Assembly (NCBI GenBank): GCA_030746635.1
Contig: JASLMH010000023.1
Location: forward strand, 1-39,215
Direction of reading: 5' to 3'
Length of the DNA: 39,215 bases
Source: Alphaproteobacteria bacterium
GTDB taxonomy: Bacteria > Pseudomonadota > Alphaproteobacteria > GCA-2731375
Shown here: positions 1 to 39,215 of the stretch, one piece after another
Layout: every line of letters begins with the position of its first letter
How positions within the stretch are numbered: the stretch's first letter is position 1
The notes under the pieces: model-generated
Database searches by the model: none
The model's input: the letters and a program-made list of their open reading frames with translations, nothing else
Told to the model about the DNA's origin: nothing
Translations under genes and position numbers: made by a program

Positions 1-9
1 GAAATCGCG

Positions 10-999
10 ATGCCGCATGCCATCAAGCCACTGCCGTTCAAGCCGCCCTACCTCATTGAGCTTTCGGAACGGCTTCTCGGCAGCCACTACGAGAACAATT
101 ACGGCGGCGCGGTTCGGCGCCTGAACGCCATCGAGCAACGCCTGGACGATCTCGATTGGAACGCCGCCGGCCCGTTCGACATCAACGGCCTCAAGCGCGA
201 GGAGTTGATCGCGGCCAACTCGATGCTGCTGCACGAGGTCTATTTCGACGGCCTGGGCGGCGCGGATGGTCTGGGCAGCCCGGCGGGCGAGGCGCCAGGC
301 GATCTGGCCGGGGCGCTGGCGCGGGACTTCGGCGGCGTTGAGGGTTGGCGGGCCGAGTTTGTCGCCATGGGCAAGGCGCTGGCGGGTGGCTCGGGCTGGG
401 TCGTACTGGCTTGGTCGGCCAGACAGGGGCGCCTGGTCAACCAGTGGGGCGCCGACCATGCCCACGCCCTGGCGGACGGCGTGCCGATCCTGGCGCTGGA
501 TATGTACGAGCATGCCTATCATCTCGATTTCGGCAGCGATGCCGCCGCCTATGTCGATGCCTTCATGAAGAACATCCACTGGGGGCGCCCCGCCGATCGC
601 TTCCGCCAGGCAACCGGTTTCGCGGCAGGCAATTCAACGTCCGAGGAGCAGCCCGCCTCGGTCTCGCCGGAAGCGTTGCGCGAGCAGTTGGATCGCCATG
701 GGGACCTGCTCGTCCTCGATGTCCGGCCGGCCGACTTCATTTTCGAACGCCATGGCACGATCCCCGGCGCCTCGGTACGGCCGCCGGAACGGCTGGCGGA
801 ATGGGCGGATGAATTGCCGAGGGATCGGCCGATAGTCGCCTACTGCGTCTACGGCTTCCAGGTCAGTGGCGACGCGGTCGCGGAACTGCGGCGGCGCGGC
901 CTCGACGCCCGCATCCTGTCCGGCGGTATCGCGGCCTGGAACGCGATCGGCGCGCCGACCCGCCCATTGGATGCGCTGGTCCGGAAGGCGGCGCCATGA
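10..999 (+). CDS. Fe/Mn superoxide dismutase fused to a rhodanese domain (ChrC-ChrE-like)
   Basis: This 329-residue protein joins a superoxide dismutase domain (about residues 1-205) to a rhodanese domain (about 215-325). The SOD metal ligands are present: H26 (in GSHYENNYGG), H75 (in LLHEVYF), D164 and H168 (in LDMYEHAYHLDF). The rhodanese domain has VLDVRP, the active-site C279 in YCVYGFQ, and the closing SGGIAAWN. In characterised chromate operons, ChrC is an Fe-SOD, ChrE is a rhodanese-type protein and ChrA is the efflux pump. Here the first two are one polypeptide, and its stop overlaps the chrA start by 4 bp (ATGA), so the two are translationally coupled. The expected job is removing superoxide and handling thiol or sulfane-sulfur damage during chromate stress; this is inferred from context. 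Several second-sphere SOD residues differ from the classical enzymes. Only 9 bases precede the ATG, so the ribosome site and any upstream chrB cannot be judged. Confidence 0.9.
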   Translation: MPHAIKPLPFKPPYLIELSERLLGSHYENNYGGAVRRLNAIEQRLDDLDWNAAGPFDINGLKREELIAANSMLLHEVYFDGLGGADGLGSPAGEAPGDLAGALARDFGGVEGWRAEFVAMGKALAGGSGWVVLAWSARQGRLVNQWGADHAHALADGVPILALDMYEHAYHLDFGSDAAAYVDAFMKNIHWGRPADRFRQATGFAAGNSTSEEQPASVSPEALREQLDRHGDLLVLDVRPADFIFERHGTIPGASVRPPERLAEWADELPRDRPIVAYCVYGFQVSGDAVAELRRRGLDARILSGGIAAWNAIGAPTRPLDALVRKAAP

Positions 1000-2414
1000 C
1001 GATCGGCGCCACTTTTGAGACTGGCACGACCCGGCAGCCGGCGACCTCGGACGGCATTGCCCGCGTCGGTTTCCGCGAGGCGTTCATGACCTGGCTGAAG
1101 ATCGGCCTGCTCAGCTTCGGCGGGCCGGCCGGCCAGATCGCGACCATGCATCGCATCCTGGTCGAGGAGAAGCGCTGGATCGGCGAGGGCCGGTTTCTGC
1201 ATGCCCTCAACTTCTGCATGTTGCTGCCGGGGCCGGAGGCACAGCAGCTCGCGGTCTATGTCGGCTGGCTGTTGCACCGCACCGCCGGCGGCCTGGTCGC
1301 CGGTATCCTGTTCGTACTGCCCGGCGCCGTGGTCATCCTGCTGCTCAGTCTCGTCTACGCGCTCTACCAGGACACCGCCTATCTGCAGGCCGGGTTCTTC
1401 GGCATCAAGGCGGCCGTGCTGGCGGTCGTCGTCGCCTCGGTATTGCGGATCGGCAGGCGGGCGCTCCATGGCCCGGCGCTTTGGGCCATTGCCGCCTTTG
1501 CCTTCGTCACCATCTTCTTCTTCGATGTGCCGTTTCCGGCCATCGTCATCGGCGCGGCGGTCGCCGGTCTGCTCGGTGGCCGCTTGGCGCCCGGCCATTT
1601 TCGTGGCGGCTCCGGGCACGGCCCGGGCAACCCCGCATCCGGCGACACGGCCGTGGACCATGCCTTGGCCGATCAACACGGAACGCCCGGCAGGGCACTG
1701 TTGCGCCAGGCCCTGTGGGTGGCGGTGGTCATGGGCTTCCTTTGGTTCGGACCGATCGCCCTGTTGGCCGTCGCCCTGGGCGGCGACAACGTCTTCGTCC
1801 AGCAAGGCCTGTTCTTCAGCAAGCTTGCCACCGTGACCTTCGGCGGTGCCTATGCCGTGCTCGCCTACATGGCGCAGGAAGCCGTCAATACCTATGGCTG
1901 GCTCGCGCCTGGCGAAATGCTGGACGGCCTGGGCATGGCCGAGACGACGCCGGGTCCGCTGATCATGGTGACGCAGTTCGTCGGCTTCCTGGGCGCCTAC
2001 CGCCATCCGGGAACGCTCGATCCGCTGCTGGCCGGGGTGCTGGGCGCGGTGCTGACCACCTGGGTCACCTTCGTGCCGTGTTTTCTGTGGATCTTTCTCG
2101 GCGCGCCATTCGTCGAGCGCCTGCGCGACAATCCTATGATCGCGGCCGGCCTGTCGGCGATCACCGCCGCCGTGGTCGGCGTGGTCCTGAACCTGGCGGC
2201 CTGGTTCGCCCTGCATGTCCTGTTCGGACGGGTGGAGACGCTGCATTTGGGCGCGCTGCGCCTGCTGGTACCCGACGTCAATTCGCTGGATCCGGCGGCG
2301 GCCGTGCTGGCTCTCGGCGCGGCCGTCGCGATGATGCGACTGCAATTCGGCATGATCCCGACGCTGATCGGCTGTTTCCTGATCGGCGGCCTGTATCGGC
2401 TGGTCCTGGGGTAA
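996..2414 (+). CDS. chrA: Chromate transporter ChrA
   Basis: The 472-residue polytopic membrane protein belongs to the CHR family, which exports chromate across the inner membrane. It has the two homologous CHR halves. The first contains FREAFMTWLKIGLLSFGGP and the LLPGPEAQ motif. The second contains TVTFGGAYAVLAYM and TTPGPLIM. The halves are joined by a polar linker (about residues 205-230). Its length fits the long-chain bidomain ChrA type. The ATG overlaps the stop of the SOD-rhodanese gene (ATGA), which indicates one transcript. The stop lies 14 bp from the stop of the convergent carbonic anhydrase gene. Sulfate or another oxyanion as substrate cannot be excluded from sequence alone, but the SOD/rhodanese partner supports chromate. 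Confidence 0.95.
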   Translation: MTIGATFETGTTRQPATSDGIARVGFREAFMTWLKIGLLSFGGPAGQIATMHRILVEEKRWIGEGRFLHALNFCMLLPGPEAQQLAVYVGWLLHRTAGGLVAGILFVLPGAVVILLLSLVYALYQDTAYLQAGFFGIKAAVLAVVVASVLRIGRRALHGPALWAIAAFAFVTIFFFDVPFPAIVIGAAVAGLLGGRLAPGHFRGGSGHGPGNPASGDTAVDHALADQHGTPGRALLRQALWVAVVMGFLWFGPIALLAVALGGDNVFVQQGLFFSKLATVTFGGAYAVLAYMAQEAVNTYGWLAPGEMLDGLGMAETTPGPLIMVTQFVGFLGAYRHPGTLDPLLAGVLGAVLTTWVTFVPCFLWIFLGAPFVERLRDNPMIAAGLSAITAAVVGVVLNLAAWFALHVLFGRVETLHLGALRLLVPDVNSLDPAAAVLALGAAVAMMRLQFGMIPTLIGCFLIGGLYRLVLG

Positions 2415-2428
2415 CGATCCGGCAGGTT

Positions 2429-3064
2429 TCAGGGCGCCCGCGCGAACTCCCCCGTCTCGGGGTCCATCACCCAGAGTTCGCCGTCGGCGATGTCGAACCA
2501 GGCGGCGTGCAGCGTCAGGCGGTTCCGGTCCTCCAGGATCCGCACGCAGGGGAAGCTGCGCAGGTTGGCCATCGAATTGCGGATCGCGGCGCGCTCCAGT
2601 TCGGTCTGCTGTTCCGGGCCGTCGAGTCCGATGGCCGAGACGTTCGCGACCGCCGGCGCTATCAGGTCCATCCATTTGCCGATGAAGTCGCCCGGCGACA
2701 GTGGCTCGGCGGCCGGGTTCAGGGCCGCCCGGATGCCGCCGCAGCGGCCATGGCCGAGTACCACGATGTGCTTCACCTTCAGGCTCTGCACCGCGAATTC
2801 GAGGGCGGCGGAGGTTGCGTGAAAGGCGCCGTCCGGTTCATAGGGGGGCACCAGGTTGGCGACGTTGCGCATGACGAAGATCTCGCCCGGCGCCGCATCG
2901 AAGATGGTCTCGGGCGCGGCCCGTGAATCGCAGCAGGCAATCACCATGGTCGCCGGCGCCTGTCCCTGATCGGCCAGTGTCCGATAGCGTCGCTGCTCGC
3001 GGCCATAATGGCCGTCCTTGAAGGCCCGGTAGCCGTCCAGCAATCGCCCTGGGAAATCATTCAT
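2429..3064 (-). CDS. Beta-class carbonic anhydrase
   Basis: This cytoplasmic zinc enzyme of 211 residues interconverts CO2 and bicarbonate. The beta-class signatures are present: the CCDSR motif with the first zinc Cys and the Asp-Arg dyad, and GHGRCGG with the zinc His and second zinc Cys. I chose the ATG at 3064 (protein starts MNDFPGRLLDGY). The frame stays open 12 codons further upstream, but that stretch does not look like the family, and a weak AGG-type ribosome site precedes 3064. The gene is convergent with chrA, with 14 bp between stops, and is probably a single-gene transcript. Confidence 0.93.
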   Translation of the reverse strand: MNDFPGRLLDGYRAFKDGHYGREQRRYRTLADQGQAPATMVIACCDSRAAPETIFDAAPGEIFVMRNVANLVPPYEPDGAFHATSAALEFAVQSLKVKHIVVLGHGRCGGIRAALNPAAEPLSPGDFIGKWMDLIAPAVANVSAIGLDGPEQQTELERAAIRNSMANLRSFPCVRILEDRNRLTLHAAWFDIADGELWVMDPETGEFARAP

Positions 3065-3171
3065 CGCTCGACCTGTCCCGCACGGGCGCCAACGCGCCAA
3101 CCATGCTGATATGCCATAGTACCGCAGCTAGGCAATGACGAGTGTCCTTCGCTGCTACTCGGTCCAATGTG

Positions 3172-3315
3172 ATGGAACTTCAATACGGCAAATCATCCGT
3201 GCATTTCACCGCCGCCGGTTCGGGTGAAACCGTGGTCCTGCTGCACGCGGGCGCAAGTTCCGGTGGGCAATGGCGCAAGGTGGCCGGCCATCTTCGTCAA
3301 TCCAATACCAGCTGA
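3172..3315 (+). pseudogene. Truncated alpha/beta-hydrolase N-terminus
   Basis: A 47-codon reading frame starts MELQYGKSSVHFTAAGSG and continues with VVLLHAGASSGGQWRKVAGHL before a TGA at 3313. This matches the first two strands and the oxyanion-hole region (LLHAGASSG) of alpha/beta-hydrolases. A complete enzyme is about 250-280 residues and its nucleophile-elbow, Asp and His regions are missing here. The following DNA goes straight into the 3' end of the convergent cyclase gene. It is best read as a remnant left by a deletion. No good ribosome site is visible. Confidence 0.6.
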
Positions 3316-3340
3316 ATAAGCGGCTGATCCCGTGCCGCCG

Positions 3341-4609
3341 TCAATGCTTTCGTCCCGTGAGGTACCAGGCGTTGACCTCTCCCTTGCCCTTGACCTCGAT
3401 CGGGCCGCGGGGCTCCAACTCGAAGGCGTCCGCCAGCTCGCGACAGACCGCTTCGCTGACCTGGGTACGGTCGGGTTCGGCATGGCTCTGCATGCGGCTG
3501 GCCAGGTTCACGGTGTCGCCCCAGAGGTCGTAGCCGAAGCGGCTCTCGCCGATCACGCCGGCGATCAGGGGGCCGGCGTGAATGCCGATCCGCACCCGCA
3601 GGGGCTCGTCGTCGGGGCCCGGCAGGGCCGCGGCCGCCTGCAGCATGTCGAGAGCCAGCTCGGCGATGGCGTGGGTGTGACTCCGGCGCGGTTCCGGCAC
3701 GCCGCCCGCCACCATGTAGGCATCGCCTATGGTCTTGATCTTCTCCAGATCATGACGGCTGACCAGCTCGTCGAACCGCTTGAACAGAGCGTTCAGGGCG
3801 GCGATGACGACGCCGGGCGGATGCCGTGCCGCCGTCTCGGTGAAGGCGACGATGTCGGCGAACAGCACGGCCGCGTCGGGCACGTCGTCGGCGATCTCCG
3901 CCTCGCCGCCTTCCATGCGGGCGACGATGCTACTGGGTAAGATCCGTGTCAGCAGATCGAAATATTGTTTCCTTTGCTGCCCGACCCGCTCGCCGGCCAA
4001 AAACTCCAGCCGCCGAAAGCCGTTGATCAGGTAGACCGCAAAGGTGCCGGCGACCAGCGTCGCCAGGAACTGGGAGTAGATGGTGAGCAGGTGGCCGATG
4101 GGAATTTCCCTGATCAGGGTGATGATGACGGCAAAGACCATCGTGCACGAGACGCCGACGGCCAGGGTCGTCGGAAAGCTCATGGGCAGGAGGAGCTGCA
4201 GGAAGAACAGCACGATGACGAACCCGGACAGATAGACATCCGGCGTATTCGAGACGGCATTCAGGGCCGCGAAAAGCAGGGTCGCGGTCAGCATGACGAT
4301 CCAGACCAGGGCGTCCAGGCGCGCCTCGAAATACGCCAGGTGCGAGGCGGCATAACCGATCGCGGTCACCGGCACCGCCCAGACGATGCGGATCGTCAGT
4401 GCCGGCGCCAGGTTCTCGGTGATCACCAGGGAATCGAGAACGGCGAATCCGAGGTTGAGGAAGCCGCCCAGCAACATGGCGAACCGGATCTGCCGCAGGT
4501 CCCGCTCCGCCCGTCCGGCGAGAAAGCGCGCCTCGAGCCGCCGATCGCCGATCCGGGCCGTCAGCCGATCCAGCGCCGCCCGGTCGTCGCTGCGATTGCT
4601 TTCGCCCAA
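3341..4609 (-). CDS. Membrane-anchored class III adenylate cyclase
   Basis: This protein makes cyclic AMP, probably in response to a membrane signal. An N-terminal region of about six hydrophobic helices (starting MLLGGFLNLGFAVLDSL and running to TIYSQFLATLVAGTFAVYLI) is followed by a class III cyclase domain. The two metal-binding Asp are D252 (LFADIVAFTE) and D296 (KIKTIGDAYM). The Lys in EKIKTIGD and the Asp in YDLWGDTVNLASR are the usual adenine-selecting pair, so ATP rather than GTP is the likely substrate. The frame is open up to 4765, but the first 52 codons have poorer third-position GC and no ribosome site. A TTG at 4609 preceded by AAGGA, 10 nt away, is the better start (422 residues). 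It is flanked by gene remnants on both sides. Confidence 0.85.
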   Translation of the reverse strand: MGESNRSDDRAALDRLTARIGDRRLEARFLAGRAERDLRQIRFAMLLGGFLNLGFAVLDSLVITENLAPALTIRIVWAVPVTAIGYAASHLAYFEARLDALVWIVMLTATLLFAALNAVSNTPDVYLSGFVIVLFFLQLLLPMSFPTTLAVGVSCTMVFAVIITLIREIPIGHLLTIYSQFLATLVAGTFAVYLINGFRRLEFLAGERVGQQRKQYFDLLTRILPSSIVARMEGGEAEIADDVPDAAVLFADIVAFTETAARHPPGVVIAALNALFKRFDELVSRHDLEKIKTIGDAYMVAGGVPEPRRSHTHAIAELALDMLQAAAALPGPDDEPLRVRIGIHAGPLIAGVIGESRFGYDLWGDTVNLASRMQSHAEPDRTQVSEAVCRELADAFELEPRGPIEVKGKGEVNAWYLTGRKH

Positions 4610-4770
4610 GTTCCGCTCATCCTTCGATTGGTCGCCCGAGAAGCCGGGACGGCTGACAAGATTTTCGTCGCCACGTTGTTCCCCGCAGGGTAACCATAGT
4701 CCGAGGGCGAAAAAATCCTCAAGGGGCCGGGGACCCACAAGGATGTCAACACCCGGTACGTCCATATCGC

Positions 4771-4896
4771 GCGCTGGCCGGCGAGATCGGCCGTCAGGCG
4801 ACCTTGATCGGCTACACGAACGCCATCGTGATGTATGCCATGGCCTGCGTCGTCGCCCTGCCGTTGATGCTTTTCATCAGGATCAAGCATCGCTGA
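4771..4896 (+). pseudogene. C-terminal remnant of a DHA2-type MFS efflux transporter
   Basis: In this frame the DNA encodes RALAGEIGRQATLIGYTNA followed by a hydrophobic helix (IVMYAMACVVALPLMLFI) and a basic end (RIKHR, then TGA at 4894). This is the typical last transmembrane segment of EmrB/DHA2-family drug transporters, where a R-Q-A-x-x-I-A/G-Y motif precedes the final helix. Nothing homologous precedes it; the upstream DNA is the start region of the opposing cyclase gene. I read it as the tail of a deleted transporter gene. The assignment rests on pattern recognition of about 41 residues. Confidence 0.55.
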
Positions 4897-5081
4897 GGGC
4901 TCTGATCGTGGGTCAGTCTTCGTTGGGGCGCGGTGCCTCGCCCCATGTTGACGGCAAGTCGCCGATGAATAGACGAGGCGCGAACCAGCCGCGATTCGCC
5001 GTCCAGGACCCGGCGGATGTTTAGCAATAGTAACGGTTTCGACCGCAACCACAACGTGATCCGCCAATTGTCATAATTGTA

Positions 5082-5099
5082 TTGGTAGATGATTTGCAA
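5082..5099 (+). promoter_or_regulatory. Sigma-54 (-24/-12) promoter of the first PEP-CTERM gene
   Basis: The sequence TTGGTAGATGATTTGCAA has GG and GC dinucleotides separated by exactly 10 nt, and a TTGCA block at -12. The sigma-54 consensus is TGGCAC-N5-TTGCW. The -24 half is imperfect (TGGTAG instead of TGGCAC). The predicted transcription start is near 5109, 48 nt before the ATG. An unrelated sigma-54 element precedes the second PEP-CTERM gene, which strengthens this call. Confidence 0.6.
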
Positions 5100-5101
5100 T
5101 A

Positions 5102-5141
5102 CTCCTACAGCAGGCGAGCCATTGTGGAGAGCCTGTAGGAG
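5102..5141. repeat. Perfect 9-bp inverted repeat around the start site of the PEP-CTERM gene
   Basis: CTCCTACAG (5102-5110) is repeated inverted as CTGTAGGAG (5133-5141) with a 22-nt spacer. The right arm overlaps the purine-rich ribosome-binding region (GGAGAGGGGGG) of the gene starting at 5157. If transcription starts near 5109, only the inner part (CAGGC at 5111 with GCCTG at 5131) would form a hairpin in the mRNA. The full repeat would then act as a DNA operator. Function is unknown. Confidence 0.55.
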
Positions 5142-5156
5142 AGGGGGGATTCAAGA

Positions 5157-5822
5157 ATGTCTATCCAATTACAATGGACGATGGGGCCGGCCGGCCATCG
5201 TGTCTCTGTCAAGCCGGTTTTGGCTGGAATCGTACTGATTTTCGCTGCAATGCTGATGGTTTTTCCGGCGCGGGCATCGGTCGTTCACGTGTTTTCCGGC
5301 GGCCAATTGGTTGGCGCGGAAAACGTGGACGTCGGCGGTACGCTTTATGATGTCACGTTTGGGGATGGAACCTGCGTCGGCCTTTTCGACGGTTGTGACG
5401 CCCTGTCGGATTTTGCCATTACGGATGCCAGTACCGCCTTGGCCGCTGCCGATGCGCTGCTTGATCAGGTTCTTTTGGACGTCGGGTTGGGCCTGTTCGA
5501 TACAGATCCCACGCTGACCAGCGGCTGCAGCGAGGTCGGTTTACAATGCGTAATGATCATACCGTACGGTTTTGATGTCCTACCTGGAGACCCGAACGTG
5601 GCGGCGGCGATCAACTCCGTACCGGAAGCATCCGATAACTTCGGCCTTGCCGGTTCGGTCGGCCCGAACATCGACACCGGCACCTCCACGACCGCCACCT
5701 ACGCCCGTTTCACCGTCGCCGCGACGGCGACACCCGAGCCGGCGAGCTTGGCCCTGTTCTCATTGGCGATGGCCGGGCTAGTGGGTGGGCTTGCGCGGCA
5801 GCGTCGAACGAAACATCGATAG
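5157..5822 (+). CDS. PEP-CTERM sorting-domain protein
   Basis: This is a secreted 221-residue protein of unknown function. The N-terminus has a long signal region (hydrophobic stretch about residues 21-40, ending FPARASV). The C-terminus has the PEP-CTERM tripartite signal: PEP at 193-195, a hydrophobic helix (LALFSLAMAGLVGGLA) and a basic tail (RQRRTKHR). Exosortases recognise such tails and process the protein during export; no exosortase gene lies in the window. The middle part is Asp/Gly/Ala-rich with four Cys (about residues 75-130) and no recognised domain. A strong GGAGAGGGGGG ribosome site precedes the ATG. Upstream are a sigma-54-type promoter and an inverted repeat. Its 3' end overlaps, antisense, the run-on tail of the neighbouring dehydrogenase frame. 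Confidence 0.88.
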   Translation: MSIQLQWTMGPAGHRVSVKPVLAGIVLIFAAMLMVFPARASVVHVFSGGQLVGAENVDVGGTLYDVTFGDGTCVGLFDGCDALSDFAITDASTALAAADALLDQVLLDVGLGLFDTDPTLTSGCSEVGLQCVMIIPYGFDVLPGDPNVAAAINSVPEASDNFGLAGSVGPNIDTGTSTTATYARFTVAATATPEPASLALFSLAMAGLVGGLARQRRTKHR

Positions 5823-5867
5823 CCGAGCGAACCGTCTCTGGGTCCGCCGCGTCGTTTCGGTCTGGCC

Positions 5868-6838
5868 CTAATCCTGCGGTGGCACAGGAGTGACACCGGC
5901 TTGCCGGCGAAATGCGCGCGCAGATTGTCGTAGACCAGGTCGGCCATGGCGCGACGGGTTTCGTGGGTGGAAGCGGCGATATGCGGTGTCAGCACCACGT
6001 TCTCCATGGCCATCAGTTCGGCCGGGACTTCAGGTTCGCCGTCGAACACGTCGAGCGCCGCGCCGGCGATGCGACCATCCCGCAGGGCCGTGACCAAGGC
6101 CGGCTGATCGACGATGGTTCCCCGCGCCGCGTTGATCAGGAACCCGGCAGGCCCCAGCGCGTCCAGCACGACGGCGTCGACCAGCCCGCGGTTGGCCTCG
6201 CCGCCGTCACAGGCGACCAGCAGGATATCGCTGGCCGCCGCTAGGTCGAGCAAGGTCGGATAGGATCGGTACGTCAGGTCGCCCATCGGCTTGATATCGT
6301 GATAGGCGATGTTGAGACGGAAGACCTCGGCGCGACAGGCAACGGCGGTGCCTATTCGACCAAGACCAAGGATGCCGAGCCGCTTGCCGCGCACCGTCGT
6401 GCCAAGGTCCATTCGGCCCCGCAGCCAGTTGCCGGCACGGAGATAGCGCTCGGCCTCGCCGATCGGTCGCGGCGCCATCAGAATGAAGGTCATGGCCAGA
6501 TCGGCGACATCGCCGGTCAGCACTTCCGGCGTATGGGTCACGATGACGCCACGGGCCTGGGCCGCGACCACGTCCGTTGAGTCAAAATTGACGCTGAACG
6601 AAGCGATGATCTTCAGGCACTCCAATCGGTTGATAAGGTTGGCATTTGGGCCTTTCATGCCGCCCGCCAGGATGTCGCGAATGCGCGGGCCGATGTCGGC
6701 AAGACGCCTGTCCGGGTCGGCCGGATCGACGAAGTCGTGCAGCCTGAATTCTTCTTGCAGCCGTTCGACCAGGAACGGCGGCAACAGCGAAACCTGCAAC
6801 AGATCGATCACGCCCGCCTCCATTTGTGCCATTTGCAC
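5868..6838 (-). CDS. D-isomer-specific 2-hydroxyacid dehydrogenase, probably frameshifted at its C-terminus
   Basis: An NAD-dependent dehydrogenase of the D-3-phosphoglycerate/glyoxylate reductase type. It has the Rossmann motif LGILGLGRIG (about residue 154-163), and the catalytic Arg (R239 in NAARGT), Glu (E268 in DGEPE) and His (H286 in TPHIAAS). The homologous part ends at AGKPV, residue 315, which is the normal length. The reading frame then runs on for 64 Arg-rich residues to 5699, entering the antisense of the PEP-CTERM gene. One added base just after AGKP would instead give a short end (GVTPVPPQD) and a TAG at 5870-5868, so I take 5868 as the original stop. The start is GTG at 6838; ATGs at 6832 and 6823 are alternatives. 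The substrate is not predictable. Confidence 0.8.
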
Positions 6839-6943
6839 GGTGGCAATGATGCTAGCGGGAGTATCAATCCCGATCCAGTTTCAGGCCCCAGGGCAGCGTC
6901 TCGCGATCAGCGCTTTCGCGATCCCTTGCCTATGTCCACTCAA

Positions 6944-6964
6944 ATTAACTGATATTCAGTTAAT
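6944..6964. promoter_or_regulatory. Perfect 21-bp palindrome, candidate operator between divergent genes
   Basis: ATTAACTGA (6944-6952) and TCAGTTAAT (6956-6964) are perfect inverted half-sites around a TAT centre. The site lies in the 216-bp AT-rich gap between the dehydrogenase (start 6838, minus) and pdhA (start 7055, plus), 90 bp before pdhA. It has the look of a dimeric repressor site. It does not match the E. coli PdhR consensus and the TTAA halves are 11 bp apart, so it is not a CtrA site. The cognate regulator is not in the window. Confidence 0.6.
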
Positions 6965-7054
6965 CACGACTTTTTCATTGTCTGTAAAGGGTTTTTGCCG
7001 TTTCAATAGGCGCCCGAGAGGTCGGCGGGCGGTGTGCTGGGGGATCGAGACGCG

Positions 7055-8068
7055 ATGGCGAAAACGACGCGCCGCAGGCGCAAGACGGCCCCGGCGGCGG
7101 TGGCCGCGACGGTCGACGAGGTCCTGGGCTACTACCGCGAGATGCTGTTGATCCGGCGCTTCGAGGAGAAGGCCGGGCAGATGTACGGCATGGGCCTGAT
7201 CGGCGGTTTCTGCCACCTCTACATCGGCCAGGAAGCCGTCGTCGTCGGCATGCAGGCGGCGATCGGCGAGGGCGACACGGTGCTGACCAGCTACCGCGAT
7301 CACGGCCACATGCTGGCCTGCGGCATGGACGCCAAGGGGGTGATGGCTGAGTTGACCGGCCGCGCGGGGGGTTATTCCAAGGGCAAGGGCGGCTCGATGC
7401 ACATGTTCAGCCGCGAACGCAACTTCTACGGCGGCCACGGCATCGTCGGCGCCCAGGTGCCGATCGGCACCGGCTTGGCCTTCGCCCATCGCTACCGCGA
7501 GACCGACCGGCTGTCTCTGACCTATTTCGGCGACGGCTCGGCCAACCAGGGCCAGGTCTACGAATCCTTCAACATGGCCGCCTTGTGGCAGTTGCCGGTG
7601 GTCTACATCGTCGAGAACAACCAATACGCCATGGGCACCGCCGTCGGCCGCGCCTCGGCCCAGACCGAGCTGTTCCGGCGCGGCGAGAGCATGGGCATCC
7701 CCGGCATGCAGGTCGATGGCATGGACGTCCTGAAGGTCAGGGCGGCCGGCGATCAGGCGGTCAAACACGTGCGCGCCGGCAAGGGGCCGATCCTGCTGGA
7801 GATGAAGACCTACCGCTACCGCGGCCATTCGATGTCCGACCCGGCGAAATACCGCACCAAGGAGGAGGTCCAAAGGGTCCGCTCGGAACGCGACCCGATC
7901 GATCAGTTGCGCGAGAACATCCTGGAGGCCGGCCAGGCGGACGAGGCGGCCCTGAAGGAGATCGACCGCGAGGTCAAGGACATCGTCACCGAGGCCGCCG
8001 AATTCGCCCAGCAGAGCCCGGAACCGGATCCGGCCGAGCTCTACACCGACGTTCTGCTGGAGGCCTAG
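7055..8068 (+). CDS. pdhA: Pyruvate dehydrogenase E1 component, alpha subunit
   Basis: With PdhB this 337-residue subunit forms the thiamine-diphosphate-dependent E1 that decarboxylates pyruvate. The ThDP/Mg motif runs from [12 protein letters not shown] to [10 protein letters not shown]. The conserved phosphorylation-loop-like segment [15 protein letters not shown] is present. The ATG at 7055 is preceded by GGGGGAT at a good distance; a GTG at 7034 in the same frame is less likely. It heads a co-directional cluster pdhA-pdhB-pdhC-lpdA-lipA with short gaps, so one operon supplies the complex and its lipoyl cofactor. Confidence 0.96.
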
Positions 8069-8075
8069 GCACGCC

Positions 8076-9446
8076 ATGCCGATCAGTATTCTGATGCCGG
8101 CGTTGTCGCCGACCATGACCGAGGGCACGGTGGCCAACTGGCTGGTGGCCGAGGGCGACAAGGTGGGCCCCGGCGACCTCATCGCCGAGATCGAGACCGA
8201 CAAGGCGACCATGGAGGTGGAAGCGGTGGACGAGGGCGTCGTCGGCCGCATATTGGTTCCGGCGGGGACGGAGAACGTCGCCGTCAACACGCCGATCGCC
8301 CTACTGCTGGCGGACGGCGAGGCCGCCAGCGACCTGGACGCCGCGCCGCCGCCGCCGGCCATACCCGCCGCGCCCGCCGTGGCCGAACCGCCGGCGCCGG
8401 CCGTGCCCGCCGCGGTCGCCGCCGCGCCGCCGCCCCTGGAGGCCGAGGTGCCGGCCGGCACCGCCATGGTGGCGATGACGGTGCGCGATGCCCTGCGCGA
8501 CGCCATGGCCGAGGAGATGCGCCGCGACGGGAATGTCTTCCTGATGGGCGAGGAGGTCGCCGAATATCAGGGCGCCTACAAGATCAGCCAGGGCCTGCTG
8601 GACGAGTTCGGCCCGCGGCGGGTGATCGACACGCCGATCACCGAACACGGTTTCACCGGCCTGGGCGTCGGCGCCGCCTTCGGCGGCCTGCGCCCGATCG
8701 TCGAGTTCATGACCTTCAACTTCGCCATGCAGGCGGTCGACCAGATCGTCAATTCGGCCGCCAAGACCCTGTACATGTCGGGCGGCCAGATGAACTGCCC
8801 GATCGTCTTTCGCGGCGCCAACGGCGCCGCCAGCCGGGTCGCCGCCCAGCATTCGCAATGCTATGCCTCGTGGTATGCCCATTGCCCGGGCTTGAGCGTG
8901 GTCGCGCCCTACGACGCGGCCGACGCCAAGGGCCTGTTGAAATCGGCGATCCGCGAGCCCAATCCGGTGATCTTCCTGGAGAACGAGATCCTCTACGGCC
9001 GCTCGTTCGAGGTGCCGGACCTGGACGACCACGTGGTGCCGATCGGCCGGGCCCGGATCGTCCGGTCCGGCAGCGACGTCACCATCGTCGCCTTCTCGAT
9101 CGCCGTCGATTGGTCGTTGCAGGCGGCCGAGCTGCTGGCGGCCGAGGGCATTTCGGCCGAGGTCGTCGATCTGCGCAGTTTGCGGCCGCTGGACCTGCCG
9201 ACGCTGCTGCAATCGGTGGCCAAGACCAACCGCTGTGTCACCGTCGAGGAAGGCTGGCTCGGCTGCGGCATCGGCGCCGAGGTCGCGGCCCGGGTCATGG
9301 CGGCGGCCTTCGACGACCTGGATGCGCCGGTGGCGCGGGTCGGCGGCGCCGATGTGCCCATGCCCTACGCCGCCAACCTCGAAAAACTGGCCCTGCCCGA
9401 CGCCGAGGCGATCGCCGCCGCGGCCCGGGCGACCTGCTACCGCTAA
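8076..9446 (+). CDS. pdhB: Pyruvate dehydrogenase E1 beta subunit with an N-terminal lipoyl domain
   Basis: This 456-residue protein begins with a lipoyl domain (residues 1-80, lipoyl Lys43 in [12 protein letters not shown]). An Ala/Pro-rich linker (about 88-130) follows, then the E1-beta transketolase core (about 133-456; [51 protein letters not shown]). An extra lipoyl domain on E1-beta is a known alphaproteobacterial arrangement. Its lipoyl domain is nearly identical, down to the DNA, to that of the downstream E2. The start lies 8 bp after the pdhA stop. Confidence 0.96.
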
Positions 9447-9483
9447 GGTCCACCGACAACGTCAAAACGACAGGAATTCGAAG

Positions 9484-10824
9484 ATGCCGATCACCATCAC
9501 CATGCCCGCCCTGTCGCCGACCATGACCGAGGGCACGCTCGCCAAATGGCTGGTGGCCGAGGGCGGCGCCATCGCCCCCGGCGACGTCATCGCCGAGATC
9601 GAGACCGACAAGGCGACCATGGAGGTGGAGGCGGTGGACGAGGGCGTACTGGCCCGCATCCTGGTGGCCGAGGGTAGCGAGGGCGTGGCGATCAACACGC
9701 CGATCGCCATCATCCTGGAGGACGGCGAGGATGCCTCGGCCCTGGACGACTATGCGCCCGCGGCCGGCACCGCCGCCGCGCCGCCAACGGAAGCGCTGCC
9801 GGAGGAGTCGCCGGCCGAGGTGGCGGTGGCGGCGGCATCGACAACAGGGGAGGCAACAGCCATGGCAACAGCGGAGGCCCCGGCCAGGGCCGGCCGCGTG
9901 GCGGCCAGTCCGCTGGCCAAACGGATGGCGGCCCAGGCCGGCCTGGATCTGGCCAGCATCGTCGGCAGCGGGCCGAACGGACGCATCGTCAAGGCCGACG
10001 TGGAGGCGGCGATACAGGCAGCACCTGTCGCAGCCGCCGCGGCGGCACCCCCGACCCCAACCGCGGCGCCGGCGACGGCAGCCGCGCCCGTACCCGCACC
10101 TGCCGTACCGATTTCGGCCGAGGCGGCGGCGCTGGAGCCGCCGTTCGAACTGGAGCCCCACAGCGGCATCCGCAAGACCATCGCCCGGCGCCTGACCGAG
10201 GCCAAGCAGACCGTGCCGCACTTCTACATGACGGTGGACTGCGAACTCGACGCCCTGCTGGCCCTGCGGGCGGAACTGAACCAGCGGGCCAACGGTGCCT
10301 TCAAGCTGTCGGTCAACGATCTGCTGGTCAAGGCGGTGGCGGTGGCCCTGGCCAAGGTGCCGACCGCCAACGTTTCCTATGCCGAGGACGGCCTGAAACG
10401 CTACCGCCGGGCCGATGTCTCGGTCGCCGTGGCCACCGACCGCGGCCTGATCACCCCGATCGTGCGGGATGCCGGCGGCAAGGGCCTGGAGGCGATCTCG
10501 GCCGAGACCAGGGCCCTGGCGGAGAAGGCCAGGGACGGCAAATTGATGCCCGAGGAGTACCAGGGCGGCACCTTCACCATCTCCAACCTGGGCATGTACG
10601 GGATTAGGCAGTTCGATGCGGTGATCAACCCACCGCAGGCCTGCATCCTGGCCGTCGGTGCCGGCGAACAACGGCCGGTGGTCAAGGACGGCGCGCTGGC
10701 CACCGCGACGGTGATGTCGTGTACCCTGTCGGTCGACCATCGCGCCGTCGACGGCGCCATCGGCGCCGAATTCCTGGCCGCCTTCAAGGGGCTGGTGCAG
10801 GACCCGATGACCATGTTGTTGTAG
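9484..10824 (+). CDS. pdhC: Dihydrolipoamide acetyltransferase, pyruvate dehydrogenase E2
   Basis: E2 core of the pyruvate dehydrogenase complex, moving the acetyl group from lipoamide to CoA. In 446 residues it has one lipoyl domain (1-80, Lys43), an Ala/Pro linker, a peripheral-subunit-binding domain (about 138-175; [31 protein letters not shown]), a second linker, and the catalytic domain (about 215-446) with the active-site His419 in DHRAVDG. The ATG at 9484 follows AGGAATTCGAAG and starts the lipoyl domain exactly as in PdhB. The longer open frame upstream overlaps pdhB and is not used. Confidence 0.96.
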
Positions 10825-10840
10825 CCGCAGGATCGCCGCC

Positions 10841-12241
10841 ATGGCAGAGACATCCTTCGATCTGGTGGTCCTGGGCGGCGGCCCCGGCGGCTATGTCGCC
10901 GCGATCAGGGCGGCGCAGTTGGGCCTCAACACCGCGTTGGTCGAACGGGAGCATCTCGGCGGCATTTGCCTGAACTGGGGCTGCATCCCGACCAAGGCCC
11001 TGCTCCGCTCGGCCGAGCTCTACCATTTGGCGCAACGTTCAAATGAATTCGGCTTCAAAGTCAGTGGTTTGGAAGTCGATCTTAAGGCGGTGGTCGAGCG
11101 CAGCCGGAAGATCGCCAAGCAGCTCAACGGCGGCGTCAAACACCTGTTGGGCAAGAACAAGGTGACGGTGCTGGACGGCCATGGGCGATTGGCCGGCGGC
11201 GGCCGTTTGACGGTGGAAAAGGACGGCCAGGCGGTGGCCGAACTGACCGCACCGCACATCATCCTGGCCACCGGCGCCCGGGCCCGGGAGCTGCCGGGCC
11301 TGGAGTCGGATGGCAAGCTGGTCTGGACCTACCGCCACGCCCTGGTGCCCGACATCGTGCCGGAGAAATTGCTGGTCGTCGGCTCGGGCGCGATCGGCAT
11401 CGAATTCGCCAGCTTCTTCAATGCCTTGGGCGCCGATGTTACGGTGGTCGAGGTGCTCGACCGGATCCTGCCGGTGGAGGACGCGGAAATCTCCGCCCTG
11501 GCCCACAAGGCCTTCGAGGGGCGCGGCATGCGGCTGATCACCTCGGCCCAGGTCAAGGTGTTGAAACGCACCTCGAAGCAGGTCACGGCGACGGTGGAAA
11601 AGGACGGCAAGGCCGAGGATCTGGCCGCCGATAGGGTGATCATGGCCGTCGGCATCGCCGGCAACGTCGAGGATATCGGCCTGGAAGGCACCAAGGTCAG
11701 CCACGATCGCGGCCATGTGGTGGTCGATCAATGGCTGCGCACCGGCGAGCCCGGGGTCTATGCCATCGGCGATCTGACCGGGCCGCCCTGGCTGGCGCAC
11801 AAGGCCAGCCACGAAGGCGTGATCTGCGTCGAGAAGATCGCCGGCGTGCCTGACGTGCATCCCCTCGATACCCTGAATATCCCGGGCTGTACCTACTGTT
11901 CGCCGCAGATCGCCTCGGTCGGCCTCAGCGAGGCGGCGGCGGAGGCCGCCGGCCACCAGGTCAAGGTCGGCCGCTTCCCCTTCATCGGCAACGGCAAGGC
12001 GATTGCCTTGGGTGAGCCGGAAGGGATGATCAAGACGGTGTTCGACGCCGGCAATGGCGAATTGCTCGGCGCCCACATGATCGGGCCGGAAGTGACCGAG
12101 ATGATCCAGGGCTACGCCGTCGCCCGCGGCCTGGAAACCACCGAGGCGGAATTGCTGCACACGGTGTTCCCCCATCCCACCCTGTCGGAGGCCATGCACG
12201 AGTCGGTGCTTGACGCCTACGGCCGGGCCATCCATTTCTAG
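10841..12241 (+). CDS. lpdA: Dihydrolipoyl dehydrogenase (E3)
   Basis: This 466-residue FAD flavoenzyme reoxidises dihydrolipoamide with NAD. The FAD Rossmann motif GGGPGGY (12-18), the redox-active disulfide C43/C48 in GGICLNWGCIP, the NAD-binding VVGSGAIGIEFA and the C-terminal base region HTVFPHPTLSEAMHE are all present. It lies 16 bp after pdhC and 6 bp before lipA, so it is in the same operon and is presumably the E3 of this complex. Confidence 0.97.
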   Translation: MAETSFDLVVLGGGPGGYVAAIRAAQLGLNTALVEREHLGGICLNWGCIPTKALLRSAELYHLAQRSNEFGFKVSGLEVDLKAVVERSRKIAKQLNGGVKHLLGKNKVTVLDGHGRLAGGGRLTVEKDGQAVAELTAPHIILATGARARELPGLESDGKLVWTYRHALVPDIVPEKLLVVGSGAIGIEFASFFNALGADVTVVEVLDRILPVEDAEISALAHKAFEGRGMRLITSAQVKVLKRTSKQVTATVEKDGKAEDLAADRVIMAVGIAGNVEDIGLEGTKVSHDRGHVVVDQWLRTGEPGVYAIGDLTGPPWLAHKASHEGVICVEKIAGVPDVHPLDTLNIPGCTYCSPQIASVGLSEAAAEAAGHQVKVGRFPFIGNGKAIALGEPEGMIKTVFDAGNGELLGAHMIGPEVTEMIQGYAVARGLETTEAELLHTVFPHPTLSEAMHESVLDAYGRAIHF

Positions 12242-12247
12242 GGGGAT

Positions 12248-13228
12248 ATGTCAAACAAAGCGGATATAGAGTTGGCGGCCGAGCGGCCCCGGCACCCGGA
12301 AAAGCAGCATCTCCCGGACAACCCGCCACGGCGCAAGCCGGCCTGGATCCGCGTCAAGGCACCGACGTCGCCCGGCTATTTCGAGACCCGCAAGCTGATG
12401 CGGGACAATGACCTGCACACGGTGTGCGAGGAAGCGGCCTGTCCCAACATCGGCGAATGCTGGGCCAAGCGCCACGCCACCATGATGATCATGGGCGATA
12501 CCTGCACCCGGGCCTGCGCCTTCTGCAACGTGCGCACCGGCAAGCCGGCACCCCTCGACCCCAACGAGCCCGAGAACGTCGCCAAGGCGGTGAGCAAGCT
12601 CGGCCTCAACCACGTGGTCGTCACCTCGGTCGACCGCGACGATCTGGTCGACGGCGGGGCCGAACATTTCGCCCAGGTGATCGGCCGCCTGCGCGAGCTG
12701 GCGCCCGGTACCACCATCGAGGTGCTAACGCCGGATTTCCTGGGCAAGCCGGGCGCCATGGAAGTGGTGGTGGCGGCCAAACCGGACGTCTTCAACCACA
12801 ACCTCGAAACCGTGCCGGGCCTGTATCCGCAGGTGCGGCCGGGTGCGAGGTATTTCGCCTCGCTGCAGTTGCTGGCCCGGGTCAAGGAGTTGGACCCAGC
12901 GATGTTCACCAAGTCCGGCATCATGGTCGGCCTGGGCGAGGACCGCCAGCAGGTGCACCAGGTGATGGACGATCTGCGCACGGCGGGGGTCGATTTCCTG
13001 ACCATCGGCCAGTACCTGCAGCCGACGCCGAAACACCATCCGGTGGTCGATTTCGTCACCCCGGACGAGTTCAAGGCCTACGAAACCATGGCCCGGGGCA
13101 AGGGCTTCGGGATGGTCGCGGCATCGCCCCTGACCCGCTCGTCCTATCACGCCGACCGCGATTTCGCCGAACTGCGCCGCCGCCGGCAACAGCAACCGCA
13201 AGACAATGCCGACCCACGCGGAACGTAA
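12248..13228 (+). CDS. lipA: Lipoyl synthase
   Basis: This radical-SAM enzyme inserts two sulfurs into octanoyl groups to make lipoyl cofactor. The auxiliary cluster Cys set is C60, C65 and C71 ([13 protein letters not shown]). The radical-SAM CX3CX2C motif is C86, C90 and C93 (CTRACAFC). The RSSYHAD motif is near the C-terminus. The length of 326 residues is normal. Its place 6 bp after lpdA means the lipoylating enzyme is made together with its target proteins PdhB and PdhC. The 3' end overlaps the next gene by 23 bp. Confidence 0.97.
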
Positions 13229-13688
13229 GCTTCTCCCCTACACGCCGCAGCAGATGTTCGATCTGGTGGCGGATATCGATCGTTATCCGGAATTCCTGCC
13301 CTGGTGCGTCGCCTGCCGCGTGACCAAGCGCGAGGGGCCGGTGGTCTGGGGCGATCTGATGGTCGGCTTCCGGGTCTTTCGCGAGACCTTCACCTCGAAA
13401 GTGACCCTGCACCCGCCGGACCGGATCGACGTCGAATACATCAACGGGCCGTTCCGCTATCTGAACAACCACTGGCAGTTCAACCCGATCGACGACGGCC
13501 GGCGCACGGAGGTGGATTTCTTCATCGATTTCGAGTTCCGCTCACGCATGCTGCAGGCGGTCGCCACCACCGTCTTCAACGAAGCCGTGCGCCGCATGGT
13601 CGGCGCCTTCGAAACCCGCGCCCGCGCCGTCTACGGCGAGGGCCCGGCCGCGGCGCCCGACCCCGACGGGGTGTCGAAGCCGGCCTAG
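13206..13688 (+). CDS. RatA/COQ10-like START-domain protein
   Basis: This 160-residue protein belongs to the polyketide-cyclase/START family that includes mitochondrial COQ10 (ubiquinone binding) and bacterial RatA. The N-terminus [20 protein letters not shown] and the WCVACRV segment are typical, as is the helical end [21 protein letters not shown]. In alphaproteobacteria it is usually next to lipA. A ubiquinone-related role is more likely here than the toxin role reported for E. coli RatA. This is an inference from synteny. Confidence 0.88.
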
Positions 13689-13715
13689 GCCGATCAGCTC
13701 CCGGCCAATGGCCGC

Positions 13716-14069
13716 TCAGGCCGCGTGCGGCGCGACCTCCCGCTCGATCCTCTTGCGCACGGTGCGATCGGCGACGTCGAGATCGTGGCGGGCCTGCAGA
13801 TTGATCCAAAACTCCGCCGACGTGCCGAAATACCTCGCCAGGCGCATGGCGGTATCCGTGCTGACCGCCCGGCGCCCGCGCGCGATGTCGTTGACACGCG
13901 AGCGCGGCACCTTGATGGCCTTAGCGATCCGGTAGACGCTGAGGCCCAGCGGTTCGAGGAATTCAAGGCGCAGAACCTCGCCGGGATGCACCGGCGGCAG
14001 CCGGCGGCCAGCGGCGATATCGGAGAAATCCACCCGCCGGTCGACGACGACGTCACGTTTGATGGCCAT
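13716..14069 (-). CDS. HigA-family addiction-module antitoxin, apparently without HigB
   Basis: This 117-residue XRE-type helix-turn-helix protein contains the HigA hallmark PPVHPGEVLRLEFLEPLGLS, the HTH (VYRIAKAIKVPRSRVNDIARGRR) and the signature TDTAMRLARYFGTSAEFWINLQ. HigA normally represses its operon and neutralises the HigB ribonuclease encoded just upstream. No HigB-like frame is visible in the 300 bp upstream, which contains palindromic repeats instead. The ATG at 14069 is preceded by GAGGAA; a TTG five codons earlier is possible. It is either an orphan regulator or the remnant of a lost module. Confidence 0.85.
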   Translation of the reverse strand: MAIKRDVVVDRRVDFSDIAAGRRLPPVHPGEVLRLEFLEPLGLSVYRIAKAIKVPRSRVNDIARGRRAVSTDTAMRLARYFGTSAEFWINLQARHDLDVADRTVRKRIEREVAPHAA

Positions 14070-14208
14070 GGTCCTGTTCCTCAATGGTCGTCAACGATCC
14101 CGCGCAGGCATGGATTCCGCGAACTTCAGCGATCAAAGCTCACTCGGGACTGCAAGGAGTTTTGCAGATCAACTTGTCTCTGAGCATCATAGACGGCATC
14201 GCGGATGG

Positions 14209-14231
14209 ATGCCCGGATCAAGTCCGGGCAT
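14209..14231. repeat. Palindromic repeat copy 1 (9-bp arms, 5-nt loop)
   Basis: ATGCCCGGA (14209-14217), loop TCAAG, TCCGGGCAT (14223-14231). It has the same geometry as the repeats at 14267 and 33474, with arms slightly diverged. It lies in the 287-bp non-coding gap between the HigA-like gene and the CPBP protease gene; besides this repeat and copy 2 nothing else is seen there. Confidence 0.7.
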
Positions 14232-14266
14232 GACGGTAAGGTGTTGAAATCAAATACATAATGGTC

Positions 14267-14289
14267 ATTGCCGGGCTTGACCCGGCAAT
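14267..14289. repeat. Palindromic repeat copy 2 (9-bp arms, 5-nt loop)
   Basis: ATTGCCGGG (14267-14275), loop CTTGA, CCCGGCAAT (14281-14289). Including flanks (TC before, CTCG after) it differs at one base from the copy at 33474. Such short GC-rich hairpins are common intergenic repeats in alphaproteobacteria. Confidence 0.75.
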
Positions 14290-14371
14290 CTCGTTGTGGC
14301 CCGGACGCTTGGCTTCCGGTGACAGCAGCCAGGGATAGGCCGACACTATGCCCATATGCGCGATATTGGCT

Positions 14372-15046
14372 CTACCCTAATTGCAACACCACGAAATTAT
14401 GGGTGCCATGGACGATCGCCGGGACCCAGAGGCTTTCGGCGCGTTCGTAGAGCCAGGCCAGGAACAGGAAGAACACGAACAGGCCGGGCAGGGCGCCGGG
14501 GTCGAAGTGCAGGAGGGCGTGCGCCAGGGCCGCCGCCGCGCCGGCCAGCCACCAATTGAAGCGCTGGCGCAGCCAGCCGAACAGCAGGCCGCGGAACACC
14601 ATCTCCTCCATCAATGGCCCGATCACGGCGCCGCCTAGCACCAGCACCAACAGATAGAGCGGTCGGGTCAGGGCCTGCTCGGCCGGCAAGGGCAGCGGCG
14701 GGCCCTTCGGCTCGCCGAACCACGGCGCCGCCATCTCGGTGATCAGCATGATCGCCAGCACGGAGAGCAGCCCGACGGCGACGGCCTCCCACAGCCAGCG
14801 GCCCGAAACCTTGGCGAAGCCGATGTCGGGCCAGCCGCCGGGCTCCCGCCAGACCGCGAAGAACCAGACCCAGACGATGCCGGCGGCCGAGGGCAGCAGC
14901 AGGAACGCCAGGAGGAACGCCTCCGGCCCGGGGTCGCCGTCGCCCGAAAGCAGCAGGGCTCCGGCCAGGCGGGCCGCCGGAACCTGCACGATGACGGCGC
15001 CCACCGCGGCGGGCAGAACGATACGGCTATCCAGGGCCGGGGGCAT
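14372..15046 (-). CDS. CPBP-family intramembrane metalloprotease
   Basis: This 224-residue, multi-helix membrane protein is of the CAAX protease/bacteriocin-processing (Abi) family. The motifs are EEMVFRG (E147, E148, R152), a His-rich segment AHALLHFDPG (H176, H180) and the last motif VPAIVHGTHNF (H213), which supply the proposed metal or catalytic sites. The substrate is unknown. The gene starts 27 bp after the pncC stop in the same direction, so co-transcription is likely. Confidence 0.9.
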   Translation of the reverse strand: MPPALDSRIVLPAAVGAVIVQVPAARLAGALLLSGDGDPGPEAFLLAFLLLPSAAGIVWVWFFAVWREPGGWPDIGFAKVSGRWLWEAVAVGLLSVLAIMLITEMAAPWFGEPKGPPLPLPAEQALTRPLYLLVLVLGGAVIGPLMEEMVFRGLLFGWLRQRFNWWLAGAAAALAHALLHFDPGALPGLFVFFLFLAWLYERAESLWVPAIVHGTHNFVVLQLG

Positions 15047-15073
15047 GCTGGCCGGGACCCTGCCGTACCGCCC

Positions 15074-15571
15074 TCAATCCTTGGCCAGTTGCCGCAACAG
15101 CATCTCCAGGGCGTCGCGCAGGGTCTCCCGGCGGATGCCGTCGCGGCCGAGATCGCCATAGGTCATGCGCTGGTGCAGGGTCTGCCCGACCCCGGCCGCC
15201 GATGCCAGGTGCACCAGGCCGACCGGCTTGTCCGGGCTGCCGCCGCCGGGGCCGGCGACGCCGGTCACCGCGATCGACAGATCGGCGTCGGAATGGACGA
15301 TGGCGCCCTCGGCCATGGCCCGGGCGACCGGTTCCGAGACGGCGCCGTGTTCCTCGATCAGCGACATCGGCACGCCCAGCATCTGGTTCTTGGCGGCGTT
15401 GGAATAGGTCACGAAGCCCCGGTCCACGACGTCCGAGGAGCCGGCGATCTCGGTCAGGCAGCCGACGATCAGGCCGCCGGTGCAGGACTCCGCCGTCGCC
15501 AGCATATGGCCCCGCTCGCGGCAGCGTTGCAGAACATCCTCGGCCAGGCCGGTCAGGTCATCGGGAAGCAT
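15074..15571 (-). CDS. pncC: CinA C-terminal-type nicotinamide-nucleotide amidase
   Basis: This protein deamidates nicotinamide mononucleotide for NAD recycling. It is the stand-alone C-terminal CinA domain, 165 residues from the ATG at 15571 (MLPDDLTGLAEDVL). Family motifs are ATAESCTGGLI, VTYSNAAKNQMLGV, and VTGVAGPGGGSPDKPVGLV. The frame is open 13 codons further, but 15571 has an AAGGGT ribosome site about 7 nt upstream and matches the usual start. In alphaproteobacteria it is often close to pgpA and ispDF, as here. Confidence 0.92.
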   Translation of the reverse strand: MLPDDLTGLAEDVLQRCRERGHMLATAESCTGGLIVGCLTEIAGSSDVVDRGFVTYSNAAKNQMLGVPMSLIEEHGAVSEPVARAMAEGAIVHSDADLSIAVTGVAGPGGGSPDKPVGLVHLASAAGVGQTLHQRMTYGDLGRDGIRRETLRDALEMLLRQLAKD

Positions 15572-15592
15572 GGGCGGACCCTTCAAGCGGCG

Positions 15593-15614
15593 TACTTTGG
15601 CGAAGCCCAAAGTA
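15593..15614. repeat. 8-bp inverted repeat upstream of pncC
   Basis: TACTTTGG (15593-15600) and CCAAAGTA (15607-15614) with a 6-nt loop lie between the mscS-like stop and the pncC start. They could form a leader hairpin for pncC or a weak transcript end for the channel gene. There is no U-run, so a standard terminator is not supported. Confidence 0.45.
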
Positions 15615-15661
15615 TCCGCATTACGGGCGAGATTGCCACTGTCGTGGCCTGGGCTTTTTTG

Positions 15662-17695
15662 CTACAGGGCGTCGGCCGCCGCGGCGGTACCACTGGTGCT
15701 GCCGGCTTGCGCCGCTAGGTCCTCGGCCGCCGCCGCCGCCTTCTCGGCGTCGCTGCCCTGGGTCGAGACCTCGACCTTGCGGCGGGCGAACTGGATGCCG
15801 TTTTCGGCGAAGGCCGTCTGGATCATGTGATAGGCCTCGCGGCGGAGGACGAACTGCTCGCGCGGCTTGCACATGAACTTCACCCGGATGATCAGCGCCG
15901 AATCGTCGTCGATGGCGAACACGCCCTGGGATTTCAGTGGCTGCAGCATCTTCGGGCCGTGTTCGGGGTGGGCCATCAGCTCCTTGCCGATCTGCTTGAT
16001 GACCTTCTTCAACTTCTTCGGGTCGGTGTCGGGCGCGACCCGGATCGGCATCTTGTAGATCACCCAATCGCGATTGTGGTTGGTGATCTGCTTCAACTCG
16101 CCGAACGGCAGGGTGATGACGGCGCCGCGATGGTGGCGCAGGCGCAGCGAGCGGATCGAGATGCCCTCGACCTCGCCGCGGATCTTGGTGTCGATCTCGA
16201 TGTATTCGCCGATCCGGAAGGCATCGTCGATCAGGAAGAAGACACCGGCGACGACGTCGCGCACCAAGGCCTGGGCGCCGAAGCCGATGGCCAGGCCGAC
16301 GACGCCGGCGCCGGCCAAGAGCGGGCCGATATCGACGCCGATCGAGGCCAGGGCGATCATCGTCACCATCACCGAGATGACGATCAGGATGAACTTGCGG
16401 ATCAGTGGCAAAAGGGTATGCACCCGCGCCTCGGGCTGGCCGTGCGGGGCGTCGATCACCACCTCCGCTTCGCCGTCGTCGTCGGTCATGGTCGGCGTCA
16501 GCACCGGCGGCGACCAGCGCCGGGTCATCGCCGCCTCGATCAACTGCCAAACCACATAGGCCAGCAGCACCACGACGCCGATATCGAAGGCCGCCTTCCA
16601 GATCGCCGCGGCCCCCGGCGCGCCAAGCAGGCGCAGTAGGTCGATGTTCCAGAACTGCAGCGCCGCCAGCCCGGTGAGGAACACCAGGGCGATCCGCAGG
16701 CCGCGCCGCAGGATGGCGGTGTAGCGGCGGGCATTCTCCTCGATCGCCTGGTGGTCGACCTTTATTTCCGCCGAACCGGCGCCTTCGTCGGCCGCCGCGT
16801 TGACGATCGGCGTGTAGTGGTCGACCAGCAGCGAGCCGACCAGGTTCTTGACGACCCCCGACAGCCAGGCGTCGAGCACCGGGAACATCGCCACCACGGC
16901 GACGCTGCCGATCGCCGGCCACAGCACCGAGCGGCCACTGGTCAGCATCGAGATGCTCCACAGGGTGGCGACGATGATGATGTAGCCGACGGCGAAGCGG
17001 TGCCAGTTCCCCACCAGGTTGGCCCGCAGATCCGAGAACATGGCGTCGCCGCCGTCGGGGCGGCCGGCCGGATCGGCCAGGGCGGTAGGCCGCCGCAGCA
17101 ATTCCGACACCGGGAGGCGCAGTTGCAGAACGATGTGAATGGCCATGGCGATGACGATCAGGCCGCTGATCAGCACCAGGGTCAGGTGCACGCCGAACGG
17201 CGGCTGGCCATTGATGATCAGGAACGCGGTGGTCAGCCAGACCAGGCTGGCGGCCAGGGTCAGGCGGAACAGGGCACGGTGCAGCAACCGCGCCAAATCG
17301 TCGTCGATGCGGATCAGGCGCAGCGCCGGGGCGCTTGGCGCCAGCACGAAACGCAGGACGACTTCCACCGAAACGATGATCAGTACGGCGGTCAGGTAGC
17401 CGAACACGAAGGCCTGATCCAGGCTGGTCGAGGGGTAGAGGAATTCGGTCAGGCCAAAGCCGATGATGGCATAGGCGGCGATGCCGAGCAGGTCCAGCAG
17501 CGCCCGCAAGGTCAACCGCAAAAGCCGTTGCAGGGTGGTGCCGCCGGCCTGCTCCAGGCCGTGGCGAAACCCGCGCGTCTGGCGCAGGGTCAGGGCGCGG
17601 GCGCCCAGGCCCAGAAAAATTACCGCCAGCGTGGCCAGGATCGCCGTCCAGGCGGAGCCGCCGAAGCCGCCCAGGCGGCCGAGAATATCCACCAC
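15662..17695 (-). CDS. MscS-family mechanosensitive channel, main part after a frameshift
   Basis: This 677-codon frame encodes a large membrane protein with about ten hydrophobic helices and a C-terminal MscS domain (roughly residues 440-610). That domain includes LAGAGVVGLAIGFGAQALV, VFFLIDDAFRIGEYIEID and VITLPFGELKQITNHNRDW. It would act as a tension-gated channel protecting against osmotic downshock. The frame begins at GTG 17695 without a signal peptide. The expected N-terminus, with signal peptide, is encoded immediately upstream in another frame (17697-18077). Removing one base from the G5 run at 17699-17703 joins them into about 805 residues. It is either a sequencing or assembly error, phase variation, or a true mutation. 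Confidence 0.85.
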   Translation of the reverse strand: MVDILGRLGGFGGSAWTAILATLAVIFLGLGARALTLRQTRGFRHGLEQAGGTTLQRLLRLTLRALLDLLGIAAYAIIGFGLTEFLYPSTSLDQAFVFGYLTAVLIIVSVEVVLRFVLAPSAPALRLIRIDDDLARLLHRALFRLTLAASLVWLTTAFLIINGQPPFGVHLTLVLISGLIVIAMAIHIVLQLRLPVSELLRRPTALADPAGRPDGGDAMFSDLRANLVGNWHRFAVGYIIIVATLWSISMLTSGRSVLWPAIGSVAVVAMFPVLDAWLSGVVKNLVGSLLVDHYTPIVNAAADEGAGSAEIKVDHQAIEENARRYTAILRRGLRIALVFLTGLAALQFWNIDLLRLLGAPGAAAIWKAAFDIGVVVLLAYVVWQLIEAAMTRRWSPPVLTPTMTDDDGEAEVVIDAPHGQPEARVHTLLPLIRKFILIVISVMVTMIALASIGVDIGPLLAGAGVVGLAIGFGAQALVRDVVAGVFFLIDDAFRIGEYIEIDTKIRGEVEGISIRSLRLRHHRGAVITLPFGELKQITNHNRDWVIYKMPIRVAPDTDPKKLKKVIKQIGKELMAHPEHGPKMLQPLKSQGVFAIDDDSALIIRVKFMCKPREQFVLRREAYHMIQTAFAENGIQFARRKVEVSTQGSDAEKAAAAAEDLAAQAGSTSGTAAAADAL

Positions 17696-17696
17696 C

Positions 17697-18077
17697 CGCC
17701 CCCGGCGTCCTGCCGATGCCGTCGCCCAGGATGGTCACGCGGTCCTTCAGGCGCGAGATTTCCTCCTGCAGGGTGATGCGGAACCGCAACATGACGACGG
17801 CCAGGCCGCTGGGGCCGCTGGCGCCCGCCCGTTCTGCCGCCCGCATCTCGCGGACCCTTTGCAGGACCAGCAACCGCGCCTCGGCGTCGGTCAGGCCGCC
17901 GATGAAGCGCAATACCTCTTCATCGCTCATGCCGGGGGGAATTTCGAGACTGCCGGCCGCCGTTTGCCCGGCGCCGCCGACGGCGGCGCTCGCCGCCAAC
18001 GGCAGCGCCGCCTGCGCCGTCGTCACCGGTGTCAGGAAGACAATCGAAACCAAAAGAAAGCGCACAAGGCCGAGCAT
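17697..18077 (-). pseudogene. N-terminal part of the MscS-family channel gene, out of frame
   Basis: Starting at ATG 18077, the first frame encodes a signal peptide (MLGLVRFLLVSIVFLTPVTTAQA). A periplasmic domain follows with SDEEVLRFIGGLTDAEARLLV and a coiled-coil-like LQEEISRLKDRV, up to ILGDGIGR. The frame is lost near 17700 at a run of five G (minus strand), and the channel continues one base out of phase from 17695. Together the two pieces look like one complete channel gene. Confidence 0.75.
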
Positions 18078-18203
18078 GGCGGGACGTTGCCTCCCAACGA
18101 TCGGAAACCAGCTTAGCCTTTAGATGGCGGCGACCCCCCTCACGTTACAGCGCGGTCGCGCTATCGTGCGCAATCGTGATCAGGTAATGCCGGCGGCCGC
18201 CCA

Positions 18204-18689
18204 TCAGGTCCAGAGGCGCCAGGCCAGCAGCGCCGCGAAGCCATAGGCGGCGGCGAAGACGTCGTCCAGCATGATGCCCAGGCCGCCGGCGAAGCGGCGT
18301 TCGGCCCAGTTGGCCGGCCAGGGCTTGAAGATGTCGAACAGCCGGAACAGGGCGAAACCGGCCAGGTAGTAGAGCGGATCCAAGGGCGCCGGGATCAGCA
18401 CCAGCCATTGCCCGGCCACTTCGTCGATCACCACCGCGCCCGGGTCCTTGCCGCCGTCGGCCCGTTCGTAGCGGTCGGCGGCCCAGCAGCCGACGGCGAA
18501 CGCCGCCAGCGCCGTCGCCGCCAGGGCCGGCCAGCCACCGACGGCGACCAAGGCCCAGGCAAAGGGCAGGGCGGCCAGCGAGCCCCAGGTGCCCGAGGCC
18601 GGGCGCAGCAGGCCGCAGCCGAACCAGGTCGCCAGCAGACCGGCGGGGTCGGCCAGGGGCAGGGCGGGCTTGCGGAATCCGAGGCCCAT
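18204..18689 (-). CDS. pgpA: Phosphatidylglycerophosphatase A
   Basis: This inner-membrane enzyme of 161 residues dephosphorylates phosphatidylglycerophosphate to phosphatidylglycerol. The motifs are GCGLLRPASGTWGSLAALP near the N-terminus and DPGAVVIDEVAGQWL with the catalytic acidic residues. Its ATG directly follows the ispDF stop (TGA then ATG), so the two are co-translated. Confidence 0.93.
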   Translation of the reverse strand: MGLGFRKPALPLADPAGLLATWFGCGLLRPASGTWGSLAALPFAWALVAVGGWPALAATALAAFAVGCWAADRYERADGGKDPGAVVIDEVAGQWLVLIPAPLDPLYYLAGFALFRLFDIFKPWPANWAERRFAGGLGIMLDDVFAAAYGFAALLAWRLWT

Positions 18690-19856
18690 TCAGATCGGCA
18701 ATCGGACGGTGGCGGTGGCCTGGGCGGCGATGCCTTCGTTGCGACCGGTGAAGCCCAGGCGTTCGGTGGTCGTCGCCTTGACGCTGACCCGGTCGCCGTC
18801 CAGGCCGGTGATCGCCGCCAGGCGGTCGGCCATGGCCTGGTGGTGCGGGGCGATGCGGGGCGCCTCGCAGATGATGGTCAGGTCGATATGGGCCAGCCGG
18901 CCGCCGATGGCGGCCACCCGCTCAACGGCGAAGGCGACGAAATGGGCGGAATCCGCATCCCGCCAGCGTGCTTCGCCGGGCGGGAAATGACGGCCGATGT
19001 CGCCGTCGCCGATGGCGCCCAGAATGGCGTCGGTGACCGCGTGCAGGGCGACGTCGGCGTCGCTGTGCCCGGCCAGGGCGGCGTCGTGGGGAATGTCGAC
19101 GCCGCACAGCCGGACCCTCTCGCCGTCCTCGAAACGATGCACATCGAAGCCCTGGCCGACGCGCACGTCGAACATTCGCGCCGACAGCGCCCGATCGGCC
19201 CGGGCCAGATCCTCGGCGGTGGTGATCTTCTGGTTTTCCGCCGCGCCCGCCACCGCCGCCACGGCCAGGCCCGCCGCCCGCGCCACCGAGGCATCGTCGG
19301 TATGGCCGGGCTCGGCCGCCCGGTGGGCGGCCAGGATGCCATCGAACCGGAAACCCTGCGGCGTCTGCGCCTGCCACAGGCCCTGGCGCGAGGGGTCCTC
19401 GACGATCACCCCGTCCGCCACCCGTTTCAGGCTGTCGACCACGGCCACGGCGGCGATGGCGCCGTCGTGGGCCTCGAGCGCGTCCAGTACCCGATCGATC
19501 ACCGGGCCGTTGACGAAGGGCCGGGCCCCATCGTGGATCAGCACATTCCGCAAGCCAATGTCCGCCAGGCTTTCCAGGCCGTTCAGCACCGATTGCTGGC
19601 GGCTGTCGCCGCCGACCACCACCGGCAGCAGGTCCAGGCCCTCGGCCGCCCGGGCATAGCGCTCGCGGTCGGCCTCCCGGATCACCACCCCGACGCCCTC
19701 GATACGCGGATGATGGCAGAACGCCATCAGGCTATGCCGCAACACCGGAATGCCGGCCAGCGGCAGGTACTGCTTCGGGGTCTCGCCGCCAAGCCGCTGG
19801 CCACTGCCGCCGGCGACCACCAGGGCTGCGGTATTGAAGGCCCGATCCGGATCCAT
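18690..19856 (-). CDS. ispDF: Bifunctional MEP-pathway enzyme IspD/IspF
   Basis: This 388-residue fusion catalyses two steps of non-mevalonate isoprenoid synthesis. The IspD domain (about 1-225) has the nucleotide-binding AALVVAGGSGQRLGGETPKQY and HDGARPFV. The IspF domain (about 230-388) has GQGFDVHRFEDG, LAGHSDADV with the metal ligands, and TTERLGFTGRNEGIAAQA. The fusion is common in alphaproteobacteria. The intervening IspE gene is not in the window. The ATG at 19856 has no strong ribosome site. The gene is 22 bp downstream of the VOC gene's stop. Confidence 0.96.
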   Translation of the reverse strand: MDPDRAFNTAALVVAGGSGQRLGGETPKQYLPLAGIPVLRHSLMAFCHHPRIEGVGVVIREADRERYARAAEGLDLLPVVVGGDSRQQSVLNGLESLADIGLRNVLIHDGARPFVNGPVIDRVLDALEAHDGAIAAVAVVDSLKRVADGVIVEDPSRQGLWQAQTPQGFRFDGILAAHRAAEPGHTDDASVARAAGLAVAAVAGAAENQKITTAEDLARADRALSARMFDVRVGQGFDVHRFEDGERVRLCGVDIPHDAALAGHSDADVALHAVTDAILGAIGDGDIGRHFPPGEARWRDADSAHFVAFAVERVAAIGGRLAHIDLTIICEAPRIAPHHQAMADRLAAITGLDGDRVSVKATTTERLGFTGRNEGIAAQATATVRLPI

Positions 19857-19878
19857 GCCGACGCCCCGCCCGGCCCCG

Positions 19879-20310
19879 TCAGCCGAGGACGCTGTCCGGC
19901 TCGATGCCCTCGACCATGACGCCGTTGGCGTCCTTCGGGTGCACCACCCAGCGGCCGGCCGCGTCCGCCTTGACGGCCGGCCGATGCATCACGGTCATGC
20001 CGCTATCCGCCAGGGCCTTGGCACTGGCGGCGGTATCGCCGACCTCGAGGCAAACGTGATAGAAGCCCTCGCCCTGCCTGGCCAGGCGCCGCGCCAGGGC
20101 GTTGTCCATGTCGTCCTTGTCCAGCGGTTCCATGATTTCGATGGCCATCTCGCCGGGCTTGCCGCTCATGGACATGAATATGCTGCGAACGCCCTCGACC
20201 TCGACATTGATCTCGTCGAACTTCTCGAAGCCGAAAGCGGCGCGCCAGATCTCGCTGGCGGCGTCGGCATCGTGCACCAGAATGCCGATATGGCTGATGC
20301 GATCGACCAT
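19879..20310 (-). CDS. VOC-family (glyoxalase / methylmalonyl-CoA epimerase-like) protein
   Basis: A 143-residue vicinal-oxygen-chelate protein with two beta-alpha-beta-beta-beta modules. Likely metal ligands are His in SHIGILVHD, Glu in MAIEIMEP, His in FYHVCLEV and Glu in GVMVEGIE. The spacing and the YHVCLEV segment resemble methylmalonyl-CoA epimerase more than lactoylglutathione lyase, but no substrate can be named with confidence. The ATG at 20310 has an AGGACAG ribosome site. It is transcribed divergently from dusB. Confidence 0.85.
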   Translation of the reverse strand: MVDRISHIGILVHDADAASEIWRAAFGFEKFDEINVEVEGVRSIFMSMSGKPGEMAIEIMEPLDKDDMDNALARRLARQGEGFYHVCLEVGDTAASAKALADSGMTVMHRPAVKADAAGRWVVHPKDANGVMVEGIEPDSVLG

Positions 20311-20456
20311 GGCTGTCCTCCTACGACCTATCCGGTTTGTCCGGTTGCGCTGGCGGGATGGTAGGGCGTTCCGCCGCCATTGGCCATTATGAACCCATTT
20401 TCCGGGGTTTTTCATTGCCGTCCGCAAGCCGATGGCCTAGTTTGCCCGCGTTTTAG

Positions 20457-20468
20457 GCAAATATTTGC
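20457..20468. promoter_or_regulatory. 12-bp palindrome upstream of the dusB-ntrBC operon
   Basis: GCAAATATTTGC is a perfect palindrome 24 bp before the dusB ATG. It overlaps a second inverted pair, TTTGCC (20441-20446) with GGCAAA (20456-20461). A possible -35/-10 pair, TTGCCG and TAGTTT with 17-nt spacing, lies just upstream, so the palindrome would sit at the transcription start. It does not match the usual NtrC site (GCAC-N5-TGGTGC). Candidate operator only. Confidence 0.4.
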
Positions 20469-20491
20469 AGAATCGTCCTGACGCCTAATTG

Positions 20492-21478
20492 ATGAGCATT
20501 CACCTCGGATCGTTGGTTCTTGAGCGGCCGGTCATCCTGGCGCCCATGTCGGGCGTCTCCGACCCGCCGTTTCGCCGCCTGGTGCGCCGGTTCGGTGCCG
20601 ATCTGGTGGTCAGCGAGATGATCCTGTCGACCGGCGTGGTGATGGACAGCCGGCACTCCCGGGAGCGCGCCGTCTGGTCGGCGGCGGAAGGTCCCCGGGT
20701 GGTGCAGTTGGCCGGCCGCCAGCCGGCGGCGATGGCCGAGGCGGCGCGCCTGAATGAAGATCAGGGCGCCAAGGTGATCGACATCAACATGGGCTGCCCG
20801 GTGAAGAAGGTGATCGGCGGTGCCGCCGGCTCGGCCCTGATGCGGGACGAGGATTTGGCCCTGCGGCTGATCGAGGCGACGGTGGCGGCGGTGTCCATTC
20901 CGGTGACCTTGAAGATGCGCACCGGTTGGGACCTGGCCAGCCGCAACGCGCCGTCGCTGGCGGCCCGGGCCGGGGCCGCCGGCGTCGCCATGATCACCGT
21001 GCACGGCCGCACCCGCAGTCAGTTCTACGAGGGCAAGGCGGATTGGGACTTCATCGCCGCGGTCAAGGCCGCGGCCGGCGTGCCGGTGATCGCCAACGGC
21101 GATGTCTTCACGGTGGACGATGCGGCGGCGATCCTGCGGCGATCGGGGGCCGACGGCGTGATGATCGGCCGCGGTGCCTTCGGCCGGCCGTGGTTTCCGG
21201 GCCAGGTGATGCACTTCCTGGCGCGCGGCGAGCGGCTGGCCGATCCGAGCCTGGCGGAACAGCGCGAGATCGCCGTCGGGCACTATGGCGAGATGCTGCG
21301 GCACTACGGCGCCCATCGCGGCGGCCGCATCGCCCGCAAGCATCTGAACCGGTATCTGGAACGGATCGGCGCCGCCCGCGAGGAGCGGCGGGCGTTGTTG
21401 CGCCTGGAGGAAGGGGACGAGGTGATCGCGCGCCTGCGCGAGAGCTATGACCGGGCCGGCGAGCGGCGGGCCGCTTGA
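20492..21478 (+). CDS. dusB: tRNA-dihydrouridine synthase B (NifR3)
   Basis: This FMN-dependent enzyme reduces uridine to dihydrouridine in the tRNA D-loop. It is 328 residues from the ATG at 20492. The motifs are LAPMSGVSDPPFRRL, NMGCPVKKV with the catalytic Cys, TLKMRTGWD, TVHGRTRSQFYEG and GVMIGRGAFGRPW. In alphaproteobacteria the gene is the classic nifR3, heading the operon with ntrB and ntrC, as here. Its TGA overlaps the ntrB ATG (TGATG). Confidence 0.95.
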   Translation: MSIHLGSLVLERPVILAPMSGVSDPPFRRLVRRFGADLVVSEMILSTGVVMDSRHSRERAVWSAAEGPRVVQLAGRQPAAMAEAARLNEDQGAKVIDINMGCPVKKVIGGAAGSALMRDEDLALRLIEATVAAVSIPVTLKMRTGWDLASRNAPSLAARAGAAGVAMITVHGRTRSQFYEGKADWDFIAAVKAAAGVPVIANGDVFTVDDAAAILRRSGADGVMIGRGAFGRPWFPGQVMHFLARGERLADPSLAEQREIAVGHYGEMLRHYGAHRGGRIARKHLNRYLERIGAAREERRALLRLEEGDEVIARLRESYDRAGERRAA

Positions 21479-22590
21479 TGTCGACGGCGAAAAAAATGGC
21501 CGGCGAGGCGGTGGGGTTCGAATTGACCTCGGAGGCGGTGCTGAACGTTTTTCCCCATCCCATCCTGGTGCTCGGCCCGGACGACGCCGTCGGTTTCGTC
21601 AATCCCGGCGCCGAGCAGTTCTTCGCCACCGGCGCGGCGCAGCTTTGCCGCTCGACGCTGGCCGATCTGGTGCCCTTCGGCAGCCCGGTGATCGAACTGG
21701 TGCGCGAGGCCCGCGAGAACGAAGCGGTGATTTCGGAATACGGCGTCGACCTCGGCACGCCCCGGCTCGGCCAGCGGCTGGTCGACGTCACCGCTTCGGC
21801 CATCGTCGAACGGCCCGGCGCGGTGCTGTTGACCCTGCGGGAAAACAGCATCGCCTCGAAGATGGACCGGCAACTGACCCACCGGGGCGCGGCCCGTTCG
21901 GTCACCGGCATGGCGGCGGTGCTGGCCCATGAGGTGAAGAACCCGCTGAGCGGCATCCGCGGGGCGGCGCAATTGCTGGAACAGAACGCCACGGTCGACG
22001 ATCGGGAATTGACCCGGCTGATCTGCGACGAGACCGATCGCATCGTCGGCATCGTCGAACGCATGGAGATGTTCACCGACAAGCCGGTGCGGCGCGAACC
22101 GGTCAACATCCACCGGGTCCTGGAGCGGGTGCGCAAGGTGGCGGAGAGCGGCTTCGCCAAGGGCATCCACTTCAACGAGGTCTACGATCCCTCGATCCCG
22201 CCGGTGTCGGGAAACTTCTATCTTTTTATCCTGGTGTTCTTGAATCTGGTGAAGAACGCCGCCGCGGCGGCGCCGGCCGAGGGCGGCGAGATCACCCTGA
22301 CGACGGCCTTTCGCCATGGCCTGCGGCTGTCGGTGCCGGGCAGCCGGAACCGGCTGAAACTGCCGATCGAGGTCAGCGTGCGGGACAACGGCCCGGGCGT
22401 GGCCGAGGATCTTCAGCCCTATCTGTTCGACCCCTTCGTTACCAACAAGGCCAGGGGTTCGGGCTTGGGCCTGGCGCTGGTCGCCAAGCTGATCGGCGAT
22501 CATGGCGGCGTCGTCGAATGCGCCGCCGTCGATCGCGGCTGCCTGTTCCGGGTGATGCTGCCGATGGACGAGGGAGAGGAGGACACATGA
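21478..22590 (+). CDS. ntrB: Nitrogen sensor histidine kinase NtrB
   Basis: This soluble kinase/phosphatase of 370 residues controls NtrC in response to nitrogen status through PII. A PAS-type sensor region (about 20-130) is followed by the phospho-acceptor His151 in [20 protein letters not shown]. The ATPase domain has [11 protein letters not shown] (N box), [10 protein letters not shown] (G1) and [13 protein letters not shown] (G2). No membrane helices are seen. It overlaps both neighbours (dusB and ntrC), so translation is coupled. GlnK in this window (33527-33865) is a plausible regulator. Confidence 0.95.
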
Positions 22591-24029
22591 GCCGGGGTAC
22601 CGTTCTGATCGCCGACGACGACCGCGCCATTCGCACCGTGCTGGACCAGGCCCTGGGCCGGGCCGGCTACGAGGTGCGTTCGACCTCGAACGCGGCGACG
22701 TTGTGGCGCTGGGCCAGCGACGGCCAGGGCGATCTGGTGATCACCGACGTGGTGATGCCGGACGAAAACGGCCTCGATCTGCTGCCGCGGATCAAGAAGA
22801 TCCGGCCGGAGATGCCGATCATCGTGATGAGCGCGCAATCGACCATCATGACGGCGATCAAGGCGGCCGAGCGCGGGGCGCATGAATACCTGCCCAAGCC
22901 GTTCGACCTGAAGGAACTGATCAACGTGGTGCAGCGCGCCCTGGCCTCGGCCACGCGCACCCGGGGCACCTCGGCCCGGGCCGAAGCGGCCGACGAGGCG
23001 ATGCCACTGATCGGCCGCTCGGCCGCCATGCAGGATATCTACCGCACCCTGGCCCGGCTGATGCAGACCGATCTGACGGTGATGATCACCGGCGAATCCG
23101 GCACCGGCAAGGAACTGGTCGCCCGCGCCCTGCACGACTACGGCAAGCGGCGCAACGGCCCCTTCGTCGCCGTCAACATGGCGGCGATCCCGCGCGAACT
23201 GATCGAGGCCGAGCTGTTCGGCCACGAGAAGGGCGCCTTCACCGGTGCCGCCGTGCGCAACGTCGGCCGCTTCGAACAGGCCGAGGGCGGCACCCTGTTC
23301 CTGGACGAGATCGGCGACATGCCGCCCGAGGCGCAGACCCGGCTGCTGCGCGTCCTGCAGCAGGGCGAGTACACCACCGTCGGCGGCCGCACGCCGATCC
23401 GCACCAACGTTCGGATCATCGCCGCCACCAACCGCGATTTGCGGCAACTGATCCGCGGCGGCCTGTTCCGCGAGGATCTGTTCTATCGCCTCAACGTCGT
23501 GCCCATGCGCCTGCCGCCGCTGCGCGAACGCACCGAGGACATCCCGGACCTGGTGCGGCATTTCCTGCAACTGGCCGAGGACGAGGGCCTGCCCCCGAAA
23601 CGGATCGCCCGCGACGCCATCGAGCGGCTGCGCGGCTATGACTGGCCGGGCAACGTCCGCGAGTTGGAGAACCTGGTGCGCCGTCTGGCCGCGCTCTATC
23701 CCGAAGAGGTCATCGGCCTGGACGTGGTCGACACCGAGTTGGGCGGCGCGCCCATCGAGACGGGTGCCGGCGGCGGCGATGGCGACAGCATCGGCGGTTC
23801 CGTCGAACGCCACCTGTCCCGCTACTTCACCGCCCACGGCGACGCCCTGCCGCCGGCCGGCCTCTATGGTCGGGTGTTGCGCGAGGTCGAGCGGCCGTTG
23901 ATCGAGCTTTGCCTGGCGGCGACCCGGGGCAACCAGATCAAGGCGGCGCAGTTGCTCGGCCTGAACCGCAATACGCTCAGAAAAAAGATCAAGGAGTTGG
24001 AGATTCAGGTGGTGCGCGGCCTGAAGTGA
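22587..24029 (+). CDS. ntrC: Nitrogen response regulator NtrC (sigma-54 activator)
   Basis: This 480-residue transcription factor activates sigma-54 promoters when phosphorylated. The receiver domain has D54 ([12 protein letters not shown]). The AAA+ domain has Walker A GESGTGKE, the sigma-54-contacting loop GAFTGA (216-221), and Walker B LFLDEIGD. The C-terminus is a Fis-type HTH ([20 protein letters not shown]). The start at 22587 overlaps the ntrB stop (ATGA) and follows GGGAGAGGAGG. Because sigma-54 promoters occur elsewhere in the window, this protein or a relative is a candidate activator. Confidence 0.96.
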
Positions 24030-24093
24030 TGCATAGTTGCAACAGAATCGCTGGATGCCGGTTGACCGGCCCCGCTAGGTAATCCGCCGCGAA

Positions 24094-26373
24094 ATGGTCG
24101 AAACGACAGATCAAACCTGGTTGGAAGTGGCATTTTCCCGACGGTTCGTGCCCTGGGCGCAACGGGTGCGGCTGACCGGCAAGCTGGCCATCGGCCTGGC
24201 CCTGGCGACGGCCGCCTCGGGGGTCGCCACCTATACCGCCTGGACCGGCACGGCGCCGCAGACGCCCAACCCGCGCCTGGTGCTGGGGCTGCTGGTGGTC
24301 GATCTGGTGTTGGTGCTGTCGCTGGGCGCGCTGATCGCCCGGCAACTGGTGCGCTTGTGGGTGGCACGGCGTAGCGGCTCCGCCGGCTCGCGCCTGCACG
24401 GCCGCTTCGTCGCCCTGTTCAGCCTGGTGGCGGTGACGCCGGCGATCATCGTGGCGCTGTTCTCGGCCGTGTTCTTTTACCTCGGCGTGCAGTCCTGGTT
24501 CAGCGAGCGGGTGCGCACGGCGGTGGGCGGCTCGCTGGCGGTGGCCGAGGCCTACATGCAGGAACATCGCCACACCATCCGCGCCGATATCCTGGCCATG
24601 GCCAACGTGGTCGACCGCCTGGACCCCCGGCTGCGGGACAAGCCGGCGGCGCTGTCGCGTCTGTTGGCGATCCAGGCGGCCCGGCATTCGCTCAGCCAGG
24701 CCACGGTGTTCGACGGCAGCGGCAACATCAAGGGCCAGACCTACCTGAGTTTCAGTTCCGCCTTCGACGATCCGCCGCTGGACCGGATCGCCCAGGCCAG
24801 CCGCAGCGATCCGCTGATCTTCACCGGCGGCGCCGACGACGAGGTGCGGGCGCTGATCCGCCTGGACAGTTTTCTCGACGCCTATCTCTACGTCTCGCGC
24901 TTCGTCGATCCGGTGGTGTTGAGCTATGTCGAACGGACCCGCGCCGTGGTCAGCGAATACGAGGCCCTGGAAGGTGCCCGTTCGGACATCCAGCTGACCT
25001 CGGCGCTGATCTTCATCGTCGTTGCCCTGATGCTGCTGCTGGCGGCGATCTGGCTGGGCCTGACCTTCGCCAACCGCCTGGTCGGGCCGATCCGCGGTTT
25101 GATGATGGCGGCCGAGCGGGTGCGCGACGGCGATCTTTCGGCCCGGGTGCCCGAGGGCGACGCCGGCGATGAAATCGGCTCGCTCAGCCGGGCCTTCAAC
25201 CGCATGACCGGCCAACTGGCGGCGCAGCGCGAGGAACTGGTCGAGGCGAACCGGCAGATGGACCGACGCCGCCGCTTCACCGAGGCGGTGCTGTCCGGGG
25301 TCTCCGCCGGCGTCGTCGGGCTGGATGGCGACGGCGTGATCAACCTGCCCAACCGCTCGGCCGCCGAGTTGCTGGAGACCGGTCCGGAAAACCTGATCGG
25401 CAGCCGTTTTGCCGAGGCGGTGCCCGAGATGGCGGCACTGCTGGCCCAGGCCCGCCAGCGCCCGGACCATATCGTCGAGGGACAGATTTCGCTGGTCCGC
25501 AAGGGCCACCGCCGCACTTTCATGGTGCGGGTCAGCACCGACCGCACCCAGCACGACCGCTTCGGCTACGTGGTGACCTTCGACGACGTCACCGAATTGG
25601 TGACGGCGCAGCGGACGGCGGCCTGGGCCGACATCGCCCGGCGCATCGCCCACGAGATCAAGAATCCGCTGACCCCGATCCAGTTGTCGGCCGAACGCCT
25701 GAAGCGGAAATACCTGGCGCAGATCAAGATCGAGCCCGACGTCTTCACCCAGTGCACCGACACCATCATCCGCCAGGTCGGCGACATCGGCCGCATGGTC
25801 GACGAGTTCTCGGCCTTCGCCCGGATGCCGGCGGCGGAGATGAAGAACAACGATCTCTGCGAGATCGCGCGCGACGCCGTGTTCGCCGAACAAATCGCCC
25901 ACGGCGATGTCGACTACCAGATCGATCTGCCGGAGGCGCCTCTGGTCATCCGCTGCGATGCCCAGCATGTCGGCCGGGCGCTGACCAACCTGCTGCGCAA
26001 TGCCGAGGAGGCGATCGACGGCCGGCCGGCGGCGGCGGGCGAGGCATTGCCGGGCGGTCTGATCCGGGTGCTGGTCCGCCGGGACGGGCGCCGGGTCAGC
26101 CTCGAGGTGCGGGACAATGGCCGCGGCCTGCCCGCGGAAGGCCGCGAGCGGCTGACCGAGCCTTATGTGACCCTTCGCGACAAGGGCACCGGGCTGGGCC
26201 TGGCCATCGTCCAGAAAATCGCCGAGGAGCACGGCGCGCGTCTGTACCTTGAGGACGACGAGGGCGGCGGGGCCTGCGCGCGATTGACGTTTGAGATTGC
26301 CGCCGGCGGCCGGGCGAAGACGGTCGCCGACGATGTGACGGAGCAGGGTGGGGTTTCCTCGTATGGCGCGTGA
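24094..26373 (+). CDS. ntrY: Membrane sensor histidine kinase NtrY
   Basis: This 759-residue membrane kinase is the partner of NtrX. Three hydrophobic segments near the N-terminus (about residues 25-130) precede a periplasmic region, and a further helix lies near 305-330. A HAMP domain (about 325-385), a PAS domain (about 395-500) and the HisKA domain with H520 (RRIAHEIKNPLTPIQLSAER) follow. The ATPase domain has NLLRNAEEAI, DNGRGLP and GTGLGLAIVQKI. NtrYX in alphaproteobacteria responds to nitrogen and oxygen/redox conditions. The 64-bp gap after ntrC contains a small GCCGG-CCGGC inverted pair. It overlaps ntrX by 11 bp. Confidence 0.95.
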   Translation: MVETTDQTWLEVAFSRRFVPWAQRVRLTGKLAIGLALATAASGVATYTAWTGTAPQTPNPRLVLGLLVVDLVLVLSLGALIARQLVRLWVARRSGSAGSRLHGRFVALFSLVAVTPAIIVALFSAVFFYLGVQSWFSERVRTAVGGSLAVAEAYMQEHRHTIRADILAMANVVDRLDPRLRDKPAALSRLLAIQAARHSLSQATVFDGSGNIKGQTYLSFSSAFDDPPLDRIAQASRSDPLIFTGGADDEVRALIRLDSFLDAYLYVSRFVDPVVLSYVERTRAVVSEYEALEGARSDIQLTSALIFIVVALMLLLAAIWLGLTFANRLVGPIRGLMMAAERVRDGDLSARVPEGDAGDEIGSLSRAFNRMTGQLAAQREELVEANRQMDRRRRFTEAVLSGVSAGVVGLDGDGVINLPNRSAAELLETGPENLIGSRFAEAVPEMAALLAQARQRPDHIVEGQISLVRKGHRRTFMVRVSTDRTQHDRFGYVVTFDDVTELVTAQRTAAWADIARRIAHEIKNPLTPIQLSAERLKRKYLAQIKIEPDVFTQCTDTIIRQVGDIGRMVDEFSAFARMPAAEMKNNDLCEIARDAVFAEQIAHGDVDYQIDLPEAPLVIRCDAQHVGRALTNLLRNAEEAIDGRPAAAGEALPGGLIRVLVRRDGRRVSLEVRDNGRGLPAEGRERLTEPYVTLRDKGTGLGLAIVQKIAEEHGARLYLEDDEGGGACARLTFEIAAGGRAKTVADDVTEQGGVSSYGA

Positions 26374-27742
26374 TATTCTGATTGTTGACGACGAAGCCGA
26401 TATTCGCGACCTGATCGCCGGCATCCTCAACGACGAGGGCTACGATACCCGGCTGGCCGGCAACGACGCCGAGGCGCTGGCGGCGTTGGCCCATCGCCGG
26501 CCGTCGATGGTCATCCTCGACATCTGGCTGCACGGCAGCGAACTGGACGGTCTGGAATTGCTGCAACGGATCCGTGACGACCATGCCGACCTGCCGGTGG
26601 TGATGATTTCCGGCCACGGCAACATCGAAACCGCTGTTCAGGCCATCAAGCTGGGCGCCTACGACTATATCGAGAAGCCGTTCAAGACGGACCGCCTGCT
26701 GCTGATCGTGCAAAGGGCGATCGAGGCCGCCCGCCTGGCCCGCGAGAACCGGGAGTTGCGGCGGCGGGCCGGCCCGGAGACCGAGATCATCGGCAACAGT
26801 GGCGCCATCAGCGCCATGCGCGCGGTGATCGGCAAGGTGGCGCCGACCGGCAGCCGGGTGATGATCAGCGGCCCCGCCGGCGCCGGCAAGGAAGTGGTGG
26901 CGCGGGCCCTGCATGGCCATTCCGATCGGGGCAACGGTCCCTTCGTGGTCCTGAACGCGGCCACCATGGCGCCCGAGCGGGTCGAGAAGGAGTTGTTCGG
27001 GGTCGAACAGGAGGCCACGGCCGGAGGCGGCGACCGGGTCGGTGTGTTCGAACGCGCCCACGGCGGCACCCTGTTCCTGGACGAGGTCGCCGACATGCCG
27101 ATGGAAACCCAGGGCAAGGTGCTGCGGGTGCTGGTCGACCAGATCTTCCAGCGGGTCGGCGGTACCGGCAACGTATCCGTCGACGTCCGCGTCGTCTGTT
27201 CGACCACCCGCGACCTGCGCGAGGAGATCGCCCAGGAACGATTCCGCGAGGATCTCTACCACCGCCTCAACGTGGTGCCGGTGGCGGTGCCGCCGTTGCG
27301 CGAGCGCCGTTCCGACATCCCGTTGCTGATCGGCCATTTCATGCAGCGCTCGGCGGAGACCCTGGGCCTGTCGCCGCGCCAGGTCTCGGCCGATGCGATG
27401 GCCGCCCTGCAGCGCCACGATTGGCCCGGCAACGTCCGGCAGTTGCGGAATATCGTCGAGCGGCTGTTGATCATGGCGCCGGACGGCGCCGAGGCGATCG
27501 GCGTCGAGATGCTGCCGGCGGAAATCAACGCGCCGACGCCCAGCGCCAACCGCGGCAACGGCGAGCAGGAGGTGATGGGGCTGCCGTTGCGCGAGGCGCG
27601 GGAGATCTTCGAACGCGAGTACCTGGTGGCGCAGATCAGCCGCTTTGGTGGTAACATATCGCGGACCGCCGAATTCGTCGGCATGGAACGTTCGGCGCTG
27701 CACCGCAAGCTCAAGTCGCTGGGCGTGACGACGCGGCCCTAG
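26363..27742 (+). CDS. ntrX: Response regulator NtrX, lacking the GAFTGA loop
   Basis: This 459-residue NtrC-family regulator has a receiver domain with D53 (MVILDIWLHG), an AAA+ domain with Walker A SGPAGAGKE (169-177) and Walker B LFLDEVADMP, and a C-terminal Fis-type HTH (GNISRTAEFVGMERSALHRK). The loop after ELFG reads VEQEATAGGGD (214-224) where sigma-54 activators have GAFTGA, so direct sigma-54 activation is not expected. Degenerate or absent GAFTGA has been noted in other alphaproteobacterial NtrX proteins. The ATG at 26363 lies inside the ntrY end. Confidence 0.95.
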   Translation: MARDILIVDDEADIRDLIAGILNDEGYDTRLAGNDAEALAALAHRRPSMVILDIWLHGSELDGLELLQRIRDDHADLPVVMISGHGNIETAVQAIKLGAYDYIEKPFKTDRLLLIVQRAIEAARLARENRELRRRAGPETEIIGNSGAISAMRAVIGKVAPTGSRVMISGPAGAGKEVVARALHGHSDRGNGPFVVLNAATMAPERVEKELFGVEQEATAGGGDRVGVFERAHGGTLFLDEVADMPMETQGKVLRVLVDQIFQRVGGTGNVSVDVRVVCSTTRDLREEIAQERFREDLYHRLNVVPVAVPPLRERRSDIPLLIGHFMQRSAETLGLSPRQVSADAMAALQRHDWPGNVRQLRNIVERLLIMAPDGAEAIGVEMLPAEINAPTPSANRGNGEQEVMGLPLREAREIFEREYLVAQISRFGGNISRTAEFVGMERSALHRKLKSLGVTTRP

Positions 27743-27768
27743 CCGCCGTCAGGGAGAACAATTCGGCC

Positions 27769-29145
27769 ATGAAGGTCATCGTTTGCGGCGCCGGTCAGGT
27801 CGGCTACAACATCGCGCGCCAGCTTTCCGGTGAACAGAACGATGTGACGGTGATCGATCAGTCGCCGGAAATGATCCGCCGAATCAACGACACCCTGGAC
27901 GCCCAGGGGCTGGTCGGCTTTGCCTCGCAGCCCGATGTTCTGGAGCAGGCCGGCGCCGCCGACGCCGACATGATCATCGCCGTGACCTTCGCCGACGAGG
28001 TCAACATGGTGGCCTGCCAGGTGGCGCATTCCCTGTTCAACGTGCCGACCAAGATCGCCCGGGTGCGGGCGCAAAGCTATCTGCGCGCCATGTGGCGCGA
28101 TCTGTTCAGCCGCGACCACATGCCGATCGACGTCATCATTTCGCCGGAGATGGAGGTGGCGCGGTCGGTCAAGCGGCGCCTGGAAGTGCCGGGCGCCTTC
28201 GGCATGATCCCCTTCGGTGGCGATAGGATGCGGCTGATCGGCGTCCGCCTGCTGGATGATTGTCCGATCGTCGATACGCCGCTGCGGCAATTGACCGAGC
28301 TGTTCCCGGACCTGAACATCGTCGTCGTCGGCATCGACCGCGGCGGCCAGTTGATCGTGCCGAGGGGCGACGACCAGATGCTGTCCGGCGACGAGGTCTA
28401 TTTCGTCGCCGACAGCGGCCATGTCACCCGGGCCCTCAGCCTGTTCGGCCACGAGGAGCAGGAAGCCCGCCGGGTGATCATCGTCGGCGGCGGCAATATC
28501 GGCCTGTTCCTGGCGGAAAACCTGGAGCGCGAGGACCCCGGCGTCCGGGTGAAGGTCATCGAACTGGACAAGAAGCGGGCCGAACACGTCGCCGAACGCC
28601 TGGAACGCGCGGTGGTGATCAACGGCAACGCCCTGGAAAGCGAAATTCTGGTCGAGGCCAACGCCGCCAATACCGAGACGGTGGTCGCCGTGGCCGACGA
28701 CGACGAAGTCAATATCCTGGCCTCGCTGCTGGCCAAGCGGTTCGGCTGCCAGCGCGCCGTGACCCTGATCAACAATTCCGGCTATGGCCCCTTGCTGTCC
28801 TCGCTCGGCATCGACGCCGTCGTCAACCCCCGCATCACCACGGTGTCGACGATCCTGCAGCACGTCCGCCGCGGCCGCATCCGCTCGGTACACAGTTTGC
28901 GCGATGGCGAGGCCGAGGTGATCGAGGGCGAGGCGCTGGAAACCTCGCCCCTGGTGGGCACGCCGCTGCGCGAGGTCAAGCTGCCCGCCGGCGTCATCGT
29001 CGGCGGCGTCCTGCGCGGCGACGACGTGGTCATCCCGCGCGGCGACACGATCATCCAGGTCAACGACCGGGTGATCATCTTCGCCCTGGCGGACGCGGTG
29101 AAGAAGGTCGAGAAAATGTTCTCGGTACGCCTGGATTTCTTCTGA
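27769..29145 (+). CDS. trkA: Trk potassium-uptake regulatory protein TrkA
   Basis: A 458-residue peripheral membrane protein that gates the Trk potassium channel. It is built from two RCK modules. The first NAD(H)-binding fold begins at residue 2 (KVIVCGAGQVGYNIARQL); the second begins near residue 232 (RRVIIVGGGNIGLFLAENLE). Each is followed by a TrkA-C domain (around 140-225 and 370-455). AGGGAGAA precedes the ATG. In alphaproteobacteria trkA typically follows ntrYX, as here, and the membrane partner trkH comes next. Confidence 0.95.
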   Translation: MKVIVCGAGQVGYNIARQLSGEQNDVTVIDQSPEMIRRINDTLDAQGLVGFASQPDVLEQAGAADADMIIAVTFADEVNMVACQVAHSLFNVPTKIARVRAQSYLRAMWRDLFSRDHMPIDVIISPEMEVARSVKRRLEVPGAFGMIPFGGDRMRLIGVRLLDDCPIVDTPLRQLTELFPDLNIVVVGIDRGGQLIVPRGDDQMLSGDEVYFVADSGHVTRALSLFGHEEQEARRVIIVGGGNIGLFLAENLEREDPGVRVKVIELDKKRAEHVAERLERAVVINGNALESEILVEANAANTETVVAVADDDEVNILASLLAKRFGCQRAVTLINNSGYGPLLSSLGIDAVVNPRITTVSTILQHVRRGRIRSVHSLRDGEAEVIEGEALETSPLVGTPLREVKLPAGVIVGGVLRGDDVVIPRGDTIIQVNDRVIIFALADAVKKVEKMFSVRLDFF

Positions 29146-29172
29146 CCGGGCCGGCCAGGAATCAATTCGGTG

Positions 29173-30624
29173 ATGTCCTTTTCCAGCGTTTTCCACTGTC
29201 TCGGCTGGGCCATCGTCCTGTTGGCGGCGCTGATGACCTTGCCGGCCCTGGCGGCGTTACTGAACGGTGATGGGGGACTGGCCTGGACCTTCGCCGCCGC
29301 CGCCGTGCTGAGTGCGTTTTTCGGCATCGGCATCGCCCTGGCGACCCGTCGGACAAGCCTGCGCTTCGAAAAGCGCGAAGGTTTCCTGTTCGCCGTCCTG
29401 ATCTGGGTCGTATTGGCCCTGTTCGGCGCCCTGCCGCTGCATTTCGCCGGCTATCCGGGCGGCGCCGTCAACGCCTTTTTCGAGGCCATCTCGGGCCTGA
29501 CCACCACCGGCGCCACCGCTTTCGAGGAGCTGGCGGCGGTGCCCTCGGCGATCCTGATGTGGCGGGCGCTGTTGCAATGGGGCGGCGGGCTGCTGACCGT
29601 GGTGCTGGCGGTGGTGTTGCTGTCGCACCTTGGGGTCGGCGGCATGGAGCTGTTTCAGAGCGCCCTGCCACGCGGCGAGGGGGCGGCCCTGCCGACCCGG
29701 ATGCTGCAGACGGCGCAGGATCTGTTCTGGGTCTACGTGATCCTGACGCTGCTCTGCGCCGTCGCCCTGTGGGCGGTGGGGATGACCGCATTCGAGGCGC
29801 TGTGCCATGCCTTCAGCACCCTCTCGACCGGCGGTTTCAGCACCCGCGACGGCGGCGTTGCCGCCTTCGACAATCCGCTGGCGGAACTGGTGCTGATGGC
29901 CTTCATGCTGGTCGCGGCGATGAACCTGACCCTGCATTGGGCCGGTTTCCAGGGCCGGTTTCGCGCCTATCGCGACAACATCGAAGTGCACTATCTGTCG
30001 GTTGCCCTGGTCATCCTGGTGATCGCCGCCGCCGGCCTTGGCGTGTGGGCGGAGGAGACCGATTTCCCTGATGGTTTCCGCGGCAGCCTGTTCAACGCCA
30101 TATCGGCCCTGACCACCACCGGGTTCAGCAACGCCGGCGGCGGCGTGCCGATCGGCCTGCCGCCGATCCTGATCATCGGCCTGGTGCTGGTCGGCGGCGC
30201 CGTCGGCTCGACCACCGGCGGCATGCGGATGCTGCGCCTCGCCGTGCTGTTCAAACAGGCCCAAAGGGAATTGCTGCGGCTGTTGCACCCCCATGCCGCG
30301 GTGCCGCTGAAGGTCGGCCCGCGGACGGTGGCGACGACCACGGTATGGGGCGTCTGGAGCCTGTTCTTCGTGCTGATCCTGGCCCTGGCGGCGACCTCCC
30401 TGGTGCTGTCCCTGACCGGCCTGTCGCCCGAGGCCGCCGTCGCCGCCGCCGTCGCCGCCGTCTCCAACGCCGGGCCGTTCCTGCCGGCCATCGAACCGAC
30501 GGCGCCGGCCTATGCCGAGATGAGCGGGACGGCGAAGCTGACGCTGGCGGCGGCGATGCTGGCCGGCCGGGTCGAACTGCTGGCTTTGTTGACCCTGGCG
30601 AACCCGGCATACTGGCGCGACTAG
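29173..30624 (+). CDS. trkH: Trk potassium transporter membrane subunit TrkH
   Basis: This 483-residue membrane protein forms the potassium pathway. Four pore-loop segments are visible: SGLTTTGATAFEE, FSTLSTGGFSTRDG, SALTTTGFSNAGG and AAVSNAGPF, matching the four-fold selectivity filter of the family. The ATG at 29173 is preferred over the in-frame GTG at 29170. It is 27 bp after trkA and the two should act as one transporter. The 95-bp gap downstream contains a strong inverted repeat. Confidence 0.94.
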   Translation: MSFSSVFHCLGWAIVLLAALMTLPALAALLNGDGGLAWTFAAAAVLSAFFGIGIALATRRTSLRFEKREGFLFAVLIWVVLALFGALPLHFAGYPGGAVNAFFEAISGLTTTGATAFEELAAVPSAILMWRALLQWGGGLLTVVLAVVLLSHLGVGGMELFQSALPRGEGAALPTRMLQTAQDLFWVYVILTLLCAVALWAVGMTAFEALCHAFSTLSTGGFSTRDGGVAAFDNPLAELVLMAFMLVAAMNLTLHWAGFQGRFRAYRDNIEVHYLSVALVILVIAAAGLGVWAEETDFPDGFRGSLFNAISALTTTGFSNAGGGVPIGLPPILIIGLVLVGGAVGSTTGGMRMLRLAVLFKQAQRELLRLLHPHAAVPLKVGPRTVATTTVWGVWSLFFVLILALAATSLVLSLTGLSPEAAVAAAVAAVSNAGPFLPAIEPTAPAYAEMSGTAKLTLAAAMLAGRVELLALLTLANPAYWRD

Positions 30625-30670
30625 TGCCGTACCGGCCTAGCCGGGTGGGGAAGCGGGCTGGCCAAGCCGC

Positions 30671-30699
30671 CGCGATCCTGCGATCGAAGCAGGATCGCG
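30671..30699. repeat. Perfect 10-bp inverted repeat between trkH and dat
   Basis: CGCGATCCTG (30671-30680), 9-nt loop, CAGGATCGCG (30690-30699). The stem would be very stable in RNA. No U-run follows, so it is either a non-canonical terminator after trkH, a leader structure ending 20 nt before the dat ATG, or an intergenic repeat. Confidence 0.6.
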
Positions 30700-30719
30700 C
30701 CAACGATAGGAAATCCGCC

Positions 30720-31589
30720 ATGAGCCGCGTCGCTTACGTCAACGGCCGCTATCTGCCGCACCGCGCGGCCAGCGTGCATATCGAGGATCGTGGCTATCAG
30801 TTCGCCGACGGGGTGTACGAGGTGATCGCCGTCGCCGACGGCGCCCTGGTCGATGGCGAATGGCACCTGCAGCGCCTGCGGCGTTCGCTGGACGAGCTGG
30901 CCATGCGGATGCCGATGTCGCCGTCGGCGATGGCGGTGGTGTTGCGCGAGACGGCGCGCCGCAACCGGGTCGACAACGGCATCGTCTATATGCAGGTGAC
31001 CCGGGGCGTGGCCCGCCGGGACCATCCGTTCCCGCCCGCGGCCGTCCGGCCGGCCCTGGTGGTCACCGCCCGCCGCGGCCCGGCCCGGCCGCCGGCGGTG
31101 CTGGATGAAGGCATACGCGTGCTGTCGCTGCCGGATATCCGCTGGCAACGCTGCGACATCAAGTCGGTCTCGCTGCTGCCCAACGTCCTGGTCAAGCAGG
31201 CGGCGCGGGAAGGCGGTGCCTACGAGGCCTGGCAGGTCGACGACGGCGGCTACGTCACCGAGGGCAGTTCGACCAATGCCTGGATCATCGACCAGGACGG
31301 CACCCTGATCACCCGGCCGGTCGAGAACGCCATCCTGAACGGCATTACCCGGCGGCACCTGATCGAACTGGCGCGCGCCGCCGGCATCGCGGTGGCGGAA
31401 CGTCCCTTCACCCTGGACGAAGCCAAGGCGGCGCGGGAGGCATTCATCACCAGCACCACCTCGTACGTGCTGCCGGTGGTGCAAATCGACGACAGCGTGC
31501 TGGGCAACGGCCGGCCCGGCAGCGGCAGCCTGCGCCTGCGGGCGATGTATCTCGATTTCATGGCCGGCGCGGCGGCGGCGACCGCCTGA
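30720..31589 (+). CDS. dat: D-amino-acid aminotransferase
   Basis: A PLP-dependent fold-type IV aminotransferase of 289 residues, likely interconverting D-alanine/2-oxoglutarate and D-glutamate/pyruvate for cell-wall precursors. It has the start VAYVNGRYLPHRAASVHIEDRG, the catalytic Lys in CDIKSVSLLPNVLVKQ, the Glu region VTEGSSTNAWII and the PLP phosphate loop NGITRRHLIELA. Branched-chain aminotransferases are related, but the GYQFADGVYEVI segment fits D-AAT. AGGAAA precedes the ATG. In related genomes this gene lies between the ntr/trk genes and hfq. Confidence 0.9.
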   Translation: MSRVAYVNGRYLPHRAASVHIEDRGYQFADGVYEVIAVADGALVDGEWHLQRLRRSLDELAMRMPMSPSAMAVVLRETARRNRVDNGIVYMQVTRGVARRDHPFPPAAVRPALVVTARRGPARPPAVLDEGIRVLSLPDIRWQRCDIKSVSLLPNVLVKQAAREGGAYEAWQVDDGGYVTEGSSTNAWIIDQDGTLITRPVENAILNGITRRHLIELARAAGIAVAERPFTLDEAKAAREAFITSTTSYVLPVVQIDDSVLGNGRPGSGSLRLRAMYLDFMAGAAAATA

Positions 31590-31703
31590 ATAGCCGGTCG
31601 CGGCGGGCGATCACTTCATCGGCATTTACCCTCTTGCCGATTGGCGTGGCGACCCCATCTGACTTATTACTAGAAGGTTGGCGCACTATTCAAAGCGGAA
31701 CGG

Positions 31704-31721
31704 GACCGGGTTGTCCCGGTC
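31704..31721. repeat. Short hairpin in the hfq leader region
   Basis: GACCGGG (31704-31710), loop TTGT, CCCGGTC (31715-31721). It lies in the 224-bp gap upstream of hfq. The rest of the gap holds only weak promoter-like hexamers (for example TTGGCG and TTATTA, 17 nt apart, near 31643-31671). Hfq is autoregulated through its leader in some bacteria; no direct evidence for that here. Confidence 0.4.
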
Positions 31722-31813
31722 GTTCGCGTGCGCCCGCCGCATCAACACCGCCGCCAACGGCCGCGACGGCGTTGCAATAACCATAACCGGAGCCGAACAA
31801 CCTGGAGCCCAAC

Positions 31814-32068
31814 ATGGCAAACGAAAAACAAAACGTTCAGGACGTCTTTCTCAACCACGTCCGCAAGGCGAAGACCCCCGTCACCGTGTTCCTGGTAAAC
31901 GGCGTAAAACTGCAGGGTTTCATCTCTGGCTTTGACAATTTCTGTGTCCTGCTGCGGCGTGACGGCCATGTGCAGCTCGTCTACAAACACGCGATCTCGA
32001 CGGTGATGCCGGCCCAGCCGATCCAGCTTTACGAGGCCCAGGCCGAAGAGGCTGAAGCGCCGGCGTGA
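31814..32068 (+). CDS. hfq: RNA chaperone Hfq
   Basis: An 84-residue Sm-like protein forming hexamers that pair small RNAs with mRNAs. It has the Sm1 motif ([39 protein letters not shown]) and the Sm2 motif [10 protein letters not shown]. The C-terminal tail is short (about 18 residues, Glu/Ala-rich), as usual in alphaproteobacteria. Its stop overlaps the GTG start of hflX by 4 bp (GTGA), the classic hfq-hflX arrangement. Confidence 0.97.
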
Positions 32069-33399
32069 GCAAACCCGACGGGCACGACTGGGCCGCCGAA
32101 AGCCGCCGTGCCCTGATCCTCCATCCCCACGGCAAGGCCGCCGGCCCGGCCCGGCGGCGCCTGCCCGAGGCGCGGCTGGAGGAAGCCGCCGGACTGGCGG
32201 CGGCCATCGGCCTGCAAGTCGTGCGGGCGGAGACCGTGACCCTGGCGCGGCCCCGGCCGGCCACCCTGCTGGGCGCCGGCAAGGTCGATGAATTGCGGGC
32301 GCCGATCGCCGCCGAGGAGATCGAGGTGGCGATCATCGACGGCCAATTGACGCCGATCCAGCAGCGCAACCTGGAACGGGCCTGGAACTGCAAGGTGATC
32401 GACCGTACCGGCCTGATCCTGGAGATCTTCGCCGAACGCGCCCGCACCAAGGAAGGCCGCCTGCAGGTCGAGTTGGCGCAATTGACCTATCAGCGCAGCC
32501 GCCTGGTGCGCTCCTGGACCCATCTGGAACGGCAGCGCGGCGCCCTGGGAGCGGTCGGCGGTCCCGGCGAGACCCAGATCGAGGCCGACCGGCGGATGAT
32601 CGACGACCGGGTGGTTCGCCTGCGCCGCGAGTTGGACGAGGTTACCCGGACCCGCGAACTGCACCGCAAGACCCGCCGCGACGCGCCCTATCCCGTGGTC
32701 GCCCTGGTCGGCTATACCAATGCCGGCAAATCCACCCTGTTCAACCGCCTGACCGGGGCCGAGGTGACGGCCCAGGATCAATTGTTCGCCACCCTGGATC
32801 CGACCATGCGGGCGGTCGGGATGCCTGGCGGCGGTCGGATCATCCTGTCCGACACCGTCGGTTTCGTCTCCGATCTGCCGACCCACCTCGTCGCCGCCTT
32901 CCGCGCCACCCTGGAGGAGGTGCTGGAGGCCGACGTCATCGTCCATGTCCGGGACATCGTGCATGCCGACAGCGAGGCCCAGAAGGACGACGTGCTGGAC
33001 GTCCTCGCCGATCTGGGTGTCGATGTGGCGGCCCGCGAGGCGATTGTCGAGGTCTACAACAAGATCGACCTGGCCGGCCCCGACGACCGCCAGCGGGTGG
33101 CCAACCAGGCCGCCCGGACGCCCTTGGCGGTGGCCCTGTCGGCGATCACCGGCGAGGGCTGCGAGCGGCTCCTGGAATTGATCGGCCGGCGCCTGTCCCT
33201 ACGCCACCAGGTCGTGGAACTGACGATCGACGCCGGCGACGGCGCTACCCTGGCCTGGCTGTACCGGGTCGGCGAGGTGCTGGAGCGCGAGGACCGCCGC
33301 GGCACGGCCCGCCTGCTGGTCAGCCTCGACCCGGCCAACCTCGGCCGCGTGCGCAAACGCCTGAACCTGCCCGACGATTTGGCGGCGGCGGCGGAATAG
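32065..33399 (+). CDS. hflX: Ribosome-associated GTPase HflX
   Basis: This 444-residue GTPase splits or rescues stalled ribosomes, notably under heat stress. The N-terminal HflX domain has the conserved [18 protein letters not shown] near its end. The G domain has G1 [10 protein letters not shown]3 [10 protein letters not shown] and G4 NKID. A C-terminal domain follows to residue 444. The GTG start overlaps the hfq stop. Directly after the stop lies a 43-nt perfect palindrome that could end the transcript. Confidence 0.95.
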
Positions 33400-33407
33400 G
33401 GTTTGTC

Positions 33408-33450
33408 GGTATTTTCGGGGACAGGATTTAATCCTGTCCCCGAAAATACC
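33408..33450. repeat. 43-nt perfect palindrome between convergent hflX and glnK
   Basis: Two perfect 21-bp arms surround a single T at 33429. The left arm starts GGTATTTTCGGGGACAGG and the right arm (33430-33450) is its exact complement. It begins 9 bp after the hflX stop. The CGGGGACAGGATT core resembles repeats often seen near REP-associated transposases in proteobacteria. It may act as a bidirectional transcript end; the A/T-rich bases at the stem base (TATTTT / AAAATA) would help. Confidence 0.75.
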
Positions 33451-33473
33451 TATGCCCGAAATTACCCTTCGTC

Positions 33474-33496
33474 ATTGCCGGGCCTGACCCGGCAAT
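33474..33496. repeat. Palindromic repeat copy 3 (9-bp arms, 5-nt loop)
   Basis: ATTGCCGGG (33474-33482), loop CCTGA, CCCGGCAAT (33488-33496). It differs from the copy at 14267-14289 only in one loop base, and the flanking TC and CTCG are shared. It lies just downstream of glnK, 24 bp from the 43-nt palindrome. Confidence 0.75.
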
Positions 33497-33526
33497 CTCG
33501 CGCAACCCAATTCGATCTATACCTAC

Positions 33527-33865
33527 CTACAGCGCCTCGTTGTCGGATTCGCCGGTGCGGATGCGCAAGGCGCTGCCCAGGTCGTAGACGAAGATCTTGC
33601 CGTCGCCGATCTGGCCGCTGTTGGCGGCCTCGCGGATCGCCTCGACCACCCTTTCCGCCAAATCGTCCGAGACCGCCACCTCCAGCTTCATCTTGGGCAC
33701 GAAATTGATCTGGTACTCGGCGCCGCGATAGATCTCGGTATGGCCGCCCTGGCGGCCATAGCCCTTGACCTCGGTCGCGGTCAGGCCGTGCACGCCGATC
33801 GCCGTCAGGGCATCGCGCACCTGGTCCATCCGATGCGGTTTGACCACCGCCATGATCATCTTCAT
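33527..33865 (-). CDS. glnK: Nitrogen regulatory PII protein GlnK
   Basis: This 112-residue trimeric signal protein reads 2-oxoglutarate, ATP/ADP and glutamine status and blocks AmtB when nitrogen is plentiful. The T-loop is intact (GRQGGHTEIYRGAEY, with uridylylation Tyr51), and residue 54 is Asn (EYQINF), as in GlnK rather than GlnB. It is downstream of amtB on the same strand with a 40-bp gap, the reverse of the usual glnK-amtB order. It may also control NtrB activity. Confidence 0.95.
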   Translation of the reverse strand: MKMIMAVVKPHRMDQVRDALTAIGVHGLTATEVKGYGRQGGHTEIYRGAEYQINFVPKMKLEVAVSDDLAERVVEAIREAANSGQIGDGKIFVYDLGSALRIRTGESDNEAL

Positions 33866-33905
33866 CGTCCGCCCTCCAGTTGCCTATCGCTCATGGCCCG
33901 GCCGC

Positions 33906-35207
<1,302 letters not shown>

Positions 35208-35264
35208 GACACCCCCTCCGACCTTTCCGGTCTTGTTGGCACGGCCCGGACGGGCCGAATCAGT

Positions 35265-35295
35265 CGTAATGATACGTAATTTTGCCGATGTCGGC
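35265..35295. promoter_or_regulatory. Tandem CGTAAT repeat and small palindrome upstream of amtB
   Basis: CGTAAT occurs twice, at 35265-35270 and 35275-35280, one helical turn apart. It is followed by GCCGA-TG-TCGGC (35284-35295). They lie 58-88 bp before the amtB start. The region should contain the amtB-glnK promoter. A -24/-12-like sequence further upstream has 11 nt rather than 10 between GG and GC, so I do not call a sigma-54 promoter. Confidence 0.35.
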
Positions 35296-35301
35296 AGGTT
35301 T

Positions 35302-35577
35302 TCACGCCACCCTGGGCAATGGGGCGGCGAAGCGGCCAACGAACGCCGGGGCCGCCTCCCGGGCCCGTGGCGTGGCGCCGCCGAAAATGATCGGCGGATG
35401 CGGCCGTTGCACCGGCTTGGGGTAGCAGATGATGTCCTTGAACTCGACGAAATCACCATTCTGACCGGCTTTCTCATGATTCCATATTTCCTTCATGAAT
35501 TCAGTATGTTTCGCCAATAATTTAAAGTGGTTTTTGAAGTTGATGCCATGGTTCTCCATCTCCTCGGCGTTCCAGCC
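35302..35577 (-). pseudogene. Remnant of an LLM-class flavin-dependent oxidoreductase
   Basis: The minus strand encodes GWNAEEMENHGINFKNHF, then FMKEIWNHEKAGQNGDFVEF and YPKPVQRPHPPIIFGGATP. These are hallmark segments of the bacterial-luciferase-like (F420/FMN) oxidoreductases, from the middle of the about 290-residue family. The N-terminal 100 or so residues and the C-terminal 90 are missing, and the frame ends in unrelated sequence at a TGA at 35302. A recognisable internal fragment without ends is a decayed gene. Base composition here is slightly more AT-rich than in the neighbours. Confidence 0.75.
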
Positions 35578-35674
35578 GGCGCGTCCAGGCACCGGCGGGC
35601 CGGATCCGGTTTGACGCTTTCCGCCGAGCCGATCGACGGCTATCGTGATATCCGCAACAGGTAAGGGGACGATC

Positions 35675-36220
35675 ATGCAGGTATTGGGGATTTCCGGCAG
35701 CCTTCGCCAGGGCTCGTTCAACACGGCGGCCCTGCGGGCGGCCCAAGGCCTGGCGCCGGCGGGCATGATGATCGAGATCGCGGATATCTCGGCCATCCCG
35801 CTCTATGACCAGGATCTGCGGGACGCCGGATTTCCGACCGCGGCCGAGGCATTGTGCCGGCAAATCGCCGCCGCCGACGGCGTGCTGATCGCCACCCCGG
35901 AGTACAACTACTCCGTCTCCGGCGTCTTGAAGAATGCCATCGACTGGGCCTCCCGGTTCCAGCCGCAACCCTTCGACGGCAAGCCGATCGCCATTCTCGG
36001 CGCCGCCGCCGGCAGGCTGGGCACGGCCCGGGCGCAGTATCACCTGCGGCAGATCTTCGTCTTCCTCAACGGCCTGGTGATCAACAAGCCGGAAGTGATG
36101 ATCGGCAGCGCCGCCCAGGCCTTCGACGACCAGGGCAACCTGACGGATGAGATGTCGCGGGAGTTGATCGGGCAGCTATTGACGGCGCTGGCCGATTGGC
36201 AGGCCCGATTGAAAGGCTAG
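35675..36220 (+). CDS. NAD(P)H-dependent FMN reductase (ChrR/YieF-like)
   Basis: This 181-residue flavodoxin-like enzyme reduces quinones, FMN or, in some members, chromate. It has the phosphate-binding loop GSLRQGSFNTAALRAA and the family motif TPEYNYSVSGVLKNAIDWASR. The ATG at 35675 follows AAGGGGA. Family members have been shown to reduce Cr(VI), which is notable because the window also carries chrA, but that gene is 33 kb away. The stop shares the palindromic CTAG with the stop of the convergent PEP-CTERM gene. Confidence 0.9.
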   Translation: MQVLGISGSLRQGSFNTAALRAAQGLAPAGMMIEIADISAIPLYDQDLRDAGFPTAAEALCRQIAAADGVLIATPEYNYSVSGVLKNAIDWASRFQPQPFDGKPIAILGAAAGRLGTARAQYHLRQIFVFLNGLVINKPEVMIGSAAQAFDDQGNLTDEMSRELIGQLLTALADWQARLKG

Positions 36221-36945
36221 CGCCGCCGCCGCCGGCCGATCGCCAGGCCGAGCAGCGACAGCATCAAGAGCGCCAGGGGGGCCGGTTCCGGCACCGGGGC
36301 GGTAAAGCCGTAACGGATTTCATCCAGATAGAATTCCGCCTGTGCGGTCGAACTGCCGAGGCCGAAATGGATACGCACCTCGTCGCCGAGGCTGGCGCCG
36401 GAGGCATTCGCCGTGCCGCTGTAGAGCAGGCCGCCGTCCTGGTAGATCCGGAAGGCGGCACCTTCCAATTCGGCGCGATAGGTGTGGAAGGTATCCGTGG
36501 TGACCGTCGTGGCGCTGCCGCCGGTGGCCGGGCTGTTGATGCCGGAGGGGGTGAACTGGAAATCCACGTAGGTGCCCGGGACATCGCTTTCCAAGGCGAA
36601 ATAGCTGCCATATAAGCCGCTCGCGTATACCGCCTTGAGGTCCCATTCGGCGAACACCATCGAGGCGCCGGGGCTGATGGCGAAGTCCTTGAAATAGTGC
36701 GCCGCCGAGCCGCCGGCCGAGGAGAGGTCCTTCATGTGCAGGATGCCGGCCGGGTCGAGGTAGACGTGGCCCGGTTCGTAGGCCGGATAGTTGACGATGG
36801 TCCAGCCCGAGGGCTGCGGCAGCAGATCGGCGGTATAGGCGGTGAACGGATTGGCCTTGGCCACCCCGCCGGCCAGGATCAGCGCCGTCAGAATTAGCGC
36901 GGCGAGGACCTTTTTCGGCGAAATCCGGTTTATCACGTCGATCAC
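36217..36945 (-). CDS. PEP-CTERM sorting-domain protein, second copy in the window
   Basis: This 242-residue secreted protein has a signal peptide (VLAALILTALILAGGVAKA) and a C-terminal PEP-CTERM signal: PEP at 219-221, the helix LALLMLSLLGLAIG and the basic RRRRR end. The middle reads like an all-beta, concanavalin-like jelly-roll domain (YRAELEGAAFRIYQDGGLLY, FYLDEIRYGF), which would fit carbohydrate or surface binding; this is inferred from pattern only. It is unlike the PEP-CTERM protein at 5157 outside the signal. Start is GTG at 36945; GTG 36936 is an alternative. A near-consensus sigma-54 promoter lies 43 bp upstream. Confidence 0.88.
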   Translation of the reverse strand: MIDVINRISPKKVLAALILTALILAGGVAKANPFTAYTADLLPQPSGWTIVNYPAYEPGHVYLDPAGILHMKDLSSAGGSAAHYFKDFAISPGASMVFAEWDLKAVYASGLYGSYFALESDVPGTYVDFQFTPSGINSPATGGSATTVTTDTFHTYRAELEGAAFRIYQDGGLLYSGTANASGASLGDEVRIHFGLGSSTAQAEFYLDEIRYGFTAPVPEPAPLALLMLSLLGLAIGRRRRR

Positions 36946-36958
36946 TTACCCATATCGC

Positions 36959-36976
36959 GCGGCCGGCTACGGCCGC
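36959..36976 (-). repeat. Leader hairpin of the second PEP-CTERM gene
   Basis: On the transcribed strand GCGGCC, 6-nt loop, GGCCGC. It would start within 2-3 nt of the predicted sigma-54 transcription start (about 36978). The first PEP-CTERM gene also has an inverted repeat at its predicted start, with different sequence. Confidence 0.45.
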
Positions 36977-36987
36977 CACCAATAGCT

Positions 36988-37005
36988 AAGCAAATTCCGT
37001 GCCAA
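36988..37005 (-). promoter_or_regulatory. Near-consensus sigma-54 promoter of the second PEP-CTERM gene
   Basis: Read on the minus strand, TTGGCACGGAATTTGCTT matches the consensus TGGCAC-N5-TTGCW at every defined position, with GG and GC separated by exactly 10 nt. The predicted start is near 36978, giving a leader of about 33 nt. No other gene uses this orientation nearby, so it belongs to the PEP-CTERM gene. Confidence 0.85.
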
Positions 37006-37171
37006 CCAACGCCGGGCAAGAAAAAACAATGGCTTAGCCACCGGATGCGAAACCCTGGCAGCGACGGCTGTAAAGAATTCCGACGCTTCCGCCGGGCTTC
37101 GCCCGCTGCCGGCCCTGTGGTAAAGGATGACGGCATCCAAGGTGCGCGACGATGACGGGAGGATCGCAACG

Positions 37172-38200
37172 ATGGGCAAACTGGTGACCCTGGCCGGGCT
37201 GTTGAGCACCCGGCTGCCCGAGGGGCTGATGGCGGTTTGGCAGACCGGCCGGCGGGAGACCTCCGGCCATCGGGTGATGGACCCCAAGGCCCAGGCGGTC
37301 GGCCGTTTCAGCCTGCTGGTGCGGGTGCCGGGCTATATCCCCACGGTGCCGGAGACGCGGGCCCAGATGCAGACCATCGTGCGCGTCCTGGACGAAGGCC
37401 CACCGCCCCTGGCCCGCCGCGAGGATCGCACGATCCCGGGCCCGCATGGCGACATCCCCGTGCGCATCTACGATTCGGTGGCTGACGGCACCGACCGGCC
37501 GATGCTGGTCTACCTGCACGGCGGCGGCTGGGTACAGGGGGACCTGGATACCCACGACGGCATCTGCGGCAAACTGGCCGCCTGGGCCGACTGCCTGGTG
37601 GTGGCGGTGGACTACCGCCTGTCGCCCGAGCACAAGTTCCCGGTGCCGGTAGAGGACGCCCATGCCGCCTACCTCTGGCTGCAGTCCCACGCGGCCGAGC
37701 TGGGCGGCGATCCGAACCGGGTGGCGATCGGCGGCGACAGCGCCGGCGGCAACCTCTCCGCCGTGGTCTGTCAGTTGACGGCGCAAGCCGGCGAGGGGGT
37801 GCCGCACGGCCAGGTGCTAATCTATCCGGCCACCGATGCCCGCCTGGGCAGCGCCTCCCACGCGGAGATGCGGGAGGGCTACATCATCCCGCGCGAGCGG
37901 GTGGACTGGTACATGGAGCAGTACCTGAACGGCGAGCAGGACCGCCTCGACCCGCGGGTCTCGCCGCTGTTGACCGAGGATCTCTCGGACCAGCCGCCGG
38001 CCCTGGTGGTCACCGCCGGTTTCGACCCCCTGCGCGACGAGGGTCAGCAATATGCCGAGCGGCTGCGCCAGGGCGGCGTGGCGGTGACGGAACTGCCCTA
38101 TGACGGGCAGATCCACGGCTTCGTCTCCATGTGCAAGGCCATCCCCCAGGGCAACCAGTGCATCCACGGCATCGCCGAGTGGCTGCGCGGCCGCTGGTAG
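37172..38200 (+). CDS. HSL-family alpha/beta-hydrolase (esterase/lipase)
   Basis: A 342-residue carboxylesterase of the hormone-sensitive-lipase type. The oxyanion-hole motif is YLHGGGW (His116). The nucleophile is Ser190 in GGDSAGGNL. The Asp is in AGFDPLRDEG and the His in GQIHGFVSM. The substrate is unknown, but family members hydrolyse short acyl esters. GGGAGGA precedes the ATG at 37172; the frame is open 15 codons upstream but lacks a ribosome site. The 226-bp gap before it is shared with the divergent PEP-CTERM gene. Confidence 0.92.
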   Translation: MGKLVTLAGLLSTRLPEGLMAVWQTGRRETSGHRVMDPKAQAVGRFSLLVRVPGYIPTVPETRAQMQTIVRVLDEGPPPLARREDRTIPGPHGDIPVRIYDSVADGTDRPMLVYLHGGGWVQGDLDTHDGICGKLAAWADCLVVAVDYRLSPEHKFPVPVEDAHAAYLWLQSHAAELGGDPNRVAIGGDSAGGNLSAVVCQLTAQAGEGVPHGQVLIYPATDARLGSASHAEMREGYIIPRERVDWYMEQYLNGEQDRLDPRVSPLLTEDLSDQPPALVVTAGFDPLRDEGQQYAERLRQGGVAVTELPYDGQIHGFVSMCKAIPQGNQCIHGIAEWLRGRW

Positions 38201-38210
38201 GGGGACGCCG

Positions 38211-38657
38211 TTGCGCCGCCTGTTGCCCGTTCTGTGCCTGCTGGCGTTCGCCGCGGCCGCCCTGGCCGCTGGCGGCGTCAACCTCGCCACCGTGGTCACC
38301 AACGATGGGCATCACCCCTTCCGGGTGGAGATCGCGGCGACGCCGGGGCAGCAGGCCCGGGGCCTGATGTACCGCCAAGAGATGGCCGCCGACGCCGGCA
38401 TGCTGTTTTTGTTCCCTGACGACCGCGTCCTCAGTTTCTGGATGAAGAACACCCTGATCCCGCTGGATATGCTGTTCCTGGCCGCCGACGGCCGTATCGT
38501 CCATATCCACCCGCGCGCGGAGCCGCTGTCCCTGACCCCGATCCGCTCGCCCGGCCCGGCCCGGGCGGTGCTGGAGATCAACGGCGGCCTCAGCCAGCGC
38601 CTGGGCATCAGGGCCGGCGACCGGGTCGAACACCCGGCCTTCCGCCGGGGTGGCTAG
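38211..38657 (+). CDS. DUF192 secreted protein
   Basis: A 148-residue protein of unknown function with a signal peptide (MRRLLPVLCLLAFAAAALA) and the DUF192 core: RGLMYRQEMAADAGMLFLF, SFWMKNTLIPLDMLFL and the closing GGLSQRLGIRAGDRV. The start is TTG at 38211, chosen because GGGGGA lies 5 nt upstream and the signal peptide begins there. The gene is 10 bp after the esterase, so probably in one transcript. Confidence 0.88.
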   Translation: MRRLLPVLCLLAFAAAALAAGGVNLATVVTNDGHHPFRVEIAATPGQQARGLMYRQEMAADAGMLFLFPDDRVLSFWMKNTLIPLDMLFLAADGRIVHIHPRAEPLSLTPIRSPGPARAVLEINGGLSQRLGIRAGDRVEHPAFRRGG

Positions 38658-38731
38658 GCAGCGGAGGAGGGCCGAAGGGCGGCCAATCGGCCCTTGAGGT
38701 CGCCGGGCGAAACGCCTACCTTGCCGCCGAC

Positions 38732-38770
38732 CGGGGAGTGGCGCAGCTTGGTAGCGCATCTGCTTTGGGA
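38732..38770 (+). tRNA. 5' half of tRNA-Pro(UGG), interrupted in the anticodon arm
   Basis: The sequence has the acceptor 5' strand CGGGGAG, D-arm GCGCAGCTTGGTAGCGC and anticodon arm TCTGC plus loop TTTGGGA, giving anticodon TGG (proline). An intact gene would continue GCAGA to close the stem. Here TCTTA follows, and no T-arm, acceptor 3' strand or CCA is found in the next 100 bp. The match stops exactly after the anticodon loop, next to an integrase gene, so the tRNA gene was split by integration. Confidence 0.8.
38763..38770 (+). other. Probable attL core of an integrated element
   Basis: The last tRNA-like bases, CTTTGGGA, lie in the anticodon loop, a common crossover site for tyrosine integrases. 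Everything to the right belongs to the element. The matching attR with the tRNA 3' half should lie outside the window to the right. Confidence 0.55.
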
Positions 38771-38788
38771 TCTTAGGACTGCCCAGCA

Positions 38789-39215
38789 TTAAGCTTTTCC
38801 CTTCAAGGGCTTGGCACCCGGTTCGGTTTCCTGCCTTGGGTTATCTTGGGACTGCACGGCTTCCATCGCCGCCAACACATCGTCTTTCAGCGCATGGGCG
38901 TACCGGGCTGTCGTTGTGATGTCCTGGTGCCCCAACATCCGCTGTACTGCCTTCAGGTTTTTGGATGCCCTGAGCGTCCGTGTGGCGGCCGTGTGACGAG
39001 TATCATGGAACCGGAAGTCTTCGATGCCGGCGGCCTTCAATGCAGCCTTCCAAGGCCGTCGCCAGCCTGACTGGGAGAAGGGGTAGCATTCGCCCTTCCG
39101 GCGCTTGCCACGACTACGGGCGCAAACGTAAGTAAAGACGAAGATACCCACCATGTTCATATCCTGGAGATGAATGGCGAGAGCTATCGTCTCAACCAAA
39201 GCCGAAAACGGCGGA
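38789..39215 (-). CDS. Tyrosine-recombinase integrase, C-terminal part (runs off the window)
   Basis: At least 141 residues of a phage/island integrase, open to the window edge. Catalytic signatures are HDTRHTAATR (His and Arg), LGHQDITTTARYAHAL (second His and nucleophile Tyr). The segment VFTYVC and AGIEDFRFHDTRH match phage-type site-specific integrases. The catalytic domain's first Arg and the N-terminal core-binding domain lie beyond 39215. Its stop is 18 bp from the split tRNA, the usual place for an integrase that used that tRNA as its attachment site. Confidence 0.9.
   Translation of the reverse strand, partial: PPFSALVETIALAIHLQDMNMVGIFVFTYVCARSRGKRRKGECYPFSQSGWRRPWKAALKAAGIEDFRFHDTRHTAATRTLRASKNLKAVQRMLGHQDITTTARYAHALKDDVLAAMEAVQSQDNPRQETEPGAKPLKGKA

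What the first reader, a model, noticed from the sequence alone, without database searches (positions are those of the whole stretch)
5082..37005. Both PEP-CTERM genes have their own sigma-54 promoters
Seen directly: TTGGTAGATGATTTGCAA at 5082 (plus) and TTGGCACGGAATTTGCTT at 36988-37005 (minus), each with GG-N10-GC and each in the right orientation, 43-58 bp before the start codon. The two genes are 30 kb apart and their mature parts are unrelated. Known: PEP-CTERM genes in Zoogloea are controlled by RpoN with the PrsK/PrsR system. Inference: the host has a sigma-54 PEP-CTERM regulon, active in an alphaproteobacterium, and possibly driven by an activator such as NtrC or a PrsR homologue elsewhere.
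Basis: partly seen in the sequence, partly recalled or inferred. Interest (0 to 1): 0.7.

Follow-up and report, generated by a model that had tools for sequence, protein, structure and literature searches.

The report
Sigma-54 regulon of PEP-CTERM genes
One of the two window genes belongs to a set of about sixty surface-protein genes that share one three-part DNA switch (activator site, probable DNA-bending site, sigma-54 promoter), a control scheme first described in 2006, while the other gene's supposed switch looks like a chance match.

Summary
Both strings are present, but they are not equal. Gene 2 (36217-36945, minus) has a perfect sigma-54 site (36989-37004). Upstream lie a 17-nt activator motif (37069-37085) matching Haft 2006 "motif 1" and an IHF-consensus element (37024-37036). 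Gene 1's site (5083-5098, plus) has 3 mismatches and neither upstream element. Against a profile built from other genera its score is at chance level (p about 0.08).

The genome (83% complete MAG) has about 75 PEP-CTERM genes. 55 of 84 upstream regions exceed the best of 840 shuffles (reverse strand: 1). 60 of 79 genome-wide strict sites precede PEP-CTERM genes. So the inferred regulon is real, and large.

The kind is known: Haft et al. 2006 described motif 1, the sigma-54 site and PrsK/PrsR, including in the alphaproteobacterium Rhodospirillum rubrum.

I found no report of two features. An IHF-consensus element sits about 32 nt upstream of the -24 box, here and in promoters of other proteobacteria. 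Enhancer-promoter spacing is quantised in steps of about 11 bp.

PrsR, PrsK and exosortase are absent from this assembly. Because PrsR occurs in motif-rich relatives, this is probably a missing contig. NtrC is an unlikely activator. Function is inferred, not tested.

The parts
36217..36945 (-). Gene 2: PEP-CTERM protein, 242 aa, GTG start; confirmed regulon member
   Evidence: TIGR02595 22.4 bits over cut-off 16; PF07589 24.2 bits in the genome search
36989..37004 (-). Sigma-54 -24/-12 box TGGCACGGAATTTGCT of gene 2
   Evidence: Zero mismatches; profile from other genera 24.5, above all 840 shuffles
37024..37036 (-). IHF-consensus element TAAGCCATTGTTT (8 of 9 defined bases), starting 32 nt upstream of the -24 T
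   Evidence: Sequence; the same offset is enriched across the regulon and in other genera
37069..37085 (-). Activator motif 1 CGTCGGAATTCTTTACA, ending 64 nt before the -24 T
   Evidence: Sequence; fits Haft 2006 motif 1
5157..5822 (+). Gene 1: PEP-CTERM protein, 221 aa; one of four paralogues in the genome; no demonstrated regulon promoter
   Evidence: PF07589 21.5 bits; paralogues on C249, C43 and C38, of which C249 has a full regulon promoter
5083..5098 (+).
   Evidence: 3 mismatches; p=0.083 against shuffles; no motif 1 and no IHF element by inspection
22596..24029 (+). ntrC, considered as activator and judged unlikely
   Evidence: TIGR01818 709 bits; PrsR model only 342 of 502.6
26348..27742 (+). 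ntrX, considered as activator and judged unlikely
   Evidence: NF051870 729 bits; PrsR model only 367 of 502.6

Best explanation
Gene 2 is one of about sixty members of a PEP-CTERM surface-protein regulon transcribed by sigma-54 RNA polymerase. A PrsR-type enhancer-binding protein, phosphorylated by PrsK, binds TGTCGRNNNNNYTTACA about 63 nt upstream of the -24 box. IHF binds a fixed site about 32 nt upstream of that box and bends the DNA, so that the activator reaches the polymerase from the right helical face. Gene 1 is a PEP-CTERM protein without a recognisable regulon promoter. Shown here: the sequence elements, their enrichment and fixed geometry, and the presence of rpoN, ihfA and ihfB. 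Inferred: binding by sigma-54, PrsR and IHF, activation, and that prsKR exists in the organism but is missing from the assembly.
For: Box: 42 of 80 PEP-CTERM upstream regions with at most 1 mismatch, shuffles about 0.1; 55 of 84 above all 840 shuffles with an independent profile; 79 strict sites genome-wide against 4 in the reversed control, 60 of them before PEP-CTERM genes. Motif 1 in 43 of those 60, spacing 62-65 nt in 40 of 43. IHF consensus at 8 of 9 or better at offset 31-32 in 45 of 60; permuted consensuses reach at most 10. In 81 promoters from other proteobacteria the same offset holds and spacings fall in three groups about 11 nt apart. rpoN present, split over two contigs; IHF alpha and beta over cut-off. 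PrsR present in the motif-rich relatives G004 and G015, and as a C-terminal half in G008.
Against: No PrsR, PrsK or exosortase in this assembly. About a third of PEP-CTERM genes, gene 1 among them, have no recognisable box. IHF binding rests on consensus match and position only. No expression data.
Confidence: 0.8

Rival explanations
1. Both window genes, gene 1 included, are driven by sigma-54; gene 1's promoter is a weak or decayed member that kept GG-N10-GC but lost the activator and IHF sites.
For: The gene 1 site ranks 8th of 78,320 window positions on the own-genome profile and is the best in its upstream region. Its paralogue C249:26594 has a full regulon promoter.
Against: Score p=0.083 against shuffled regions; three mismatches; no motif 1 or IHF element in the sequence. 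Paralogue C43:12124 also lacks a promoter.
Confidence: 0.15
2. The regulon is driven by a different enhancer-binding protein in this organism (NtrC, NtrX or the C134 protein), not by PrsR.
For: These are the response-regulator activators the assembly holds. The C134 protein lies about 3.4 kb from a PEP-CTERM gene that has a regulon promoter.
Against: Motif 1 is the published PrsR-associated motif. C134-type proteins at 78% identity occur in G002, which has no PEP-CTERM match, and the recognition helix differs from PrsR. NtrC and NtrX score far below the PrsR cut-off. Motif-rich relatives carry PrsR.
Confidence: 0.1
3. The element at -32 is not an IHF site but a binding site for another protein or an A+T-rich promoter element.
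For: In this genome the middle bases GCCA, free in the IHF consensus, are also partly conserved. The region is A+T-rich in all promoters.
Against: Across genera mainly the defined IHF positions stand out. The position is fixed to the promoter, not to motif 1, in all three spacing groups. Ten foreign promoters carry the consensus in reverse orientation 12 nt downstream, covering the same stretch; forward only 26, reverse only 10, both 1 (a comparison made after seeing the data). Permuted consensuses do not reproduce it. This genome's psp promoter carries TAAGTCATTGAAT upstream too.
Confidence: 0.2

Closest known systems
PEP-CTERM/EpsH system with PrsK-PrsR-PrsT and upstream motifs 1 and 2 (Haft et al. 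2006, PMC1569441)
   Same: 17-nt motif 1 ending TTTACA, mean spacer 62.8 nt, sigma-54 motif 2, single PEP-CTERM genes; includes R. rubrum.
   Different: About 60 promoters in one genome; an IHF-consensus element and stepwise spacing, neither mentioned in the sections read; prsK, prsR and exosortase not found in this assembly.
RpoN-dependent pepA of Aquincola tertiaricarbonis (PMC9850573)
   Same: PEP-CTERM gene with a mapped start, TGGCAC -24 motif and rpoN dependence.
   Different: A betaproteobacterium (general knowledge) and a single gene; here a genome-wide set without experiment.
IHF-assisted sigma-54 promoters such as nifH and psp of model bacteria (general knowledge)
   Same: Enhancer, IHF site and -24/-12 box in that order.
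   Different: The activator site is the PEP-CTERM motif 1 and the targets are surface proteins.

Membership tests
PrsR/sigma-54 PEP-CTERM regulon (gene 2) | -24(GG)/-12(GC) sigma-54 box before the gene | tested here: met
   Perfect match, above all shuffles
PrsR/sigma-54 PEP-CTERM regulon (gene 2) | Motif 1 ending TTTACA at 32-92 nt upstream of the box | tested here: met
   CGTCGGAATTCTTTACA, 64 nt upstream
PrsR/sigma-54 PEP-CTERM regulon (gene 1) | -24/-12 box above chance | tested here: not met
   p=0.083, three mismatches
PrsR/sigma-54 PEP-CTERM regulon (gene 1) | Motif 1 upstream | tested here: not met
   No TTTACA-type motif in the upstream sequence
PrsR/sigma-54 PEP-CTERM regulon (this genome) | prsR (TIGR02915) in the genome | tested here: inconclusive
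   Not found over cut-off in an 83% complete assembly
PrsR/sigma-54 PEP-CTERM regulon (this genome) | prsK (TIGR02916) in the genome | tested here: inconclusive
   Not found over cut-off
PEP-CTERM/exosortase system (this genome) | Exosortase (PF09721) | tested here: inconclusive
   None in the assembly; present in 8 of 41 genomes searched
IHF-assisted promoter | IHF consensus at a fixed place between enhancer and box | tested here: met
   45 of 60 promoters at offset 31-32; permuted consensus maximum 10
IHF-assisted promoter | IHF genes in the genome | tested here: met
   ihfA and ihfB over cut-off
IHF-assisted promoter | Measured IHF binding and IHF-dependent activity | not testable with these tools
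   Needs a footprint or reporter experiment

The most novel reading that the evidence does not exclude
The organism runs a regulon of about sixty PEP-CTERM promoters without PrsR/PrsK and without a recognisable exosortase, using an unknown activator for the same motif 1 and an unknown sorting enzyme. A relative, G003 (same family, estimated 100% complete), also has 14 PEP-CTERM matches but no exosortase or PrsR match over cut-off, so this is not excluded.
Probability: 0.1. Interest if true: 0.75.

Novelty: new member of a known kind. Interest (0 to 1): 0.45.

Why it matters
It gives a large single-genome set of PEP-CTERM promoters and suggests that this regulon, sketched in 2006, has a stricter architecture than described: activator site, probable IHF bend and sigma-54 box, with helically phased spacing, kept across several classes of proteobacteria. 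That makes the control of PEP-CTERM surface and floc proteins directly testable (IHF dependence, PrsR footprint). The promoter also marks PEP-CTERM-type genes that score below the Pfam cut-off.

Tried and rejected
NtrC or NtrX of the window as the regulon activator: judged unlikely on motif and family scores. The C134 enhancer-binding protein as a PrsR substitute: rejected on its distribution in relatives and its recognition helix. The C240 activator turned out to be a PspF-like protein divergent from pspA. Gene 1's site as a regulon promoter: not supported. A sigma-70 alternative for gene 1: a scan of 4900-6000 found none. RNA features: none in the window. A first regular expression for motif 1 was wrong (counted 0 of 60) and was corrected. 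A literature search for IHF with PEP-CTERM gave three papers that by title and abstract are not about PEP-CTERM promoters; they were not read in full.

Full report
OBSERVATION. Both genes encode proteins with an N-terminal hydrophobic segment and a PEP-CTERM tail. The sites are not of equal quality. The minus-strand site TGGCACGGAATTTGCT is the only perfect match to TGGCACGNNNNTTGCW in the window. The plus-strand site TGGTAGATGATTTGCA has three mismatches and is one of 57 such matches where 66 are expected.

The window lies on contig C155 of a 5.08-Mb assembly of 306 contigs, 83% complete. It has about 75 PEP-CTERM matches, against 0 to 19 in 40 relatives. I fetched the stretches around them. 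In 80 upstream regions the best GG/GC-containing site had 0, 1 or 2 mismatches in 21, 21 and 7 cases. Dinucleotide shuffles gave 0, 0.09 and 1.04, and the reverse strand 0, 0 and 2. With a profile built only from promoters of other genera, 55 of 84 regions scored above every one of 840 shuffled regions, against 1 on the reverse strand. Gene 2 is among them; gene 1 is not (p=0.083). Over the whole genome, TGGCAYRNNNNTTGC occurs 79 times against 4 for the reversed control, and 60 of the 79 precede a PEP-CTERM gene, some of them below the Pfam cut-off. The regulon is real; gene 1 is not a demonstrated member.

ARCHITECTURE. The promoters share more than the -24/-12 box. Motif 1, TGTCGRNNNNNYTTACA, ends 62-65 nt before the -24 T in 40 of the 43 promoters that carry it; the others lie at 53, 73 and 85 nt, roughly one or two helical turns away. 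A third element, consensus CTAAgcCaTTGaaTT, starts 31-32 nt before the -24 T and fits the IHF consensus YAANNNNTTGATW (the E. coli consensus WATCAANNNNTTR read on the other strand; general knowledge). At least 8 of 9 defined bases match at that offset in 45 of 60 promoters; permuted consensuses reach at most 10. Gene 2 has all three: motif 1 at 37069-37085, the IHF-like element at 37024-37036 (8 of 9) and the box at 36989-37004. Both IHF subunit genes and rpoN are present.

OTHER BACTERIA. At least 50 are followed by a PEP-CTERM-like open reading frame by a simple pattern, with several loci too short to tell. The spacings fall into three groups, 49-54, 60-66 and 73-75, with none at 55-59 or 67-72; none of 2000 uniform controls was as periodic. 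The scan ended at 75, so the last group is truncated. The IHF consensus is enriched at the same 31-32 offset in all spacing groups, so it is fixed to the promoter and not to motif 1. Ten further promoters carry it in reverse orientation 12 nt downstream, which covers the same stretch; forward and reverse forms occur together only once. This last comparison was made after seeing the data.

ACTIVATOR. The PrsR model finds four sigma-54 activators in the assembly, all below its cut-off: NtrC and NtrX of the window, a PspF-like protein on C240, and an NtrC-family protein on C134. prsK and exosortase are also not found over cut-off. A close orthologue of the C134 protein occurs in G002, which has no PEP-CTERM match, and its recognition helix differs from PrsR. 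Among relatives, motif 1 is frequent in G015, G008 and G004 (23, 13 and 6 copies). G004 and G015 have PrsR over cut-off, with exosortase on the same contig. G008 has a PrsR C-terminal half with a near-identical recognition helix, directly before a TPR gene that looks like prsT. The simplest reading is that a prsK-prsR-exosortase block is missing from this assembly. That is an inference: G003, estimated 100% complete, has 14 PEP-CTERM matches and no exosortase or PrsR match over cut-off.

KNOWN AND NEW. Haft and colleagues described motif 1, the 62.8-nt mean spacer, the sigma-54 motif 2 and PrsK/PrsR/PrsT in 2006, including R. rubrum. RpoN dependence with a mapped start was shown for pepA of Aquincola. 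The finding is therefore a large new instance of a known kind. The IHF-like element and the stepwise spacing are not in the sections of the 2006 paper that I read, and my literature search turned up no paper on them; most subscription journals are not in that library.

MECHANISM. PrsK senses an unknown signal and phosphorylates PrsR; PrsR binds motif 1; IHF bends the intervening DNA; PrsR remodels the sigma-54 closed complex; many PEP-CTERM proteins are made together. The DNA elements, their enrichment and geometry are shown. Protein binding and function are inferred.

Noticed in passing
whole genome G000 and relative G003: About 75 PEP-CTERM matches and no recognisable exosortase in this assembly; G003, estimated 100% complete, has 14 PEP-CTERM matches and likewise no exosortase match.
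   Followed up: partly
L076:17051-18921 (contig C240): pspA with a divergent PspF-like gene; a strict sigma-54 site with an IHF-like TAAGTCATTGAAT upstream and no motif 1, which serves as an internal control for the IHF reading.
   Followed up: partly
contig C237:27580 minus (L162): Strict sigma-54 site with an IHF-like element but no motif 1 before an open reading frame that reads as a GGDEF (diguanylate cyclase) protein, possibly under another activator.
   Followed up: no
contig C253:11866 and 12201 minus (L057): Two complete regulon promoters in tandem, 335 bp apart, with no obvious PEP-CTERM reading frame within 1.3 kb downstream.
   Followed up: no
contigs C26:14330, C54:12932, C267:21426, C270:23775, C273:13841, C133:27353: Strict sigma-54 sites, most with motif 1, before genes with PAP-, AEP- or PEP-type tails that were not in the PF07589 hit list; the promoter can find such genes.
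   Followed up: partly
L309:9452-10899 (G008 contig C254): Only the C-terminal part of PrsR reads on, preceded by unrelated sequence and followed by a TPR gene like prsT; misassembly or a real truncation.
   Followed up: partly
window 38789-39199 minus: Open reading frame resembling the C-terminal part of a tyrosine recombinase (integrase) near the contig end.
   Followed up: no

Follow-up and report, generated by a model that had tools for sequence, protein, structure and literature searches.

The window analysed here is the whole of contig C155 (39,215 bases) of a MAG of 5.08 Mb in 306 contigs (83% complete, 3% contamination), and it ends inside an integrase gene. The interval 18690-35477 is an ordinary chromosomal context, with host genes around ispDF, ntrY, trkA and an ammonium transporter, and no mobile-element genes were met among the ORFs scanned in it. 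Closer to the right end the host DNA encodes a hydrolase and, directly 5′ of the tRNA gene, a DUF192 (COG1430) ORF (38100..38657, + strand; Pfam PF02643, E 1.3e-34). A DUF192 gene also lies 5′ of tRNA-Pro, on the same strand and 0.5-4 kb away, in the same-class genomes G003, G030, G049 and G058. A putative native tRNA promoter follows at 38694..38722 (+), consisting of the -35 box TTGAGG (38694-38699), a 17-bp spacer and the -10 box TACCTT (38717-38722). It is proposed from a pattern and spacing common to other tRNA-Pro loci; a generic consensus promoter and terminator scan of the window gave no match and did not flag it.

The tRNA gene itself is present only as its 5′ half. Positions 38732..38770 (+) read CGGGGAGTGGCGCAGCTTGGTAGCGCATCTGCTTTGGGA and match intact tRNA-Pro(UGG) genes from genomes of the same class over their nt 1-39 (97.4% identity over 39 nt, E 2e-13), through the last base of the anticodon loop. 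This displaced half forms attL, the integrase-side junction. Its last seven bases, the loop TTTGGGA (38764..38770, +), are the presumed 7-bp crossover or overlap segment, and the gene is broken directly after them, at a known integration subsite. The foreign DNA that comes next, TCTTAGGACTGCCC (38771..38788, no strand assigned), is the integrase-side core arm of the element and reaches to the integrase stop codon. The anticodon stem cannot be rebuilt from it, ARAGORN finds no tRNA in the window, and no tRNA 3′ half follows the loop between the tRNA half and the integrase.

The integrase gene occupies 38789..39215 on the minus strand, with its stop codon at 38789-38791, 18 bp past the tRNA half. 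Its translation covers the C-terminal 141 aa of a phage-type tyrosine integrase (PF00589, E 2.4e-17; phrog_216/phrog_1) and includes the C-terminal catalytic motifs H-R, H and Y (HDTRH, GHQ, RYAH). The N-terminal part is lost at the contig end, and the element portion in the contig amounts to 445 bp. As in other tRNA-targeting elements, a gene assigned to integrase families by both PF00589 and PHROG lies at one end of the element. The original prediction that the tRNA is intact to the last anticodon-loop base and then gives way to unrelated DNA with an integrase 18 bp on is thus confirmed by the sequence, and its proposal of a mobile element integrated in the anticodon loop of tRNA-Pro(UGG), with the left junction unrestored, is supported. 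A pTN3-type integrase, in which the att site lies inside the integrase gene, was considered for the window and dropped, the att site being outside the gene and the stop codon 18 bp inside the element.

The arrangement recurs. Homologous integrases at more than 30 other loci have a tRNA 5′ half 6-50 bp from their stop codon, which excludes chance as the source of the window junction. The same regularity bears on a chimeric assembly, in which host DNA and an unrelated phage contig would have been wrongly joined at the contig end. In its favour, this whole MAG contig terminates within the integrase gene, and the MAG has the 306 contigs and 3% contamination given above. A random misjoin, however, would be expected to miss both the precise base of crossover and the spacing to the integrase stop that is usual in the family; we regard this explanation as quite improbable. 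A misjoin through the shared 39-bp half, between host attB and free phage attP, could occur, yet would still imply a phage of this type. An intron of group I type or a split tRNA would account for an interruption located in the anticodon loop, but Rfam returns only chance matches and no intron family, and the next gene encodes a phage integrase rather than a homing endonuclease, so that we give this reading almost no weight.

The displaced fragment of most known tDNA islands is the 3′ one (3,760 of the 3,919 in Islander, against 159 with a 5′ fragment; PMC4383910), and the distant homologues L103, L111 and L152 have a complete tRNA beside the integrase. A conventional element might therefore be suspected, one that uses its own 3′ half to restore the tRNA on the integrase side and in which the join in the window is a later deletion or a degraded remnant. 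In the window, however, neither a complete tRNA nor a displaced 3′ half stands at the integrase-side junction, no remnant of a 3′ half lies between the tRNA half and the integrase, and, as in intact phage attPs, the join coincides precisely with the edge of the loop, at a distance of 18 bp from the stop codon of the integrase. A conventional element is accordingly very improbable.

The original prediction also called for a search for the tRNA 3′ half and a count of tRNA-Pro genes. Across the whole 83%-complete MAG, tRNA-Pro genes with anticodons CGG and GGG are present, and neither an intact tRNA-Pro(UGG) nor a tRNA-Pro(UGG) 3′ half was found. The right part of the element, with the far junction and the cargo, is likewise absent from the MAG. 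The claim that tRNA-Pro(UGG) is needed for all proline codons proves too strong, the genome also having the GGG and CGG tRNAs. By the decoding rules tRNA-Pro(UGG) is needed at least for CCA, and a bacterium without it would read this codon poorly; a complete copy is therefore expected in the missing part of the MAG.

Among complete relatives the closest is on contig C2 of genome G029, which belongs to the same class and another family. Its integrase is 55% identical to that of the window over the shared part, and a tRNA-Pro 5′ half adjoins it in the same place and orientation. At the integrase-distal end, 49.8 kb from the integrase-side junction, there is a complete tRNA-Pro(UGG) followed by tRNA-Arg; the same tRNA-Pro/tRNA-Arg order occurs in G001 and G003 without such a repeat. 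The interval contains genes for terminase, tail sheath, baseplate, major head protein, RecT and endolysin, which identifies it as a 49.8-kb myophage prophage. Its two junctions share an exact 66-bp direct repeat made up of 26 bp 5′ of the tRNA, including the -10 box TAGTTT, and 40 bp of tRNA. The repeat ends at TTTGGGAG, and its tRNA part is the 5′ half, not the 3′ half. This end of the identity at the loop edge, together with inversion of the loop in relatives of the 3′ type (see below), is the reason for presuming the loop to be the crossover. Farther 5′ only the -35 box is kept (TTGCAT versus TTGCAA), the 17-bp spacer has diverged, and beyond it there is no match. Kept -35 and -10 boxes around a diverged spacer are what selection on an element-borne promoter would leave. 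A search for an empty site among relatives of G029 found no close relative with the upstream flank. In a second integrated relative, the 55.9-kb provirus G479, a tRNA 5′ half stands at both ends. That the other junction holds a restored copy, as originally predicted, is thus supported through relatives, by the integrase-distal complete tRNA of G029 and the two 5′ halves of G479, and although no such copy is seen in this MAG the prediction is very probably correct. The attR anticipated there, a tRNA 3′ half, is not the form to be expected; by analogy with G029 the repeat would be the 5′ half with the -10 box, and attR a complete tRNA.

Two class-wide integrase searches added few genomes, and some neighbouring observations may be recorded. 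In the same-family genome G001 (C2:1-2600, L123) three tandem tyrosine recombinase genes lie directly 5′ of a complete tRNA-Pro(UGG). The recombinases are 32-37% identical to the G029 integrase and apparently lack its N-terminal part, and the contig starts inside the third; the locus may be a recombinase-trio element, or it may be where another element inserted at this site has its restored end. A 3-kb contig of G021 has at its start (C305:98-136, L064 / L156) another tRNA-Pro(UGG) 5′ half, which is followed by unrelated DNA, with no integrase adjoining. In the viral contig IMGVR_UViG_3300036520_000007 (L276) a tRNA-Pro(UGG) 5′ half is located near the contig end, and a related integrase lies about 580 bp away with another ORF between, so that half and integrase stop are not in contact.

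Circular records reveal the attP itself. A tRNA 5′ half abuts the integrase stop in Sphingopyxis phage VSN-002 (Pro-UGG), Rhizobium phage RHph_I3_18 (Pro-GGG), Synechococcus phage Yong-M3-232 (Val-UAC) and the phage-like R. leguminosarum plasmid pSK06 (Pro-GGG), and the layout in circular phages such as VSN-002 is promoter, tRNA 5′ half, integrase. In close relatives of the window integrase, about 40 bp of the attP are tRNA 5′ half. On the opposite flank of the half tRNA, viral contig L173 has a phage gene, that for PAPS reductase. No tRNA half was found directly at the integrase stop in phiLM21, ppBdUSDA122-1 and ppBeUSDA76-1, which have homologous integrases. The VSN-002 integrase (L285, MZ127829.1:14717-15835) is annotated as a telomere resolvase, but is a tyrosine integrase adjoining a tRNA-Pro attP. 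The tRNA-Val(UAC) 5′ half of Yong-M3-232 (L286, OM868076.1:22233-27598) is 94% identical to proteobacterial-type tRNAs in a comparison set that did not include Synechococcus tRNAs, and the recorded cyanobacterial host of this phage may differ from the true one.

A sigma-70-like pattern (TTG-N3-N16..18-TA) occurs within 55 nt 5′ of the half in 22 of the 32 testable loci, including all the Pro-type loci; it was mostly not found in Val-type relatives. Dinucleotide shuffles give an expectation of 1.2 loci (largest value 6 in 1000), and none of the 14 control loci of the 3′ type has the pattern. The count is one of pattern matches and not proof of transcription; the flank is the host's own in the window and at the G029 attL, and could also be host DNA in some of the viral contigs.

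These attPs also bear on the main rival explanation, tRNA-dependent lysogeny, in which the host tRNA is destroyed for good and replaced by a complete tRNA-Pro(UGG) inside the element. The unrestored left junction and the lack of an intact tRNA-Pro(UGG) in the MAG would fit it, as would relative L361, which has a complete tRNA-Pro near its integrase. In mycobacteriophage Fionnbharth, for which this mode is described, the sequence common to attP and attB is only about 10 bp long (PMC10865867), whereas the relatives' attPs hold the far longer tRNA half noted above. A complete tRNA-Pro was found in none of the 23 relatives' records (0/23), which have halves only, and for this reason tRNA-dependent lysogeny is disfavoured; G029, moreover, restores the gene. 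We judge it quite improbable.

We therefore consider it very likely that the window end is the left, integrase-side junction of a temperate-phage-like element that uses a tyrosine recombinase to enter the anticodon loop of tRNA-Pro(UGG), that its attP consists of promoter, tRNA 5′ half and loop joined to the integrase end, and that its far end rebuilds a complete, expressed tRNA gene. Observed in the window are the junction, the integrase and the family to which it belongs; circular phages show the attP, and G029 shows the two junctions. The integrase would cut at the edges of the anticodon loop, and in an attP of the 5′ type there would be no tRNA sequence on the integrase side. Strand exchange at the loop would then strand the host promoter and 5′ half beside the integrase, the arrangement seen in the window. 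The other side of attP, with promoter and 5′ half, would pass to the far prophage end and be joined to the host 3′ half to give a complete gene, as seen in G029, which the far end of the window element would resemble. There one would expect the promoter and tRNA-Pro 5′ half joined to GCAGA...CTCCCCGACCA, and the rebuilt tRNA would presumably be transcribed from the element's promoter.

Not all members of this integrase clade use the 5′ half. Viral contigs were scanned with an alignment of these integrases, and the sequence abutting the integrase stop was inspected. There are 38 loci, some redundant, of a 5′ type, in which a tRNA 5′ half is convergent with the integrase, and 17 of a 3′ type, in which a tRNA 3′ half is co-directional with it. 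Both types target tRNA-Pro(UGG). When the cores are read in the direction of the integrase, the sequence is TGC-TTTGGGA-GCA for loci of the 5′ type and TGC-TCCCAAA-GCA for those of the 3′ type; the arms are similar, and the 7-bp loop between them is inverted. On a tree of 46 integrases the two states require at least 4 changes, forced by strongly supported branches and found in bootstrap trees. The position of the window integrase fragment in the tree is weakly supported, the fragment being too short for firm placement; its junction is of the 5′ type. Both states occur inside one well-supported clade of Pro-UGG phages and inside one of Pro-GGG phages, which indicates that the target was kept and the orientation with respect to the tRNA reversed.

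It is rather probable that, in this mainly alphaproteobacterial phage integrase clade, the dyad-symmetric anticodon stem-loop acts as a reversible docking site. Inversion of the attP overlap (TTTGGGA to TCCCAAA) between near-identical arms, with a swapped tRNA half, would reverse the direction in which a phage lineage integrates into one and the same tRNA gene. The 5′-half state would be viable only because attP also carries a promoter, and the lysogen's sole tRNA-Pro(UGG) would thus come under a phage-supplied promoter. An element that brings the promoter and front half could cut the CCA-reading tRNA gene without killing the host, though the integrase end leaves the gene broken, and the supply of tRNA-Pro(UGG) in the lysogen would then depend on viral DNA. 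Within the clade there are naturally matched pairs, with the same tRNA, related integrases and opposite orientation, in which to test what sets the direction of integration by tyrosine recombinases. Island finders based on tRNA genes, and tRNA gene counts, must seek 5′ halves on the integrase side and complete genes on the far side. Searches of an open-access library for orientation switching or for a bacterial attP that carries a promoter gave no description of either, nor of a promoter-plus-half attP with core-orientation switching inside one phage integrase clade.

Several known systems resemble parts of this arrangement. In Thermococcales (archaea) the pTN3-like integrases use the 5′ half, and the rebuilt gene is expressed from the integrase promoter, a mode seldom met in bacteria (PMC8371274). 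The element there also supplies the upstream tRNA half and a promoter; in pTN3, however, it is the integrase promoter that drives the rebuilt tRNA and integration splits the integrase gene (PMC8371274), whereas the integrase gene of the window element runs toward the tRNA and stops beside the crossover, with a promoter of tRNA type. Fionnbharth-type phages (PMC10865867) likewise leave a broken tRNA gene at the junction read first, but they combine a short shared core with a whole tRNA, while the relatives described here carry half a tRNA and the gene is rebuilt. An island in tRNA-Arg(UCU) of Ancylobacter dichloromethanicus (NZ_JAHBGC010000020.1) has a related integrase (37% identical to that of G029), a crossover in the anticodon loop, a displaced half at the integrase end and a complete tRNA 47.4 kb away. 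It differs in being a complete example of the opposite orientation, the 3′ type, and its 48-bp repeat is the 3′ half, so that the native promoter is kept. VSN-002 (MZ127829.1) has an integrase 57.5% identical to that of the window over the shared part and an attP made up of promoter and tRNA-Pro(UGG) 5′ half, with 9 bp between the end of the half and the integrase stop region; this and the other alphaproteobacterial temperate phages differ in that their genomes are free and circular rather than integrated junctions. The anticodon-centred subsite A of Williams (2002), as given in the archaeal review (PMC8371274) and in Islander (PMC4383910), has the same crossover location as the window element. 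Closest in form are the Islander islands with a 5′ tDNA fragment (PMC4383910), which share the tyrosine integrase, the anticodon-loop crossover, the displaced 5′ fragment on the upstream side and the restored tRNA expected at the other end, and the window element is a member of this rare but known class. It is distinguished from them by a restored end seen in relatives rather than in the window itself, by a complete dedicated promoter in the element copy of its Pro-type relatives, and by a clade that mixes 5′ and 3′ types with an inverted core.
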